A stretch of DNA of 64,000 bases from Flavobacterium palustre. Lineage in GTDB: Bacteria; Bacteroidota; Bacteroidia; Flavobacteriales; Flavobacteriaceae. Under the pieces are notes generated by a model. The model searched no databases. It had not been told where the DNA came from and worked only from the letters and a program-made list of their open reading frames with translations. Location: NCBI RefSeq assembly GCF_014639535.1, contig NZ_BMGA01000007.1, forward strand, positions 62,510-126,509, read 5' to 3'. A program made the translations under genes and the position numbers. Shown one piece after another: positions 1 to 64,000 of this stretch (position 1 is its first letter; every line of letters begins with the position of its first letter).

Positions 1-1636
1 CATCACCATAATGGATTTGGGTTAGTGCAGTTGGTTTTGATTTCGTTTCCGGTTCTACCTGATTCCAAGCCATAAACTCAGGACGACGCTGAAAAGCCAA
101 GTGATAATAATCAAAAAACAAATCAGTTATCGAATTAGCGTTTTGTGTTCCAAATTCTCTCGAAGCCCAGTATTGCATATGCGTTTTTACACTTTGACTT
201 TTATCAAAAGGGTTCATATTCCAAGCCATATCCAGAAATAATTCGATATTGTATTCATGCGGCTTGATGTCGCCACAATTCAAAATCCATAAATCACGGG
301 ATTGAAATTCATAGGCTTTGGTCATTTCTTCCCACATCAAAACCGGATTGGTTGAATTCAACCACAAATAATCATGCGGACGTCCCCAATATGAAGTATG
401 ATAATAAATTCCCGCTCCTCCGGCACGCGTTTGTTCTTTCGGATTACTCAACTGACGAATGTATCCATAATTATCATCCGTCCACACCAGTTGGGCATCA
501 TCTGGTAGTTTCAGACCTTTTTGGTAATAATCCAAAACCTCTTTATAAGGAATAAATGCCTGCGGAATTTTGTTCGGTTCTTTACCAATTTCTTTTTTCA
601 AAATAGCTCTTTGATCAGTAATTACCTGTTCTAATAATTTTACCTGAGAATCCGAATCATCTTCGCCCACAATCATTGGAGAATCATGCTCGCCACGCAT
701 TCCAACCGTGTAAATATTTTCAAAAGGAGCTGTTTCTTTGGCTCTTTTTCTGAAAAAATCTTTAATCACACCTGAATTGGTATCATAACGGTATTCGCCC
801 ATTGTTTTATGATTCCATTCGGCATTAATGTTACTCAACATCGGTTCAGCGTGCGAAGTTCCAACCACAATGGCATAATCATCGGCAACTTGTTTGTTTT
901 TTGGAAACGAATAAAAAGCCTTGGTGCTTTTGTGCATGGCTGGCCAAATAGTATTGGCTCTTAAACGCAACAACAATTCAAAAACTTTGGCATAGGTTTT
1001 AGAACCGATATCGCCCGTTTCCGGTTCGAAAGTTTTAGCTGCCCAGGGCTGCAATCCCCAATCTTCATCGTTTAGAAAAATTCCTCTGTATTTCACCGAT
1101 GGTGAACCATAAGTTTGTGTTTGAATATTTAAAACTAAATCCGTTTTTTTGTCTGGCGTAACATCAGCCCACCATTCCCAAGGCGAAACGCCAATCATTC
1201 TTGAAATTTCCAGCAATCCATAAGCCGTTGCTCTTCTGTCAGAACCTACAATAACCAATGCTTTTTTGATGGCTGCTGTTGGATTTTCAATGACTTGAAT
1301 TTTATACGTTTCCCATTTTCCTTTTACATCAGTAATCGAAATTTTTTGTTTCGAAACCAAATTATCAATCCATTTACTTTGGCCAATAGTTCCAGCCATA
1401 ATGGTTATTTCAGCATTATTTTTCGAAACATTTAATCGCTGATTAATAATCGAAAAAACATCATCAGCCAAAATTTTAGCCGCAATATGAACCACTTTGG
1501 GTTCTTTGTCTTCTACTAAAATGCCTGCTTTTTGTTTTTCGGAAACAATGGTAAAATCATTGTTTTGCGCCTTTGTTGCATTAGCAAAAAGAACAATAAA
1601 AACTATGAAAACACTATTAAACTTATTTTTGAACAT
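1..1636 (-). CDS. GH115 family alpha-glucuronidase, 3' end outside window (partial)
   Basis: The reading frame starts at the ATG complementary to 1634-1636 and stays open to the left edge, about 545 codons. A signal peptide ends near TKAQ (residue 24). Sequence typical of GH115 follows: YRGIFLNDEDWG near 183-194, LRANTIWPAMH near 225-235, WTDDNYGYIR near 385-394 and YYHTSYWGRPHDY near 411-423. GH115 enzymes remove alpha-1,2-linked glucuronic acid or 4-O-methyl-glucuronic acid, best known from xylan. Periplasmic or surface location is likely. It is the last gene seen in the minus-strand block, 4 bp after the phospholipase-like gene, so the two are almost surely cotranscribed. The usual C-terminal domain cannot be judged. 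In this setting alpha-GlcA on inositol is an alternative substrate (inference). Confidence 0.9.
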   Translation of the reverse strand, partial: MFKNKFNSVFIVFIVLFANATKAQNNDFTIVSEKQKAGILVEDKEPKVVHIAAKILADDVFSIINQRLNVSKNNAEITIMAGTIGQSKWIDNLVSKQKISITDVKGKWETYKIQVIENPTAAIKKALVIVGSDRRATAYGLLEISRMIGVSPWEWWADVTPDKKTDLVLNIQTQTYGSPSVKYRGIFLNDEDWGLQPWAAKTFEPETGDIGSKTYAKVFELLLRLRANTIWPAMHKSTKAFYSFPKNKQVADDYAIVVGTSHAEPMLSNINAEWNHKTMGEYRYDTNSGVIKDFFRKRAKETAPFENIYTVGMRGEHDSPMIVGEDDSDSQVKLLEQVITDQRAILKKEIGKEPNKIPQAFIPYKEVLDYYQKGLKLPDDAQLVWTDDNYGYIRQLSNPKEQTRAGGAGIYYHTSYWGRPHDYLWLNSTNPVLMWEEMTKAYEFQSRDLWILNCGDIKPHEYNIELFLDMAWNMNPFDKSQSVKTHMQYWASREFGTQNANSITDLFFDYYHLAFQRRPEFMAWNQVEPETKSKPTALTQIHYGD

Positions 1637-1640
1637 GATT

Positions 1641-2711
1641 TTATTTTTTAATTCTTTCGAAACGGTTATTCTCAAAACTCACCTTATAAGATGATTTAAA
1701 AAGCGTGGACGGAATGTAATAATCTGTTGAAATCACTTGTGCTCCCGATGCTTTTGCTTTTTCAAACTTAGTATAATCATTCGCTCTGGCTTCGGTTGTT
1801 CCATCGTCGGCGCGGGTGCGAACCATATAACCTTTGGCTACTAATTCTTTGATATATTTAAAATTTTTAATCGGGTCATTGATTACTCTAAAAGCAGCCT
1901 CAGGATTTCCTTCTTTGCTGTTTACAAACAATACCCTGTTTTTCAAACTGAAATATCCTTCAAGATAGCGATTAATTTTAGTTTGATTTTCATCCAAAAC
2001 AAAAAGAAATCTACCTTTTACATCCTTCAAATCTGGCCAGCCTTTTTTCAAAACAGCTTCTTCCAAAGTTTCAAATTTTCCCCGAACCAAATCAGGAGTA
2101 ATCAATTTTGAATCGTTAAAAACCGAACGAATTTCAATATCAATAATATCTAAAGCCGATTTGGTAAAAGGCAAAGGCTCGCGCAACTTTCTGTTATTAT
2201 CATCCTTAGCATTAATCAAAATAAAAATCGGCGTATGGTTTGGATTTTTATCCGACCATTTTTTCAGGGCTTGTAATCCTTCTTTAAAAAGCAAATAATG
2301 ACTTCTGAAATCAATATCCTGAATATGAAACATTTTTAATCCCGGTTGAGCCAGCTTATTTTCCTTATCATATTCTAATGGTGTTGCCCCTAATGACTTC
2401 ACAATTGCCAAGCCTTTTGGATTTGAATAATAACCTCCTTTAGGATCAAACAATACATCGTATTCTAAATTGCGAAGTCCCAAATCCAACTGTTTTTCAA
2501 TTGAAATATGAGTGTATTGAAGTGATTTTGCCGCTAGCGAATCCTGTTGGAACAAATAATTCCACAATGGAGCTTCGATGGCAATTTTATAAGAATTATG
2601 ACTACCAATCACCTGAATTGCATTCATTTTTACAGCTTTTTCTTTTTTAAAAGAAAGCAATAAAAACAATGAGAGAGAAAGCAGTACTATAATTTTATTT
2701 TTCAAAATCAT
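1641..2711 (-). CDS. Exported Ca2+-dependent phosphoinositide phospholipase C-like protein
   Basis: This 356-residue protein has an N-terminal hydrophobic segment (residues 5-21) and then GSHNSYK with His38. The pattern HNSY, an acidic LEYDV segment near 98-102 and FHIQDIDFRSH is that of the PI-PLC-like TIM-barrel family described as Ca2+-dependent phosphoinositide phospholipase C (PF16670 type). Family members cleave a phosphodiester between a lipid and an inositol phosphate. No lipobox Cys is visible, so it is probably periplasmic or anchored by its N-terminus. It sits between the HGSNAT-like gene (23 bp) and GH115 (4 bp) in one operon. A phospholipase inside a sugar-utilisation locus is unusual and suggests that the target is an inositol phospholipid glycan. 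Other phosphodiesters are possible. Confidence 0.72.
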   Translation of the reverse strand: MILKNKIIVLLSLSLFLLLSFKKEKAVKMNAIQVIGSHNSYKIAIEAPLWNYLFQQDSLAAKSLQYTHISIEKQLDLGLRNLEYDVLFDPKGGYYSNPKGLAIVKSLGATPLEYDKENKLAQPGLKMFHIQDIDFRSHYLLFKEGLQALKKWSDKNPNHTPIFILINAKDDNNRKLREPLPFTKSALDIIDIEIRSVFNDSKLITPDLVRGKFETLEEAVLKKGWPDLKDVKGRFLFVLDENQTKINRYLEGYFSLKNRVLFVNSKEGNPEAAFRVINDPIKNFKYIKELVAKGYMVRTRADDGTTEARANDYTKFEKAKASGAQVISTDYYIPSTLFKSSYKVSFENNRFERIKK

Positions 2712-2734
2712 ATCAGAAGAATTTGCTTAGGAAA

Positions 2735-3877
2735 TTAAATCCTAATATAAATACGCTTTTTATTCAACCACCATCCCAGAGACCAGCACACTAACATAAA
2801 TACAATTGCGGTAACAAATGCTCCGAAACTTCCCGGAAAAACCGTTTGGAAAATTTTCTCGCTCACCCATTCAAAAGCATCCATATCCGAATTTACCGGA
2901 ATAAGACGCAAAGTGATAAAAAACAACTCCGAAAACAAATAAATAAACAAAGGATTTTTACCAAAAATGGTACAGAATTCCACTCCAAAATGCGTTTGTT
3001 TTAATTCGATAAAATAAATTAAAACCGCCATAATAGATAAATCGATTCCTACGGTGTAAAGCACAAAAGAACCCGTCCATAATTTTTTAGAAATGGGTAA
3101 AACCAAATCCCACCAACGAGCTAAAGCCATTAAAAGAAAACCAACAATTAATAATTTGGCTATGCCTTCAAATGATTTTCCAATCCTTTGAATAAAAGTT
3201 CCGGCAATAAAACCTGCAATTACATTGACAATGGATGGTAGAGTGCTTAAAATTCCTTCCGGATCAAACGGAATACTGTCTCTTTTATAAATATGTCCTT
3301 CTCCCAAAACAGCCAAATCAAAACGAGTAGCAGCGTTTGTTGCCATTTCGAACTCAACTCCTGACTGTCCAAAAAAATATAAAATTGCCCAGTAGCCTAA
3401 CAATAAAATTACTGATGTAATGATTGCTATTTTCTCTGACACATAATAAAAAATAACTGCCGTAAAAAAATAACACAAAGCAATACGCTGTAAAACCCCC
3501 ATAACACGGGTTTCTGAAAAAGGCTTTAATTCCCAAACACCATCCATTCCCTGTCTAAAAAACGGAAACCAATACATTAAAAACCCCAACAGGAAAATAA
3601 TGACGCTGCGCTTGATTACTTTTTTCCAAAATACCTCAGCCGCAGTTTCTTTCATTTTTCCCATCGAAAAACTCATTGCATTTCCCATTGCAAAAAGAAA
3701 AGAAGGAAAAACCAAATCTGCTAAGGTAAATCCGAACCATTCCGCATGAGTCAAATAGTCATAGAAATGAGCTCCTGTTCCCGGCGTATTGACCACAATC
3801 ATTAAACAAATCGTCAATCCCCTGAATACATCAAGGGATAAAAAACGATTGGAATTTTGGTTAGAAATTGCATTCAT
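2735..3877 (-). CDS. HGSNAT/NagX-like multi-pass membrane acyltransferase (DUF5009-type)
   Basis: This 380-residue, very hydrophobic protein has about ten membrane segments. Residues 11-30 (RFLSLDVFRGLTICLMIVVN) and THAEWFGFTLADLVFPSF (43-60) match the start of the heparan-alpha-glucosaminide N-acetyltransferase (HGSNAT) family. His44 lies where, from memory, I place the active-site His of human HGSNAT, in a similar HAxWxG context. In lysosomes HGSNAT moves acetyl from cytosolic acetyl-CoA onto terminal alpha-glucosamine on the far side of the membrane. Bacterial relatives are called NagX and were proposed to act in GlcNAc uptake. Only 2 bp separate it from the GH89 gene, whose human homologue acts directly after HGSNAT. 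An acetyltransferase role on alpha-GlcN is therefore attractive; transport is the main alternative. Confidence 0.8.
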   Translation of the reverse strand: MNAISNQNSNRFLSLDVFRGLTICLMIVVNTPGTGAHFYDYLTHAEWFGFTLADLVFPSFLFAMGNAMSFSMGKMKETAAEVFWKKVIKRSVIIFLLGFLMYWFPFFRQGMDGVWELKPFSETRVMGVLQRIALCYFFTAVIFYYVSEKIAIITSVILLLGYWAILYFFGQSGVEFEMATNAATRFDLAVLGEGHIYKRDSIPFDPEGILSTLPSIVNVIAGFIAGTFIQRIGKSFEGIAKLLIVGFLLMALARWWDLVLPISKKLWTGSFVLYTVGIDLSIMAVLIYFIELKQTHFGVEFCTIFGKNPLFIYLFSELFFITLRLIPVNSDMDAFEWVSEKIFQTVFPGSFGAFVTAIVFMLVCWSLGWWLNKKRIYIRI

Positions 3878-3879
3878 GT

Positions 3880-6114
3880 TTAGTAATCGTATTTAATTGT
3901 TGGCATTTGCTCTGTAACAGGAATAATGCGAGAGCGGTATTTTTTGTGCAAAGCTTTAGCAATCACAACTGGATTACCTTTTGCTTTTACCGGAAAATCT
4001 TTTCTCTCATTTACCCATTTCCATTCCCATTCTTTAATTTTTTCATCAAAATTTTTCTGATCGAATGTTCCCCAATTGGCTTTTACATCTGCAAAAAATT
4101 GCTGCCATCTTGGTTTATAAAAATCAGTAAACAATCCGCTCCATTGCCTATTACTGTATTCATGCAATCTGTTATTAGCTCCACCCCAAAGTGTAATTAA
4201 ATCACGGGCATTTTGCTCATACAACGCTTTTTCTTTCTCATCAATTCCCCAACTTCTGGCATCAGCAATCCATGGACCTAAAAGAAAATCATAACGCGTA
4301 GCCAACAATTGATCCATATCATCAATCAATTCAATAAACTCTTTTGCGTTTTTTTCAAATGCTGCTTTGTCATTGTTTTGATAATCTTTGGCAATTTGCT
4401 GTTGCAAAGGCAAAGCATAATTAGCTAAAACCTGACGCGTCACATCTACCAAATCGTATTGAAAACCATCTGATTTTTGATAAGCCGGAGCCGCTTTTAC
4501 AAAAAGATCCCAAGCCGGCAATAAATCTTTTGAAGCATAATTTTGTTTGGTTCTTGCCCAGCGACGGAAACCTTCGAATGTAGGTCTTGAAACGATAATC
4601 GATTCCGCTCCATCACGAATTACCTGTCCGTTATAAACCGTTTTCACTAAAATATCCCAGGCTTTTGCAATATCAGCGTTTGATTTTCCATAACGATTCA
4701 AAGTATATTTTTGAAGCCATGAATTCAATTCAATTGGCGTATCTCTCCAGGTATTATCAGTCATTAATTCATACAAAACCGGATTTTGCTCGATAGCTTC
4801 CATTGTTAATCCAATTCCTTTTAATTTTCCTGATTTAGGATCTTTCAAGGCTTTTGCAGGTTCATTGGCAATGGCGTCAATACGCCCAAACAGTGTTATG
4901 TTTCCACCAAAATTATGCAACATATTCCAAATCCATTGTTTGCCATAGAAAGCTTCTGTACGTTTCCATATCGGTTCTATTTCTGCAGCCAAATCCAAAA
5001 TAATCATGCGGTCATCAGGAACTGCATCCAGCAAACCTTTGATTTGCGGTGCTTCCCAAAACTCCCTGTGACTGTAAAAAAGCCAGCCCTGCATGACCCA
5101 AACTGCTTTTTCATCAGCTGATTTCATCCCTTCAAAAATCTTTTTACTTAAATCAAACAAATAAGCAGGATCATTGGAAGGTGGTGTATTTTCATTAAAT
5201 GTATCTGCAGAATACAAATGATCGGTTCCATAAATCTTTGATTGCATTTCTAAGAATTTCTTCCCAATTTCGGCAAACAAAGGATCATTCGAATCTAAAA
5301 TATAAGTATCCTCAAAATCATTCCCCCAATTCGTTTGCTTTAATTTAGCATTAGGAAAAAACTTTTTAAACGATGCCGGAACGTGTCCTGTGAAAGCCGG
5401 CAAAACTGTTTTCATTCCTAATTCGCGTTCTCTTTTTAAAATCTTAATTTGCAAATCACGATGCGTGTCTTTCCAGTTTTTAGACAAAGGTCCTCCCCAA
5501 CCATCTAAATTTCCCATCCAAAACCAGGAGAAATAAGCCGGTCCGCTAAAAAAAGTATTCAAATCTTCATCTGTAAAACCATAGGATTTATACACTTCGT
5601 CCCAAATGTATTCTTCTCCGGTAATCGCCAATGGCATATTGATTCCGTGCAAAGCCATCCAGTCGATTTCTTTTTCCCAACGTTTCCAATCCCACCAACT
5701 CATACTGTAATTAAAGGTGCAATAGTTCAAATAATAGCGGTATTCGTAAGGTGTTTTTTTATGAATCAATTTAGGAACTGCCGGCAATTTCTTAGGCAAA
5801 TTCAAATTGGTTCCATTCCATGTTATTTGGCAATGTGTAACATTATTGAGATAATAATATAATGCAGATGCAACCGAAACACCGTTGTTTCCTCTCAACA
5901 CAATTTTATCTCCTTTAGAAACGATTTCAAACCAATCCTCTTTGGCTGAAGAATCGATTTCGATACTAAATTGCGACGCATGATTGGGTAAAATACGAGC
6001 AATAAGTTGGCTGGAAGCATTAGCTATTTCTGTCTCCGGCTTTGTCGATTGACTAACACCAGTTTCAAAAATAAAAACAATAAACAATATGACTAATTTA
6101 AGGTTGGTTTTCAT
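3880..6114 (-). CDS. GH89 alpha-N-acetylglucosaminidase, exported
   Basis: This 744-residue protein is a homologue of human lysosomal NAGLU. A signal peptide ends near residue 21-22. WWDWKRWEKEIDWMALHGIN (140-159), GEEYIWDEVY near 166-175, DTFNENTPPSNDP with Glu308, DLAAEIEPIW (374-383) and IWNMLHNFGGN (395-405) are hallmark GH89 segments. Glu308 and probably Glu378 match the two catalytic glutamates of NAGLU. The enzyme removes terminal alpha-linked GlcNAc. Known targets of the family are heparan sulfate ends and alpha-GlcNAc-capped glycans. It lies 2 bp upstream of the HGSNAT-like gene and 28 bp downstream of GH43, clearly in one operon. Length and motifs are complete, so the enzyme should be active. 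Confidence 0.95.
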   Translation of the reverse strand: MKTNLKLVILFIVFIFETGVSQSTKPETEIANASSQLIARILPNHASQFSIEIDSSAKEDWFEIVSKGDKIVLRGNNGVSVASALYYYLNNVTHCQITWNGTNLNLPKKLPAVPKLIHKKTPYEYRYYLNYCTFNYSMSWWDWKRWEKEIDWMALHGINMPLAITGEEYIWDEVYKSYGFTDEDLNTFFSGPAYFSWFWMGNLDGWGGPLSKNWKDTHRDLQIKILKRERELGMKTVLPAFTGHVPASFKKFFPNAKLKQTNWGNDFEDTYILDSNDPLFAEIGKKFLEMQSKIYGTDHLYSADTFNENTPPSNDPAYLFDLSKKIFEGMKSADEKAVWVMQGWLFYSHREFWEAPQIKGLLDAVPDDRMIILDLAAEIEPIWKRTEAFYGKQWIWNMLHNFGGNITLFGRIDAIANEPAKALKDPKSGKLKGIGLTMEAIEQNPVLYELMTDNTWRDTPIELNSWLQKYTLNRYGKSNADIAKAWDILVKTVYNGQVIRDGAESIIVSRPTFEGFRRWARTKQNYASKDLLPAWDLFVKAAPAYQKSDGFQYDLVDVTRQVLANYALPLQQQIAKDYQNNDKAAFEKNAKEFIELIDDMDQLLATRYDFLLGPWIADARSWGIDEKEKALYEQNARDLITLWGGANNRLHEYSNRQWSGLFTDFYKPRWQQFFADVKANWGTFDQKNFDEKIKEWEWKWVNERKDFPVKAKGNPVVIAKALHKKYRSRIIPVTEQMPTIKYDY

Positions 6115-6142
6115 CTTTTTATTAAGCTTATATTATACAAAA

Positions 6143-7129
6143 TCAGAAACTGGAAACACCAGTAGGTTTTACTTTTAAAATGTTATGATTGGCATCAAAA
6201 TTCAAACTGTCAATACAAATTTGGCGCAATACATATTTTTCTTTTTGTGGAAGAATTCGGTGGTATAAAATATAATCCTGTCCTTTTTCATTAAAAACTG
6301 AATGATGTCCCGGACCATAAGTGATACTATCTGAAGTAGTTTCCAAAATTGGACTATTCTTAGCTGATTCAAATGGTCCCAAAGGAGAATTACCAACAGC
6401 ATATCCTACTTTGTAAGTCGCATCAATTGCTTTACCTGACGAAAACATTAAATAATATTTCCCGAAACGCTTAATCATGTAAGGCGCTTCAAAATAATCT
6501 TTAGGCGTAACTGCTTTTGGTTTTTCATCAAATGAAATCATATCCGAATTCAGTTTGGCTGCCATACAAGTTCCATTTACCCAATTAAATCCAGAACCCC
6601 AGTACAAATAAGCCTGACCATCATCATCAATAAAGCAATCGGCATCGATATTGTGTACCAAAGGATAATCTTTTGCTGAAATCAGTGGCGACTGGTCTTC
6701 TTTGGCATTTTTCCAAGGCCCTAACGGAGTATTACTCACCCCAACCCAAACTTCACTCCCAACTGAAACATACATATAATATTTCCCGTTTGCTGCTTTT
6801 CGTACCGATGGTGCCCAAACCATAGAATCTTTAGAATTTGGGCTTGTACAGGCTTTTTTTGTTGGCCAGTTTAAATGATGGCGTTCAAATTGTATAAAAT
6901 CTTTTGTTGAAAACACTGCCAGTTCATCGCCACCCCAAGGATCAATTGTAGCGTAAATAAAAAAGGTATCTCCTTCTTTTACAATACAGGGGTCTGCAAA
7001 ATATCCCGGTAGTATTGGGTTTGTGATTTTTGATTTTGCTTGTAAATTTTCCTTTTTGACAGGAAGTTTACACGAAATCAAAAACGTAGTCATCAACAAA
7101 ATAAAAACACCCAGTTTCAAATTCTTCAT
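6143..7129 (-). CDS. GH43 family glycoside hydrolase lipoprotein
   Basis: This 328-residue protein has a lipoprotein signal (LISC, Cys20), so it is probably membrane-attached. It is a five-bladed beta-propeller of the GH43 type with the three acidic residues in place: Asp46 in GYFADPCIV (base), Asp162 in NIDADCFIDDDG (pKa modulator) and Glu214 in YFEAPYMI (acid). MVWAPSV near 103-109 is also typical. GH43 enzymes act mostly on alpha-L-arabinofuranosides, beta-xylosides or beta-galactans; the specificity cannot be read from this sequence. It sits 26 bp after GH92 and 28 bp before GH89 in the same operon. No extra C-terminal beta-sandwich domain is present, and the protein is at the short end for the family. 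Confidence 0.9.
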   Translation of the reverse strand: MKNLKLGVFILLMTTFLISCKLPVKKENLQAKSKITNPILPGYFADPCIVKEGDTFFIYATIDPWGGDELAVFSTKDFIQFERHHLNWPTKKACTSPNSKDSMVWAPSVRKAANGKYYMYVSVGSEVWVGVSNTPLGPWKNAKEDQSPLISAKDYPLVHNIDADCFIDDDGQAYLYWGSGFNWVNGTCMAAKLNSDMISFDEKPKAVTPKDYFEAPYMIKRFGKYYLMFSSGKAIDATYKVGYAVGNSPLGPFESAKNSPILETTSDSITYGPGHHSVFNEKGQDYILYHRILPQKEKYVLRQICIDSLNFDANHNILKVKPTGVSSF

Positions 7130-7155
7130 CTTTATTATATTAATCTTCTATAAAA

Positions 7156-9450
7156 TTATTCTTCAATTACTTCGTCTGATTTAGAAGGCGGAAGCTGTTT
7201 TGTTCCCCATGTTTTAGATGGCGTTGCTCCCATTTCAAATTCCAGCACACCACCTTTTACAATATCCTGATGCTCAATAAAAGCATTTTCAAATGGTTTT
7301 CCGTTTAACAAAACAGATTTGATGTATTTGTTTTTATCCGAAAAATTCTTCGCTTTGATAGTGAAATCCTTGCCGTTTTCCTGATGAATTACCGTTTGTT
7401 TGAAATAAGGTGAATTAATCAGATAATAGGATTGTCCCGCATTAGGATATAATCCCATCATGTGAAAAGCCAACCATGAAGACATCGCCCCTGAATCATC
7501 ATTTCCTGGGATTCCGTTTCTGGAACTGTTGTAATTTTTATCAATAATTAGATGAATGCGGTCGTTACTCAAATCAGGGCGACCAATCCAATGGTATAAA
7601 TTCGGACTCAAAAAAGAAGGTTCATTGGCCACATTATAAAATTCTTTATCAAAAAGTGTGTTCAAGCGCTTTTTGAAAGCCTCATTTCCACCTGTTTTTT
7701 TAATTAACATGGCTACATCATGCGGTACAGAAAGTGAATATTCCCAGGAACTGGCTTCGTAAAAAACACCACACCACCAGCAAACACAGTTAGGCCAATC
7801 CTGCGCTAAAGGCGAATAAGGCACATAAGAAATTTTACCATTAGTCGCCGCACACTGAATACTGTCCACCCATTTTCTATTCGAATCTTTTGGCATTATA
7901 AATCCACGCGAACCGTTGTCTTCAATATCTCTCCAAAGGTTTTGCCAATTATCTGATTGTTTAATAAAACGCCAGTATTCACCTTTGCGTTTGGTACCTT
8001 TTGCCACAATTGCCAAACAATAATCGTTATAGGAATATTCCAAAGTTCTGTTTCCGGAACGCACATAATCAGTTGAAACATAACCCAAACGATTGTAATC
8101 AACTAATCCGCCACGACCTTCTTTTTCTTCATTGCCACCAGGAGGAAACATCGCATCTTTCATCATCGCATCCAATGCCAACTTATAATTAATACCTTCC
8201 AATCCTTTTACAAAAGCATCTGCAATAACTACCTCAGCATTCGAACCACCTTGTGTACGTCCATTTGAATTTCCGCTTCTGGCTTCCGGCAAATAGCCAT
8301 CGCGTTTATAAATTTGTAACATCGCATTTACAATATCAATCTCACGTTTAGGATCTAAAAGTGTGATTAATGGACTTGAAGAACGATAGGTATCCCAAAT
8401 AGCATAAAAATCATCATAATATGGAGAATCATTTTCCCAAAGCGGGTTTTCGCCTGTACGATCTACCGGCATCAACATCGTATGATACAAACCAGTGTAA
8501 AACATGGTTTTCTTTTCTGTAGAAGCTTCTTTTTCAACCTCAACTCTTTGCAATAAATCTTCCCATTTTTGTTGGGTTTCGGTTAATTCTTTTTTGAAAT
8601 CCCAATGCGGAATTTCTTTATCGATATTTTCTCTGGCTTTTAAACTGCTGATGAACGAAATTCCAATTTTCATATTCAGTGTTTTATTGGCTAAGCTTTC
8701 GAAAAACAACATCGCTCCCGTTTTCTTTCCGTTATCCACCTGATTTTTTTCATTTGGAAAAAATTGCTCACCTTTCCAAGTAGAGAAATTGGTAAACGGC
8801 TGATCAAATACTGCCGAAAAATAAACCGTATAAGTACTTCCGTTATTCCAACCACCACGAACTTTAGTATGACCGCGAACTTCGGTATCTGAAATTACTT
8901 CTACCTGCGACCCCACGAATTGCTGCGCTTCTCTTCCATCAGGAATAATGGATTCATCCAGATATCTTCCTAAGTCAACTTTGATTGCATTTTTAGTATT
9001 CGAATTAAAAACAAATTTGTAAAAAGCTGCTCTGTCTGAAGTCGTAATTTCGGTTTGAATATTCCATTTTTTCAATAAAGCACTATAATAACCTAAGGCT
9101 ACTTTTTCGTTTTCACGAAGCGATTCCTGTTTAATCGTTTCAAAATCTCCCGAAATGGGCATAATAGAAACATTACCATATTTAGCTCCACCACCTGTTC
9201 CGCTCACATGCACTTGACTAAAACCATAAATAGGTTTCGTCATATCAGTAGTGAAACCACTATTAGCATTTAAGTCGTTATCCGGTCCTGGTTTAATCAT
9301 TCCGTAAGGACATGACGGCCCAATGAAAACATTTCCAAGACCTTCTGACCCAATCATGGGATCAACAAAACGATGATTTTGTGCGTTCAAATTCCAACAC
9401 TGTAACAACAGTGCTAAAGAAATAAAAGTGGCATTTCGGAGTTTATTCAT
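7156..9450 (-). CDS. GH92 family alpha-mannosidase (first copy)
   Basis: This 764-residue protein has a signal peptide ending at about residue 23 (NAQ). GH92 hallmarks are FVDPMIG near the mature N-terminus, FSQVHVSGTGGG, IWDTYRSSSPL, YEASSWEYSLSVPHD (catalytic acid probably Glu565) and GNDDSGAMSSW (649-659, base aspartates). GH92 enzymes are Ca2+-dependent inverting exo-alpha-mannosidases that trim alpha-1,2-, 1,3-, 1,4- or 1,6-mannose, typically from N-glycans, yeast mannan or mannosyl phosphate. An intercistronic hairpin (9471-9523) separates it from GH28 upstream. It shares the family with the gene at 14026 but is clearly divergent, suggesting that the two cut different mannosidic linkages. 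Confidence 0.95.
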   Translation of the reverse strand: MNKLRNATFISLALLLQCWNLNAQNHRFVDPMIGSEGLGNVFIGPSCPYGMIKPGPDNDLNANSGFTTDMTKPIYGFSQVHVSGTGGGAKYGNVSIMPISGDFETIKQESLRENEKVALGYYSALLKKWNIQTEITTSDRAAFYKFVFNSNTKNAIKVDLGRYLDESIIPDGREAQQFVGSQVEVISDTEVRGHTKVRGGWNNGSTYTVYFSAVFDQPFTNFSTWKGEQFFPNEKNQVDNGKKTGAMLFFESLANKTLNMKIGISFISSLKARENIDKEIPHWDFKKELTETQQKWEDLLQRVEVEKEASTEKKTMFYTGLYHTMLMPVDRTGENPLWENDSPYYDDFYAIWDTYRSSSPLITLLDPKREIDIVNAMLQIYKRDGYLPEARSGNSNGRTQGGSNAEVVIADAFVKGLEGINYKLALDAMMKDAMFPPGGNEEKEGRGGLVDYNRLGYVSTDYVRSGNRTLEYSYNDYCLAIVAKGTKRKGEYWRFIKQSDNWQNLWRDIEDNGSRGFIMPKDSNRKWVDSIQCAATNGKISYVPYSPLAQDWPNCVCWWCGVFYEASSWEYSLSVPHDVAMLIKKTGGNEAFKKRLNTLFDKEFYNVANEPSFLSPNLYHWIGRPDLSNDRIHLIIDKNYNSSRNGIPGNDDSGAMSSWLAFHMMGLYPNAGQSYYLINSPYFKQTVIHQENGKDFTIKAKNFSDKNKYIKSVLLNGKPFENAFIEHQDIVKGGVLEFEMGATPSKTWGTKQLPPSKSDEVIEE

Positions 9451-9470
9451 AATTTCTATTTTTAATTCTC

Positions 9471-9523
9471 AGAATCATCAAAATTAATCCCCCTTCCCTC
9501 AAGGGTGTAATTTTGATGATTCT
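9471..9523 (-). promoter_or_regulatory. Intercistronic stem-loop between GH28 and GH92
   Basis: The 16-bp arms 9471-9486 and 9508-9523 are perfectly complementary. Inside them is a second short helix (CCCTT at 9491-9495 with AAGGG at 9501-9505). There is no T-run after the stem on the minus strand, so it looks more like an mRNA processing or stability element that tunes expression within the operon than a terminator. Confidence 0.6.
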
Positions 9524-9534
9524 TGAGGCAATTT

Positions 9535-11112
9535 TTAAGGTATCGTTTTTATATTCGTTTCTTTTAAATCTAATTTGGATTCTGTCACATTTTCCAAAAC
9601 AACTTGTTCATTTTTAGCTTCCGGTAAATCAATATTTTCCATATTCAGATTTTGAACATCATCAAAAACAAATGCGGGTCTAAAATCAGTATCGTCTAAA
9701 CTAACTTTGATATTTTTAAAACGAATTCCATTGGCATGACGCACATAAAATGCCCAGGCCGGCAATTCGCCAAACATGGAGAATTCAGGATAATCCTGTA
9801 TTTTTTCCGGAACGGAATCTAATCGATTTAGTGGTACATATGCCATTCCTTTCGTCGCTCTTCCAGGATAAGAAATAGTAATATTTTCAAGATTGACATT
9901 CTCTATTTTATAACCCGGAATCCCTACAATCGAAGAAGGAAACGGATTATGAAAAAAATCTACTTCAGGGCCTCTTAAATCATAATTGATATCCGGTCTT
10001 CCAAAAGGCACTTGTACCTTTATATTTTTAATATTCACATTTTTAATGCTTCCCGCTTTGTCACCACTGCGTTGTCCTATTCGAATAAAAATCGCATTGC
10101 CAGTATTTACGGCATTAATATTAGAAACTTCAATATTTTCGATAACGGCTCCGTCAACAGATTCGATAGCAATTGCTGAACGAAACGTATCAAAAACCTG
10201 AATATCTTTTATAACCACATTTTTGAATCCGCCATAAGAAGCGGTTCCAAATTTTATGGCACTAGCACTGGATTTTATCGTACAATTAGCGATATAAATG
10301 CCATCATTAGCATATCCCGGATAATAGGATTTCAAACAAATACCATCATCGGCGGTGTCTAAATCACAATTAGTTACCTTAACATTTTTACAATCGGTAA
10401 TGTCAATTCCGTCATTATTCCAGTACGAACGATTGACCACTTTTAAATTATCAATAATCAAATTCGAACACAATTCAAAAGACAATCCCCAGCAGGATGC
10501 AGCACCCACTTCTAAACCTTGAATTTCAACATTTTCACATTGAGAAAAACGAAACAACTTCGGTCTCATGGTTTCATTTGGACGGTTTCTTTTAATCGTA
10601 TAATTAGGATCAACCGCAATTCCGGCATGATGCAAACTGTCAATATTTAAAGCCAATTGCAAACCTTGTCCATCAATTTTTCCTTTTCCGAACAGTTTTA
10701 TATTCGTTGCTTTATGTGCCAAAACTAAAGCAATTTGTGAATTATCATCTTTCTTTGGAGAATCAGGTCGACCAGGAAAATCCATTTTATAATAATCTTT
10801 TGGATTGGTACTTCCTAATAAAACAGCTCCTTCTTCCAGACGAACACTCACATTGCTTTTTAATTGAATACTTCCTGATAAAAATTCCCCTTTTGGAAAA
10901 ACTACAATCCCGCCTTTACTTTTAAAAGCGGCATCAATAGCTTTTTGGATAGCTGTTGTATTCAATGTTTTTCCATCTGCTTTTGCACCATAATTCGAAA
11001 TCAAAAACTCTTTTGGAGCTTTGTTTTTATTTTGCGCATGAGTATTCCAAGCAAACACAAAAAGGCTTATTAATAAGCATACAAAAAACAGTTTCGACTT
11101 CACTTTTATCAT
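9535..11112 (-). CDS. GH28 family glycosidase (polygalacturonase-like), exported
   Basis: This 525-residue protein has a signal peptide ending near residue 27 (HAQ). ISNYGAKADGKTLNTTAIQK at 38-57 starts the right-handed beta-helix. WNNDGIDITDC (231-241) and DTADDGICLKS (252-262) supply the three aspartates of GH28 enzymes (Asp234, Asp255, Asp256). The usual GHG and RIK motifs are not clearly present, so its substrate may differ from plain polygalacturonan. Family members hydrolyse alpha-galacturonides or rhamnogalacturonan. The gene follows a strong terminator (11178-11237), so it should have its own promoter, or it depends on read-through, and it heads the second part of the enzyme block. 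Confidence 0.88.
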   Translation of the reverse strand: MIKVKSKLFFVCLLISLFVFAWNTHAQNKNKAPKEFLISNYGAKADGKTLNTTAIQKAIDAAFKSKGGIVVFPKGEFLSGSIQLKSNVSVRLEEGAVLLGSTNPKDYYKMDFPGRPDSPKKDDNSQIALVLAHKATNIKLFGKGKIDGQGLQLALNIDSLHHAGIAVDPNYTIKRNRPNETMRPKLFRFSQCENVEIQGLEVGAASCWGLSFELCSNLIIDNLKVVNRSYWNNDGIDITDCKNVKVTNCDLDTADDGICLKSYYPGYANDGIYIANCTIKSSASAIKFGTASYGGFKNVVIKDIQVFDTFRSAIAIESVDGAVIENIEVSNINAVNTGNAIFIRIGQRSGDKAGSIKNVNIKNIKVQVPFGRPDINYDLRGPEVDFFHNPFPSSIVGIPGYKIENVNLENITISYPGRATKGMAYVPLNRLDSVPEKIQDYPEFSMFGELPAWAFYVRHANGIRFKNIKVSLDDTDFRPAFVFDDVQNLNMENIDLPEAKNEQVVLENVTESKLDLKETNIKTIP

Positions 11113-11177
11113 TATATTTTACATTAAAAACTAATAATCAACCATTTAAAAAAACTTCTTTTTTAAACAATGGCAAA

Positions 11178-11237
11178 AAAAAATAGTGCACAGTTGACAC
11201 CGATTGATTTTCAAGTATCAACTGTGCACTATTTTTT
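11178..11237 (-). terminator. Strong intrinsic terminator after the DUF4861 gene
   Basis: The arms 11178-11197 and 11218-11237 are perfectly complementary over 20 bp with a 20-nt loop. The outer part of the stem is A/T rich, giving a T-run in the minus-strand transcript. It lies 52 bp past the DUF4861 stop codon and 66 bp before the GH28 start, splitting the locus into two transcription units. Confidence 0.85.
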
Positions 11238-11288
11238 GTAATTCAAAATTTCAAAATCTTACAAAAAATAAGCGCTCGTATTTAAGTC

Positions 11289-12137
11289 TTATTTAACGTA
11301 AGCTTCTAACTTTTCTAAGTTATTAATCTCATTTTCTTTAGCACTAGCTGAAACAATTTCAGTAGTTAAATATTTAGCCGGTTTAGAGATTAATAAATAT
11401 TGAGTCCCATCATCAGTACTTTTTACATAATCCTTAGGATTGTATTTAATTGCTGCTCCTACCTCTACTACTTCGGCTGCAACGTCTTCAGGATGTTTAC
11501 CCCAAACAGCGATATAGTTTTCCCCTTTTTTAGTTGCACAAGTTTTGAAATAATTTACCCCTGTTACAAACTGAACGTTTTCTCCGTTTAAACTAAAAGC
11601 TTCCACCTTAGCTTCTCTTTTCCCAGAAAATACTGTTACGCGAACTTTGATATCAACCTTTTTTCCTTTGTAAGGAACTCCTCTGGAAATCATTTCCATA
11701 TAAGAAGTCGTTGCTGTTTTCCCTACGTGAGCCAAACGATTCGTTACCGGATTTAACGGCACTACCTTTTCACCATCCCATAGTTTAACTCCTCCTAAAC
11801 CTACTGTCGCACCTACTTTATAATAATCGGCACCCCATCCTTCTTTTTGTTGTTCAGCAGTTGGATACCAATGTGCTGCTTTCAACTCCAGTCCTTTCTT
11901 CGCTTTATTGTAAACATCAATTGCCACTTTATCACTAAAATAGATTCGCAATGCCATCCATTCATTTTCTACCGCAGGCCCGTGATGTCCTATAGTTTGA
12001 TATAAATCACCAGATTCTGAACCAATATCTGTCAAATAACTAATTTTGTCGGCTTTCATATACAAACTATTGTCTGTATTATTCTGTCCAAAACAAAATG
12101 CGGTAAACAGCAAAGCAGCCATAAATGATAATTTCAT
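11289..12137 (-). CDS. DUF4861 family exported protein
   Basis: This 282-residue protein has a signal peptide ending near residue 17 (CFG). The segment HHGPAVENEWMALRIYF from residue 51, then HWYPT and DYYKVGATVGLGGVKLWDG, match the DUF4861 pattern as I remember it (HHGPAxExE, then VGxSxGxGG). No catalytic role has been firmly established for the family, to my knowledge. Members occur in gene clusters for uronic-acid-containing polysaccharides, where hydrolase, lyase or binding roles were suggested. It lies 82 bp after the toroid-like gene and before a strong terminator, so it ends the susCD-led unit. The conserved His-His and acidic residues would suit an enzyme (inference). Confidence 0.75.
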   Translation of the reverse strand: MKLSFMAALLFTAFCFGQNNTDNSLYMKADKISYLTDIGSESGDLYQTIGHHGPAVENEWMALRIYFSDKVAIDVYNKAKKGLELKAAHWYPTAEQQKEGWGADYYKVGATVGLGGVKLWDGEKVVPLNPVTNRLAHVGKTATTSYMEMISRGVPYKGKKVDIKVRVTVFSGKREAKVEAFSLNGENVQFVTGVNYFKTCATKKGENYIAVWGKHPEDVAAEVVEVGAAIKYNPKDYVKSTDDGTQYLLISKPAKYLTTEIVSASAKENEINNLEKLEAYVK

Positions 12138-12219
12138 AATTTCAATTATTTAAAAGTTTATACTTAATTTTCGTAAAAATAAGTAAACTTTCTGCAATGC
12201 CCGAAAAATTCGTTTATAA

Positions 12220-14013
12220 TTAACTTATTGTCAATTTATGATGAAATGGGGTAAAACCTGTAATATAAACATGAACGCCATCGGTACGTAAAGTTCCCTG
12301 ATGATAGGTATATGCTTCACTATCCAAATTATTCACGTTTTGATGTTCGACTAATCCCGGCCCTATTTCAATACTGTTTTTTCCCATAACTGCTTTGGCA
12401 AAACCTGATTTCAGGAAATAATTTCCTTTTTCGCCCAATGTTGCTCCTTCAATTTGAGTTCCTTCTTTGAAACACAATTCGATTGTAATTTCAATATTTG
12501 GCGGACCATCTACCTTAACATCTAAGTTTAATGCGCCATTATTTTCTTCAATTTCTATAACCGTAGTTTGTTTTTTGACATTACTCGCGATTCGGTTTTC
12601 AAAGTCCATTTTGTTCCAAAACCTTCTATCTTTTGATTCTGATAATTGATAATCCCCATCAGCCTTTCTGTATTCCGATGTTAACGGTTGGTAATAATCT
12701 CCTTCTTTGATTTCTTTTAAAATGTATTTATTACCAATCTTTTCTATTCCTTCACTACTGAAATAGCCCATTCTAAAAAAGGAAGATGACATTCGCATGT
12801 ATTTCAAAATGGCATCTCCTTTTCGATACATTAAAAAATTAGGATTAGACGATCTTCCTGAAACAATTTGAACCGGTATATCGTTGCCTCCAAAAAGCGT
12901 TATCGACGTTTTTCCTCTTCGAATTCTGGCTAAATTGGAAAGGGCAAAAAACTTCTCAAATTCATTTTCCAAATTCACTTCGACAGGAAGCAGCTGCTGC
13001 AATTCCGGATTTTCCATAAAAGCAATTAAAGAATCTGACAAGATATATTGATCAAAATCAGCATTCTTTTCAATCAAATTTACCATATGGGTAAAAATTG
13101 GATTGCCAGTATGTATAGCCATATAACGGTATTGCAAATAAAATTTAGTCACTGTGATATCCATAAACTGATCCTGTCTTCTGGAATCTACTGTAACCAA
13201 ATCACCATTAGCTTCTGTATAATAATAAGTAGTAGTCAGGTTTTTTTGAACCTTGTCTAACAACTCCGGTTTATTTAACAAACGAGCCATCGTAATTAAG
13301 GCTTTGTCTATAACTGCCGAATAAATTCCGCTTCGTTCTGAATAATGTCCATCCTGATTAAGATAAATCCCCTCGGCCAACCAGTCCTCAATTCTGTTAG
13401 TATACCTAACATCCGGATACAGCGAATTGATATTGGCCAAAGCCGCACTGATCACCCATCTATGATTTGGAGTATGCACGCCCCCCGTTATCATGGCTTC
13501 GCCTGCATTTTGAATAAACTTCTTTAATTTCTCTTTTACTGAATCTAAATTTTTCAGCTTATTGTGTTTCAAAACCATCGCAGCCGAACAAAGGTATTCC
13601 AAAACAAAAGCCGTATCCGGTGGCGATTGTCTATTTCCTCCTGCATCAACCGTTCCGTCACTGTATTGTCCTTTCAAAATAATATCAGCAGCCTGATTCA
13701 AACGTTCTACTACAATTTCCGACTTATAATACTCTGATTTCTGGTGAGATACCGAAGCCGTCATAGCGGCTATATCAGCTGCTACAGGCCGAAAATTACT
13801 CAAACGAACATCCGAATTTACAAGAGGTTTTTGAAAAATATTTTTCACAAAAGCATCATTATGCAGAATGAGTTTTTTCATCAAAGCTTCATCCACCTTA
13901 GTTGCCGCGGCACTAAAAAATCCATCATTTGCAAAAACAGTGTCGCTAACCAATGCACCAAGCAATGATAGACTTCCTAGTTTTAAAAATTCGCCACGAC
14001 TAATAGGATTCAT
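12220..14013 (-). CDS. Uncharacterised exported protein, predicted alpha/alpha-toroid, candidate uronic-acid-active hydrolase or lyase
   Basis: This 597-residue protein is not confidently assigned to a family. The N-terminus SRGEFLKLGSLSLLG resembles a Tat signal, but the second Arg of the RR pair is Gly, so Sec export is likelier. Residues 50-330 are helix-rich with GQYSDGTVDAGGNRQSPPD (115-133), HTPNHRWVISAALA (180-193) and DGHYSERSGIYSAVIDKAL (221-239). His/Tyr/Asn placement of this sort is typical of alpha/alpha-toroid lyases (PL8-like, heparinase-like) and of newer toroid hydrolases. The C-terminal 250 residues look beta-rich. It lies 12 bp after GH92 and before DUF4861. GH154-type beta-glucuronidase is one possibility I cannot confirm. 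Confidence 0.6.
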   Translation of the reverse strand: MNPISRGEFLKLGSLSLLGALVSDTVFANDGFFSAAATKVDEALMKKLILHNDAFVKNIFQKPLVNSDVRLSNFRPVAADIAAMTASVSHQKSEYYKSEIVVERLNQAADIILKGQYSDGTVDAGGNRQSPPDTAFVLEYLCSAAMVLKHNKLKNLDSVKEKLKKFIQNAGEAMITGGVHTPNHRWVISAALANINSLYPDVRYTNRIEDWLAEGIYLNQDGHYSERSGIYSAVIDKALITMARLLNKPELLDKVQKNLTTTYYYTEANGDLVTVDSRRQDQFMDITVTKFYLQYRYMAIHTGNPIFTHMVNLIEKNADFDQYILSDSLIAFMENPELQQLLPVEVNLENEFEKFFALSNLARIRRGKTSITLFGGNDIPVQIVSGRSSNPNFLMYRKGDAILKYMRMSSSFFRMGYFSSEGIEKIGNKYILKEIKEGDYYQPLTSEYRKADGDYQLSESKDRRFWNKMDFENRIASNVKKQTTVIEIEENNGALNLDVKVDGPPNIEITIELCFKEGTQIEGATLGEKGNYFLKSGFAKAVMGKNSIEIGPGLVEHQNVNNLDSEAYTYHQGTLRTDGVHVYITGFTPFHHKLTIS

Positions 14014-14025
14014 CTCTTTTGTTAT

Positions 14026-16341
14026 TTACTTATTAGACAATGAAAAGGGTCTATTTTCCTGAGTAGTTCCCCAAGTCTTATTAGGTTGGTTACCCATTTC
14101 GAAATCCAACTTTCCACCCTTCATGACAGAAAAATGGTCTAAATAATTTTTATCATATTCAACTCCGTTAAATCGCAATTTTTGGATGTAATTATTCCCT
14201 GAAGAGGCACCTTTTGCATTGATGATTAACTTTTTCCCATTTTCAAAACTCAACGTAATTTTATCAAAATGTGGTCCTGAAATCACATATTGAGGCACTG
14301 AGGGAGCCACAGGATAAAATCCTAAAGCAGAAAACACATACCAGGCCGACATTTGTCCGGCATCATCATTACCGCTTAATCCACCTACTTCATTACTGTA
14401 CTCGGTTTTCATAATTTGATTGACCAATTCCTGTGTTTTCCAAGGTTGACCTGAATAGTTGTATAGAAATGGAATTTGGTGACCTGGTTCATTCCCATGC
14501 CAATATTGCTTAGCGGCATGGAAACGATCCAAGTTGGCATTAAAACCATTTTCTCCTCCCATTAAATTCATTAATCCTTTGATATCCTGCGGAACATACC
14601 AAGTGTATTGATAAGGCGTTCCTTCAGTTATATATGATTTTCTGATAAACTTGTCAAAATCTTTTGTAAAAGTCCCATCGGCAAAACGTCCTCTTACACA
14701 GGAATCGGCTACGCTATAGACATTTTGATAATTCAAAGCTCTTTTTTTCAATAATCGGGCATTCAAAGTATCCCCTTTTTTAGCTGCAATTTGCGAAAGT
14801 GCAAAATCATCAAAAGCATATTCTAAGGTTCTGGAAACCTGCTCTCCCTGATGAAAAGATTCTTTAACCTCATCTTCTAGCGGAATGTAACCGTATTCTA
14901 AATAGGAAGCTAAAGCACGACGTCCTTTGCCATTTACATAATCAACATTTTCAGGCGTTTGAAAGGCATTTTGCAATAAATAGCTGTATTCTTTATCCGA
15001 AATTTCGATGTTATTTTTCATATAAGCATCGGCAATTGCTGCTACAGAATGATCCCCAATCATAGCCGAAGTATAACTGTTCCAACAAGGAAAAATTGGC
15101 ATCCATCCACCTTGTTCAGCCATTGAAAACAGGCTGCGCATCATTTGACCGTTTACTTTTGGCGTTAACATATTAAACAATGGAAGTGAAGATCTGTAAA
15201 TATCCCACATCGAAAAATCAGTAAAATAATCTTCCTTACCACTATTCATTAATTGATTTCCTCCGTTAAAACTCACATAAGTTCCATCAACATCATTAAA
15301 GGTTCTTGGCTGTAAATAACTATGATATAAAGCTGTGTAGAATTTTACTTTATCATCTTTATTAGTTCCTTCTACTTTTACTTTCGAAAGTAAGTTTTCC
15401 CAAGTATTTTTTAAATTAGCTTTAGCTTTAGCAAAATCCAAACCTTTGGTTTCAGCTTCTAAATTTTTTCTGGCTTGTTCAATGCTGGTAAAAGAAGTTC
15501 CAATTTTTGCCTCGATGGTTTCTCCTTTTTCTACATTAAAAGAAATATACCCTCCTATGTTTTCTAAATCCGAAATTTGTGTATTTCCTTCTAAGATTTT
15601 CTCATTTTGATAAACACCAAATTTGCTTGAACTTTTACTCAATTTCACTACAAAATAACCGCTAAAACCTGCTTTATCGCCCCAACCCTGATAGATTTTA
15701 TGTACCGGATTATAACCTGTAATTTCGTTTTTGTCTGCATTTATTTGAATAAATCCCTGACCTTCATCGCTATTTGGATTCACAATTATGTGCGCTTCTC
15801 CTGAATTTTCAAATGTAAACTGGAACAAACCACAACGTTTAGTTGCTGTCATATTTACATCAATTTTATAGTCAGCTAAATTTACATTGTAATTATAAGG
15901 AGTTGTTTTTTCGGTATCATGCGAAAAACTCGATGCTCTTTCGTCAGCTTGGCATTTCAACTTACCAGTTATGGGCATAATGGTCATACTTCCATAATCC
16001 TGCACACAAGAACCACTCAACCAGTGACTTCCTCTAAAACCTGAAATTTTGGTATCCGTATAATAATAAGGTGCTATACATTTGGTTTCAGTTGCCTTAG
16101 TTTGGGCAGTCCAGTTAGTCATTCCAAAAGGAACGGTTACATAAGGTACTACCTGTGCATTGTTCTCTTTTTCATCTTCTCCATGTTGCAAAGCACTAAT
16201 TGTTGTAGAAGGTGCCGTACCAATTAACGGGTTCACTAAATCTACATACCTACTTACTGATGGTTTTATGGAACAGGAAAGTATGCTTAACAAAGCGGGG
16301 ACGGCTATGAGCCTATATGGTAGTAAACGGTACAAATTCAT
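14026..16341 (-). CDS. GH92 family alpha-mannosidase lipoprotein (second copy)
   Basis: I chose the ATG at 16341 over one 20 codons upstream because it begins a clean lipoprotein signal (MNLYRLLPYRLIAVPALLSI then LSCS); this gives 771 residues. GH92 motifs are YVDLVNPLIGT, GFRGSHWLSGSCVQDYGSM, MWDIYRSSLPL, TEGTPYQYTWYVPQD (probable catalytic Glu) and GNDDAGQMSAW. It should be an exo-alpha-mannosidase on the cell surface or in the periplasm. It is the first enzyme gene after susCD, with 413 bp in between, and 12 bp upstream of the toroid-like gene. The early insert with ISALQHGEDEKENNAQVVPY sets it apart from the copy at 7156. Confidence 0.94.
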   Translation of the reverse strand: MNLYRLLPYRLIAVPALLSILSCSIKPSVSRYVDLVNPLIGTAPSTTISALQHGEDEKENNAQVVPYVTVPFGMTNWTAQTKATETKCIAPYYYTDTKISGFRGSHWLSGSCVQDYGSMTIMPITGKLKCQADERASSFSHDTEKTTPYNYNVNLADYKIDVNMTATKRCGLFQFTFENSGEAHIIVNPNSDEGQGFIQINADKNEITGYNPVHKIYQGWGDKAGFSGYFVVKLSKSSSKFGVYQNEKILEGNTQISDLENIGGYISFNVEKGETIEAKIGTSFTSIEQARKNLEAETKGLDFAKAKANLKNTWENLLSKVKVEGTNKDDKVKFYTALYHSYLQPRTFNDVDGTYVSFNGGNQLMNSGKEDYFTDFSMWDIYRSSLPLFNMLTPKVNGQMMRSLFSMAEQGGWMPIFPCWNSYTSAMIGDHSVAAIADAYMKNNIEISDKEYSYLLQNAFQTPENVDYVNGKGRRALASYLEYGYIPLEDEVKESFHQGEQVSRTLEYAFDDFALSQIAAKKGDTLNARLLKKRALNYQNVYSVADSCVRGRFADGTFTKDFDKFIRKSYITEGTPYQYTWYVPQDIKGLMNLMGGENGFNANLDRFHAAKQYWHGNEPGHQIPFLYNYSGQPWKTQELVNQIMKTEYSNEVGGLSGNDDAGQMSAWYVFSALGFYPVAPSVPQYVISGPHFDKITLSFENGKKLIINAKGASSGNNYIQKLRFNGVEYDKNYLDHFSVMKGGKLDFEMGNQPNKTWGTTQENRPFSLSNK

Positions 16342-16683
16342 ATTGATTGATTTGTGTTTTGATTCTGATTTATTGGTTTCAAAAAGCAATAAAATGGTCA
16401 TCAGAAATTAAGAGCTCTGTTTAAGCCTTTGAATTGTAATTGATTTGCTGTTGCAAAAAATAATACTCTAAAGAAATCTTCACTTATCCTAACAAATTGT
16501 AATGGATTAATTAAGGCAAAAACATTTCTCCTCATTCACTTTTAAAACAGTTGAATTTCTCTTTTCGTTAAAAAAAAATTAAGCTATTGAAATAAGTAAA
16601 GATTAGATTTTCCCTCTTTTTTAAAACAAAAACACTTTGAATGGCATAATGAAAACAATCTTATTGCATTCATTTTTTAAGAA
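16342..16683. other. Intergenic stretch between susD and GH92 with no gene
   Basis: About 340 bp of AT-rich DNA without a credible ORF apart from the 20-codon upstream extension of GH92. It may hold a second promoter for the enzyme genes, but I could not find a convincing TAnnTTTG element on the minus strand. Confidence 0.5.
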
Positions 16684-16717
16684 GAAAAGAGAAGAAGAAC
16701 TAGCTTCTTCTCTTTTC
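16684..16717 (-). terminator. Stem-loop after susD, probable partial terminator
   Basis: The arms 16684-16697 and 16704-16717 pair perfectly (14 bp, purine-rich left arm), with a 6-nt loop. On the minus strand the stem is followed closely by an A/T-rich stretch with a T-run. It lies just after the susD stop codon. Such hairpins after susCD often reduce expression of the downstream enzymes relative to the transporter. Confidence 0.65.
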
Positions 16718-16754
16718 AGGGGTAAATAAATTACCAACCAACTTAACAATCAAC

Positions 16755-18374
16755 TTAATTATTTACATAATCCGGATTTTGGACTAAGGCAGGATTTAAC
16801 ACCAATGCACTTGTTGGAATTGGGAAAACACGATGTCTAATGTTAGTATCTGTTTTGAATCCCCATTGTCCTTCAAATTTTCCAAATCGGATCATATCAT
16901 TTCTATGCCAACCTTCCCAAGCAAATTCACGACATCTTTCTTTGTAAAGATCTTCTAATGTTACACTTGTCCATGCTGCTGAAGTACTACGGTTAGAACG
17001 AATTGAATTTACTAATGAAAGAGGAGTATCTCCTAAAGTAGCTGCTCCTCCACGAAGAATAGCTTCAGCTTTCATCAAAATAATATCTGAATATCTCAAA
17101 AATGGTACATCATTATTTTGGTTACGACTTGTTGAACTAGCATCAGGATAGAATTTAATATTTCTATATCCAATGTTCCATGCAATTTCGTCATTACCTA
17201 AATCAAGTCCTTTTACATTGGCCATACTTCCTCTGTATAGGATTGGTTTAGTTAATTCTAAATGGTAAGTATAAGTAGCACCACCATCTGAACCTGTGTA
17301 ATATTCATCATAACCTTTTTTAGTTGTAGTAACCATTAAAGGTGTAACCCCATCTGCTAAATATTGTTTTCCTGTTAACCATTGTTTGTTACGAATATCA
17401 TTAGCATCACTTTCAAAATTAGCATAGAATTCAGGCAATGTACTTCTAGGAGCACTAGGAGTAAACGGAAGTCCAAATCTTGTACGCATAGAACGAGGAA
17501 CATCATAACGGGCATGATACATTAATCCGCCGCCACCAACTGCCGGGTCATAAGGAACTGCAAAAATAAATTCCTTCATTTGCGGACCATTGTTTGGGTA
17601 AAACATTTGTAAATAAGTCGCTCTTGGTTCAATATTATACAATCCTGATTTGATTACCTCATCACAAGCTGCAATACAATCGTTGTTACGTTGTGTACCT
17701 GTATAAACCTCAGCATTCAAATACATTTTAGCTAATAAAGCATTCGCTGTTTGTTTGTTAGGTCTTCCATAAGTTGATACTCCCGAAGCCGGATTCAAAT
17801 TAGGAACTGCTTTTTTTAATTCACTTTCAACAAAATTGAATACTTCCGTTCTGGTTGATTTAGCATGAGAAGAAAAATCGCCATAAAGTGTATCTAACGG
17901 TACTGCTCCATAAGAATCCATCATCATAAAGTAAGAAATCGCACGCATCGTTTTTAATTCAGCAATTAAAGTCGATTTTTCAGTACCTTCAGGCATAGCT
18001 GTCTGCAAAATTGAGATAGCCTGATTACTTTTACCAATTACAGATGAAGCCCATCCCCAAATACCTCCTGAATTATCCGGAGTCCAGTCATGGAAATGCA
18101 TGCTTAAGTAGTTTCTGTTATCAAACCAGTTTCCTCCTCTTGCAGGTAATATAGCTTCATCAGTAGATAATGATTGTGCCCACCACCAGTTAAATGAAAA
18201 TTGATCACGAAAGGAAACGTAAACAGGACCAGCAGTTTGAATAAATTGGGTTGAATTTTGAGGAAAAACCTCCGGTGTTAACTGTGTCGTAATTGGCACA
18301 TCTAAATCTTCGCAGGATCCGAATAAACCAATAGCAAGCATCGGAAGTCCTAAATATTTTATTATCTTTTTCAT
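16755..18374 (-). CDS. SusD/RagB family surface glycan-binding lipoprotein
   Basis: This 539-residue protein has a lipoprotein signal ending in LFGSC followed by EDLDVPITTQLTPEVF, typical of SusD proteins. TPR-type helices around DEVIKSGLYNI, the WGWASSVIGKSNQAI segment and the C-terminal LRYSDIILMKAEA and RCREFAWEGWHRNDMIRFGK motifs are standard for the family. It would form the lid of the outer-membrane SusC channel and capture the glycan. The pair with the adjacent susC (31 bp upstream) marks the locus as a polysaccharide utilisation locus. Aromatic residues such as FNWWWAQ and NWFDN may contribute to binding, but the ligand cannot be deduced. Confidence 0.96.
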   Translation of the reverse strand: MKKIIKYLGLPMLAIGLFGSCEDLDVPITTQLTPEVFPQNSTQFIQTAGPVYVSFRDQFSFNWWWAQSLSTDEAILPARGGNWFDNRNYLSMHFHDWTPDNSGGIWGWASSVIGKSNQAISILQTAMPEGTEKSTLIAELKTMRAISYFMMMDSYGAVPLDTLYGDFSSHAKSTRTEVFNFVESELKKAVPNLNPASGVSTYGRPNKQTANALLAKMYLNAEVYTGTQRNNDCIAACDEVIKSGLYNIEPRATYLQMFYPNNGPQMKEFIFAVPYDPAVGGGGLMYHARYDVPRSMRTRFGLPFTPSAPRSTLPEFYANFESDANDIRNKQWLTGKQYLADGVTPLMVTTTKKGYDEYYTGSDGGATYTYHLELTKPILYRGSMANVKGLDLGNDEIAWNIGYRNIKFYPDASSTSRNQNNDVPFLRYSDIILMKAEAILRGGAATLGDTPLSLVNSIRSNRSTSAAWTSVTLEDLYKERCREFAWEGWHRNDMIRFGKFEGQWGFKTDTNIRHRVFPIPTSALVLNPALVQNPDYVNN

Positions 18375-18405
18375 AATATTTACAATTATTACAATTATTA
18401 TTTTC

Positions 18406-21400
18406 TTAGAATATCACGTTTAAACCTAACAAGAATGATCTTGTTTTTGGATAAAAGTTATTCGAATCTACACCTGGTGCAGTACCTCCTTGTTCAACCT
18501 CAGGATCAATTCCGCTGTATTTTGTAATGACAAACAGATTATTTGCCGTAGTGTACAGACGTAAGCTTTTAACAAACTTATTGATGTTTTTAAAGTTATA
18601 ACCAAGAGTCGCATTATCTAATCTGATGTAACTACCATCTTCTATAAAGCGTGAAGAATAACGATAAGAGTTAAAATCGGCTGGAGATTCATTCTCTGCA
18701 TCTACTAAAATATTAGTTGTCATTGCAGTTGTAGGTCTGAATAAATCGGCACGAGTAACATTGAATATTTTATTTCCAAATACACCTCTGAAGAAAATAC
18801 TTAAATCAAAATTCTTATATTGGAAAGTATTTGACCAACCTAATAATGCTTTTGGCTGAGCATTTCCTACATAGTGATAATCAACACCATTTAATGGACT
18901 TGTAGTTAAATTTCCATTTTTATCATAATATTGAGAAACTCCAGCATCATTTTTACCAGCATAATCAAGTGAAAAGAACTGTCCAAGAGGTTTTCCTTCT
19001 TTTAAGATTTGTAAAGTTGCTCCAGTTTGTCCTGCTCCATCAGGTTGTACTCTTCTGATAGAATCTCCTCCAATAAAGAATGGATTCGTTAATTTTACGA
19101 TTTCGTTTTTATTACTTGCAATATTTAAGTTAGTTGACCAAGTAAAATTAGCCGTTTTAACCGGTGTAGCACCTAAAGCAATTTCAATACCTTTGTTAGA
19201 CATAATACCACCATTAGCTACAATTGAACCAACAGGAACCAATACCGGGTTTACCTGATAATTAAAAATCATATCGGTTGTTTTCTTGTTGTACACATCA
19301 ACAGAAGCTGTTATCGCGCCATTTAACAATGACATATCAAGACCAAAGTTTGTTGTTGCTGTTTTTTCCCATTTCAAATCAGGATTAGCAGCCTGTATTG
19401 GGCCGTAAGCACCTATTTGTTGTCCATTGTAATAGAACGTTCCGGCGCTTCCTGAAATAAATTGAGCAGTATAAGCGTTGAATCCTGAAGAGTTTCCTGT
19501 CACACCATAACTTGCACGAAGTTTTAAGTCACTGAAAATATTTTGATTTTGCATGAAGTTTTCTTTATCAATTCTCCAGGCACCTCCAACTGATGGGAAG
19601 TAACCCCATCTGTTATTTGCTCCAAAAACAGATCCTCCATCTCTTCTTACGGTACCCTGTAAAAGATATTTATCATTGTAATTGTAGTTCACACGAGCAA
19701 ATTCAGAAATCAAACGTGTTTTTTGATAAGCCTGACTGTCTCCAAAGTTTACTACATAACCATTTACAGAAGTGTAATTACTTAAAGCTAAATTGTTATA
19801 ACCCACATTATCTACAGGGAAATTAGTAGCTGTTGCCTGAAAACCATCTCCTAAAGTATTTTCCTGCCATGAATAACCTAAAACCGCTTTAATTTTATGA
19901 TTTCCAAATTCTTTATCCCAATTTAAAAAACTCTCTATAATGTTATTTGTATTTTCATAGTAGTTTCTTAATGCAGAACCATTTACACCAAAATTAACTA
20001 ATGTTTTTGTCAAAGGAGGATCTGGGTTATTGTAGAAATTCGCACTATTATATTGAGAATAATAGCTATCATAAAACTCTCCGTGAGAAGTACTTAATTT
20101 TTGATGTGCAATATTTAAGTTATAAGTAAATCCAAAAGGAAGCTTAATTTCAGTAGTAAAGTTACCAATAAGGTTATTTGCTTTTGTTTCATCTGTTCCA
20201 TGCTCAATTAAAGCTACTGGATTGAAATATCCTGTACTTGCAAAATTTTCAAAAAATGAACCATCTGCATTTCTAACTGGAGAAACCGGCAAGTGATTGA
20301 TTGATTGTAAAAGAACCGTATTACGTTGTGGTACGTTTTTATAATTACTAACCGAATTAGTAACATTCAAACCAAATTTTACTTTATCATCAAAAGCATA
20401 TTGCTCAACAGATAAACGAGCAATTACACGACCAAAATCACTTTTCTTAAGAATACCTTCTCTTTTAATAGAAGTTATACTAGCAGAATAACTGCTTTTT
20501 TCACCACCACCACTTATCGATAAGTTATGACTGCTTGAAAGCGCACCAGATCGTAAAACTTCTTTTTGCCAATTTGTATTGGCACCTTTATCATTTTCAG
20601 GAGTAAAATTCAAATTGTTTTTAGTAGTGAAAGCTCTTAATTGAGTAGCGTTCATCATATCTAATTGATTTGAAACATTTTCTACACCAAAATAATTGTT
20701 ATATGAAATTTGAGTTCTCTCTTTACTCCCTTTTTTAGTAGTTACCATAATAACTCCATTTGCTGCTCTGTTACCGTAAATTGCTGTTGCCGCAGCATCT
20801 TTAAGTACATCAATAGTTGCAATATCATCTGGTGAAATCATAGAAATATCAACACCTGGAATTCCATCTACTACATAAAATGGTCCTTGAGAACTATTTA
20901 AAGTAGAAACCCCACGCATAACAACTGAAGCTTTTCTTGTTGGATCTCCACTAGATGAGATATTCAAACCGGCTACTTTACCCTGAAGTAATTGTCCCAC
21001 ATCACTTATCGCTCCTTTATTCATATCCTCTGCTTTAACAGAAGTAACAGAAGTAGTTAAATTTTTTCGGGAACCTTTTCCGTATCCTACTACCACAACT
21101 TGCTCAAGACTTTGAGCCCCCGATACTAATTTAATAGTCATATTAGATCTTGCACCACTTAACTTAATGCTCTGGTCTGCAAAACCTACATAAGAAACAA
21201 TAATAACAGCATTGGGATTAGAGACTTCGAGTCTGAATTTCCCATCTAAATCTGTCTCTACACCATTTCGTGTTCCACTTTCCAAAACATTAGCACCCGG
21301 TAATGGTAAATTTTGATCATCGACCACCTTACCTGACACCTGTGTTTTTTGTGCCCACGAATTAATTGAAAACGCTATTAAGAAAAATAACGTCAATAAT

Positions 21401-21420
21401 TTGAATTTGGTTTTTTTCAT
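18406..21420 (-). CDS. SusC/RagA family TonB-dependent outer-membrane transporter
   Basis: This 1004-residue protein has a signal peptide ending at WAQ (residue 24). A carboxypeptidase-D-like domain follows (VSGKVVDDQNLPLPGANVLE), then the conserved VVVVGYG region, the plug (LLQGKVAGLNI, GVSTLNSSQGPFYVVDGIPG, IDVLKDAAATAIYGNRAANG) and a 22-strand barrel ending in NVIF. It imports oligosaccharides across the outer membrane using TonB energy. It is the first gene of the minus-strand block, opposite the MIOX operon across a 582-bp gap. No N-terminal signalling (STN) domain is present, so regulation through an anti-sigma pair is not indicated. Confidence 0.97.
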   Translation of the reverse strand: MKKTKFKLLTLFFLIAFSINSWAQKTQVSGKVVDDQNLPLPGANVLESGTRNGVETDLDGKFRLEVSNPNAVIIVSYVGFADQSIKLSGARSNMTIKLVSGAQSLEQVVVVGYGKGSRKNLTTSVTSVKAEDMNKGAISDVGQLLQGKVAGLNISSSGDPTRKASVVMRGVSTLNSSQGPFYVVDGIPGVDISMISPDDIATIDVLKDAAATAIYGNRAANGVIMVTTKKGSKERTQISYNNYFGVENVSNQLDMMNATQLRAFTTKNNLNFTPENDKGANTNWQKEVLRSGALSSSHNLSISGGGEKSSYSASITSIKREGILKKSDFGRVIARLSVEQYAFDDKVKFGLNVTNSVSNYKNVPQRNTVLLQSINHLPVSPVRNADGSFFENFASTGYFNPVALIEHGTDETKANNLIGNFTTEIKLPFGFTYNLNIAHQKLSTSHGEFYDSYYSQYNSANFYNNPDPPLTKTLVNFGVNGSALRNYYENTNNIIESFLNWDKEFGNHKIKAVLGYSWQENTLGDGFQATATNFPVDNVGYNNLALSNYTSVNGYVVNFGDSQAYQKTRLISEFARVNYNYNDKYLLQGTVRRDGGSVFGANNRWGYFPSVGGAWRIDKENFMQNQNIFSDLKLRASYGVTGNSSGFNAYTAQFISGSAGTFYYNGQQIGAYGPIQAANPDLKWEKTATTNFGLDMSLLNGAITASVDVYNKKTTDMIFNYQVNPVLVPVGSIVANGGIMSNKGIEIALGATPVKTANFTWSTNLNIASNKNEIVKLTNPFFIGGDSIRRVQPDGAGQTGATLQILKEGKPLGQFFSLDYAGKNDAGVSQYYDKNGNLTTSPLNGVDYHYVGNAQPKALLGWSNTFQYKNFDLSIFFRGVFGNKIFNVTRADLFRPTTAMTTNILVDAENESPADFNSYRYSSRFIEDGSYIRLDNATLGYNFKNINKFVKSLRLYTTANNLFVITKYSGIDPEVEQGGTAPGVDSNNFYPKTRSFLLGLNVIF

Positions 21421-22002
21421 TTTTAATTAGTATTAGTTAATAATATTATGGTAAAATTAACAGTTCGACTCCAGCTTGAAATGGACAAATTGGTCAAAAA
21501 CATATAAAATTCAATCAAATACCGCTAAAAAAAGTGATTAAAAAATACAATTATCGCTTTTAATCTGTTATTTTTTTGTGTTATTATCAAAACAAACCCT
21601 TAATTAACAAGCTGTTCGCTAATTCTTAGCTCCCTGAACACCTAAAACATTTAAGTTAATTTTAAAACCTCTTTTTTAACATTATAAATTACTAATAAGA
21701 GCTATTTTTAAAGTGAAAGCTATCCCTTATAATGTTTCTAGCTTCAAATTCGGCTCAAAAAAGACTTTATAGCCAAGAACTTTTACAAATCAACATCACA
21801 ATAAAAAGAAGGATTAAATACACATTAGATAATTTATCAAATTAAAAATTGACACTTTGAAAAATCCATCCATGTTTTTGAAGCATTTATCCATTTTTTA
21901 AAAAAAGTATCTGCGTAATTTTGAAATTCACAATTAACCAAATAATTGTCCTGTTCTAAAAAAATGCAACATTAACCAAAACAGTATAAAAATTGAACTT
22001 AA
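21421..22002. promoter_or_regulatory. Divergent intergenic region between susC and the MIOX operon
   Basis: This 582-bp AT-rich region has no ORF of note and must hold the promoters for both arms of the locus. TAATTTTG at 21916-21923 fits the -7 consensus for the plus strand, but no TTG lies at the usual distance. A loose inverted pair TGTTC/GAACA occurs near 21610-21640. I saw no strong operator, riboswitch or clear minus-strand promoter. Confidence 0.45.
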
Positions 22003-22884
22003 ATGAAAAAAGCAAACAACACCGACAAATTCAATAATCCAATGCATCAAATTGATGATTGGGAAGAAAACATAATCGAACGCTATCCTGATCCGGCTGC
22101 CGAAAAAAAAGAAAAAGAAGAATTCCGTAATTATGTGGATTCAGAAAGAGTAGAGACCGTAAGAGAGTTTTACCGTATTAATCATACGTATCAAACCTAT
22201 GATTTTGTATGCGAAAAAGAAAAAGAGTTTTTGAAATTTGACCGTAAGGAAATGTCTTTATGGGAAGCTGTAGATTTCTTAAACACCTTAGTAGATGATA
22301 GTGATCCGGACATCGATTTAGATCAATTTCAACATTTACTGCAAACCTCCGAAGCCATCCGTGCCGATGGTCACCCGGATTGGTTTGTATTAACGGGATT
22401 TTTACATGACATCGGAAAGGTTTTATGTCTTTTTGGCGAACCTCAATGGGCTGTTGTAGGAGATACGTTCCCAGTAGGTTGCAAATTCTCAGATAAAATA
22501 GTTTATCCGGAATTTTTTGCTGCCAATCCTGACAGTACAAACGAAAAATACAATACAAAATACGGTGTTTATTCGCCAAACTGCGGATTAGACAAGGTAA
22601 AAATGAGCTGGGGACATGATGAATATTTGTACCAAATCATGAAAGATTATTTACCGGAACCTGCTTTATACATGATTCGTTACCATTCTTTTTACTCACA
22701 ACACAGAGAGAATGCTTACACGCATTTAATGACAGAGCACGACATTGAAATGTTTGAATGGGTTAAAAAATTCAACCCTTATGATTTATATACGAAAGCG
22801 CCTGTAAAACCAGATTCAAAGGCTTTACGACCATATTATGAAGAATTAGTAGCCAAATATTTGCCTGCCAAATTAAAATTCTAA
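22003..22884 (+). CDS. myo-Inositol oxygenase (MIOX)
   Basis: This 293-residue cytoplasmic protein matches eukaryotic MIOX closely. The di-iron ligands are all present: His111 in [10 protein letters not shown], His135-Asp136 in GFLHDIGKV, His205 in [11 protein letters not shown], His228 in [10 protein letters not shown] and Asp261 in [24 protein letters not shown] (145-160) is a MIOX signature. The enzyme uses O2 to open myo-inositol to D-glucuronate. MIOX is uncommon in bacteria, where inositol is usually oxidised by the IolG route. It is the first gene of the plus-strand operon, 33 bp before the symporter gene. The product would feed the same glucuronate pathway that handles sugar released by GH115. 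Confidence 0.96.
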
Positions 22885-22917
22885 GAAATCACTTTCACTA
22901 CCTAATATCCATTTGAA

Positions 22918-24498
22918 ATGTTATACAGTTATTTAGGCTTTTTTGGTTTCACTCTGCTTGTTATTCTATACACAAGCTATAAACTCAGAAAAGATAATCT
23001 GGATACTTCAAATGGATATTTTTTTGCCGGTAAAAGCTTAACAGCTCCTGTAATTGCGGGCTCAATGCTTTTAACCAATATTTCTACCGAACATTTAATT
23101 GGGATGAACGGGAGTGCTTATAAAAACGGAATTATTGTTATTGCCTGGGAAATCACATCGGCAATTGCCTTAGTTATAGCTGCCATTTACATTATTCCCC
23201 GATTTTTAAAATTAAAACTCACCACTATTCCGGAGTTTCTGGAAAGACGATTTGATTCAGACATCCGCTCTGTAGTTGCCTTTTTACTAATGAGTTCCTT
23301 TGTGGTTACTTTGTTACCCATTATTTTATATTCAGGAGCCATTAATATCGAAAGTATTTTTGATTTTTCAACCGTATTTTCGATTTCAAAGAAAGAATCT
23401 TTAATTTATACCATACTCGCAATAGGCATCTTAGGATCAGCCTACTCCATTTTTGGTGGTCTAAAAGCCATTACATTTTCCGACTCTCTTAACGGAATCG
23501 GATTGATAATTGGAGGATTATTAATTCCCATAATAGCATTGTACCAAATTGGAAAAGGAAATATTTTTACCGGAGTAAGCAGTATTTACCATTTTGCACC
23601 AAAAAAATTTGATATTATCGGAAGTGAAGACTCTATACTTCCCTTTTCTACCCTTTTCACAGGACTCATGATTAACCAAATTTACTTTTGGGGAATGAAT
23701 CAAACAATTGTCCAACGGGCATTAGGCGCTAAAAATTTAGAGGAAGCTCAAAAGGGATTAATTATTACAGGAATTTTCAAATTATTAATGCCGCTAATTA
23801 TTGTTCTTCCGGGATTAATTGGTTTCTATTATTTCCATGAAGAATATTACACTAAACCCGACTTAATTTATCCATTATTAGTAAAAAAAGTATTGCCCAG
23901 CTACCTCTATGGCTTTTTTGCCGCAGTGATACTAGGAGCTGTACTGAGTACATTTAACAGCATCTTAAATTCTGCCAGCACCATTTTTTGCATGGATATT
24001 TACAAAAAAACGTTTAATAAAAATGCAACCGACGAAAAACTAGCCTATTTTGGCAAAATATCAGCAGCAATACTGGCTGTTTTAGCTATTGCTATTGCCC
24101 CATTAATGGCGTATGCTCCTTCTGGACTGTATTTTTTATTACAGGAATTAAACGGAATCTTTTTTATACCTATTTCTTCCGTATTGATAGCAGGATTATT
24201 TTTCAGGCAAATCAATGCTGTAGGGGCTAAAGCAGGACTTTTTTTTGGTTTTGTTTTTTACATCTTAACCTCATTTGTATTCAAAATCAACATTCATTTT
24301 GTCCATTTATGGGGAATCGAATTTGTTTTGAACTTCATCATCATGCTAATGGTTTCAAAACGATATGCTACAACTGTAAACAATACTCAATACGAAGAAG
24401 AACTCTCTAAAAACCAGGAACAATCATGGTCAGGAATGAATCTGGCAGGAACTATTTTAGTTTTATTAACCATATTCATTTATATCATATTATCTTAG
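22918..24498 (+). CDS. Sodium/solute symporter (SSS family, SglT-like)
   Basis: This 526-residue inner-membrane protein has about 14 hydrophobic segments. Residues 28-60 (LDTSNGYFFAGKSLTAPVIA followed by GSMLLTNISTEHLIGMNGSA) and YSIFGGLKAITFSDSLNGIG are typical of sodium/sugar symporters. Family members bring in glucose, galactose or myo-inositol with Na+. Placement between MIOX and the deaminase fusion makes inositol, glucuronate or an amino sugar the likely cargo (inference). Spacing is 33 bp upstream and 41 bp downstream, consistent with one operon. Confidence 0.9.
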   Translation: MLYSYLGFFGFTLLVILYTSYKLRKDNLDTSNGYFFAGKSLTAPVIAGSMLLTNISTEHLIGMNGSAYKNGIIVIAWEITSAIALVIAAIYIIPRFLKLKLTTIPEFLERRFDSDIRSVVAFLLMSSFVVTLLPIILYSGAINIESIFDFSTVFSISKKESLIYTILAIGILGSAYSIFGGLKAITFSDSLNGIGLIIGGLLIPIIALYQIGKGNIFTGVSSIYHFAPKKFDIIGSEDSILPFSTLFTGLMINQIYFWGMNQTIVQRALGAKNLEEAQKGLIITGIFKLLMPLIIVLPGLIGFYYFHEEYYTKPDLIYPLLVKKVLPSYLYGFFAAVILGAVLSTFNSILNSASTIFCMDIYKKTFNKNATDEKLAYFGKISAAILAVLAIAIAPLMAYAPSGLYFLLQELNGIFFIPISSVLIAGLFFRQINAVGAKAGLFFGFVFYILTSFVFKINIHFVHLWGIEFVLNFIIMLMVSKRYATTVNNTQYEEELSKNQEQSWSGMNLAGTILVLLTIFIYIILS

Positions 24499-24539
24499 TA
24501 AAGCATTTCATTCATTTAAAAAAATAAAAAAACAACACA

Positions 24540-26468
24540 ATGATAAAAAGCAATATTGACAAAGCTACCGGATTTGAAAAACGTTTCGAAAATATCAATA
24601 CTGTTGTTTTCGAAAATTCAAAAACAGCCTCAATAGCAGTCGCTCACGAGATTGCGGCATTAATCAGATCCAAACAGGAACTGCAGGAATTCTGCGTTTT
24701 AGGATTAGCCACCGGATCTTCACCAAAAGGTTTGTATTCCGAATTAGTACGCATGCACAAAGAAGAAGGTCTTAGTTTTAAGAATGTTATCACTTTCAAT
24801 TTGGACGAATATTATCCAATGGAACCTGATTCTATCAATAGCTACGTGCGATTTATGAAAGAATTACTGTTGGATCAGGTGGATATTTTACCCGAAAACT
24901 ACAATATCCCCGATGGAACTTTATCTAAAGAAGAAATTCAGGATTATTGTGCCCAATATGAAGAAAAAATAGAAGCACTTGGTGGCATCGATTTGCAAAT
25001 TCTGGGAATTGGAGGTAACGGACATATTGGTTTTAACGAATCAGGTTCCTTACAAAACTCCAAAACCCGATTAGTTGCCTTAGACCACATCACCAGAGTT
25101 GCTGCCAGCAAAGATTTTTCAGGTTTAAACAATACGCCCAGAACAGCTATAACATTAGGAGTAAAAAAAATAATGGAGGCAAAAAGAGTCATTTTATTGG
25201 CTTGGGGTGAGGGAAAATCCAATATTGTCAAAGAATCTGCAGAAGGTCCTGTAACAAACCTTGTTCCCGCTTCTTTCTTGCAGGAACACAATGATGCTGT
25301 TTTTATTTTGGATCAGGGAGCTGCTTCTAAACTGACCCGAATCAACACACCCTGGCTGGTTGAAAAAATTGTCTGGACCGACCAGCTAACCCGAAAAGCT
25401 GTACTAAGAATGGCATTAGACCTAAAAAAGCCTATTCTTAGACTTACCGATGCCGATTATATCGAAAACGGGATGAGCGATTTATTAGCTGATTTAGGAC
25501 CGGCCTACAATATCAACATCAATATTTTCAACAAATTACAACACACCATTACAGGTTGGCCGGGGGGAAAACCCAATGCCGACGACACTAACAGACCGGA
25601 ACGAGCCGAACCGGCCAGAAAAAGAGTTCTTATTTTTAGCCCGCATCCCGATGATGATATTATCAGCATGGGAGGAACTTTTATGCGCCTTCAGGAACAA
25701 GGTCACGAAGTTCATGTAGCCTATCAAACTTCTGGAAATATTGCCGTAGCCGATAGTGAAGCCGAAAGATTTGCCCGTTTTGTATGCGATTACAACGAAA
25801 AATTCAATATCGACAGTCCCGAAGCCGATACCATTTACAACAAAGCACACGAATTTCTAACCAATAAAAAAGCAAGTCAGAAAGACATTCCTGAAGTTAG
25901 AAACCTAAAAGGCCTTATTAGAAAAGGAGAAGCACGCGCTACCGCTCATTTTGTGGGCTTAAATGACGACCAAATTCACTTTATGGACCTTCCGTTTTAC
26001 GAAACCGGAACTATCGAAAAAAAGCCTTTGGGTACAGCCGATATTCAGTTGACAATGGATCTTATCGAAAAAATAAAACCGCATCAAATATTTGCCGCAG
26101 GCGATCTTGCCGATCCTCACGGAACGCACAAAGTATGTTTAGATGCCATTCTTGAAGCGGTAAAAAATCTGAAATCAAAAGACTTCATGAAAGATTGTTG
26201 GTTATGGCTTTATCGAGGTGCATGGCAGGAATGGGGAATTGACGAAATAGAAATGGCTGTTCCAATGAGTCCTGACCAGGTGTTGGCTAAAAGACATGGA
26301 ATTTTCAAACACCAATCACAAAAAGACGGTGTGGTATTCCAGGGAACAGATGCCCGAGAATTTTGGCAAAGAGCCGAAGACCGAAACAAAGAAACAGCCG
26401 AATTATACGACCAATTAGGTCTGTCTAATTATGCTGCTATGGAGGCCTTTGTTAGGTGGAAATTTTAA
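24540..26468 (+). CDS. nagB: Glucosamine-6-phosphate deaminase fused to PIG-L/LmbE-type deacetylase domain
   Basis: This 642-residue two-domain protein begins with a NagB-like domain (about 1-300) carrying LGLATGSSPKGLY, NLDEYYPM with Asp89-Glu90, and GIGGNGHIGFNESGS with His162 and Glu167, the expected catalytic residues. It should convert glucosamine-6-phosphate to fructose-6-phosphate and ammonia. The C-terminal domain (about 360-642) has HPDDDIISMGGTF (369-381) and a downstream DPHGTHKV, the Zn site of PIG-L/LmbE N-deacetylases, which remove acetyl from GlcNAc groups. Such fusions are known in Bacteroidota; I know of no proven function for the second domain. It would supply both GlcNAc deacetylation and deamination in this operon. 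Confidence 0.9.
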   Translation: MIKSNIDKATGFEKRFENINTVVFENSKTASIAVAHEIAALIRSKQELQEFCVLGLATGSSPKGLYSELVRMHKEEGLSFKNVITFNLDEYYPMEPDSINSYVRFMKELLLDQVDILPENYNIPDGTLSKEEIQDYCAQYEEKIEALGGIDLQILGIGGNGHIGFNESGSLQNSKTRLVALDHITRVAASKDFSGLNNTPRTAITLGVKKIMEAKRVILLAWGEGKSNIVKESAEGPVTNLVPASFLQEHNDAVFILDQGAASKLTRINTPWLVEKIVWTDQLTRKAVLRMALDLKKPILRLTDADYIENGMSDLLADLGPAYNININIFNKLQHTITGWPGGKPNADDTNRPERAEPARKRVLIFSPHPDDDIISMGGTFMRLQEQGHEVHVAYQTSGNIAVADSEAERFARFVCDYNEKFNIDSPEADTIYNKAHEFLTNKKASQKDIPEVRNLKGLIRKGEARATAHFVGLNDDQIHFMDLPFYETGTIEKKPLGTADIQLTMDLIEKIKPHQIFAAGDLADPHGTHKVCLDAILEAVKNLKSKDFMKDCWLWLYRGAWQEWGIDEIEMAVPMSPDQVLAKRHGIFKHQSQKDGVVFQGTDAREFWQRAEDRNKETAELYDQLGLSNYAAMEAFVRWKF

Positions 26469-26548
26469 AAATCAAACCCTTTTTATAGAAAATCGGTGTG
26501 AATTCCATTGAATTTGCACCGATTTTAAAATAAATAACACTATCTAAA

Positions 26549-27361
26549 ATGAATTTATTCAACATTAAAGACAAAGTTGCCGTAATTACAGGAGGAACGG
26601 GAGTTTTAGGAAGTTCCATTGCTGAGCATTTAGCGGCTTCAGGTGCAAAAATTGTCATATTAGGACGCAATCAGGAAACAATAGACCAAAGCATCAGCAC
26701 TCTTAAAGAAAACGGCTATGAAGCCTTGGGAATTGCTGCTGACATACTGAACAAAAAATCATTAGAAGCAGCACGGGAAAAAATAATCTACCACTACGGA
26801 AAAGTAGATATTTTATTAAATGCTGCCGGTGGAAACATGCCCGGAGCTACTATTACTGATGAACAAACTATTTTTGATTTGTCGATGGATGCTTTTCAAA
26901 CAGTAACCGATTTAAACCTAAACGGCACAGTGCTTCCATCGATTGTTTTTGGGGAATTGATGGCTCAGCAAAAAGAAGGAGTTATTGTTAATTTCTCGTC
27001 AATGACGGTAGAAAGAGCCGTAACCCGTGTAGTAGGTTATTCGGCTTCTAAGGCGGGAATGGAAAACTTTACCCGATGGATGGCTGTAGAAATGGCTACT
27101 AAATTTAGTGACAAAATCCGTGTGAATGCGATTGCTCCCGGTTTTTTTATTGGAAACCAAAACCGAAAACTGCTAACCAATGAAGACGGAAGTTATTCTC
27201 AAAGAGGACACAGCATTATTAACAACACTCCTATGAAAAGATTTGGCGAAGCCAATGAATTAGCCGGAGCTATTCATTTTTTATGCAGTGATGCTTCTCA
27301 ATTCATTACCGGAATTGTGCTTCCTGTAGATGGCGGATTTAGTGCTTTTAGCGGGGTTTAA
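26549..27361 (+). CDS. SDR-family D-mannonate oxidoreductase (fructuronate reductase) candidate
   Basis: This 270-residue short-chain dehydrogenase has ITGGTGVLGSS (13-23) for NAD(P), NAAGG near 91-95, Ser150/151 and Tyr164-x3-Lys168 (YSASK). The segment LLTNEDGSYSQRGHSIINNT with PMKRFGEANELAGA is typical of the SDR fructuronate reductase/mannonate oxidoreductase group (UxuB/YjmF-like). It would reduce D-fructuronate to D-mannonate in glucuronate breakdown. Glucuronate isomerase and mannonate dehydratase are not in the window. It follows the NagB fusion by 80 bp and ends the operon before a terminator. Substrate assignment is by family resemblance and context. Confidence 0.8.
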   Translation: MNLFNIKDKVAVITGGTGVLGSSIAEHLAASGAKIVILGRNQETIDQSISTLKENGYEALGIAADILNKKSLEAAREKIIYHYGKVDILLNAAGGNMPGATITDEQTIFDLSMDAFQTVTDLNLNGTVLPSIVFGELMAQQKEGVIVNFSSMTVERAVTRVVGYSASKAGMENFTRWMAVEMATKFSDKIRVNAIAPGFFIGNQNRKLLTNEDGSYSQRGHSIINNTPMKRFGEANELAGAIHFLCSDASQFITGIVLPVDGGFSAFSGV

Positions 27362-27375
27362 AATATCAGAAACAA

Positions 27376-27407
27376 AAAACCTGTGAGGATTACTCTTCAC
27401 AGGTTTT
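27376..27407 (+). terminator. Terminator of the MIOX operon
   Basis: An 11-bp perfect stem (27376-27386 with 27397-27407) with a 10-nt loop, A-rich on the left and ending in TTTT. It lies 15 bp after the SDR stop codon. Confidence 0.85.
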
Positions 27408-27479
27408 ACAAACACTAAACTTATTATAAAACTAACTTAATAAAAAAACCAATATACTATAAACAACCAAACCAAATTC

Positions 27480-28337
27480 TTAATCTTCTGCTACGATAGG
27501 TCTTTTTTCCATTTCTACAGCAACATTCATTAAATAAGCAACTCCACTTTCATTCACCATAGTCATATTAAGTGTGTCTAACATCGCTAACTTTTTAGTC
27601 ACTAAACCATTAAACTTATTGTAAGAAATATTCATTTCTTTCAATCCGTTTAATTTCTCAAGAGCTAAAGGCACTTGTCCTTGAAAATTATTTTCAAACA
27701 AACTTAAATTTGTTAATTGAGTCAGGTTAGCAATATCAGGACTCAAAGTACCACTCATTTTATTACTGTTTAACAATACTGTTTTTAAAGATTGCATTTG
27801 GTAAAACGAAACCGGTATTGCACCTTCAATGTCATTATTAAAAACCGCTAAAGTTTCTAAATTTTTCAAACTGCCAATATTCGTAGGCAACTGACCAGAA
27901 AGTCTGTTCATGTATAATTCTAAGCTTTTCAAATTACTTAAATTACATAATGACTCCGGAATAGCTCCAGTAAAACTGTTAAAAGACAAATCCAGAACTT
28001 TCAATTCTTTTAAATTCCCTAAACTGGCAGGAATATTTCCTGACAACTGATTTTTGTGCAAATTCAATGTTTGCAAACTCTTTAAATCACCCAATTCAGC
28101 CGGTAACACTCCTGCTAAATTATTATCTTGTAAATCAAGAGCAATTACTTTATTGTTTTCAACTTTAACACCTGACCAGGCAGTCATCGGTTGTGTCAAA
28201 TCCCATTTTACTTTCCATTGGCTACCATTAGTAACTTCATACAATTTTACAAGTATTTCTTTATCAGAAAGCGTCACATTAGCCATCATTGAAAATGAAG
28301 CTAAAATCATTAAAAATAGAGTAAATATTTTTTTCAT
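27480..28337 (-). CDS. Secreted leucine-rich-repeat protein
   Basis: I start this at the ATG at 28337, which opens a good signal peptide (MKKIFTLFLMILASFSMMAN), rather than 26 codons upstream; the product has 285 residues. After an N-terminal cap with NGSQWKVKWDLTQPMTAWSG come about eight 23-24-residue repeats of the plant receptor type (LQTLNLHKNQLSGNIPASLG, LKVLDLSFNSFTGAIPESL). No C-terminal type IX sorting domain is present, so the protein may stay in the periplasm or be surface-attached by other means. LRR proteins usually bind other proteins; the partner is unknown. It converges with the MIOX operon. Confidence 0.88.
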   Translation of the reverse strand: MKKIFTLFLMILASFSMMANVTLSDKEILVKLYEVTNGSQWKVKWDLTQPMTAWSGVKVENNKVIALDLQDNNLAGVLPAELGDLKSLQTLNLHKNQLSGNIPASLGNLKELKVLDLSFNSFTGAIPESLCNLSNLKSLELYMNRLSGQLPTNIGSLKNLETLAVFNNDIEGAIPVSFYQMQSLKTVLLNSNKMSGTLSPDIANLTQLTNLSLFENNFQGQVPLALEKLNGLKEMNISYNKFNGLVTKKLAMLDTLNMTMVNESGVAYLMNVAVEMEKRPIVAED

Positions 28338-28516
28338 ATCTCCGCTTATTAAATTTCGATGCTTAAAAGTACAACAAAACACAGTTAAAACACCAAAAAA
28401 ATCGACGAAATACACAACAAAGCCTAAAACAAAAGATTTAATCTTACAAAAAATACCAAATCAATTTACATTTATTTTTATTTATATTTGAACCAATAAC
28501 CTAAAAAACCAAACCT

Positions 28517-29002
28517 ATGGAAATTAATTTCTTAGCACTATTTGTAGCGGCGTTATCCACTTTAATAATTGGATTCATCTGGTACAACCCAAAAGTATTT
28601 GGAACCATCTGGATGAAAGAATCAGGATTGACTGAAGAAAAAATGAAAGGGGCCAATATGCCTGCTATCTTTATTATGGCGGTATTTTTTGCCTTTTTGA
28701 TTGCAATGATTTTACAATTTCTAACCATTCATCAATGGGGTGCATTCGGAATGATTGGAGGTGGAGGTGCAGCAGAAGTAAAACCTTCTTATGCGGCTTT
28801 TATGAACGATTACGGAACCGCTTTCAGAAGCTTTAAACACGGAGCCTTGCATGGTTTTCTGGCAGGACTTTTTCTTGCTTTTCCCATGACGGCAACAAAC
28901 GCATTATTTGAACGAAAAAGCTGGAAATACACTTGTATCAATAGCGGTTACTGGATGCTGTGCTTTATGATTATGGGTGGAATTATCTGCGCCTGGCAAT
29001 AA
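28517..29002 (+). CDS. DUF1761 family membrane protein
   Basis: This 161-residue protein has four predicted membrane segments. The opening FLALFVAALSTLIIGFIWY followed by NPKVFGTIWMKESGLTEEKM is the usual DUF1761 start. The function is unknown. A possible -7 element TATATTTG lies at 28483-28490, about 27 bp before the ATG, without a clear -33 TTG. It ends in a hairpin shared with the convergent gene at 29047. Confidence 0.85.
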   Translation: MEINFLALFVAALSTLIIGFIWYNPKVFGTIWMKESGLTEEKMKGANMPAIFIMAVFFAFLIAMILQFLTIHQWGAFGMIGGGGAAEVKPSYAAFMNDYGTAFRSFKHGALHGFLAGLFLAFPMTATNALFERKSWKYTCINSGYWMLCFMIMGGIICAWQ

Positions 29003-29010
29003 AACAAACA

Positions 29011-29042
29011 AGTTCCTCTCAATTATTAGTTTGAGAGGAACT
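29011..29042. terminator. Bidirectional terminator between DUF1761 and pterin dehydratase genes
   Basis: A perfect 12-bp stem (29011-29022 with 29031-29042) and an 8-nt loop, with TTTATTT on the right and AAAACAAA on the left. It serves both convergent genes. Confidence 0.85.
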
Positions 29043-29046
29043 TTAT

Positions 29047-29325
29047 TTAAAACAGTTTTTCTATTGCTTTGGCTAAATCAAAATCCTTATCCGTGACACC
29101 GTTTGCATCATGGGTCGATAATCGAATGTTCACCTTGTTGTAAACATTAAACAATTCAGGATGGTGATTTCTGGTTTCTGCCAATAATCCTACCTGAACG
29201 ATAAAAGCAAGTGCCTGATTGAAATTTTTAAACTGAAATTTCTTTTCTATGCCACTATTTATAAATGCCCAATTAGTCAATTCTGACAAAAAGGCTTGCG
29301 CTGTATTTTCACTATAAACTTCCAT
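29047..29325 (-). CDS. 4a-hydroxytetrahydrobiopterin dehydratase
   Basis: This 92-residue protein has the family signature [20 protein letters not shown] followed by [16 protein letters not shown], with the conserved His-His-Pro, Tyr and Asp. It dehydrates 4a-hydroxytetrahydropterin, recycling the cofactor of aromatic amino acid hydroxylases or a related pterin. Its length is normal for a single-domain PCD/PhhB enzyme. No phenylalanine hydroxylase gene is nearby. It is transcribed toward DUF1761 and shares that gene's terminator. Confidence 0.93.
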
Positions 29326-29413
29326 AGTCTTCTTCTTTTTCTATAAAATTAGTTAATTTCTACATCTAAACTGCTCAATAAACTTAAAATAGTACCTTCG
29401 CTAATAATTAATT

Positions 29414-30571
29414 TTGGAACGATTGAACCCATCCTATTCATTTAAAATATACAATTCTGTCCCGGAACTCCCTACTCAATGGGATGATTTGGCAACAAGT
29501 ACTATTTTTCTTAATCGAAAATATTTAAGAATTCTGGAAACTGCAGCACCTGACAATATGATTTGTCATTTTATTGCAATTTTCTGCAACGAAGAAATTA
29601 TTGGCATTGCCGTTTCTCAATTTTTAGATTTAAGCCAAATTCCCTCTTTTGGAGAAAGAGACAGTTGTTTGAGAACCAAAATCAGGAATTTTGTTTTTAA
29701 AAGATTTGGTTCCAAAGTTTTAATCATTGGCAATAATATGCTTACCGGACAAAATGCTTTTGCTTTTAACTCCAAAAACCCAACCAAAGAACTCGTCAAA
29801 CTATTAAAAAAAGCCACTGACAGTTTAGAAAACATTTTGAAAAAACAGGGAAACAAACCACATCTTACTATTTTTAAAGATTTTTCGACAACAGAGATTG
29901 AACTATTCAACATTCAGGAATATGATTCGTTTTATCGGTTTTCCACCCAACCTAATATGATTTTTAACATTAAAGATTCCTGGCATGTTTTTGACGATTA
30001 CATATCCAATAAAAACAAAAAGTATCGCGACCAGTACAAAAGAGCCCGAAAAAAATCAGAAGGCATCAGCAAGAAAAAAATGAGTCTCGAAGACATTCTG
30101 CAATACCGGGAACGCATTTTTGATTTGTATCTGAATGTTGCTAAAAAAGCCGCTTTTAATACTTTTTACCTAAATGAAAATCACTTTGAAATTTTCAAAA
30201 AAAACCTAAAAGACCATTTTTTGTTTTACGGCTATTTTGAAGACAATACATTAATTGGTTTTAATACCTTAATCAAAAACGGTTCGGATATTGACACTTA
30301 TTTTCTGGGCTATGACGAAGATTTTCAAAAAGAAAAAATGTTGTATCTCAATATGCTCTACGACATGATAGGCTATTCGATTAATAAAAAATACCGACGT
30401 ATTATTTTTGCCCGAACAGCCTTAGAAATAAAAAGTTCAGTAGGTGCCAAAGCCGTAGCTATGTATGGACTTATCAAACATAACAATCCTTTTTTAAATT
30501 TATTTGTATCCAGAACTTTCAGCTATTTTGAACCTAAAATGGAATGGCAGGAAAGAAATCCTTTTAAATAA
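29414..30571 (+). CDS. GNAT-like/FemAB-like acyltransferase family protein, TTG start
   Basis: This 385-residue protein is of uncertain function. The C-terminal half (GYFEDNTLIGFNTLIKNGSD then IDTYFLGYDEDFQKEKMLYL) resembles the GNAT fold of BioF2/FemAB-like acyltransferases. The start deserves note: an in-frame TAA lies at 29405-29407, and there is no ATG before codon 45 or so, so the TTG at 29414 is the best start. A near-consensus -7 box TACCTTCG (29393-29400) lies just upstream, giving a very short leader. It converges with the lipid kinase gene 4 bp away, with no terminator between them. Confidence 0.65.
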   Translation: MERLNPSYSFKIYNSVPELPTQWDDLATSTIFLNRKYLRILETAAPDNMICHFIAIFCNEEIIGIAVSQFLDLSQIPSFGERDSCLRTKIRNFVFKRFGSKVLIIGNNMLTGQNAFAFNSKNPTKELVKLLKKATDSLENILKKQGNKPHLTIFKDFSTTEIELFNIQEYDSFYRFSTQPNMIFNIKDSWHVFDDYISNKNKKYRDQYKRARKKSEGISKKKMSLEDILQYRERIFDLYLNVAKKAAFNTFYLNENHFEIFKKNLKDHFLFYGYFEDNTLIGFNTLIKNGSDIDTYFLGYDEDFQKEKMLYLNMLYDMIGYSINKKYRRIIFARTALEIKSSVGAKAVAMYGLIKHNNPFLNLFVSRTFSYFEPKMEWQERNPFK

Positions 30572-30575
30572 AGGT

Positions 30576-31454
30576 CTAAATTTTAAGCATAGCCACTTTT
30601 AATTTTCTTGGAAAAAGACTGATCCGAAGTTCTGTTTCAGTGCCACAATATTCGCCATCAATTTGAAAATTTACGGCTTTGTTACAATTAATTTGCGCAT
30701 TAGTCGTAGAAATAACAACAACCGAATTGACTAAGCTTTCCATTTTGCCCAGTACAATTTTAGCAAAAACGGAAAAAGTTATTTTTTTTAAAATAATTAA
30801 TTCAAATTTCCCGTCGCTCATAATTCCAATCGGATTAATCATTACTCCGGTACCATATTTTTGTGAATTAGCAATAACAATCATCCTCGCCTTAGTTTCA
30901 ATGAGTTGTTGATTTGCATTAATAGTCACTTGAAATGATTTTCGAGCATGCAATAAGGTTTTAAAAACCTGCATACCATAGCCTAATTTTCCCCGAAGAG
31001 CACTTTTTTCATAATTTTTAATCAACTCTGCATTCAAACCCAAATCACTAAGATGAATACACATTTTATTATTAATCCTGATACAATCAATCAACACAAC
31101 ATGATCTTGAAAAGCAATGGCAATATTCTCTTCTTGAGATTGAATCAAGCCCAAATCGGTAGCTAATCCATTAGAAGAACCTACAGGCAAAATCCCAAAA
31201 ATAACATCTTCATCCTCTAATGCTTCGGCAACAATTTTGATGGTTCCGTCTCCTCCTGCTATTAAAACCCTCTCGGGATTAAATTGTTTGTAATAAGCTC
31301 TTATATTGTCTAAATCATTAACTCCTGTGGTTTCAAAACACATCAAATTCAGATCTAATTGTTGAGCATAATTAGCCACCTGCTCCATCAAAAAAGCCTT
31401 ATCAAGTCCTCCTGAAACAGGATTCACCACCATCATTACATTATTTTTCAACAT
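30576..31454 (-). CDS. Diacylglycerol/lipid kinase family protein (YegS/BmrU-like)
   Basis: This 292-residue protein has MVVNPVSGG at the N-terminus, GGDGTIKIVAEAL near 67-79 (nucleotide-binding loop) and LPVGSSNGLATDLGL near 94-108. These are the marks of the DAGK catalytic domain. The second, beta-sandwich domain includes NSQKYGTGVMINPIGIMSDG and NCNKAVNFQIDGEYCG. Such enzymes phosphorylate diacylglycerol, sphingoid bases or related lipids on the inner membrane face. A phosphatidate-phosphatase-like gene is divergent to it, suggesting linked lipid roles. The typical length is about 300 residues, so it is complete. Confidence 0.92.
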   Translation of the reverse strand: MLKNNVMMVVNPVSGGLDKAFLMEQVANYAQQLDLNLMCFETTGVNDLDNIRAYYKQFNPERVLIAGGDGTIKIVAEALEDEDVIFGILPVGSSNGLATDLGLIQSQEENIAIAFQDHVVLIDCIRINNKMCIHLSDLGLNAELIKNYEKSALRGKLGYGMQVFKTLLHARKSFQVTINANQQLIETKARMIVIANSQKYGTGVMINPIGIMSDGKFELIILKKITFSVFAKIVLGKMESLVNSVVVISTTNAQINCNKAVNFQIDGEYCGTETELRISLFPRKLKVAMLKI

Positions 31455-31516
31455 TTGATTTCCTTTTTACATTAAAATTAATTAATTTAGAATACACTAC
31501 AAAAGAAACCTTGTAA

Positions 31517-32482
31517 ATGAAACCCATCATAAAATTATATCGTGGTTATGCCAATGAGCAGGAACTAATTGTAATGGGACATGTTTTTTTGCCTACAAAA
31601 AAAGCAGAGTACGATTTTCAGGATAAAAATTTCAAAAATGCCAGTTCAATTATTGGAATGTATCGAATGAAAACCTGGCCAAATGCTGATATTTATCTAA
31701 AACACAACCATAAAATAATTCATACCCGAACACTAAAAGACGGTTACTTTAAATTTTGCATTCCGCTCAGTCAGGACAATTATGGCTGGATTGACTATGA
31801 AGTAAGTTTGAATTACAATGGCGAAACTATAGCTGCAAAAGAAAACTATATACGCCCAAAAATTGACCATCTGGGCATCATTTCGGATATTGACGATACT
31901 TTTTTAGTTTCCTATACGCTCAATCCGTTACGAAAAATGTACCATCTGCTGTTTAGAAATGTAAACCGACGTAAAATTTTTGACGATGTAACGGCGCATT
32001 ATCAAGCCTTGAGTCAGGCAGGCAGGGAAAACAAAGAAGGTCTTAATATCTTTTTTTATGTTTCCAGCAGCGAATGGAACCTCTACCGATTTATTGTTAA
32101 GTTTACCGAAATTCATCAATTACCGAAAGCCGTTTTACTGCTGAAAGACATTAAAACTAGTTTGCGAAATTTTTTCTGGACCGGCAGAGGCGGACACAAT
32201 CATAAATTTGAAAAAATCAAACACATTTTGGAATTTTATCCTAATTTAAAATATGTCCTTATAGGCGACGATTCACAGGAAGACCCCTATTTATACGAAG
32301 CCATTGCCAAAATTTTCCCTTTAACCATTCAGGCTATTTATATCCGGCAAACTGCGGAACACAAAAAAGCCAAAGTACTTAAAACCCTGCAAAATTTGGA
32401 AAGCCTATCTGTAGAAGTTTGTTATTTTAAGAAAAGTAAAGAAGCGATTGCGCACTCAAAAAAAATAGGCTTAATTACTTAA
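31517..32482 (+). CDS. APP1-like phosphatidate phosphatase domain protein (DUF2183)
   Basis: This 321-residue protein has an N-terminal beta-domain (about 1-115) followed by HLGIISDIDDTFLVSYTL (near 117-134), the DxDxT motif of HAD-like phosphatases, and YVSSSEWNLYRF, then HKFEKIKHIL and YVLIGDDSQEDPYLY near 250-264. This pattern is the APP1 catalytic domain, known in yeast as a Mg2+-dependent phosphatidate phosphatase. The substrate in bacteria is unproven. It is divergent from the lipid kinase gene by 62 bp. The last codons form part of a terminator hairpin. Confidence 0.88.
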   Translation: MKPIIKLYRGYANEQELIVMGHVFLPTKKAEYDFQDKNFKNASSIIGMYRMKTWPNADIYLKHNHKIIHTRTLKDGYFKFCIPLSQDNYGWIDYEVSLNYNGETIAAKENYIRPKIDHLGIISDIDDTFLVSYTLNPLRKMYHLLFRNVNRRKIFDDVTAHYQALSQAGRENKEGLNIFFYVSSSEWNLYRFIVKFTEIHQLPKAVLLLKDIKTSLRNFFWTGRGGHNHKFEKIKHILEFYPNLKYVLIGDDSQEDPYLYEAIAKIFPLTIQAIYIRQTAEHKKAKVLKTLQNLESLSVEVCYFKKSKEAIAHSKKIGLIT

Positions 32483-32490
32483 GCCTATTT
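32463..32490. terminator. Terminator overlapping the end of the APP1-like gene
   Basis: A perfect 12-bp stem (32463-32474 with 32479-32490), 4-nt loop, followed by TTC and preceded by A-run. It overlaps the last codons and stop of the APP1-like gene and can act for the convergent ABC-F gene as well. Confidence 0.8.
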
Positions 32491-32494
32491 TTCA

Positions 32495-34402
32495 TTACAA
32501 ATTATCTATTTCTTCCTGAACCAATTCCCAGTCCAATAATAGTTGGTCTAAATCTTCTTTCTTTTTGTTGTAAGCCTTGAAAAAGGCAGCATCTTCGATA
32601 TGCTTGTCATAATTAGAAGCCAGCATTTTATCGTCGTGCTGGATGTCTTTTTCTAATTGACTGATTTGGCTTTCAATTTTACTCAAACGGTTTTGTAACG
32701 TCTTGCCTTTCTTTTGATCTTCGTAAGATACTTTCTTATTCTCTTTAGGAGCTGCAGTTTTCACCACTTCTTTTTTCTCCACTTCACGCATATTTTCCAT
32801 ATTGCGTTGCTCCAGGAAAAAGTTGATGTCTCCTAAATATTCCTTTATTTTTTGGTCTTTGAATTCATAAACAATATTAGACATTCCCTGTAAAAAATCC
32901 CTGTCGTGAGAAACCAATAATAAAGTACCTCCAAATTTTTGCAAAGCTGCCTTTAAAACGTTCTTAGACTTAATATCCAAGTGGTTCGTAGGCTCATCCA
33001 TCAACAAAACATTGATAGGCTGCAACAACAATTTACATAACGCTAAACGGTTTCTTTCACCACCTGAAAGCACTTTTACTTTTTTCTCCACATCATCGCC
33101 ACGAAACAGAAACGAACCTAACATATCGCGCACTTTAGAACGATTACTATCTAATGCAGCATCTTCCATCGTTTGCAACAAAGTAATTTCACCATCTAAA
33201 TATTCCGCCTGATTTTGAGCAAAATAACCCAATTGTACATTATGCCCTAATTTGATAGTTCCGTCATAATCAAATTCGTTCACCAAAGCCTTGATAAAAG
33301 TCGATTTTCCCTGACCATTTTGTCCCACAAAAGCAATTTTACTTCCACGTTCCACCAACAGCGAAATGTCTTTTAAAATGGTTTTATCTCCATATGCTTT
33401 GGTTACATTTTCGGCTTCAATCACCACTTTTCCTGGTTCTTTAGAAACCGGAAACGAGATATTCATCACCGAATTATCGTCTTCATCCACTTCAATTCGC
33501 TCAACCTTATCTAATTTTTTAATTAAAGATTGTGCCATCGAAGATTTAGTAGCACTATATCGGAATCTGTCAATTAATTTCTGAGTTTCTTCTATTTTTT
33601 TAGCCTGATTTTTTTGAGTTGCCAATTGCTTTTCACGAAGTTCCTGACGCAATTCTAAATATTCAGAATAAGGTTTGTTGAAATCGTAAGCTTTCCCCAA
33701 AGAAATTTCAATAGTTCTGTTAGTCACATTATCCAAAAACATTTTATCGTGCGATACAATCACCACCACTCCCGGATAATTACGAAGGAAATTTTCTAAC
33801 CAAATGATACTTTCAATATCCAGGTGGTTGGTAGGCTCATCCAGTAACAACACATCATTATTTTGCAATAACAGTTTCGCTAATTCAATACGCATACGCC
33901 ATCCTCCTGAAAAAGTCTCAGTCTGATTATCGAAAACCTCTCTTTTAAAACCTAAACCTAAAAGAATTTTTTCGGTATCCCCTACATAATTGTAACCACC
34001 CAATAATTCAAAACGATGTGTATAATCAGATAAATCTTCAATTATTTTACTGTATTCTTCACTTTCATAATCGGTTCTGGTAACCAATTGATGATTGATT
34101 TCTTCCAGTTTTTTCTCTACAATTTTAATTTCGGTAAAAGCTTCGTAGGCTTCTTCAAGAACAGTTCTTCCACGTTCAAAATCAATATCCTGACGCAGGA
34201 ATCCCATTCGGATATCTTTTTCCTGAGAAATAACTCCCGAATCAGGTTTAAAATCGCCCGCAAGCATTTTCAACATGGTTGATTTTCCGGCTCCGTTTTT
34301 CCCTACCAGACCTACCCTGTCTCCGGCTCCTAATCGAAAAGTTACTTCTTCAAACAAATAAGTACCCCCAAACGAAACCGATAAATTGTGTATATTAAGC
34401 AT
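32495..34402 (-). CDS. ABC-F family ATPase
   Basis: This 635-residue protein has two ATP-binding cassettes in one chain without membrane segments. Cassette 1 has GLVGKNGAGKST, FSGGWRMRIELAKLL and LLLDEPTNHLDIES; cassette 2 has AFVGQNGQGKST, LSGGERNRLALCKLL and LLMDEPTNHLD. The linker (about 240-320) is charged and helical, and the C-terminal 100 residues form a coiled coil (LQNRLSKIESQISQLEKDIQ). ABC-F proteins act on ribosomes in translation stress or antibiotic protection. It resembles the Uup/YbiT-like housekeeping forms more than resistance proteins. It is divergent from the DUF983 gene. Confidence 0.95.
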   Translation of the reverse strand: MLNIHNLSVSFGGTYLFEEVTFRLGAGDRVGLVGKNGAGKSTMLKMLAGDFKPDSGVISQEKDIRMGFLRQDIDFERGRTVLEEAYEAFTEIKIVEKKLEEINHQLVTRTDYESEEYSKIIEDLSDYTHRFELLGGYNYVGDTEKILLGLGFKREVFDNQTETFSGGWRMRIELAKLLLQNNDVLLLDEPTNHLDIESIIWLENFLRNYPGVVVIVSHDKMFLDNVTNRTIEISLGKAYDFNKPYSEYLELRQELREKQLATQKNQAKKIEETQKLIDRFRYSATKSSMAQSLIKKLDKVERIEVDEDDNSVMNISFPVSKEPGKVVIEAENVTKAYGDKTILKDISLLVERGSKIAFVGQNGQGKSTFIKALVNEFDYDGTIKLGHNVQLGYFAQNQAEYLDGEITLLQTMEDAALDSNRSKVRDMLGSFLFRGDDVEKKVKVLSGGERNRLALCKLLLQPINVLLMDEPTNHLDIKSKNVLKAALQKFGGTLLLVSHDRDFLQGMSNIVYEFKDQKIKEYLGDINFFLEQRNMENMREVEKKEVVKTAAPKENKKVSYEDQKKGKTLQNRLSKIESQISQLEKDIQHDDKMLASNYDKHIEDAAFFKAYNKKKEDLDQLLLDWELVQEEIDNL

Positions 34403-34443
34403 ATTTTGTGACTAATGTTACATGGGTACTTTTTCAAAAAATG

Positions 34444-34451
34444 TACCTTTG
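34444..34451 (+). promoter_or_regulatory. Probable -7 element upstream of the DUF983 gene
   Basis: TACCTTTG fits the Bacteroidota -7 consensus TAnnTTTG and lies 16 bp before the ATG at 34468. No TTG stands at the ideal -33 distance, so this is tentative. Confidence 0.4.
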
Positions 34452-34467
34452 ATAAAAATTTTTGCAA

Positions 34468-34848
34468 ATGTTAAAAAAAGGATCCAAACTAAATAGTATT
34501 TTAACAGGAAGTTGTCCGAAATGCCAAAATGAAAGCATGTATGTCGATAAAAATCCGCTTAATTTGGCTAATGTTTTAAAAATGAACGAAAAATGCTCGC
34601 ATTGCGGATTAACTTACCAAATAGAACCTTCTTTCTTTTATGGTGCCATGTATGTAAGTTATGGACTCAATGTGGGTATCGGAATTGCTGCTTTCATCGT
34701 TTCTTATCTGTTATTTCATACTTCACTAAAAACAGCATTTATTGTCATAATTGCCACCTTAGTAGTCTTATTTCCATTTGTACTCCGATGGTCAAGAAAC
34801 ATTTACATCAATATGTTTGTGAGTTACGACCCTGAATTTAAGAAGTAA
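34468..34848 (+). CDS. DUF983 family membrane protein with zinc-ribbon-like N-terminus
   Basis: I start at the ATG (34468) rather than the TTG two codons upstream; the product has 126 residues. Two Cys pairs, CPKCQ and CSHCG, form a probable zinc ribbon in the first 45 residues. IEPSFFYGAMYVSYGLNVGI and two membrane helices (about 55-75 and 83-103) follow. This is DUF983, of unknown function. The stop codon lies 2 bp from that of the convergent oxidoreductase gene. A small AAAGCTAGCTTT palindrome (34847-34858) spans both ends. Confidence 0.85.
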   Translation: MLKKGSKLNSILTGSCPKCQNESMYVDKNPLNLANVLKMNEKCSHCGLTYQIEPSFFYGAMYVSYGLNVGIGIAAFIVSYLLFHTSLKTAFIVIIATLVVLFPFVLRWSRNIYINMFVSYDPEFKK

Positions 34849-34850
34849 AG

Positions 34851-35903
34851 CTAGCTTTTATTTTTAGGTTCAAATCGTTTAATATTGATTTCCTTATCCA
34901 AAGGAATTCCATTTTCTATAGCATCAAATAAAGCTTTTGCCATTGCCGGTCCCAGCATCACTCCTCTGGTTCCTAATCCATTCAAAAGATGAATGGATTT
35001 GTAATCAGCATGTGTACCTACTAATGGCCGGCGATCTCTTACCGTAGGACGAACGCCTGCAAAGTGTGATACAATTTCAAAGTTACAATTAATAATTTCC
35101 CTGATACGTTCTACTAATTCCTGTTTTCCTTCTTCGGTAGGCGTATCGGTTTTGTCTTTCCAATTGTAAGTAGCACCAACTTTAAATAACCCGTCGCCAA
35201 GTGGAAGAATAAATACGGAAGTATTAATAATAACATCCAAATTCAATTCAGGAGCTTTAATTATAAAAAGCTCTCCCTTGGTTCCGTCCAAAGGCAAACT
35301 ATTAAAATACGGATTCGCATGCAAGCCGAAACCTTCGGCAAAAATGATATGTTTGGCTTCAATATTTTTATAGCGAATACTTTCCGGAAAAACTTCCAAA
35401 GCTTCGTAATCAAAAGATTCCTGTAGTAAAAACTGCTCCTGCAAAAGATAACTTTTATAATGCTCCAATAAAGAAGCGGTATCAACATATCCTGTATGTA
35501 AAACTTCGCCATAATTAAACGGTGAATCAATACCAGCATATTTTTTTGTTATAATCGAAGTCGATAAAAAAGGTACTAAAGACGGTTTATCAGAAGCTGC
35601 AAACCAATTATTCTGCTCTTCAATAGAAAAGAATTTTCGTAAAATAGGCGTTTTAAAATCTACTTTTATTTTAAGTTTTTGCTCTAAATTGACATAAAAC
35701 TGATTCATTAAAACCAATTGTTCCTGTGCTTGCCAAACTTCGCTGAAACGTTTTAAAATAACCGGATTATATAAACCACCTGCAATTTTGGATGAATTTT
35801 GCGATTCATCAGAAATAACAGCAATACTTTTATTATTTGCCAAAGCAATTTCGGAAAATGAAATTCCGGCTAAACCACAACCTACTACTAAATAATCAAT
35901 CAT
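34851..35903 (-). CDS. FAD-dependent oxidoreductase, DAO family
   Basis: I start at the ATG at 35903 (MIDYLVVGCGLAGISFSEIA), which places the GxGxxG FAD-binding loop right at the N-terminus as expected; an upstream ATG at 35951 adds 16 odd residues. The product has 350 residues. IAGGLYNPVILKRFSEVW near 39-56 and GVRPTVRDRRPLVGTHADY followed by LLNGLGTRGVMLGP near the C-terminus are typical of D-amino-acid-oxidase-like enzymes such as glycine oxidase or MnmC-type domains. The substrate is unknown. A possible -7 box (CAAAAATA on the plus strand, 35921-35928) favours the chosen start. Confidence 0.85.
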   Translation of the reverse strand: MIDYLVVGCGLAGISFSEIALANNKSIAVISDESQNSSKIAGGLYNPVILKRFSEVWQAQEQLVLMNQFYVNLEQKLKIKVDFKTPILRKFFSIEEQNNWFAASDKPSLVPFLSTSIITKKYAGIDSPFNYGEVLHTGYVDTASLLEHYKSYLLQEQFLLQESFDYEALEVFPESIRYKNIEAKHIIFAEGFGLHANPYFNSLPLDGTKGELFIIKAPELNLDVIINTSVFILPLGDGLFKVGATYNWKDKTDTPTEEGKQELVERIREIINCNFEIVSHFAGVRPTVRDRRPLVGTHADYKSIHLLNGLGTRGVMLGPAMAKALFDAIENGIPLDKEINIKRFEPKNKS

Positions 35904-35961
35904 ACCATTAAAATAAAAAGCAAAAATAGAGAAAAAACAAGCCAAACACATGAGTAAATTT

Positions 35962-36113
35962 ACCGCAAATTCGCAAATTTAAAAATGATTCTAATGTTGA
36001 TATTAATCGCCAATGGCAATATTTCACAAAATCAAAACTTGTAAAACTACTTCTATTATCAATTCAGTTTAGTCGCTAAAAGAATATTATTTTAAAATTT
36101 GCAAATTTGCGGT
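35962..36113. repeat. Small inverted-repeat unit (MITE-like)
   Basis: The 24-bp ends 35962-35985 and 36090-36113 are inverted copies of each other with about two differences; the core is ACCGCAAATT(C/T)GCAAATTT. The 150-bp unit has no ORF. A related arm occurs at 47144-47167. It lies between the oxidoreductase gene and the gldN terminator. Confidence 0.6.
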
Positions 36114-36145
36114 TACTAAAAAAACGACTGTGTTTTGCTTAAAAC

Positions 36146-36177
36146 AAAAAACTCCTACCATCAGGTAAGAGTTTTTT
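36146..36177 (-). terminator. Terminator of the gldKLMN operon
   Basis: A stem of about 14 pairs with one mismatch (36146-36159 with 36164-36177), loop ATCA, and a T-run on the minus strand. It lies 21 bp past the gldN stop codon. Confidence 0.85.
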
Positions 36178-36197
36178 ATAGTTATTATAATAAGGAA

Positions 36198-37091
36198 TTA
36201 ATAATTCCACATATCTGATTCAAAATCACGAATCTTTTCTTTAACACGTTCGGCTTCCAATAATTGGCTCTGTGCATTATCTTTCATGTATTCTTTAATT
36301 TCTCTATCGCCATACACGTTTTCTTCTTTGTAAATTGTACTGTTAAAACGTCTTGAATTTAAGATTTGGTCAAAAGAAACAGGCATTGCTGAGTTTTTGT
36401 TATTAAAAGATTTAGCTTCATGCAGCACCTCTCGAGCATCCGGGAAAAATATCCAGAAAAGCTCAATATAATCTTTCTCCTCATTATTCATGGTATAAAC
36501 ATCCGGCGTAACGGGACAAATACCCAGCAAACGGTATTTCAGTTCACTTTGACGTTTATCAAAATACCAAAATCCTTTGATTTTATATTGGGTTACATCC
36601 TGAGCCGTCAAATCAGATCTCATAACGTATTCTTCAGAAACTTTTTGTCCCGCATTGATTTGCTCTCTACCAGCATCAGTAGTATCAATACGACTCAATG
36701 AAGCCTGAATATCTTTGAAGGTTTTCTTAGTATTGAAATAACTATCTGAATACACTTCCGTAATTCTTTCTTCTTTTATTGCTCTGGTCAGAACATCGTA
36801 TAAAGAACGTCTGTTGGAACCAATATTAGCGGTATCAATAGGAAAATAAAGCGGAAAATTAATTTTCTCACTCAAATCAATAATTTCCCATACCATCCTA
36901 CCCATCAATACATCTCTATCATGAACATAACCATAAGCTAACGGTTTATCATTATCTGAAATCTGTTGAGCCTTAGTTTTCAAACCAATTTCTTCAGGAA
37001 TTCTAGCATTCAGCAAATTAGACTGAGCATAAGAAGCCACTCCTCCAATTAAAGAGATTGCAATTATCAAAAAATTTCTCATATTCATCAT
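36198..37091 (-). CDS. gldN: Gliding motility / type IX secretion protein GldN (PorN)
   Basis: This 297-residue exported protein has a signal peptide ending near ASYAQ. LLNARIPEEIG and PLAYGYVHDRDVLMGRMVWE followed by IIDLSEKINFPLYFPID are typical of GldN. Together with GldK it forms the periplasmic ring associated with the outer membrane in the type IX secretion system. It is the last gene of gldK-L-M-N; 47 bp separate it from gldM. The N-terminus MMNMRNF offers three ATGs, and the true one is uncertain by up to three codons. Confidence 0.96.
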   Translation of the reverse strand: MMNMRNFLIIAISLIGGVASYAQSNLLNARIPEEIGLKTKAQQISDNDKPLAYGYVHDRDVLMGRMVWEIIDLSEKINFPLYFPIDTANIGSNRRSLYDVLTRAIKEERITEVYSDSYFNTKKTFKDIQASLSRIDTTDAGREQINAGQKVSEEYVMRSDLTAQDVTQYKIKGFWYFDKRQSELKYRLLGICPVTPDVYTMNNEEKDYIELFWIFFPDAREVLHEAKSFNNKNSAMPVSFDQILNSRRFNSTIYKEENVYGDREIKEYMKDNAQSQLLEAERVKEKIRDFESDMWNY

Positions 37092-37138
37092 AGTATCATT
37101 AATAAGAATGGATGTATTTACCTTGATGGTAAAATGTA

Positions 37139-38677
37139 TTATTGAATTTCAAAAATAACAGGAGCCGTTCTTGGCAATAAATAACCACCTGCACCAACTA
37201 ATCTTGTTTTAATTTCAGAAATAGTAACCTGATCACCTCTCACTGCTTTAGAAAGAACCGATTTACATTGTGCATTTAATTTATTACCCTGAACAACCAC
37301 TGTAGGCTGACCTGTAACTTTTAAATTAAACCCAACAACATCTATATTAACATCAAAATCAAAATCAACTAATTTAGCACCAATAGTAGCAATTTCAAGG
37401 TTAGATTTAGGTCCTTTAACTACACCCATTTCACCTCTGATAGTACCTGTTGGGCCTGGAATACCTTTGATTCTGAATACTTTTTTATCAGAAGCAACTT
37501 TACCATCAGCCATTTTACCTGATACGTTAATTACAACTTCATTTCCTCCTTGCGGATTCATTACGAATTTTCCATTTCCTAACTTAGATAAACCAGGAGC
37601 AGAAGCATTCACATCTTTATCCGGAATTCCTGCAAACGAAATAGAGATTGGATTTGAAACTCCTCTATACACTACATTCATTTTATCAGCAGAAATAGTA
37701 GCTGAATTTGGTCTTGGAACTACAACATATTTACCAGAGAATTTTAATGGAATCGTTTTTCCGTCTTCAGCAAAAGTAAACTGACCTCCAATTGTTTGCT
37801 CTCCAACACCACCAGCTGTCAAAGAAATAACTGCCTGACCATTAACAATTTTTCCGGGACCTGAAAAAGAAGTAGGTTTTGTATTTTCATCATAACGACC
37901 TAAAACCACTTTACCTTTAACCTGCTCTCCCTGGAAATAAGCATTTTTGTCTAAAACAACAATGGCTTGATAATTACTGTAAGAAGCTGCTTCAACAGCT
38001 GCTTTACCTAAAGCAATACTATACACATCTGATTCCACTTTGTTGATATCATTTTGCCAGGAAGACAATTTTGCAATAGTTGCAATAGCCGGAAAACCTT
38101 TAAAGTGATAAGATAAATACTTATCTTTTAAACCTTCTTTGTTTTTTACATCTGAAAGATCAAATTTCTCTTCAACCTCTTTGATAATACCACTATATTT
38201 TTTTTCAGTACCTAAAGCAGCTTTAATATCTGCTTTGTACTTTTCTATAGTTGCAACAATTTCTTTTCCTTTTTTAGAGTAACCTTCTCCTGTAAACCAA
38301 TCGTCAACATTATCACCTTTGTCCATGTCTTCATAAGGTAATTTACCTGTTTCTGAATCCACTTCAAAACCTTTAGTTGCCTGCTCTTTCAAAGAAGCAA
38401 TATAATTAAAGAAATTATCGGTTATTGTTTTTACTTTATGAGCTGTTTGAGCTGCAACTGCAAATTCACCTTTAGCTTCTGCTGCTTTAGTATCTAAAGC
38501 AAGTAACATTTGATCGTTAGTTTGTTTTGAATTAACATTAGAACTTTCAAATTTTTCGTTCATCAATCCAAAACCTGATATCACTTCTTTTGAAACATTC
38601 ATTGCCAACATAGCGATGAAAACCAGGTACATCAGGTTAATCATCTTCTGTCTAGGGGTAAGTTTTCCTCCTGCCAT
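37139..38677 (-). CDS. gldM: Gliding motility / type IX secretion motor protein GldM (PorM)
   Basis: This 512-residue protein begins MAGGKLTPRQKMINLMYLVF, and the single membrane helix at about 13-33 is the known GldM pattern. The rest is periplasmic: a helical region to about 220, then several beta-domains (ending VGAGGYLLPRTAPVIFEIQ). GldM pairs with GldL to form the proton-driven motor powering type IX secretion and gliding. It is located 57 bp after gldL. Length matches the family (about 513). Confidence 0.97.
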   Translation of the reverse strand: MAGGKLTPRQKMINLMYLVFIAMLAMNVSKEVISGFGLMNEKFESSNVNSKQTNDQMLLALDTKAAEAKGEFAVAAQTAHKVKTITDNFFNYIASLKEQATKGFEVDSETGKLPYEDMDKGDNVDDWFTGEGYSKKGKEIVATIEKYKADIKAALGTEKKYSGIIKEVEEKFDLSDVKNKEGLKDKYLSYHFKGFPAIATIAKLSSWQNDINKVESDVYSIALGKAAVEAASYSNYQAIVVLDKNAYFQGEQVKGKVVLGRYDENTKPTSFSGPGKIVNGQAVISLTAGGVGEQTIGGQFTFAEDGKTIPLKFSGKYVVVPRPNSATISADKMNVVYRGVSNPISISFAGIPDKDVNASAPGLSKLGNGKFVMNPQGGNEVVINVSGKMADGKVASDKKVFRIKGIPGPTGTIRGEMGVVKGPKSNLEIATIGAKLVDFDFDVNIDVVGFNLKVTGQPTVVVQGNKLNAQCKSVLSKAVRGDQVTISEIKTRLVGAGGYLLPRTAPVIFEIQ

Positions 38678-38734
38678 ATTTTCTAATAATTAGTTGTGGT
38701 AATTTTTTCTCAATACTTATTTAAAGACTAATTA

Positions 38735-39385
38735 TTATCCTTTATTACTCATAGCAGTTAGCATTCCTCCGTAAACTTGGTTCAATGAAGAAATATTAGC
38801 TGTCATTGACTGCATTTGTTCTTTTAATTTAGAAGCATTTTCTGCAATTTCTTTATTTGCTTCAGCATTTCTTGAAGCACTCTCTAATTGTACTTTGTAC
38901 AAACTATTTAAAGCTTCCATCTGAGCTGCAGCCATTGATAATTCATCGCTGTATTTTTTTGTAGCAGCAATTCCGTCAGCAGCAGGAGCAATTCCTTTAG
39001 CAGCTGATTCAAAGTTTTTAATACTATTTCCTAAGCTTGCCATTAATTCGCCGTCAATTTTAGCGTCTTTAAGCATCGCATCTAATTTTTGAGACAACAA
39101 TCCCTGAGCCTCAGAAGGAGATTCTGCTTTAGATTTTCTATTTGCATTTGGTGTTCCGTTAGCCAATTCAGGGTAAACCAACGTCCAGTCTAATTCATTT
39201 TCTACAGGTTCAAATGCAGAAAGCGCAAATATTAATGCTTCTGTTAACAATCCGACAGAAAGCATTACTGTACCTGTCAATGGTCCGATTTCAAAGTGTG
39301 TAATTTTAAAAAGAGCTCCAACAATTACAACTGCTGCTCCCATACCGTATGCAAAATTCATTGCTTTTTTTCCTAATAATGCCAT
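38735..39385 (-). CDS. gldL: Gliding motility / type IX secretion motor protein GldL (PorL)
   Basis: This 216-residue inner-membrane protein has two helices (about 8-25 and 34-57) with KITHFEIGPLTGTVMLSVGL and the conserved membrane Glu in LLTEALIFALSAFEP, which is thought to take part in proton flow. The remaining cytoplasmic part is helical (LKEQMQSMTANISSLNQVYG). It forms the stator of the GldLM motor. It lies 56 bp after gldK and 57 bp before gldM. Confidence 0.97.
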   Translation of the reverse strand: MALLGKKAMNFAYGMGAAVVIVGALFKITHFEIGPLTGTVMLSVGLLTEALIFALSAFEPVENELDWTLVYPELANGTPNANRKSKAESPSEAQGLLSQKLDAMLKDAKIDGELMASLGNSIKNFESAAKGIAPAADGIAATKKYSDELSMAAAQMEALNSLYKVQLESASRNAEANKEIAENASKLKEQMQSMTANISSLNQVYGGMLTAMSNKG

Positions 39386-39441
39386 AATTTTTAGTTTTTA
39401 AAGTTTGTGTAGGTTTTATTTAATTAATTCTAGGGGTATTA

Positions 39442-40860
39442 TTATCTGTTATTTCTTGCGCTGCCTGTCCCGTTACCTGTGTTTTGAACACCCATGTAAT
39501 CCTGAACAGTTCTAAATCCGATATAACTTCTTGCTGAATCAGCGTACTCATAATCTCTGGTACTTACCTGAAGGAAATAAGCAACATCTTTCCATGATCC
39601 TCCGCGAACTACTTTACGTTTATTAGATGCATCTAAAACATTTGGGTTCATTGTAGATACATATTCGTAAGCATTCGGGTCATAAGAAGAATCCGTCCAT
39701 TCAGAAACGTTTCCAGCCATATTGTATAAATTATACCCATTTGGCTCATAGGATTTTGCTTCAACTGTATATAAAGCCTGATCGGCAGCATAATCTCCTC
39801 TGTTAGGTTTGAAATTAGCTAAGAAACAACCTCTGTCACTTTTAGTGTAAGGTCCTCCCCAAGGATAAGTAGCCGATTCTAAACCTCCTCTGGCAGCATA
39901 TTCCCATTCTGCCTCTGTAGGCAATCGGAATGAGTTAATTAAATCACGACCACTTTTTTTGGATTTGATATAAGTATTTTTATTCAAAGTTCTCCATGCA
40001 CAAAAAGCTTTAGCCTGTGTCCATTTAACACCTACTACCGGATAATCGCCATAAGCTTTATGCCAAAAGTAGTCGTTGTGCATTGGCTCATTATAGGAAT
40101 AAGTAAAGTCTTTAATCCAAACTGTGGTATCCGGATAAACTTTTACCTCCTCATTCCTGATAAAATCTTTTCTTTTACCCACTTTTGCCTTAGCAGCAGC
40201 CTGAATATCCATCCATGAATAACGGAATTTCAATTTTTCTACATCAATACTACGCAAACCGTTATAGGACTCTTCAATAGGTATATACATTGAATCCATA
40301 ACTTCCACATAGTATTCATCAGGATATTGTTTAGGATCTTTAATTAATTTGATGTTTCTGTTTAATTTTCTACCGGCGTAAGGATCTTCTGCTGTACCCA
40401 CGCTGTAATAATTATCATACATGTACTTGTCGTAAGCAGTCATCTTCTCAGGATCTGCATCGTTAAAAGCAAAATCACCAATACTTCCGGCATTTTTACC
40501 TTTTCCTCTAGAATCACCTGCTTTTGCACCAGTCTCATCAGCCAAAATAGCCAACTTCATTCTGATTGTAGAATCTTTTACCCATTCCACAAACTGACGG
40601 TATTCACTATTAGTAATTTCTGTTTCGTCCATGTAAAAAGAACGAACCGTTACTGTTTTTGTTTGCGCATCCTGAACTCCCGCAACATCCTCATCAGATT
40701 TACCCATAATATAGGCTCCTCCCGGCACTAAAGTCATACCATAAGGCTTTTCCGGATGCCATTTTGCTCCTTTAACACCGACCAATTCTCCTTTATCACT
40801 TGATTTACCACAGCTTATTAAAAGTGACAAAATTGCCATAAATGCAATGAACTTCTTCAT
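39442..40860 (-). CDS. gldK: Gliding motility / type IX secretion lipoprotein GldK (PorK)
   Basis: This 472-residue lipoprotein (LLISCGKSSDKG) has a formylglycine-generating-enzyme-like fold: MTLVPGGAYIMGKSDED near 43-59, SFYMDETEITNSEYRQFVEW near 75-94, LPTEAEWEYAARGG, YNMAGNVSEWTDS and VVRGGSWKD. GldK uses this fold structurally and not as an enzyme. It builds the ring with GldN at the outer membrane. It is the first gene of the operon; 251 bp of A/T-rich DNA lie upstream. Confidence 0.97.
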   Translation of the reverse strand: MKKFIAFMAILSLLISCGKSSDKGELVGVKGAKWHPEKPYGMTLVPGGAYIMGKSDEDVAGVQDAQTKTVTVRSFYMDETEITNSEYRQFVEWVKDSTIRMKLAILADETGAKAGDSRGKGKNAGSIGDFAFNDADPEKMTAYDKYMYDNYYSVGTAEDPYAGRKLNRNIKLIKDPKQYPDEYYVEVMDSMYIPIEESYNGLRSIDVEKLKFRYSWMDIQAAAKAKVGKRKDFIRNEEVKVYPDTTVWIKDFTYSYNEPMHNDYFWHKAYGDYPVVGVKWTQAKAFCAWRTLNKNTYIKSKKSGRDLINSFRLPTEAEWEYAARGGLESATYPWGGPYTKSDRGCFLANFKPNRGDYAADQALYTVEAKSYEPNGYNLYNMAGNVSEWTDSSYDPNAYEYVSTMNPNVLDASNKRKVVRGGSWKDVAYFLQVSTRDYEYADSARSYIGFRTVQDYMGVQNTGNGTGSARNNR

Positions 40861-40957
40861 ATAAATTCGGGTTATAATATTCTTTACTATTTAGTTTGTA
40901 AACCTATTTATTATTTATTAATAAAACAATATTTTTTTTCTCTAATTAAACTTTACC

Positions 40958-40983
40958 CAAAAGTAAGGTTAAATAAAATACAA
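40958..40983 (-). promoter_or_regulatory. Possible gldK promoter
   Basis: On the minus strand TACTTTTG (plus-strand complement 40958-40965) fits the -7 consensus exactly. A TTG (complement 40981-40983) lies 15 bp further upstream, somewhat shorter than usual. The leader to gldK would be about 90 nt. The rest of the gap to 41111 is poly-A/T rich with no gene. Confidence 0.45.
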
Positions 40984-41111
40984 AAAAAATATTTTATCGA
41001 CAAAAAGCAAAAAAAATACGATTAAAAACGTATTTTTTTAACAAACAACATTTTTAAATAATACTATTACTACAAAAAACTGTTTACTTCTATAAATATC
41101 ACAAAATCCAT

Positions 41112-42266
41112 TTATAACACATTTTTTCTTTGTGCTTTCCACCATCTCTCAGGCAACTCCTGGTTACAAGCCCCTAAATACTCCTCGTAAGAACAAGGTA
41201 ATAACGTATTTCTCTTCAATTTATTATTCCCATTGGAAACAAAAGGTATCTCTATCCACCAACGATCGGTTTTGTCACTTTTGTAAAAAACCAAAGTTTC
41301 ATTATCTATAGGAACACTGTATTTAATATAATTTTCCCTGCTGCCAAAAGGATATTCATTAGAACGATATTGAAAACCTTCTATAAAATACCAAATAATC
41401 TGAGTGATTAAAACAGCCTCCTGATGAGAATTATGATGATTAAAAACACCAAATGTGGTCACTTTATCACTAATTCCTGCGTATCGTGCCAAAGCACAAA
41501 TTTCCTTTCCGTTAAAACCATTCGGTGCAAACGAAACAAAATTTCCGGAATCAGCGGATTTCACAGAGTTCAAATCCAGACTCACAATATCTGCATCTCT
41601 GAAAACAGGTTCAGCAATGGCAATATTATTCGAAACTTCCCCAAGACGATAGGCATCAAAAAACAACTTTTCGATTAAATCAATTTCTTCCTGAGAATTG
41701 TAATAGGTTTGGTAACCAATATTGCAAAAATTAAATAGATTATTCGGCTCATCAATAATCATTTGAGACAAATACGAATTGCCCGACATTAACTCTTCTT
41801 CTTTTCCAAAGTCGAATTTACTATCAATGGCAACCAAATTCACCATTTGTTCCAATTCGTCATAAGCACGATACATGCTGTAGGTTAAATCCTGAGAACC
41901 ACCAATAATCACAGGGATTATTTTTTTTCTAATCAAATCAGAAACCACTTTGCGCAAAGCAAAATAAGTATCTTCCTTTGAATTACCCGGCAAAATATCA
42001 CCTAAATCAGCAATTGTAGTAGCCCAGTTTCCCGGAAACACACTATACAATTCCTGCCTGATAACCGATAAATCACCTGAATTTTCAATAGCATCACTCC
42101 CCCGATTTTCCAAAACACCTATCAAAGCAATCTTAATCTTATCCAAATCCGGAAATTCTTCTTTGGTATGAAAAACCACCTTACTCCCCAGTTGCTGAGA
42201 GCTTAATGACTTCAACCATCCTAAGATTTCTTCATTTATTGGTTCCAGAAAATCAAATCCCATCAT
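41112..42266 (-). CDS. Arginase/formimidoylglutamase-family protein with altered metal ligands
   Basis: This 384-residue protein has the arginase fold pattern but not its metal site. Normal motifs are GGDHS, DAHxD and SxDxDxxDP. Here they read GGSQD (IPVIIGGSQDLTYSMY), DSKFD (VAIDSKFDFG) and SLDLNSVKSAD. Two His and one Asp Mn ligands are therefore replaced by Gln, Lys and Asn. An active Mn2 ureohydrolase is unlikely; a binding or structural role is more probable. Homologues in Flavobacteriia are often named formimidoylglutamase, and the location next to gldK may be conserved. It follows topA by 51 bp on the same strand and is likely cotranscribed with it. Confidence 0.82.
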   Translation of the reverse strand: MMGFDFLEPINEEILGWLKSLSSQQLGSKVVFHTKEEFPDLDKIKIALIGVLENRGSDAIENSGDLSVIRQELYSVFPGNWATTIADLGDILPGNSKEDTYFALRKVVSDLIRKKIIPVIIGGSQDLTYSMYRAYDELEQMVNLVAIDSKFDFGKEEELMSGNSYLSQMIIDEPNNLFNFCNIGYQTYYNSQEEIDLIEKLFFDAYRLGEVSNNIAIAEPVFRDADIVSLDLNSVKSADSGNFVSFAPNGFNGKEICALARYAGISDKVTTFGVFNHHNSHQEAVLITQIIWYFIEGFQYRSNEYPFGSRENYIKYSVPIDNETLVFYKSDKTDRWWIEIPFVSNGNNKLKRNTLLPCSYEEYLGACNQELPERWWKAQRKNVL

Positions 42267-42317
42267 AATTAACTATTCTCTGTTTTTACTTCCTGAGAAC
42301 AAAGGAAAATGCTATGA

Positions 42318-44837
42318 TTATTTCTTTTTAGTTGTAGTCTTTTTAGCAGCCGGTTTTTTAGCCGCTGTCGCTTTTTTAGCCGGAGCTTTTTTAGCTGGTG
42401 TTTTTTGAGCAATCATTTCCTGAACTTCCGCCAGAGTTAATTTGGTTGCATCCACATCTTTGCTTAGTTCAATTTTGATTTTTCCTTTCAAAATAACCGA
42501 ACGTCCCCATCTTGCTTTTTCAACCACAATTCCTTCTTCTTCCCAGTTATGAATTACTTTATCAATGTTTTTCTGCAATTTTTCTTCAATCAAAGTTTCA
42601 ATATCATCCTGAGACAAATTATCAAAATCATATTTTTTACTCACATTGATAAAAATACCTCCCCATTTAATAAACGGTCCAAAACGCCCCGTTCCTTTTT
42701 GAACTCCTTCCCCTTTGTAAGTTGCAATTGGAGCATCGGCTTTTATCTTTTCATCAATTAATTCCTGCGCTCTTTCCTTAGTAACCGCCAACGGATCTTC
42801 GCCTTTTGGCAATGAAATAAAAACACTTCCGTGACGTACATAAGGACCAAAACGACCGTTACTAACCTCTACTTCTTCGTCTTTATAAATCCCTAAGTTC
42901 TTTGGTAACAAAAACAAATTCAAAGCTTCCTCTAAAGTAATATTTCCAATGTTTTGCTCCTTCATTAAACTGGCGAATTTCTTGTCTTCATCTTCAGCAT
43001 CACCAATTTGAGCCATTGGACCAAATTTCCCTAAACGAACCGAAACAGGTTTACCAGTTGCAGGATCAATTCCCAAAATTCTTTCTCCGCTTTCCCTATC
43101 AGCATTGGCTTCAACATCCTTTACTGTTGGATGAAACTGATCATAGAATTCCTGCATCATTTTTGCCCATTCGATATTTCCTTCGGCAATTTCATCAAAA
43201 TCCTGTTCTACTTTTGCCGTAAAATTATAATCCAAAATATTCCCAAAATTCTTAACCAGGAAATCGGTAACAATCGTTCCAATATCTGTTGGCACTAATT
43301 TCCCTTTATCCGAACCTGTATTTTCTTTCAACAACTTTTCCCCTACTTTACCTGATTGTAAAGTAAGCTGCGTATAATTACGCTCCTGCCCTTCTAGATT
43401 CCCTTTCTCAACATAATTTCTATTGATAATGGTAGAAATCGTTGGCGCATAAGTTGACGGACGACCAATTCCTAATTCCTCTAATTTTTTAACTAAAGAA
43501 GCCTCAGTATATCTTGCAGCAGGGCGCGAATAACGTTCCGTAGCCGTAATGTAATTATTCTGTAATTTTTCGTTAACCTTCATAGCAGGCAACATTCCTT
43601 CCTGTTCTTCCTCGTCATCATCATTTCCTTCCAAATATACCTTTAAGAATCCCTCAAAAAGCAATACTTCTCCCGATGCGGCAAACAATTCATTGTGATT
43701 ATTAGCTGCAATTTTAACATTGGTACGCTCTAATTGCGCATCACTCATTTGCGAAGCCAAAGTTCGTTTCCAAATCAAATCATACAAACGTGCCTGATCC
43801 CGGTCGATATTTACTGTATGACGCGACATATCCGTTGGACGGATTGCCTCGTGAGCTTCCTGCGCACCTTTGCTTTTATTAGCAAATATTCTAGGCTTAG
43901 AGAACTCTTTTCCATAAGATTTTATAATCTCAGCTTCGGCAGCTTCCATTGCTTCCTTAGACAAGTTTACACTATCGGTTCTCATGTAAGTGATAAGCCC
44001 TGCCTCATACAAACGCTGCGCTAACTGCATCGTGATTCCAACAGGCAAATACAATTTACGCGCTGCTTCCTGTTGTAAAGTCGAAGTGGTAAATGGCGCT
44101 GTTGGTGATTTTTTAGTTGGTTTTGTTTCTAAATCTGAAACTTTATAAGCAGAGCCAATATTTTTATTTAAAAAATCTTCAGCTTCTTTTTTAGTATTGA
44201 AATTTTTAGGCAGTTTAGCTTTGAAAGCTTTTCCAGCTTCGTTGGTAAATTCAGCTACAACCGAATAAGTTGCTATGGCTTTAAAATCCTGAATTTCACG
44301 TTCGCGTTCTACAATCAAACGAACAGAAACCGACTGTACACGACCAGCTGAAAGCCCGCCTTTAATTTTTCTCCAAAGCACCGGAGACAATTCGTAACCT
44401 ACCAGACGATCCAAGACACGACGGGCTTGTTGCGCATTCACTAAATTATAATCAATCTCACGCGGATTATCAATCGCTTTAAGAATAGCGTTCTTAGTAA
44501 TTTCGTGAAAAACAATTCTTTTAGTTTTCTTTTTATCTAATTTTAACTCTTCCGCCAAGTGCCAAGAAATAGCCTCTCCCTCGCGGTCCTCATCGCTTGC
44601 TAACCAAACCGTTTCGGCATTCTTAGACAAAGATTTTAATTTAGTAACCAAGGCTTTTTTATCGGGAGAAACTTCATATTTAGGCTTAAATCCGTGTTCT
44701 ACATCTACCCCTATTTCCTTCGATGGCAAGTCGGCAATATGCCCGTAACTTGACTCTACTTGAAAATCACTTCCTAAAAATTTCTCGATTGTTTTTGCCT
44801 TTGCAGGTGACTCAACTATTACTAAATTCTTTGCCAT
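42318..44837 (-). CDS. topA: DNA topoisomerase I
   Basis: This 839-residue protein starts at the ATG at 44837 (MAKNLVIVESPAKAKTIEKF). An in-frame ATG at 44858 lies inside the promoter -7 element and is rejected. TOPRIM motifs (VIVESPAKA, SDEDREGEAISWHLAEEL), PFTTSTLQQEAARKL and GLITYMRTDSVNLS with the active Tyr are all present. Repeated C-terminal GRFGPYVRHG/GRFGPFIKWG domains follow, of the topoisomerase C-terminal type, not Cys zinc fingers. The tail is Lys/Ala/Thr-rich (AKKAPAKKATAAKKPAAKK), common in Bacteroidota. It relaxes negative supercoils. Confidence 0.97.
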   Translation of the reverse strand: MAKNLVIVESPAKAKTIEKFLGSDFQVESSYGHIADLPSKEIGVDVEHGFKPKYEVSPDKKALVTKLKSLSKNAETVWLASDEDREGEAISWHLAEELKLDKKKTKRIVFHEITKNAILKAIDNPREIDYNLVNAQQARRVLDRLVGYELSPVLWRKIKGGLSAGRVQSVSVRLIVEREREIQDFKAIATYSVVAEFTNEAGKAFKAKLPKNFNTKKEAEDFLNKNIGSAYKVSDLETKPTKKSPTAPFTTSTLQQEAARKLYLPVGITMQLAQRLYEAGLITYMRTDSVNLSKEAMEAAEAEIIKSYGKEFSKPRIFANKSKGAQEAHEAIRPTDMSRHTVNIDRDQARLYDLIWKRTLASQMSDAQLERTNVKIAANNHNELFAASGEVLLFEGFLKVYLEGNDDDEEEQEGMLPAMKVNEKLQNNYITATERYSRPAARYTEASLVKKLEELGIGRPSTYAPTISTIINRNYVEKGNLEGQERNYTQLTLQSGKVGEKLLKENTGSDKGKLVPTDIGTIVTDFLVKNFGNILDYNFTAKVEQDFDEIAEGNIEWAKMMQEFYDQFHPTVKDVEANADRESGERILGIDPATGKPVSVRLGKFGPMAQIGDAEDEDKKFASLMKEQNIGNITLEEALNLFLLPKNLGIYKDEEVEVSNGRFGPYVRHGSVFISLPKGEDPLAVTKERAQELIDEKIKADAPIATYKGEGVQKGTGRFGPFIKWGGIFINVSKKYDFDNLSQDDIETLIEEKLQKNIDKVIHNWEEEGIVVEKARWGRSVILKGKIKIELSKDVDATKLTLAEVQEMIAQKTPAKKAPAKKATAAKKPAAKKTTTKKK

Positions 44838-44855
44838 TGCTATATTTTTCTGGAA

Positions 44856-44883
44856 CAAAAGTAGAAGATTTTTTTAAATACAA
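44856..44883 (-). promoter_or_regulatory. topA promoter
   Basis: On the minus strand, TTG (complement 44881-44883), 17 bp and TACTTTTG (complement 44856-44863) match the Bacteroidota consensus exactly. The leader is only about 10-15 nt to the ATG at 44837, which settles the start of topA. Confidence 0.7.
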
Positions 44884-44991
44884 AGACTTTCAATTCTTTT
44901 TTTGAAAGATTTGGCTCCTGCCTTAATTATATATTAAGGTACAACAGCAGCCTAAAATCCTTTATTTTTTGTTAATTCTTTATCTGACATC

Positions 44992-45023
44992 TTGTCATAT
45001 CCGTTTGATTTCTCTTATCTTTG
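44992..45023 (+). promoter_or_regulatory. miaB promoter
   Basis: TTG (44992-44994), 21 bp and TATCTTTG (45016-45023) fit TTG-N17-23-TAnnTTTG. The -7 box overlaps the TTG at 45021 that would otherwise be a possible start codon, so translation must begin at the ATG at 45042. Confidence 0.65.
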
Positions 45024-45041
45024 TGCTTTGAAACAACTCCA

Positions 45042-46487
45042 ATGGAAAAGATTATTGAAGAGAGCAAACAAGGCGAAAGCCTTGTACTGGAAAACAAACC
45101 AGAGAATACTAAAAAATTATATATTGAAAGTTATGGCTGTGCGATGAATTTTTCGGACAGCGAAATAGTTGCTTCTATATTATCCGGTAACGGATACAAT
45201 ACAACAACAGTTCTGGAAGAAGCCGATTTGGTTTTGGTAAACACCTGTTCCATTCGTGATAAAGCAGAACAAACTATCCGTAAGCGTTTAGAAAAATACA
45301 ATGCGGTTAAACGCATTAACTCGAAAATGAAAGTCGGCGTTCTGGGCTGTATGGCCGAACGTTTGAAAAGTCAATTTCTGGAAGAAGAAAAAATAGTTGA
45401 TCTTGTTGTAGGTCCCGATGCTTATAAGGATTTACCAAACCTTTTAAGTGAAGTCGAAGAAGGTCGAGATGCGATTAATGTCATTTTATCAAAAGAAGAA
45501 ACGTATGGTGATATTTCACCTGTTCGATTGATGAGCAACGGAATTACAGCTTTAGTTTCTATTACCCGTGGTTGCGACAATATGTGTACTTTTTGCGTGG
45601 TTCCTTTTACCCGCGGTCGTGAACGAAGCCGCGAACCACAAAGTATAATGGCAGAAATTCAGGATTTATGGAACAAAGGTTTTAAAGAAATCACACTATT
45701 AGGACAAAATGTAGATAGTTATTTATGGTACGGTGGCGGATTAAAAAAAGATTTTGAAAATGCCAGCGAAATGCAAAAAGCAACCGCAGTAGATTTTGAC
45801 CAACTATTGGAAATGGTCGCTACTGCTTTTCCTAAAATGCGTATCCGCTTTTCAACTTCTAACCCACAAGATATGCACGAAAGTGTTTTACATGTAATTG
45901 CCAAACATCCTAATATTTGTAAACACATTCACTTGCCGGTACAATCAGGAAGTAACCGAATTTTAAAAGAAATGAATCGTTTGCATAGCCGTGAAGAATA
46001 CATGACTTTGATTGATAAAATCAGAACGATTATTCCTGAAGCAGCTATTTCGCAGGATATGATTGCTGGGTTCCCAACAGAAACAGAAGAAGATCATCAG
46101 GACACCTTGAGTTTAATGGAATATGTAAAATATAATTTTGGTTATATGTATTCGTATTCTGAACGCCCAGGAACTTTAGCAGGAAGAAAGATGGAAGATG
46201 ATGTTCCGGAAGAAACCAAAGCCAGAAGATTACAGGAAATTGTCGATTTACAGCAAAAACACGCCTGGTTCCGTTCAGAAGAATTCATCGGGAAAACCGT
46301 AGAAGTTTTGGTCGAAAAAGTTTCTAAAAAATCTAAAGAAGAATTCTCAGGCAGAAATTCTCAAAGTATTACGGTAGTTTTCCCAAAAGAGAATTATAAA
46401 ATAGGTGATTTTGTCAATGTAAAAATTACAAGCTGCACCAGCGGAACTTTAAAAGGAGAAGCAGTTGGTTTGAGTGAGATGAATTAA
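45042..46487 (+). CDS. miaB: tRNA-2-methylthio-N6-dimethylallyladenosine synthase MiaB
   Basis: This 481-residue radical-SAM enzyme has the N-terminal iron-sulfur cluster Cys in YGCAMN, NTCSIRD and LGCMAE, and the radical-SAM motif CDNMCTFC within SITRGCDNMCTFCVVPFTRG. A TRAM domain forms the C-terminus. It adds a methylthio group to i6A37 in tRNAs reading UNN codons. The start is fixed by the promoter position. It is the first gene of a run (miaB, activator, lptE, TPR protein, secG, groES, groEL) that I believe is conserved in Flavobacteriia; the GxxExxY unit interrupts it. Confidence 0.97.
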   Translation: MEKIIEESKQGESLVLENKPENTKKLYIESYGCAMNFSDSEIVASILSGNGYNTTTVLEEADLVLVNTCSIRDKAEQTIRKRLEKYNAVKRINSKMKVGVLGCMAERLKSQFLEEEKIVDLVVGPDAYKDLPNLLSEVEEGRDAINVILSKEETYGDISPVRLMSNGITALVSITRGCDNMCTFCVVPFTRGRERSREPQSIMAEIQDLWNKGFKEITLLGQNVDSYLWYGGGLKKDFENASEMQKATAVDFDQLLEMVATAFPKMRIRFSTSNPQDMHESVLHVIAKHPNICKHIHLPVQSGSNRILKEMNRLHSREEYMTLIDKIRTIIPEAAISQDMIAGFPTETEEDHQDTLSLMEYVKYNFGYMYSYSERPGTLAGRKMEDDVPEETKARRLQEIVDLQQKHAWFRSEEFIGKTVEVLVEKVSKKSKEEFSGRNSQSITVVFPKENYKIGDFVNVKITSCTSGTLKGEAVGLSEMN

Positions 46488-46494
46488 AAAAAAA

Positions 46495-46985
46495 TTGCCA
46501 CAGATTAAAAAGATTTTCACAGATTTTTAAATCCTTTTAATCCAAAAAATCCGTGGCAAGAAAAACAAATACAATATGGAAGGCTATAGAGAAGAAGAAA
46601 CATACAAAATTATAGGAATCTGTATGGAAGTTCATCGAAATCTTGGCCCCGGTTTATTAGAAATAATTTATAAAGACGCTTTAGAAATTGAATTCAAAAA
46701 TCATAACATTCCCTATCAAAGAGAGAAGGAATATTCAATAGAATACAAAGGAATTATTTTACCTCATAAATTTTATGCCGATTTTATAGTAAACGAAGAT
46801 ATAATACTCGAAGTAAAGGCGGTTAAAGAATTTTCAAATGAACATATAGCCCAAATATTAAATTATTTAAAACTAGCTAATTCCGAAATCGGTTTATTAG
46901 TAAATTTTCAAACAAAATCATTACAACATAAAAGATACATGCTATAAATAAAGAAATCTGTGAAAATCTTTTTAATCTGTGGCAA
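46495..46985. mobile_element. GxxExxY gene unit bounded by perfect 32-bp inverted repeats
   Basis: The left end 46495-46526 (begins TTGCCACAGATTAAAAAG) and the right end 46954-46985 (ends CTTTTTAATCTGTGGCAA) are exact reverse complements over 32 bp. The left end is also followed by an imperfect copy of the right-hand arm (46531-46559), so 46495-46559 folds on itself. The unit encloses one complete gene and no transposase. I see no clear target-site duplication. Cassette-like insertion between miaB and the next gene is the simplest reading. Confidence 0.6.
46576..46947 (+). CDS. GxxExxY family protein
   Basis: This 123-residue protein has the family signature in NLGPGLLEIIYKDALEIEF (Gly-x-x-Glu-x-x-Tyr), then YKGIILPHKFYADFIVNEDI and ILEVKAVKEFSNEHIAQILN. 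The DFIVNED...ILEVKA arrangement resembles a PD-(D/E)XK nuclease core (Asp, then Glu-x-Lys). The biological role is not established. The gene lies fully within the 32-bp inverted repeats and is absent from the usual gene order, in line with mobility. It is somewhat more AT-rich than miaB. Complete length for the family. Confidence 0.88.
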   Translation: MEGYREEETYKIIGICMEVHRNLGPGLLEIIYKDALEIEFKNHNIPYQREKEYSIEYKGIILPHKFYADFIVNEDIILEVKAVKEFSNEHIAQILNYLKLANSEIGLLVNFQTKSLQHKRYML

Positions 46986-46999
46986 ACTAAAGAATCAAA

Positions 47000-47146
47000 A
47001 TGACAAAAAAACAAATACTCATAGCAATACTAACTTTCATCATCGGATTTGGAGCTACATTTTACATCATTAGAACGTACTTTCCAAAGCATAAAGTAGA
47101 ACAAACGAACAGCGTCAAAGATACTTTGACAAATAATAAAGAATAA
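47000..47146 (+). CDS. Small predicted single-pass membrane protein
   Basis: A 48-codon ORF starting MTKKQILIAILTFIIGFGAT with one hydrophobic helix (about 6-25), followed by a basic/acidic soluble tail (YFPKHKVEQTNSVKDTLTNN). It begins 14 bp after the right end of the GxxExxY unit. Codon use looks ordinary. There is no recognisable family, and I cannot rule out that it is chance coding, but the signal-anchor pattern supports a real gene. Confidence 0.5.
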   Translation: MTKKQILIAILTFIIGFGATFYIIRTYFPKHKVEQTNSVKDTLTNNKE

Positions 47147-47200
47147 ATCTGCGAATTTGCGGTTAACAAAAAAAGAGATTGCTTCGTGCCTCGCAATGAC
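47144..47200. repeat. Two dispersed repeat fragments abutting the activator gene
   Basis: Positions 47144-47167 (AATCTGCGAATTTGCGGTTA) resemble the arms at 35962 and 36090. Positions 47175-47200 (GATTGCTTCGTGCCTCGCAA) match a repeat I recognise from many bacterial genomes as the GTCATTGCGAGG...GAAGCAATC type. The second ends 3 bp before the ATG at 47204, so it forms the leader of that gene. Confidence 0.55.
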
Positions 47201-47203
47201 ATC

Positions 47204-48457
47204 ATGGAATCAGTTCAAAACATAAAACAACGATTTGAGATTATTGGGAATGACCCAAAGCTCAATCGCGCAATAGAAAAAGCTATTCAGGTAGCTCCTA
47301 CCGATATTTCAGTATTGGTAACAGGAGAAAGCGGTGTGGGTAAAGAAAATATTCCACGAATAATCCATTCGCTGTCACATAGAAAACACGGTAAATACAT
47401 TGCTGTAAACTGCGGTGCTATTCCCGAAGGAACTATAGATAGTGAACTTTTTGGTCACGAAAAAGGCGCTTTTACCGGTGCAACCAGCACTCGTGAAGGT
47501 TATTTTGAAGTGGCCAATGGCGGAACTATTTTTCTGGATGAAGTGGGCGAACTACCCCTTACCACCCAGGTGCGTTTATTGCGTATTCTTGAAAATGGCG
47601 AATTCTTAAAAGTAGGTTCATCACAAGTACAAAAAACCGACGTGAGAATTGTAGCTGCCACCAATGTCAATTTGTTTAATGCTATTGAAAAAGGAAAATT
47701 CCGTGAAGATTTATATTATCGATTAAGTACTGTGGATATTGCCTTACCTCCTTTGCGAGATCGTGAGGACGACATTCATTTATTGTTTAGAAAATTCGCC
47801 GCTGATTTTGCACACAAATACAAAATGCCTCCATTAAAATTAGATGAAAAAGCGGTGCAATTATTGCAAAAGTACCGATGGAGCGGAAACATTCGTCAGC
47901 TTAGAAACGTTGCCGAACAAATTTCAGTATTGGAAACCAATCGTGATATTTCGGCTACAACCTTACAATCTTATTTACCACCAACAGAAGGCAGCAACCT
48001 GCCATCGGTAATTAAAAGCAATAAAGCAGAAAGTGATTTCAGTACCGAACGGGATATTTTATACAAAGTACTTTTTGACATGAAAAGTGACCTGAACGAT
48101 TTAAAAAAACTAACGCTCGAACTGATGAAAAGCGGCGCTGCAAAAGCTCAGGACATCAATCCGAATTTGATTCAGAAAATATACGGTTCTAAGGAAGACA
48201 GCGAAATTGAATTTGAAGAACAACCTCTTACCACTGTTGTAACACCAACTCACACCGACAATTATAAAGAACCCGAAGACAATTACCTTTTTGCCGAAAC
48301 TATTGAAGAAGAGGAAGTATTGCGCTTAGAGCAAAAAGAAATCGAAATGATTAAAAAATCATTAGAAAAAAACAAAGGAAAAAGAAAAGCAGCAGCCGAC
48401 GAATTAGGAATTTCGGAACGAACGCTGTATCGAAAAATCAAACAATTCGATTTATAA
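47204..48457 (+). CDS. Sigma-54-type AAA+ transcriptional activator, no receiver domain
   Basis: This 417-residue protein starts at the ATG at 47204. A GTG six codons upstream lies within a dispersed repeat and is rejected. Walker A is GESGVGKE, the GAFTGA loop is intact (HEKGAFTGATSTREG), Walker B is GTIFLDEVGEL, and the R-finger region YYRLSTVDIALPPLRDR follows. A C-terminal Fis-type helix-turn-helix (KRKAAADELGISERTLYRKI) completes the protein. No N-terminal sensory domain is present, so its activity may be controlled by level or partner. It sits before lptE in a gene order I regard as conserved; its targets are unknown. Confidence 0.93.
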   Translation: MESVQNIKQRFEIIGNDPKLNRAIEKAIQVAPTDISVLVTGESGVGKENIPRIIHSLSHRKHGKYIAVNCGAIPEGTIDSELFGHEKGAFTGATSTREGYFEVANGGTIFLDEVGELPLTTQVRLLRILENGEFLKVGSSQVQKTDVRIVAATNVNLFNAIEKGKFREDLYYRLSTVDIALPPLRDREDDIHLLFRKFAADFAHKYKMPPLKLDEKAVQLLQKYRWSGNIRQLRNVAEQISVLETNRDISATTLQSYLPPTEGSNLPSVIKSNKAESDFSTERDILYKVLFDMKSDLNDLKKLTLELMKSGAAKAQDINPNLIQKIYGSKEDSEIEFEEQPLTTVVTPTHTDNYKEPEDNYLFAETIEEEEVLRLEQKEIEMIKKSLEKNKGKRKAAADELGISERTLYRKIKQFDL

Positions 48458-48477
48458 AATAATTAAACTACAATTTC

Positions 48478-48550
48478 AAAATTCCAAATTCCAATTTTTA
48501 TATTTGAACACCATTGGAATTTGGAATTTAATCCCGAAATTTCGGGATTA
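48478..48550. repeat. Inverted repeat and palindrome before lptE
   Basis: The arms 48478-48493 (AAATTCCAAATTCCAA) and 48514-48529 are perfect 16-bp inverted copies. They are followed by a perfect 22-bp palindrome, 48529-48550 (TAATCCCGAA.. core). The AAATTCC unit recurs at 52470-52510 and 52570-52620. The structures may attenuate read-through from the activator gene into lptE. Confidence 0.6.
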
Positions 48551-48570
48551 GAATTTCTTCAATAAACAGT

Positions 48571-49074
48571 ATGAAAAAAATACATTCTCTTTTCGCATTA
48601 ATCAGTCTTTTCATGTTGAATGGTTGCGGAATTTATAACTTTACAGGAACAGGAAAAATTGATGCTAAAACCTTTCAGGTTAATTTCTTTCAAAATAATG
48701 CTGATTTAGTGGAACCCGGAATTGATCGAACTTTTACTCTTGCCTTACAGGATCTTCTTCAAAATCAAACTAATCTAAACTTGGTAAGCAACGGTGGCGA
48801 TTTAACTTATGAAGGTGAAATTGTAGATTATCGAATTAGTCCAATGACCGCTACTGCCGACCAACAAGCAGCCCAAAACCGATTAAAAATCAGAGTAAAC
48901 GTACGATTTACAAATAGAAAAAAAGAAGCAGACGATTTTGAAAAAACATTTGAATTCTTTTACGATTTCCCAGCAACCACACAATTGCAGGGCACTGTAT
49001 TAAATACAGCATTGGATGAAATTTTTGAAAGAATCACTCAGGATATTTTTAATGAATCGCTTGCTAAATGGTAA
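48571..49074 (+). CDS. lptE: LptE-family outer-membrane lipoprotein
   Basis: This 167-residue lipoprotein has a signal with the lipobox LNGC (Cys19), then GIYNFTGTGKIDAKTFQVNF, the start of the LptE fold as seen in Bacteroidota. Later segments GDLTYEGEIVDYRISPMTAT and RLKIRVNVRFTN belong to the beta-sheet. LptE plugs the LptD barrel and helps insert lipopolysaccharide into the outer leaflet. It is followed 71 bp later by the TPR protein gene. Confidence 0.88.
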   Translation: MKKIHSLFALISLFMLNGCGIYNFTGTGKIDAKTFQVNFFQNNADLVEPGIDRTFTLALQDLLQNQTNLNLVSNGGDLTYEGEIVDYRISPMTATADQQAAQNRLKIRVNVRFTNRKKEADDFEKTFEFFYDFPATTQLQGTVLNTALDEIFERITQDIFNESLAKW

Positions 49075-49101
49075 CAAAAGGCTAGCAGTTTTCAGCTTAC
49101 A

Positions 49102-49139
49102 GACTAACACTGAATACTAAAAACTAAAAACTGAACACT
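49102..49139. repeat. Short degenerate repeat tract before the TPR protein gene
   Basis: ACTAACACTGAATACTAAAA and ACTAAAAACTGAACACT are near-repeats of an ACTGAAnACT-like unit in an A-rich context. The tract ends 6 bp before the next ATG, so it shapes that gene's leader. Confidence 0.45.
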
Positions 49140-49145
49140 CAAAAA

Positions 49146-50006
49146 ATGAACGTAACCGATTATACTTATTTAATCAACAAACCCAATACAATTACCGAAA
49201 AGCAAACTCTTGCTTTAGAGAAAGTATTGGATGAATTCCCCTATTTTCAAAGCGCAAGAGCCTTACGCTTAAAAGGACTGTACAACGAAAATAGTTTTAA
49301 GTATAACTCGGCATTAAAAGTTACGGCAGCACATACTACTGACAGAGCCATTTTATTTGATTTTATCAGCTCGGAAAGTTTTAATGCTATTCAAAAAGAA
49401 TTATTCGATAAAAAAACAAATGAATTACTTTCAATCGATGTCATTGACAGTATCGAAGTAATCCCGACGAGTACAACAACTATCGACAAAAATAGTATTG
49501 TACTCGAAAACACTACTGCAATCAACATCGAAGAAGATTTTGTTCCAGTCGAAGAAACACCACAAACTGCTGAAGAAAAATTAGAATTAGGTAAACCTTT
49601 GGCTTTTTCTAAAAACGAAACCCATTCTTTTCAGGAATGGTTGCAACTCTCCAGAATACAACCTATAATTAGGGAAACAGAAACTAACAAGAGTTCAAAA
49701 AACACAGCTTCGGATGAGGATGTAAAAAAGAAAAAAGAATCCATCATCAATAAATTTATTGAAAACAATCCGAAGATTTCACCCATAAAAGCAGGAACTA
49801 CAACCAGCCTTAACATAGACATCAATAAAGAAGACACCAGTTCGCTGATGACAGAAACTCTGGCTAAGGTATATTTGGAACAAAAAAAATATCAAAAAGC
49901 AATTCAAGCTTATGAAATATTAATTTTGAAATATCCAGAAAAAAGTAGTTTCTTTGCAGACCGCATATCGGATATTAAGATTTTACAACAAAACAATAAT
50001 AATTAA
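49146..50006 (+). CDS. Tetratricopeptide-like protein of unknown function
   Basis: This 286-residue cytoplasmic protein has no signal peptide. The N-terminal half is helical (KVLDEFPYFQSARALRLKGL), the middle is acidic and probably disordered, and the C-terminus has one TPR-like helix pair (MTETLAKVYLEQKKYQKAIQ followed by AYEILILKYPEKSSFFADRI). It lies 3 bp upstream of secG, so the two are cotranscribed. I do not recognise a function beyond protein binding. Confidence 0.75.
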   Translation: MNVTDYTYLINKPNTITEKQTLALEKVLDEFPYFQSARALRLKGLYNENSFKYNSALKVTAAHTTDRAILFDFISSESFNAIQKELFDKKTNELLSIDVIDSIEVIPTSTTTIDKNSIVLENTTAINIEEDFVPVEETPQTAEEKLELGKPLAFSKNETHSFQEWLQLSRIQPIIRETETNKSSKNTASDEDVKKKKESIINKFIENNPKISPIKAGTTTSLNIDINKEDTSSLMTETLAKVYLEQKKYQKAIQAYEILILKYPEKSSFFADRISDIKILQQNNNN

Positions 50007-50009
50007 GTA

Positions 50010-50348
50010 ATGAGCACATTTTCAATTTTTTTAGTTTTAATAACTATAGTTTGTTTTCTACTAATTGTAGTAATTATGGTTCAAAATCCTAAAGGTGGTG
50101 GATTATCATCTTCTATAGGAGGTTCTCAAATGTTAGGTGGTGTACAAAAAACAACCGACTTTTTAGACCGAAGCACCTGGACATTAGGTATCGTTTTAAT
50201 TGCTTTGATTATTTTATCAAGCTTAAGCTTTAACGGTTCTTTAAGTGACACCGATTCTAAAATCATTGACAATACCGAAGCTGCTGCACCGGCTACACAA
50301 CCAGCTGCACCTGCAACTCCGGTTACTCCTGCTGCTCCAGCAAAATAA
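50010..50348 (+). CDS. secG: Preprotein translocase subunit SecG
   Basis: This 112-residue protein has two membrane helices (about 4-24 and 55-73) with VVIMVQNPKGGGLSSSIGG and GVQKTTDFLDRSTWTLGIVL in between, the SecG family pattern. The C-terminal tail is rich in Ala/Pro/Thr. SecG assists SecYEG in protein export. It lies 3 bp after the TPR gene and ends before a terminator, so groES has its own promoter. Confidence 0.95.
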   Translation: MSTFSIFLVLITIVCFLLIVVIMVQNPKGGGLSSSIGGSQMLGGVQKTTDFLDRSTWTLGIVLIALIILSSLSFNGSLSDTDSKIIDNTEAAAPATQPAAPATPVTPAAPAK

Positions 50349-50371
50349 TTACTATTCTAATATAGAGTATA

Positions 50372-50403
50372 AAAAATGCCAGCCTGTCAAAGCTGGCATT
50401 TTT
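50372..50403 (+). terminator. Terminator after secG
   Basis: A perfect 12-bp stem (50372-50383 with 50392-50403) with an 8-nt loop, ending in TTTTT, 23 bp past the secG stop codon. Confidence 0.9.
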
Positions 50404-50491
50404 CATAAGAAAAAATGGCAGTTTAATTAGGCTGGCATAATTTCTGAATAGCAAAAGCAAAATTTAATTAATTAATTTAAAATAAAAAATC

Positions 50492-50767
50492 ATGACATTA
50501 AACATTAAACCACTTTCAGACAGAGTACTGATTGAACCAGTTGCAGCTGAAACTAAGACAGCGTCAGGGATTTTTATTCCAGATACTGCCAAAGAAAAAC
50601 CACAAAAAGGAACTGTTGTAGCCGTAGGAAATGGCACAAAAGATCATGAAATGACCGTAAAAATTGGAGACACTGTACTTTACGGAAAATATGCCGGTAC
50701 CGAACTAAAACTAGAAGGAACGGACTATTTGATTATGAGAGAAGACGATATTCTTGCAATAATCTAA
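50492..50767 (+). CDS. groES: Co-chaperonin GroES
   Basis: This 91-residue protein has the Cpn10 start [14 protein letters not shown] and ends with the mobile-loop/roof features [20 protein letters not shown] and [13 protein letters not shown]. It caps the GroEL ring. It lies 64 bp before groEL. The 88 bp between the secG terminator and this gene are A/T-rich with no CIRCE-like repeat, so HrcA control is not indicated. Confidence 0.98.
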
Positions 50768-50819
50768 ATTCGTATTAAGAATTAAGTACAAAGTATTAAA
50801 ATTTTTAAAACAATAATAA

Positions 50820-52460
<1,641 letters not shown>

Positions 52461-52469
52461 TATTTACAA

Positions 52470-52620
52470 AAATTCCAAATCTGAAATTCTCTAAATTCCA
52501 AAATTGGAATGAAATAAAAAATCCGTCCCGATGGCTATTGGGACGGATTTTTCAATTATAAATAGATTAAAATTCCAAATCAGAAATTCCAAATTCCAAA
52601 TTCCAAAATCCAAAATCTAA
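52470..52620. repeat. AAATTCC-type repeats flanking the groEL terminator
   Basis: Positions 52470-52510 and 52570-52620 consist of near-tandem AAATTCCAAA units; the second tract has at least four. The same unit forms the inverted repeat at 48478. There is no coding potential. Confidence 0.55.
52517..52552. terminator. First terminator after groEL
   Basis: A perfect 13-bp stem (52517-52529 with 52540-52552, core AAATCCGTCCC) with a 10-nt loop and T-run on the right and A-run on the left. It can act in both directions. Confidence 0.88.
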
Positions 52621-52638
52621 AACTTCGTGTAAAAACAA

Positions 52639-52676
52639 AAAAAATCCGTCCTGAAGATTTTCAAGACGGATTTTTT
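52639..52676. terminator. Second terminator, between groEL and DedA gene
   Basis: A long stem (52639-52655 with 52660-52676) with one mismatch and loop GATT. The core AATCCGTC is the same as in the first terminator. It lies 42 bp from the end of the DedA gene and probably serves it on the minus strand. Confidence 0.85.
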
Positions 52677-52718
52677 ATTAAAATGTATCGTTATTTCAAA
52701 AACGAGACAATGCTATTC

Positions 52719-53402
52719 TTATTCTTTTGATTCCGGTAATTTCTTTGCCAGTTTAAGAATCACAGGTAATAAAGTCACTAAAACCAATCCGATGACAATA
52801 ATTTCGATGTGTTCTTTCAAATCAATTTGATAGTTTTCAAGTAAAAAGCCATACAAATAATGACCTGCAAAAATCAATGTAAAAGACCATAATAAGGAAC
52901 TCACAACATTAAAAAACATGAATTTTTTCTTATCCATAGTCACAATTCCCGCTACAATAGGTGCAAAAGTCCTGAAAATAGGCAGGAATCTGGCAAAAAT
53001 GATTGCTCTTCCTCCATGTCTTTCAAAGAAATCTTTAGATTGAATCAGGTATTTTTTCTTAAACCAAAAACTATCTTCTTTATTATACAAATAATAACCA
53101 CTTTTAGCTCCAAACCAATACCCCACAGTATTTCCTAAAATCCCTGCTAAGGCAATCATTGACGACAATAAAGTGACATTAACAAAATCGCTTTCGATAA
53201 AAAGTATATTTTCTATTAATTCCCGATTATAAATACCTGCAAGAAAAAGCAAACTATCACCCGGCAAAAAGAAGCCGGCAAACAGGCCTGTTTCAGCAAA
53301 AACAATAAACAATACAATATAAATCCCCAGCTTTATTCCATTTACATCAAAATGAATATAAAAAAGAGGGTCTATTAAATTTTTCCAGTCAAAACTATCC
53401 AT
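52719..53402 (-). CDS. DedA family membrane protein
   Basis: This 227-residue protein has about five hydrophobic segments. FVFAETGLFAGFFLPGD-like sequence (VFAETGLFAGFFLPGDSLLF), GNTVGYWFGAKSGYYLY and FARFLPIFRTFAPIVAG near 142-158 with the conserved Arg residues are DedA hallmarks. DedA proteins are proton-linked lipid flippases or transporters of the inner membrane (undecaprenyl phosphate in some). It stands alone on the minus strand. Confidence 0.93.
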   Translation of the reverse strand: MDSFDWKNLIDPLFYIHFDVNGIKLGIYIVLFIVFAETGLFAGFFLPGDSLLFLAGIYNRELIENILFIESDFVNVTLLSSMIALAGILGNTVGYWFGAKSGYYLYNKEDSFWFKKKYLIQSKDFFERHGGRAIIFARFLPIFRTFAPIVAGIVTMDKKKFMFFNVVSSLLWSFTLIFAGHYLYGFLLENYQIDLKEHIEIIVIGLVLVTLLPVILKLAKKLPESKE

Positions 53403-53541
53403 TCTTCAAGGTTTTATTCAAAATATTTTTGGGCGTGAAAGTAAGAATAAATTAGTGGAACCACAATTTATTCGTTTCTTTTTAAAGTTTTATTAACGAT
53501 AAAAAAAGTTCCTTGAAGAATGTTAATATTTTTTGCGTTTA

Positions 53542-54900
53542 TTAAAATTCAAATTCCTGTCCCATCAGAGGTACAGAGCAATTGAGGCGATAAACTTCTT
53601 TAATTTTAATCCGTAATTCATCGGCAGCGGCAGGCTCTCCATGAACTAAAAAAACTTTCTTAGGTTTCTTTTCTAATTCTGACAACCAATTCAACAAATC
53701 AGCCTGATCGCCATGAGCTGACAAACCATTTATAGCTACAATTTTTGCACGAACATTATAATAATTACCAAATATTTTAATCGACTTAGCACCTTCGACT
53801 AATTTTCGTCCTCTGGTTCCTTCAGCCTGATAGCCCACTATAATAATGGTGGTATCAGGATTTCCAATATAATTTTCCAGATAACTCAAAACACGACCAC
53901 CTGTAATCATTCCGCTTGCAGCAATCACTACTTTAGCTCCTTTGTTATTAATTGCCGCTAAAGTTTCTTCATAATCTGAATTAATGATAAACATCTTACT
54001 CATTAGCTGACAATCGGCAATACTTAATTTATGCCATTTCGGATTATTAAAAAAAACTTCAAAAGCTCCTACTCCCATAGGAGAATCAACTATATAAGGA
54101 ATATCAGGAATTCGTCCTTCTTTTTTCAACTCCCACAATAAATACATAATTCCCTGAGCCCGTTCTACAGCAAAACTCGGGATAATAACCGTCCCTCCTT
54201 TTCTGAATGCGGTATTGATATAATCTTCCAATTCTAATTTAGGGTCAGTATCAGGATGCAAACGGTCTCCATAAGTACTTTCTAAAAACACTAAATCTGC
54301 TTTTTTAGGTTTTACCGGAGGATACAACAACACATCATTATCTCTGCCTAAATCCCCGGAAAACAACAATGTTTTATCTTCTAAAAACAAACTGATACTA
54401 CATGCCCCAATAATATGTCCGGCCGGAGTAAATACGGCTTTAATTCCTGAATCAAATTCGAATATTTGTTCTGGCGGAATGACATTAAAAAGCGGAAACA
54501 CTTTTTTTGCCTGCTCCACAGTATATAAGGGTTGTGCTATCTCATGTTTGGAATAACTCTCTTCGTTAGCTTTTTTAGCATCTTCTTCCTGAATTTTAGC
54601 ACTATCTACTAATATCAATTTGGCAATTTCCATTGTAGGACCAGTGCAAAATATCTTACCGCTAAATCCCTGATTTACCAGTATGGGCAACCAGCCGCAA
54701 TGATCTAAATGCCCATGTGTTAACAATACAAAATCAATAGTTGAAGCCAGCACCGGCAATGGTTCCCAGTTGAGTTCCCGTAAAGATTTTATCCCCTGAA
54801 ACAATCCACAATCAATTAAAATGCGAATACCATCATTGCTCTCAATCAGAGTTTTAGATCCTGTTACAGTTCCTGCTGCCCCTATAAATTTGATTTTCAT
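53542..54900 (-). CDS. MBL-fold/beta-CASP RNA nuclease family protein
   Basis: This 452-residue protein has the metallo-beta-lactamase motif LLTHGHLDHCGWLP (HxHxDH) near 59-72, GHIIGACSI and FSGDLGRD, then the beta-CASP domain with PSFAVERAQGIMYLLW and the C-terminal NGLSAHGDQADLLNW and VFLVHGEPAAADEL. It belongs to the YSH1/CPSF73-like group of RNA processing exonucleases. It is 15 bp downstream of the ATP-cone gene and likely cotranscribed with it. Confidence 0.93.
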   Translation of the reverse strand: MKIKFIGAAGTVTGSKTLIESNDGIRILIDCGLFQGIKSLRELNWEPLPVLASTIDFVLLTHGHLDHCGWLPILVNQGFSGKIFCTGPTMEIAKLILVDSAKIQEEDAKKANEESYSKHEIAQPLYTVEQAKKVFPLFNVIPPEQIFEFDSGIKAVFTPAGHIIGACSISLFLEDKTLLFSGDLGRDNDVLLYPPVKPKKADLVFLESTYGDRLHPDTDPKLELEDYINTAFRKGGTVIIPSFAVERAQGIMYLLWELKKEGRIPDIPYIVDSPMGVGAFEVFFNNPKWHKLSIADCQLMSKMFIINSDYEETLAAINNKGAKVVIAASGMITGGRVLSYLENYIGNPDTTIIIVGYQAEGTRGRKLVEGAKSIKIFGNYYNVRAKIVAINGLSAHGDQADLLNWLSELEKKPKKVFLVHGEPAAADELRIKIKEVYRLNCSVPLMGQEFEF

Positions 54901-54915
54901 AATGCTACTATTAAA

Positions 54916-55746
54916 TTAAAAACACTTGCACAATTCAGACACTTCTTTTAAGACATTCTTAATCCTGTTGGAACTAATTCCGATTTCTTTTAAAACCGAT
55001 CTGTTATCAACTAATTCCTTTACTAAAATAACATCCAGTAATAAAATTTTTTCTTTTTCAGCCCTGGATAAAGTTGTCAAACAGGTTACAGGATACAAAC
55101 AATCAACATTATTACGGGATTTTAAGCTTCTTTTTTCCGGATAATCCCAACTCAGCAAATTAATCCCTGAACATTCGGCAAAGGCAATAGCATCAGCTGT
55201 AAAACGGGTATTGGTCACAATCCAGCAATCGGTTATTCTTTCTTTATTCGAAAAAAGATTATAAGTCTTATGTCTTAAATCATTAAATCTCGAGAAAACA
55301 TACATAGGTACTTTAACATCTGAAGCGGCTTCCTTTCCTCCGTGAAATTTACATTCAACCATAGCAACCGTATCGTTTTTTTTAATAAGAATATCCACTT
55401 CGTGCATTACACAATTGCCCTGCAAAACAACATTGGTTTTAGTGATGTATTTTTCAGCTTCAAAAAGTCGCGCTATGTATTTTTCGAAATAAAAACCTTC
55501 AGGACCTAGCATTTCAATTGCGGCTCTGAGATTGTATCTGGCAGCATGGGAATGAGTGTGTTTTTTTAACAGCGCAAATGCTTTCTTGTAAATATTTTTA
55601 GTCGAAATTCCCTCATATATTTCACTGCTAATTTCTTTCAAAATCCCCTCGGCCGTAAATGCGTCGGCACCGGATTTCAATAACGATGCCTCCAACTTTT
55701 CCGGATTGAAATTAACAACTGCTCCTGAATGTTTTACAATTTTCAT
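54916..55746 (-). CDS. ATP-cone domain fused to PD-(D/E)XK nuclease-like domain
   Basis: This 276-residue protein begins with an ATP-cone domain (MKIVKHSGAVVNFNPEKLEA through about 90), the nucleotide-sensing domain of ribonucleotide reductases and NrdR. It continues with a restriction-endonuclease-like domain: GNCVMHEVDILIKKND and MVECKFHGGKEAAS, where Asp and Glu-x-Lys form the PD-(D/E)XK centre, and CWIVTNTRFTADAIAFAEC, as in Mrr-type enzymes. A C-terminal helical part (KEKILLLDVILVKELVDNRS) follows. Nuclease activity gated by ATP or dATP is an inference. The beta-CASP gene follows 15 bp later. Confidence 0.85.
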   Translation of the reverse strand: MKIVKHSGAVVNFNPEKLEASLLKSGADAFTAEGILKEISSEIYEGISTKNIYKKAFALLKKHTHSHAARYNLRAAIEMLGPEGFYFEKYIARLFEAEKYITKTNVVLQGNCVMHEVDILIKKNDTVAMVECKFHGGKEAASDVKVPMYVFSRFNDLRHKTYNLFSNKERITDCWIVTNTRFTADAIAFAECSGINLLSWDYPEKRSLKSRNNVDCLYPVTCLTTLSRAEKEKILLLDVILVKELVDNRSVLKEIGISSNRIKNVLKEVSELCKCF

Positions 55747-55903
55747 AATTCTGTTAATTATACTAATTCACAACTATAATACTTTCTTAAAGTTACAAAA
55801 AAATACTAATACCGATTATCTATTCAATAATCCCAAAATTATCAGCAGAACTGTTTTCATACTATATCGAGCATTATACCAGATTTTTTTGACTGCTTAG
55901 TAA

Positions 55904-56359
55904 TTATAATTTGGCATCAGAATGTCGTTTTTGAAAATAAAATGCTGGAATAAAGAGTAAAACAAAAATAGGCTGAATTAAAAATCTTCGAACATTAAAC
56001 AATAAGAAATTATTTTCTGCACCATAAAAATAAATCACGGAAAAGAAGAACAACAACAGTAACACAAAGGCAATTAAATACAGAAATAAAGAAAACCGAA
56101 TCATGGTAACATCTTTGAAAAGCACATATAACAATCCTAATGAAACGACCATATTCAAACCATAACGAAACAATAAATTTAAGATAAGCAGAAAAGAATC
56201 AAAAACCGGCAATGGCAAATTATTAAAATCACTTTGAAAATAAAGCAAAAAAGGATCATAGAACAATTCCTCTTCGTAAAAACGAACCAGTACCAGACAA
56301 AAAACCAGTCCTAAAGCAAATAGCAGTTGGACACAATGAGTATAAATTTTATTTAGCAT
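55904..56359 (-). CDS. Exosortase F-associated membrane protein
   Basis: This 151-residue hydrophobic protein has about four membrane helices (LLFALGLVFCLVLVRFYEEE; YDPFLLYFQSDFNNLPLPVF between helices; FRYGLNMVVSLGLLYVLF). The Y-P-x-x-x-YF-like loop and its place directly behind xrtF, overlapping it by 11 bp, identify it as the companion protein found with XrtF in Flavobacteriia. Its role is unknown; it probably helps or regulates the exosortase. Confidence 0.85.
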   Translation of the reverse strand: MLNKIYTHCVQLLFALGLVFCLVLVRFYEEELFYDPFLLYFQSDFNNLPLPVFDSFLLILNLLFRYGLNMVVSLGLLYVLFKDVTMIRFSLFLYLIAFVLLLLFFFSVIYFYGAENNFLLFNVRRFLIQPIFVLLFIPAFYFQKRHSDAKL

Positions 56360-56912
56360 ACAATGAAAATTTATTGACCCAAACTATCCATAAAACAAAC
56401 ACTACTCCATAAATAAACAGTGGAAAAACCACATCATGCAATAATGATTCCTGCTCCGGAAACCAATAAAGTCCCATACACAACAAACCAATTCGTATTA
56501 TATTTAAAACATAAATAAAAACACTGCCTCCGATTATAAAAAACAGAGTCGCTTTCAATTTTCCCGAAAAAGAAACCACAAACGACACAAACAAAACAAT
56601 GACACTCACAGCATTGCAACCTTCAATCATCCGGGCCATATACTGACCTTTATAAAGCAGCATAACATAAGGAATCCCTGTGATTTCCTTAGCCAAAAAA
56701 TCAATATTGAAGAATGTAAAAAGTTGTTCGGTATTTTTAGCCACTAATTGAGTTAGCACATCAACCGAATTCTCATCAAAAAGAGACAAATACCCCTGAT
56801 ACATCAAACTCAAAACCAAATAAGTCAGGAAAAATTTGGTCAGAAAAACCAAAAATGGACGATATAGAATAAGGTATTTTTTCAAGGTTTGATTTTTATC
56901 AAATTTATACAA
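56349..56912 (-). CDS. xrtF: Exosortase family protein XrtF
   Basis: This 187-residue membrane protein has the exosortase catalytic triad: Cys99 in RMIEGCNAVSVIVLF, Arg140 in YVLNIIRIGLL and His159 in LLHDVVFPLFIYG. Exosortases are membrane transpeptidases that process proteins with a C-terminal PEP-like sorting tail. The start is uncertain: TTG at 56912 gives MYKFDKNQTL, and a second TTG at 56885 (codon 10) would begin KKYLILYRPF, where I would expect the family N-terminus. No ATG is near. No target protein is visible in the window. Confidence 0.92.
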   Translation of the reverse strand: MYKFDKNQTLKKYLILYRPFLVFLTKFFLTYLVLSLMYQGYLSLFDENSVDVLTQLVAKNTEQLFTFFNIDFLAKEITGIPYVMLLYKGQYMARMIEGCNAVSVIVLFVSFVVSFSGKLKATLFFIIGGSVFIYVLNIIRIGLLCMGLYWFPEQESLLHDVVFPLFIYGVVFVLWIVWVNKFSLYAK

Positions 56913-56978
56913 ATTTCAGTAACGATTGTCATCGAAAGAATTTTCGCAAATGTAATACAATACTGTAGTCTATTTCAT

Positions 56979-56986
56979 TATATTTG
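56979..56986 (+). promoter_or_regulatory. Probable -7 element before the MORN/TonB-like pair
   Basis: TATATTTG fits TAnnTTTG, 19 bp before the ATG at 57006. No TTG is found at the ideal -33 distance, so confidence is limited. Confidence 0.4.
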
Positions 56987-57005
56987 AAAAAAAATCAAGC
57001 TAAAA

Positions 57006-58022
57006 ATGAAAACCAACTTATTAACCACTGCTTTATTATTTATATCAGTAGCTTTATTTGCGCAAAATAATGGGAATAAAACAATTCTACTTGATTCACT
57101 GCGTATTCCCACAACTGACAAAAACTACGCCTACATCAGAATCGTAGAAGATTATAAAAGTACCCAAAACTTGTATACTGTTTCCGAATATTATAAATCT
57201 GGAAAACTAAGCATGAAAGCTTTTACTAAAAACAAAGACAATCTAAAATTAGAAGGCTTACGCGTTGACTATTACGAAAATGGCAATAAAAAACAGGAAT
57301 CCAATTATATTGATAATAATTTAAATGGCAAAGAACTACAATGGTATGAAAACGGAAATAAAAAATCAGAAAAAGAAATTACCTGGGACGACCAAAACAA
57401 AAACACTATTACCAAAATAATACAATTTTGGAACAAAGATGGACAACAAACAATAATTGACAGTAACGGTCAATATGAAACTACAGAAGAAAATCTCTAT
57501 GAAAAAGGCGAAATAAAAAATGGTCATAAACAAGGTGTTTGGGAGGGAAAAAATCTTAAAGAAAATTATAGTTTTTCTGAGGTTTATAATGAGGGTAAAT
57601 TTATCTCAGGAATTAGCACAGATACAAATAACAACAAACTTCCTTATAAGGAACTAATGACAAAACCTACACCAGCAAAAGGAATACCTCATTTTTACCA
57701 ACATATAGGCAGAAATTACAAAACACCTAAAACACAAGGATTAAGCGGTAAAGTGTATTTATCTTTTGTAGTCGATAAAGATGGAAGTCTTACTGATTTT
57801 AGAATACTGAGAGATCTTGGTTATGGTACCGGAGTAGAAGGTATTAGAGTCATAGCCAGTTATGGCAATTGGATTCCGGGAAAAATGAGAGGAATGCCAG
57901 CTAAAGTATCCTTTTCTATACCTATTTCAATAAAAGCAATAGAGGGAAACAGCAACTCTAACAACACTGGGGCTTTTTTCAAATCAGAAATGAAAAGAGT
58001 AACAAATAATCGCTGGCAGTAA
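57006..58022 (+). CDS. Exported MORN-repeat/TonB-C-terminal-like protein (first of tandem pair)
   Basis: This 338-residue protein has a signal peptide ending at LFAQ. The middle holds MORN-variant repeats (LRVDYYENGNKKQESNYIDN, ELQWYENGNKKSEKEI, GEIKNGHKQGVWEGKN), as in YwqK-like proteins. The C-terminal 90 residues (GKVYLSFVVDKDGSLTDFRI, then GNWIPGKMRGMPAKVSFSIP) resemble a TonB C-terminal domain without the N-terminal membrane anchor. A periplasmic binding role is likely. The next gene is a close paralogue 62 bp away. Confidence 0.82.
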   Translation: MKTNLLTTALLFISVALFAQNNGNKTILLDSLRIPTTDKNYAYIRIVEDYKSTQNLYTVSEYYKSGKLSMKAFTKNKDNLKLEGLRVDYYENGNKKQESNYIDNNLNGKELQWYENGNKKSEKEITWDDQNKNTITKIIQFWNKDGQQTIIDSNGQYETTEENLYEKGEIKNGHKQGVWEGKNLKENYSFSEVYNEGKFISGISTDTNNNKLPYKELMTKPTPAKGIPHFYQHIGRNYKTPKTQGLSGKVYLSFVVDKDGSLTDFRILRDLGYGTGVEGIRVIASYGNWIPGKMRGMPAKVSFSIPISIKAIEGNSNSNNTGAFFKSEMKRVTNNRWQ

Positions 58023-58084
58023 TTCAATACAATCAAAATCAATAACAACAATATTACAACTATAGTAATCAATTAAAAAACAAA

Positions 58085-59083
58085 ATGAAAACCGACCAAT
58101 TAACCATCATTTTATTATTAACAGTAACAACTTTATTCGCCCAAGACAACAAAAACAAAGTTTTTCATCTCGATTCATTACACAATTTTACAACCGAACA
58201 GGATTACAAATACACCCGAATAGTTGAAGATTATAATTTTAAAAAAGATGCTTATGTTGTTACTGAATATTACTTATCAGGAAAAATAAGCATGTCGGCC
58301 GTAACTAAAAACAAAAACAGTCTGAAATTTGAAGGCCTACGTACTGATTATTACGAAAACGGAAATAAAAAGCAAGAATCCAACTATATTGACAATCGAT
58401 TAAATGGAAAACAAATTTCTTGGTACGAAAACAATATAAAAAAGTCTGAAAAAGAGATAATATGGGATACCAAAAACAAAACTTCCGAAACAAATGTGAT
58501 TGCTTTTTGGAATCCAGAAGGGAAACAAACAGTAATAGACGGTAACGGTCAAGTTGAAGAGTCAGATGAAGATAGCTTTGAAAAAGGCGAAATAAAAGAC
58601 GGCAAAAAAGATGGTGTGTGGATTGGAAAAAATCTTAAAGAAAAAATCAGTTATAGTGAGATTTATAAAAATGGAAACCTTACCTCGGGAATTAGTTCAG
58701 ACGAAAACAACAATAAGTTTCCATACAAGAAAATTACAGAAAAACCCACCCCAGCTAAAGGAATGGACGATTTTTACATATTCATTGGAAAAAACTTAAG
58801 AACACCACAAAACGAAAACATTGACGGAAGAATACTAACCAAATTTATCATAAATAAAAACGGAAATATAACAGATATAGAAATTGTCAAAAGCTTAAGG
58901 GAAGATTTAGACAAACAAGCAATTAAAATTATATCTCAATATGGAAGTTGGATTCCTGGGAAAAAAAGAGGAATCCCTAGAATTGAAACGTTTACTCTTC
59001 CTATTTCATTAAAATCAGCTACAGCCCGTCAAACTAAATTATTTCCTAATGACATAATAAAAAACACAAATCCTAATTGGTAA
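58085..59083 (+). CDS. Exported MORN-repeat/TonB-C-terminal-like protein (second of tandem pair)
   Basis: This 332-residue paralogue of the preceding protein has the same layout: a signal peptide (LFAQ), MORN-type repeats (LRTDYYENGNKKQESNYIDN, KDGKKDGVWIGKN) and a TonB-C-like end (GRILTKFIINKNGNITDIEI, GSWIPGKKRGIPRIETFTLP). By eye the two are near 55-60 percent identical, highest in the central repeats, which indicates a tandem duplication. Divergence is greatest in the TonB-like domain, so the partners may differ. Function unknown. Confidence 0.82.
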   Translation: MKTDQLTIILLLTVTTLFAQDNKNKVFHLDSLHNFTTEQDYKYTRIVEDYNFKKDAYVVTEYYLSGKISMSAVTKNKNSLKFEGLRTDYYENGNKKQESNYIDNRLNGKQISWYENNIKKSEKEIIWDTKNKTSETNVIAFWNPEGKQTVIDGNGQVEESDEDSFEKGEIKDGKKDGVWIGKNLKEKISYSEIYKNGNLTSGISSDENNNKFPYKKITEKPTPAKGMDDFYIFIGKNLRTPQNENIDGRILTKFIINKNGNITDIEIVKSLREDLDKQAIKIISQYGSWIPGKKRGIPRIETFTLPISLKSATARQTKLFPNDIIKNTNPNW

Positions 59084-59106
59084 CAACTCAAAATATTTGA
59101 ATTGCA

Positions 59107-59136
59107 TTGCTAATTCAAAATAATGTATTACTTTTG
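59107..59136 (+). promoter_or_regulatory. rpsO promoter
   Basis: TTG (59107-59109), 19 bp and TACTTTTG (59129-59136) match the Bacteroidota consensus. The leader to the rpsO ATG is about 50 nt. Confidence 0.65.
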
Positions 59137-59192
59137 CTGCCGTCTTACAATAACTGTTTGACATACATAATAATCATTAAAATAATATTAGC

Positions 59193-59462
59193 ATGTACTT
59201 ATCTAAAGAAGTAAAAGCAGACATCTTCGCTAAACACGGAGGAAAAGCAGAAAACACAGGATCTGCAGAAGGACAAATCGCTTTGTTCTCTTTCAGAATC
59301 AACCACTTGACTGAGCACTTAAAAAGAAATCGTCACGATTACAACACTGAGCGTTCACTAGTGAAATTAGTAGGTAAAAGAAGAGCTTTACTTGACTACT
59401 TAAAGAAAACAGATATCAACAGATATCGTGAAATTATCAAAGTATTGGGTATCAGAAAATAG
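59193..59462 (+). CDS. rpsO: 30S ribosomal protein S15
   Basis: This 89-residue protein has the S15 core AENTGSAEGQIALFSFRINH, LTEHLKRNRHDYNTERSLVK and LVGKRRALLDYLKKTDINRY. It binds the 16S rRNA central domain. It has its own promoter and terminator and precedes pnp, an order also seen in many bacteria. Confidence 0.98.
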   Translation: MYLSKEVKADIFAKHGGKAENTGSAEGQIALFSFRINHLTEHLKRNRHDYNTERSLVKLVGKRRALLDYLKKTDINRYREIIKVLGIRK

Positions 59463-59471
59463 TCAATATAC

Positions 59472-59497
59472 AAAAGAGGTGCGCAAGTACCTCTTTT
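59472..59497 (+). terminator. Terminator after rpsO
   Basis: A 9-bp stem (59472-59480 with 59489-59497), loop of 8 nt, followed by a T-run. It lies 9 bp past the stop codon. Confidence 0.85.
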
Positions 59498-59516
59498 TTA
59501 ATTTAATATTATTTGA

Positions 59517-59607
59517 ACCATTAAGAGATTAAGAAAAGTTAAGAGCGAAACTTAATGAAACTAAACTCCTTAATGGCTAAATTATAAAAACCTTATTTTT
59601 AAGGTTT
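59517..59607. repeat. Palindromic repeat between rpsO and pnp
   Basis: CCATTAAG (59518-59525) and CTTAATGG (59569-59576) bound a tract with further TTAAG/CTTAA units. A second hairpin, AAACCTTA (59588-59595) with TAAGGTTT (59600-59607), follows. It lacks coding potential and lies in the pnp leader, so a role in pnp mRNA processing is possible. Confidence 0.5.
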
Positions 59608-59701
59608 CAACAATAAAAAAAAGTTTGGTTTTTCATTGGACACACAACAACTACAACAACACAACTATCGTCCGTAGTATAACCAAAACAAGGAAAAATT
59701 T

Positions 59702-61846
59702 ATGATTCCACAAGTAAAACAAGAAATTATCGATTTAGGAGATGGAAGAAGCATCTCAATCGAAACAGGTAAATTAGCCAAACAAGCTGATGGTTCAGTG
59801 GTTGTTCGTTTAGGAAACTGTATGCTTTTAGCAACAGCAGTATCTGCAAGAACTTCTAACCCGGGTGTTGACTTTTTACCATTAACGGTAGATTACCGTG
59901 AAAAATTTGCCGCTGCAGGTCGTTTCCCAGGAGGTTTCTTCAAGAGAGAAGCGCGTCCAAGCGACAGCGAAGTATTAACAATGAGATTAGTAGACCGTGT
60001 ATTGCGTCCGCTTTTCCCGGATGATTACCACGCTGAAACTCAGGTAATGATTCAATTGATGTCTCATGACGACAGCGTTATGCCAGATGCACTAGCAGGT
60101 TTAGCAGCATCAGCAGCTTTGGCTGTTTCTGACATCCCATTTTACAACTTAATTTCTGAAGTACGTGTTGCACGCGTTGACGGAAAACTAGTAATCAACC
60201 CAAGCAGAGAAGAATTAGAACAATCAGACATCGACATGATGATTGGAGCTTCTATGGATTCAGTTGCCATGGTTGAAGGAGAGATGAAAGAAATCTCAGA
60301 AGCTGAAATGATCGAAGCTATCAAATTTGCTCACGAAGCTATTAAAGTTCAAATTCAGGCACAACAACGTTTAAGAGCGGCTGTTGGAAATCCTGAATAC
60401 AGAACTTACGAAGGTGAAGTGGAAGACGAAGCGGTTTATGCAAAAGTAAAAGCTGCTGCTTACGACAAATGTTATGCTATTGCTGCAGAAGCTTCAGGAA
60501 AAAGCGAAAGAGGTGAAAAATTTGCTGCTGTAAAAGAAGAAGCGAAAGCCTTATTTACAGAAGAAGAATATGCTGAAAATGCTGATTTAGCAGGATTAGT
60601 TGGAAAATATTTCTACAAAACCAATAAAGAAGCCGTTCGTAATGTAATCCTTGAAAAAGGAATTCGTCTTGACGGAAGAAAAACAACTGAAATCAGACCA
60701 ATCTGGTGTGAAACGGATTATTTACCTTCTGTACACGGTTCGTCATTATTTACACGTGGAGAAACTCAAGCTTTGGCAACTGTAACTCTTGGGACTTCAA
60801 GAGAAGCTAACCAAATCGATTCTCCATCTGAACAAGGAGAAGAGAAATTCTACTTACACTACAACTTCCCTCCTTTCTCAACTGGTGAAGCCCGTCCATT
60901 AAGAGGAACTTCAAGAAGAGAAGTAGGTCACGGAAACTTAGCTCAAAGAGCATTAAAAAACATGATTCCAGCTGATTGTCCTTATACAATCCGTGTGGTT
61001 TCTGAAGTATTAGAATCTAATGGTTCTTCTTCTATGGCTACTGTTTGCGCAGGAACTATGGCTTTGATGGATGCAGGGGTTCAAATGGTAAAACCGGTTT
61101 CCGGAATTGCTATGGGATTGATTACTGATGGAGAAAAATTTGCTGTCCTTTCAGATATCTTAGGAGACGAAGATCACTTAGGAGATATGGACTTTAAAGT
61201 AACCGGAACTGCTGACGGAATCACTGCCTGTCAAATGGACATCAAAATTGACGGATTGCGTTACGATATCATGGAGCAAGCTTTAAGCCAGGCTCGTGAC
61301 GGTCGTTTACATATTTTAGGAAAATTAGTTGAAACTATTGCTACTCCAAGAGAAGAGGTAAAAGCACATTCTCCTAAAATTATCACCAGAACAATTCCTG
61401 GAAACTTCATTGGTGCTTTAATTGGTCCTGGTGGAAAAGTAATTCAGGATTTACAAAAAGCTACTGGTACTACTATCGTTATCAACGAAGTGGACGAACA
61501 AGGTGTTGTTGAAATTTTAGGAACTAATCCAGACGGAATCAAAGCCGTATTAGCTAAAATTGACTCTATCACTTTCAAACCACAGGTAGGAGAAGCTTAT
61601 GAGGTAAAAGTAGTTAAAATGCTGGATTTTGGTGCTGTAGTTGAATATACTGCTGCTCCAGGAAACGAAGTTTTATTACACGTATCTGAACTGGCTTGGG
61701 AACGTACAGAAAACGTTGCCGATGTAGTGAAAATGGGCGATGTATTCCAAGTGAAATACTTAGGAGTTGACCCTAAAACTAAAAAAGAGAAAGTGTCTAA
61801 AAAAGCACTTATCGCCCGCCCTCCACGTGAGGCTAAACAAGAGTAA
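59702..61846 (+). CDS. pnp: Polynucleotide phosphorylase
   Basis: This 714-residue protein has two RNase PH-like domains ([40 protein letters not shown]) followed by a KH domain ([20 protein letters not shown]) and an S1 domain ([20 protein letters not shown]). It degrades RNA 3'-to-5' using phosphate and can add tails. Length and domain order are normal. A strong terminator follows at 61878. Confidence 0.98.
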
Positions 61847-61877
61847 TCAGATCTTAGTTTACTAAAGGTTTATTATA

Positions 61878-61913
61878 AAAAATCCCGTTTCATCCTTTTG
61901 AAACGGGATTTTT
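61878..61913 (+). terminator. Terminator after pnp
   Basis: A perfect 14-bp stem (61878-61891 with 61900-61913), 8-nt loop, ending in TTTTT, 31 bp past the pnp stop codon. Confidence 0.92.
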
Positions 61914-61999
61914 GATTAAAAAAAAACAAAACTTATTTCGAGATATAATTTTCATAAAAAACATATCTTTATTGATTTTAATCTAAAAAAACATCCACT

Positions 62000-62401
62000 A
62001 TGCCTTTAAATGTTATTCAAATCACACAAATCAACCAAGTGCCTTTTGTTATTTCAAATTCAAACGAAGCCAATTACCCTTTATCTCCATTGGTTTCTAC
62101 AACTTTATTCACTCCCGCTAACGGAAAAGACATTTTAAAAATCAGAGTCACACTTTATATTGATTCGGCCGACAAGGAATTACCCTGGGTAGAACCAAAT
62201 CCTGAAGTAATTGAAAATTCTTTGCAATTGTATTTTGATTATAATTATCAAGAAGAAAAACCAGTAAGTTTAAACGTTTGGTATATGGAGTTAGATTATA
62301 CTTCTGATACACTAACAGAGATCACAAGTATTACTTCTTTCTTAAAAGATATTGATCCTGAAGTTTCAAAAGGAACCAGAACTCAAATTCAAAACAACTA
62401 A
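62000..62401 (+). CDS. Hypothetical protein
   Basis: This 133-residue acidic protein has no signal peptide or membrane helix. It looks beta-rich (LVSTTLFTPANGKDILKIRV, LNVWYMELDYTSDT). I do not recognise a family. It stands alone between the pnp terminator and a 15-bp hairpin, so it is probably its own transcription unit. Codon use resembles its neighbours. Confidence 0.65.
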   Translation: MPLNVIQITQINQVPFVISNSNEANYPLSPLVSTTLFTPANGKDILKIRVTLYIDSADKELPWVEPNPEVIENSLQLYFDYNYQEEKPVSLNVWYMELDYTSDTLTEITSITSFLKDIDPEVSKGTRTQIQNN

Positions 62402-62413
62402 AAAACTCATTTT

Positions 62414-62452
62414 TAACTTACCTCTTTTGAAGCAATTAAAAGAGGTAAGTTA
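62414..62452. other. Long perfect hairpin after the hypothetical gene
   Basis: A 15-bp perfect stem (62414-62428 with 62438-62452) with a 9-nt loop. No T-run follows on either strand, so it may end transcription poorly or act on mRNA stability. Confidence 0.6.
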
Positions 62453-62486
62453 GTATATTAGTTAGGTTAAACAAACTCAACTGAAA

Positions 62487-64000
62487 ATGACAAAAACTAA
62501 ACTATTTTTAATTGTATTATATTTAGTTTTCTCTACAAACACCTATTCGCAATATTCAGGAATAAAAGGCATTATAGTCAATTCATTTCAGAAAAAAACA
62601 ACTCAATTTAAAGATGAAATTAATTTCTCTAAAATGACTTCTTTTTTTGAAGAAGACAAATGGGACTCTACACTCGTATACAGTACAAAACAACTAGCAA
62701 ATAAAAAACCTGAACTAAATAATTATTGCCATTATATTAGAGGAATCATTTTTTTCAACAAAAAGTTATACAGGAAATCAAAATCAGAATTACTCTTGAT
62801 TAATGAAAATTTCGACTTGAAACCAATGAAAAATTTGGCATTAGGTAATGCGTCATTAGAATTATTAGAATTTAAAAATGCACTTCATTATTATAAAGAA
62901 GTTGAAAAACTACCGGACAATATCAAAAAACCTATTTTGAAAAACGTAAATAATGGCATTGGAACCACATTTATTTTTTTAAAAGAATTTGACAATGCTG
63001 AAAAATATTTTCTGAAAAACATAGCTGTTGACGAAGCTGAAAAAAATTATATTTCCTTAAATATTAGCTATACAAATTTAGCCAATTGCTATTACGAAGA
63101 AGATAAAAATGATCTCGCTTTTAAATATTTTGAAAAAACTTATTATTTATCTCAAAAAATCAATGATTATAACGCAAAACAACTTGCCAGCTTCAACATG
63201 GCTGTTATTGAAGAAGACAGAGGAAACCTCAAAAAAGCTTTAGCCTTTAGAAAAGAAGCAGAAAAATGGAATGATTCTCTAAATGACCAAAATAAAGTAT
63301 GGGCCGTAGCTGACTTTGAGAAAAAGTTTGCCGTATCACAAAAACAAAAGCAAATTAAAGTATTGGAAATAGAAAATGAACTTAAAAACAATCAAAGAAA
63401 TTGGTTGTTTTTCTCGGCAATGAGTTTATTGGCACTATTAACCGCAGGTATTTATTTGTATGCCCAAAAAGTAAAAAATGCTAAAATAATTTTACTTCAA
63501 AAAAACAAACTCGACGAACTCAACACCACAAAAGACCAACTTTTCTCCATTGTAAGCCATGATTTACGGTCTTCAGTAAATGCTTTGAAAAATAGTAATG
63601 CAAAATTAACAGCTACATTAGAATCAAAAAATTACGAGGAACTAAACCAACTCATTATTCAAAACAGCGGAATTGCTAATGGCACTTACAGCCTTTTAGA
63701 CAATTTATTACACTGGGCGATGCTGCAAACCAAACAATTGTATTTCAACAAAGAATCGGTGCATTTATACTCTATCGTACAACAAATTGAATACAATTAC
63801 AAACCCTTGCTACTCGAAAAAAGCATTGATTTTGAAAATCTTGTTTCCAAAAGCAGTTTTATATTTGTAGATCTTGATTCGCTTAAAATTATACTTCGCA
63901 ATTTATTGGATAATGCCATCAAATTTTCGAATGAAAAGGGTAAAATAAGCTTTGCCACAGCAGATACCCAAAACGGTTTTTGGCAATTGATTATCAAAGA
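62487..64000 (+). CDS. TPR-containing sensor histidine kinase, 3' end outside window (partial)
   Basis: Read from the ATG at 62487, the frame stays open to the right edge (504 codons). A signal peptide ends near TYSQ. TPR-like helices occupy about 60-290 (EYLALGNA-type repeats such as LANCYYEEDKNDLAFKYFEK). A coiled coil and one membrane helix follow (NWLFFSAMSLLALLTAGIYL, about 303-322), then the histidine kinase core with FSIVSHDLRSSVNAL (His358) and LRNLLDNAIKFSNEKGK (Asn near 476). The ATP-binding domain is cut by the edge. It senses an unknown periplasmic signal. Confidence 0.88.
   Translation, partial: MTKTKLFLIVLYLVFSTNTYSQYSGIKGIIVNSFQKKTTQFKDEINFSKMTSFFEEDKWDSTLVYSTKQLANKKPELNNYCHYIRGIIFFNKKLYRKSKSELLLINENFDLKPMKNLALGNASLELLEFKNALHYYKEVEKLPDNIKKPILKNVNNGIGTTFIFLKEFDNAEKYFLKNIAVDEAEKNYISLNISYTNLANCYYEEDKNDLAFKYFEKTYYLSQKINDYNAKQLASFNMAVIEEDRGNLKKALAFRKEAEKWNDSLNDQNKVWAVADFEKKFAVSQKQKQIKVLEIENELKNNQRNWLFFSAMSLLALLTAGIYLYAQKVKNAKIILLQKNKLDELNTTKDQLFSIVSHDLRSSVNALKNSNAKLTATLESKNYEELNQLIIQNSGIANGTYSLLDNLLHWAMLQTKQLYFNKESVHLYSIVQQIEYNYKPLLLEKSIDFENLVSKSSFIFVDLDSLKIILRNLLDNAIKFSNEKGKISFATADTQNGFWQLIIK

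Follow-up and report, generated by a model that had tools for sequence, protein, structure and literature searches.

Organisation and limits of the locus

The analysed window is a 64,000-nucleotide stretch of the Flavobacterium palustre contig NZ_BMGA01000007.1, and the genes considered here occupy its positions 1 to 27,361. A minus-strand run headed by SusC and SusD homologues diverges from four plus-strand genes that begin with MIOX. All of the domains listed by a first-pass annotation of this DNA were recovered with strong Pfam scores, except for the HGSNAT-like protein, which was recognised by alignment with human HGSNAT; the divergence that it described between the SusC run and the MIOX, symporter, NagB-PIG-L and SDR genes is borne out by domain calls and strands. 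The enzyme activities named below, like the substrate, are predictions from gene content, conservation and predicted fold.

2..1675, minus: GH115 alpha-glucuronidase, N-terminal 558 of 1000 aa (PF15979, 450 bits)
1641..2711, minus: PI-PLC-C1, Ca2+-dependent phosphoinositide phospholipase C, signal peptide (PF16670, 419 bits)
2735..3877, minus: HGSNAT/NagX-like transmembrane glucosamine N-acetyltransferase (human HGSNAT, E 7.9e-22)
3880..6114, minus: GH89 alpha-N-acetylglucosaminidase (PF05089/PF12972/PF12971)
6143..7129, minus: GH43, arabinofuranosidase/xylosidase type, lipobox-like LISC (PF04616, 173 bits)
7156..9450, minus: GH92 alpha-mannosidase a (PF07971 and PF17678)
9535..11112, minus: GH28, candidate alpha-uronidase (PF00295, 72 bits)
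11289..12137, minus: DUF4861 protein, short form (PF16153, 139 bits)
12220..14013, minus: toroid protein, predicted (alpha/alpha)-toroid uronate polysaccharide lyase (AlphaFold and Foldseek)
14026..16401, minus: GH92 alpha-mannosidase b (PF07971 and PF17678)
16755..18374, minus: SusD-like surface glycan-binding lipoprotein (PF07980, PF14322)
18406..21420, minus: SusC-like TonB-dependent transporter (PF07715, PF13715, PF00593)
21421..22002, no strand: SusC-MIOX divergent region, 582 bp (computed gap)
22003..22884, plus: MIOX, myo-inositol oxygenase, inositol to D-glucuronate (PF05153, 370 bits)
22918..24498, plus: SSF sodium:solute symporter, putatively for inositol, uronate or sugar uptake (PF00474, 191 bits)
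24540..26468, plus: glucosamine-6-phosphate deaminase with a C-terminal PIG-L-type domain (NF002557, 1061 bits)
26549..27361, plus: SDR of the D-mannonate oxidoreductase (fructuronate reductase) type (NF006132, 376 bits, cut-off 281)

The interval first assigned to this system was right at one end. Unrelated genes follow position 27,361 (LRR and DUF1761 proteins, later gldN/gldM); on the left, the apparent edge is simply where the window starts, since GH115 runs on (likely start about 1636; full match C7:61185-64184). Left of the window lie the rest of GH115, a metallophosphatase gene after 21 bp, an HTCS regulator (L003:12763-16812) after a further 3 bp and, 436 bp past the HTCS, a hexuronate operon; a pectin locus lies directly left of this uronate run. 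The eight genes from GH92a through the HTCS are spaced by at most 28 bp or overlap, and the order from SusC to altronate dehydratase is conserved in two other members of the genus, G601 and G557 (the latter without the PLC gene). With adjacent SusC/SusD homologues, CAZymes and an HTCS in the same gene run, the locus has the composition of a PUL. Promoter-like matches in the SusC-MIOX divergent region are no commoner than in shuffled sequence. In the 26 proteins scanned from the locus and the uronate run, Pfam finds no sulfatase match and, GH28 aside, no endo-xylanase, endo-mannanase or endo-beta-GlcNAcase family, so a small headgroup is a plausible target.

Predicted enzymes

The acetyltransferase gene lies 2 bp from the GH89 gene. 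By sequence, its product belongs to the HGSNAT/NagX family: H44 aligns to human H297, which we take to be the active-site His, and N30 to N286. It scores 160 bits over 343 residues against the NagX model NF046061, below the equivalog cut-off of 480, and 19 bits against DUF5009, below the cut-off of 25. GH89 matches human NAGLU (E 2e-172), its NAGLU N, TIM-barrel and C domains are all found by Pfam, and E308 and E439 stand at human E316 and E446; catalytic roles for these residues and for the HGSNAT-like His are presumed from the human counterparts. The NagB-PIG-L fusion is no pointer to GPI: by its model match it is an ordinary Bacteroidota glucosamine-6-phosphate deaminase (NF002557 cut-off 384; four copies in the genome), which speaks against a dedicated GPI de-N-acetylase (PIG-L).

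Uronic-acid enzymes form a second group. The closest solved structure to GH115, a family with five genes in this genome, is BtGH115A (5by3), which reportedly prefers decorated arabinogalactan. Across 179 genomes of the genus, homologues at 83-87% occur in four other genomes, all toroid-gene carriers, and the remaining ones reach at most 49%. For GH28, the nearest NCBIfam model is rhamnogalacturonidase BT4146 (283 bits, below the cut-off of 500). The toroid protein (597 aa) matches nothing by sequence in Pfam, NCBIfam or the PDB. Its AlphaFold model (pLDDT 89.7) combines the (alpha/alpha) toroid and beta-sandwich of the lyase fold; the best Foldseek match is GAGase VII (8khw, E 1.7e-10), and the first 43 matches are (alpha/alpha)-toroid uronate lyases, superposed at rmsd 8-13 A with TM about 0.5 and identity about 10%. 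N127, H180, N183, H184, R185, Y231, R279 and Y292 are invariant in 47 sequences, and GH88 lies beside the toroid gene in relatives. The modelled fold suggests that the protein is probably a uronate polysaccharide lyase.

Solved relatives of GH43 carry the names xylosidase, arabinofuranosidase, xylanase or arabinanase, all of family GH43. The DUF4861 protein lacks the first ~110 profile positions; a full-length relative is modelled as mostly beta (pLDDT 71.6), with GH38 as the top Foldseek matches.

MIOX is identified by its family match (inositol oxygenase 2huo, E 1.9e-85) and metal-binding motifs; H111, H135, D136, H205, H228 and D261 fall in the aligned motifs and are presumably the metal-site residues. 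The uronate run contains altronate dehydratase, of the galacturonate branch. The glucuronate branch needs mannonate dehydratase, which is absent from the run and present in two copies on another contig.

The PI-PLC-C1 protein, encoded once in the genome, belongs by sequence to PF16670, as judged by family score and the His/Asn/Asp core (H38, N39, D85, D89 and H129 invariant, E83 93%, in 15 aligned sequences). A Streptomyces enzyme of this family is said to cleave by a route through the 6-OH. Canonical PI-PLC attacks via the inositol 2-OH, according to the available excerpts of PMC10149971. An enzyme cyclising through the 2-OH could not cut an intact GIPC, in which that position carries GlcA, so a PLC step on GIPC would not be simple.

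Recurrence of the unit in Bacteroidota

A unit of MIOX, SusC/SusD, phosphatase, HGSNAT/NagX-like gene, GH28 and GH92, often with GH89 and the toroid gene, recurs in relatives of several genera with differing gene order. Of 395 genomes of the phylum, 29 have MIOX, 26 have GH89 and 15 have both, 12 of these with a gap of 3.8-26.4 kb; the toroid gene is found in 14 of the 395, 10 with MIOX, and the two lie at most 15 kb apart in six of the 10. Co-occurrence exceeds chance for MIOX with GH89 (Fisher p 8e-13 by genome, 0.006 by genus) and for MIOX with the toroid gene (p 7e-10 and 1.5e-5), these p-values being too small because the genomes are related (nine of the 15 MIOX-GH89 genomes belong to one genus).

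Fetched flanks of 51 MIOX loci, 32 of them chosen by their toroid gene, contain SusC in 37 cases, a phosphatase of either of two types in 30, GH92 in 30, GH28 in 21, an HGSNAT-like gene in 19, GH89 in eight and PLC in five. GH28 is part of the conserved unit, as 16 of the 19 loci that pair MIOX with an HGSNAT-like gene have it. The first-pass annotation had left GH28 and the toroid protein outside a GIPC reading; this frequency and the lyase fold now bring both closer to it, and the roles of GH28, DUF4861 and GH43 there are putative.

Outside the genus, L131, L163, L165, L170, L100 and L128 carry most of the unit, reordered. L170 is a compact version (SusC-SusD-GH89-HGSNAT-GH28-MIOX); L163, L165 and L131 are others, with GH89, HGSNAT-like gene, GH28 and MIOX. 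L128 has uronate genes attached, and L100 combines toroid, DUF4861, GH88, phosphatase, MIOX and PLC. The phylum sample supplied another 20 MIOX neighbourhoods. Nine of them hold no SusC/SusD, phosphatase, HGSNAT-like gene, GH89, GH28, GH92 or toroid gene (at one of the nine, L161, the ORF filter lost even MIOX), only three of the 20 have GH89, and the flanks of 48 of 80 toroid loci hold no MIOX.

PLC is an optional, accessory part of the unit: with five of 51 MIOX loci and none in G557, a lipid-releasing enzyme is not a constant of these loci. PLC, phosphatase and SusC/SusD occur alone in nine other loci, and given this and its rarity beside MIOX, PLC may be a separate phosphatidylinositol module. 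The earlier assignment of a matching bond to the PLC-like protein is weakened by its optional presence and the blocked 2-OH of GIPC.

Substrate readings and known systems

Excerpts of PMC8099651 give the plant GIPC headgroup as GlcNAc(a1-4)GlcA(a1-2)Ins-P-ceramide, with both GlcNAc and GlcN forms known and with Ara, Gal and Man decorations. The locus brings together families for alpha-GlcN(Ac), alpha-GlcA, inositol, phosphate and mannose; with arabinose included, this set fits GIPC better than GPI, N-glycan, xylan or GAG. On balance we lean, with modest confidence, towards a PUL-type locus (SusC/SusD, HTCS) for the plant GIPC glycan headgroup, with the core GlcN(Ac)-alpha-1,4-GlcA-alpha-1,2-inositol-phosphate plus mannose, arabinose and galactose. 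Against this reading stand the blocked 2-OH, the rarity of PLC, the MIOX neighbourhoods and toroid loci that lack the other genes, the high rmsd of the lyase superpositions, and a uronate run that borders a pectin locus, carries altronate dehydratase and lacks mannonate dehydratase.

In such a pathway, PLC, or another lipase where PLC is missing, would detach the headgroup phosphate from its lipid, after which SusC/SusD would import it and the metallophosphatase would take off the phosphate. GH92 would take off mannose and GH43 arabinose. The HGSNAT/NagX-like membrane protein would acetylate unacetylated GlcN using cytoplasmic acetyl-CoA, and GH89 would then remove the acetylated residue, a two-step order also used by lysosomal HGSNAT and NAGLU; alternatively, the toroid lyase might cut the GlcN(Ac)-GlcA bond, with GH88 removing the unsaturated uronate in some relatives. 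Release of alpha-GlcA from inositol would fall to GH115 or, where GH115 is missing, to GH28. Because MIOX would convert inositol itself to GlcA, both core parts would enter hexuronate catabolism, through UxaC, the mannonate oxidoreductase-type SDR, mannonate dehydratase (encoded elsewhere in the genome), KDG kinase and KDPG aldolase; GlcN would enter through NagB.

The same enzymes might instead serve a different inositol-phosphate glycan that contains hexosamine and uronic acid, from algal, fungal, protist or bacterial inositol lipids, which we consider rather unlikely. For such a donor speak relatives with names that point to sediment, lakes or the sea (Aestuariivivens, Salegentibacter, Balneolaceae), accessory enzymes that vary among relatives (GH29, GH27, GH51, GH2) and excerpts of PMC8099651, which describe the polar head structures of 23 species, from algae to monocots, as largely unknown. 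For a plant speak F. glycines, panacis, hibisci and pokkalii, carriers that we take to come from plant or rhizosphere sources, and excerpts of PMC9113257, which describe GlcA addition to inositol phosphorylceramide as plant-specific.

Less probable again is a mosaic, in which a free-inositol/phosphatidylinositol module (PLC, phosphatase, MIOX, SSF) adjoins unrelated enzymes for plant-wall side chains (arabinogalactan protein, xylan or pectin decorations). The neighbouring pectin locus, the solitary PLC-phosphatase-SusCD loci, the nine MIOX neighbourhoods free of glycan enzymes and the reported arabinogalactan preference of BtGH115A are in keeping with it. However, GH89, HGSNAT-like gene, GH28 and MIOX stay together in the compact loci of other genera, this type of GH115 is confined to toroid carriers among the 179 genus genomes, and arabinogalactan protein, xylan or pectin would not account for alpha-GlcNAc removal, acetyltransferase and MIOX.

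A GPI glycan (Man-GlcN-inositol-phospholipid) had been placed on a par with GIPC. It would account for GH92 (mannose), HGSNAT-like protein and GH89 (GlcN), PLC (lipid), phosphatase and MIOX (inositol), but leaves GH43 without a role, and because the uronate lyase fold, the toroid-adjacent GH88 of relatives and GH115 fit GIPC and not GPI, the two are not equally likely; we regard GPI as very improbable. The broader inositol-phosphate glycan reading is strengthened by comparative genomics, the phosphatase outside the window and the lyase fold. HGSNAT and NAGLU take part in the degradation of heparan sulfate, and N-glycan loci typically carry GH92; even with many GAG lyases among the toroid fold matches, a lyase acting on heparosan-like GlcNAc-GlcA or GH92 acting on high-mannose N-glycan is the least probable target of all, as the 26 scanned proteins lack sulfatase and endo-beta-GlcNAcase-type matches and inositol oxygenase, PLC and GH115 would be left over.

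More tentatively, and with considerable doubt, the GIPC reading may extend to a class of Bacteroidota loci, widespread and so far undescribed, that eat whole glyco-inositol-phosphate headgroups. Such loci would combine a lysosome-like acetylate-then-cleave step (HGSNAT/NagX and GH89), an undescribed GlcN(Ac)-GlcA lyase family, GH115/GH28 on alpha-GlcA-inositol, a PLC cutting despite the blocked 2-OH (perhaps via the 6-OH) and convergence of sugar and cyclitol on glucuronate. GIPCs make up as much as 45% of plant plasma-membrane lipid, according to excerpts of PMC9113257, and a title search of the open PMC literature, which leaves most subscription papers and preprints outside, found no bacterial GIPC utilisation system among the titles listed. 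If the reading is right, the locus names one candidate enzyme per headgroup bond, proposes the toroid protein as a new lyase family, offers tools to trim GIPC glycans, whose structures are largely unknown, and gives a reason why some Bacteroidota keep inositol oxygenase beside glycan-uptake genes.

Among known systems, the locus shares SusC/SusD, HTCS, exported CAZymes, symporter and catabolic genes with Sus-type, HTCS-regulated Bacteroidota PULs; it differs in its predicted target, a small glycolipid headgroup, and in adding MIOX, PLC and a transmembrane acetyltransferase. Its PLC has PF16670 and an aligned core in common with 3h4w and 5fyo, which we take to be the Ca2+-dependent PI-PLC of Streptomyces and Pseudomonas, yet pairwise similarity is weak (E about 1e-6) and the Flavobacterium gene adjoins phosphatase and SusC/SusD genes. 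The toroid protein shares fold and an invariant His/Asn/Arg/Tyr set with GAGases and with hyaluronate, chondroitin, alginate and heparin lyases, but stands apart from them in sequence. NagX, a bacterial transmembrane glucosamine N-acetyltransferase, is matched by the acetyltransferase at a sub-equivalog score. Lysosomal HGSNAT and NAGLU are the closest parallel to the acetyltransferase-GH89 pair: the His and Glu positions are kept, whereas the bacterial genes sit in a SusC/SusD locus and their predicted target is GlcN-GlcA-inositol, not heparan sulfate.

Gene content and the candidate substrate

The locus is, on balance, probably a PUL-type system for the headgroup of plant GIPC, GlcN(Ac)-GlcA-inositol-phosphate. 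Pfam annotation of the window (C7:62510-126509, in a 3.97 Mb genome) resolves it into two divergent runs, and domain annotation confirms the enzyme inventory listed in the first-pass annotation.

Features of the locus and of the DNA to its left
Minus strand, in order: SusC, SusD, GH92b, toroid protein (12220..14013, 597 aa), DUF4861, GH28, GH92a, GH43, GH89, HGSNAT-like transmembrane glucosamine N-acetyltransferase, PLC (PI-PLC-C1, PF16670), GH115
Plus strand, in order: myo-inositol oxygenase (MIOX), SSF symporter, NagB-PIG-L, SDR
Uronate run: MFS transporter, KduI, KduD, UxaC, KDG kinase, KDPG aldolase, mannitol-dehydrogenase-family oxidoreductase, altronate dehydratase
C7:33733-43710 (L007:3734-13711), left of the window, adjoining the uronate run: pectin locus encoding GH43, a GDSL protein, a pectate lyase fused to a pectinesterase, and two proteins each of GH28 and PF07470 (GH88)

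The best described GIPC is given as GlcNAc(a1-4)GlcA(a1-2)inositol-1-O-phosphorylceramide; a second form carries GlcN; in Arabidopsis vegetative tissue the core bears Man, and Ara and Gal are further additions (excerpts of PMC8099651). Addition of GlcA to IPC is described as plant-specific, and GIPCs possibly make up as much as 45% of plasma-membrane lipid (excerpts of PMC9113257). Because GIPC also exists in the GlcN form, the acetyltransferase would have a purpose, and each headgroup bond has a candidate enzyme in the locus. Endo-glycanase families (GH28 aside, a family that includes endo-polygalacturonases) and sulfatases were not seen among the 26 scanned proteins, which fits a small headgroup.

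To the right of the locus lie unrelated genes and then gliding motility genes; window 36198-40860, ordinary Flavobacterium backbone, holds gldN and gldM as well as a probable GldK with a formylglycine-generating-enzyme domain. In the divergent SusC-MIOX region, a promoter scan gave matches not in excess of shuffled sequences. On the left, the minus run is truncated by the window edge: GH115 extends leftward, a metallophosphatase gene lies 21 bp beyond it and that of an HTCS regulator 3 bp beyond the metallophosphatase, and the uronate run follows another 436 bp on. Gene order from SusC to altronate dehydratase is conserved in two other genomes (G601 and G557, the latter without PLC).

The glucuronate branch requires mannonate dehydratase, which was not found within the uronate run; two copies lie on contig C1, one about 3 kb from a different GH115 gene. 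Because this enzyme sits on another contig and the pectin locus adjoins, the hexuronate operon is weakened as proof of a GlcA diet. With the pectin locus directly to its left, the run may be shared with that locus or be part of it, and uronate catabolism is perhaps common to both. These findings, together with the 9 of 20 added MIOX neighbourhoods that lack the conserved unit (MIOX with SusC/SusD, phosphatase, HGSNAT-like, GH28 and GH92 genes, often GH89 and toroid), slightly strengthen an alternative, a mosaic in which an inositol/phosphatidylinositol module is joined to unrelated plant-wall enzymes, and slightly weaken both the GIPC reading and its extension to whole-headgroup consumption discussed below. 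Even so strengthened, a mosaic is quite improbable. The first-pass annotation had left the inositol-phosphate glycolipid headgroup as GIPC- or GPI-like; that interpretation is supported in part, with GIPC the favoured of the two, and a GPI glycan is down-weighted as target, since the predicted lyase, GH88 and GH115 speak against it and GPI is not known to contain uronic acid. N-glycans are likewise not known to contain inositol or uronate, nor xylan and arabinogalactan to contain GlcN or inositol.

The toroid protein as a candidate lyase

The toroid protein has no sequence match in Pfam, NCBIfam or PDB. Its AlphaFold model, built on an alignment of 47 sequences (the window's and 46 of 79 listed ORFs), has a pLDDT of 89.7, and in a Foldseek search against PDB ranks 1-43 are all uronate polysaccharide lyases, of the GAG, hyaluronate, chondroitin, xanthan, alginate, heparin and ulvan classes (best E 1.7e-10, TM about 0.5 at rmsd 8-13 A, identity about 10%). 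At rank 44 follows a GH127 whose helical barrel is of a similar type. The modelled fold makes the protein a candidate new lyase family inside a PUL, and a lyase cutting 4-substituted GlcA would match the GlcN(Ac)-alpha-1,4-GlcA bond. Known GH88 members act on unsaturated uronates; GH88 is present in 8/100 loci examined, seven of these eight without MIOX.

Among the matches listed, the closest named relative is that of Flavobacterium glycines (92% identical). The toroid-alignment scan of named genomes yielded at least 80 loci, and MIOX is seen in the flanks of 32 of them among the matches listed. Because the other 48 of the 80 listed show no MIOX, the predicted lyase may also serve other settings, or MIOX may be located elsewhere. 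In 14 Flavobacterium loci (L080-L091, L097, L147) an ORF of 185-212 aa (about 188 aa) is conserved before the toroid gene, beside GH92; two members scanned gave no Pfam match. Six loci from Belliella, Cognataquiflexum and one Sphingobacteriales (L106, L108, L109, L115, L120, L137) pair the toroid gene with full-length DUF4861, MIOX not being nearby, and carry GH88 in 5/6 and aldehyde dehydrogenase in 6/6. Relatives at 35-43% occur in Acidobacteria, Verrucomicrobia and Opitutae records (L139, L140, L142, L144, L150-L154), with no MIOX or SusC/SusD found in the flanks examined.

Candidate enzymes for the headgroup bonds

In the PLC, H38, N39, D85, D89 and H129 are kept in 15/15 aligned sequences and E83 in 93%. 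Matches occur in 15/196 order genomes and 3/72 genera. SusC and/or SusD accompany 13 of the 16 PLC neighbourhoods and a 611-aa-type phosphatase 10; L027, L028 and L032 combine PLC and SusC/SusD, the phosphatase being absent. Nine of the ten PLC-phosphatase loci (L026, L029, L030, L031, L033-L037; two families) are small and contain none of the other enzymes of the locus, so PLC, phosphatase and SusC/SusD form a separate module, and these small loci probably represent an uptake locus of their own for phosphatidylinositol/inositol-phosphate. One PLC homologue (G088:C1:3667470-3668468) may be decayed, as it contains an in-frame TAA. Three Balneolaceae loci (L143, L145, L146) have PF16670 PLC genes, one or two each, after SusC-SusD-toroid; two of the three also have UxaC close by.

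The Streptomyces PLC (PF16670) may use a 6-OH route; the literature matches listed held nothing useful on its 1,6-cyclic route. The canonical PI-PLC route goes through the inositol 2-OH, the only route described in the excerpts of PMC10149971. In GIPC this hydroxyl is occupied by GlcA, which does not fit that route. The PF16670 enzyme might use another hydroxyl, act once GlcA has been removed, or have plain phosphatidylinositol as its substrate. That the locus belongs to a class consuming whole glyco-inositol-phosphate headgroups, with a PLC that cuts despite the blocked 2-OH, is a tentative and rather doubtful proposition.

The genome has five GH115 genes. Across 179 genus genomes, the locus GH115 has 83-87% matches in four others, separated from the toroid gene by about 10 kb in G601 and G557 and on other contigs in the fragmented G582 and G622. 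Since these matches are limited to toroid carriers and all remaining homologues reach at most 49%, it looks, from sequence comparison, like a dedicated paralogue. The same type appears in L077, L093 and L125, three of the at least 80 named toroid loci.

The HGSNAT-like protein aligns H44 and N30 with human H297, which we take to be catalytic, and N286; its gene lies 2 bp from that of GH89. GH89 conserves Glu at human NAGLU E316 and E446, presumably functional sites, and MIOX conserves six of six positions taken to be metal-site residues. GH28 is found in 16/19 loci having MIOX and an HGSNAT-like gene (among the matches listed); of the three exceptions, L093 has GH115, and L105 and L128 show neither. 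We suggest that GH28 could be an alpha-GlcA-inositol hydrolase; GH28, GH43 and DUF4861 are among the parts of the locus that suit the GIPC reading less well. A literature search found no paper on DUF4861, whose model (12 aligned sequences, moderate confidence, pLDDT 71.6) resembles domains found in carbohydrate enzymes, GH38 among them. The PIG-L domain of the NagB-PIG-L fusion was considered as a GPI de-N-acetylase and rejected (NF002557 glucosamine-6-phosphate deaminase; four genome copies).

Distribution of the unit and relation to known systems

One set of 395 phylum genomes served for MIOX (29/395), GH89 (26/395) and the toroid protein (14/395). MIOX and GH89 occur together in 15 genomes versus 1.9 expected (Fisher p = 8e-13 by genome, too optimistic because one genus supplies 9/15; 0.006 by genus, both in 5/170 genera), 3.8-26.4 kb apart in 12/15 and distant or on separate contigs in G224, G133 and G521. 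MIOX and toroid coincide in 10 genomes (p 7e-10, likewise overstated; genus level 6/170, p 1.5e-5), <15 kb apart in 6/10.

To the toroid loci the phylum sample added 20 MIOX neighbourhoods. Its 29 MIOX genomes also include six already known from toroid neighbourhoods, the window's own among them, which stand outside the tally, and G109, G133 and G354, which were left out. The resulting 51 loci with annotated MIOX (the toroid part being the matches listed) are a biased set, since 32/51 were selected via the toroid gene, and contain SusC 37, SusD 36, toroid 32, metallophosphatase 30, GH92 30, SSF 25, GH28 21, HGSNAT-like 19, DUF4861 14 and GH89 8, the last undercounted where ~10 kb flanks miss GH89 (16-26 kb from MIOX in several Flavobacterium loci) or, as in many cases, contigs end early. 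An ORF filter dropped MIOX in L161 and toroid in L144, both scored absent. Of the families whose co-occurrence the first-pass annotation proposed to search for, MIOX and GH89 go together above chance; among the 51 loci GH115 is present in 2 and PF16670 PLC in 5. The 20 neighbourhoods not selected by toroid contain GH28 9, HGSNAT-like 7, SusC 6, phosphatase 6, GH92 6 and GH89 3; 9/20 have none of these six, so MIOX occurs in other settings too.

The smallest clear version, L170, comprises SusC, SusD, GH89, HGSNAT-like, GH28 and MIOX; fuller ones are L163, L165 and L131, uronate genes follow the unit in L128, and L100 combines toroid, DUF4861, GH88, phosphatase, MIOX, SSF, PLC and GH43. Depending on lineage, the metallophosphatase slot holds a PF00149 protein of 611 aa or one of about 330 aa, and relatives add GH2, GH27, GH51 and GH29 (galactose, arabinose and fucose trimming). 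The literature matches listed contain no report of bacterial MIOX in such loci. The system is of a known kind, a PUL, and holds a candidate for a new lyase family.
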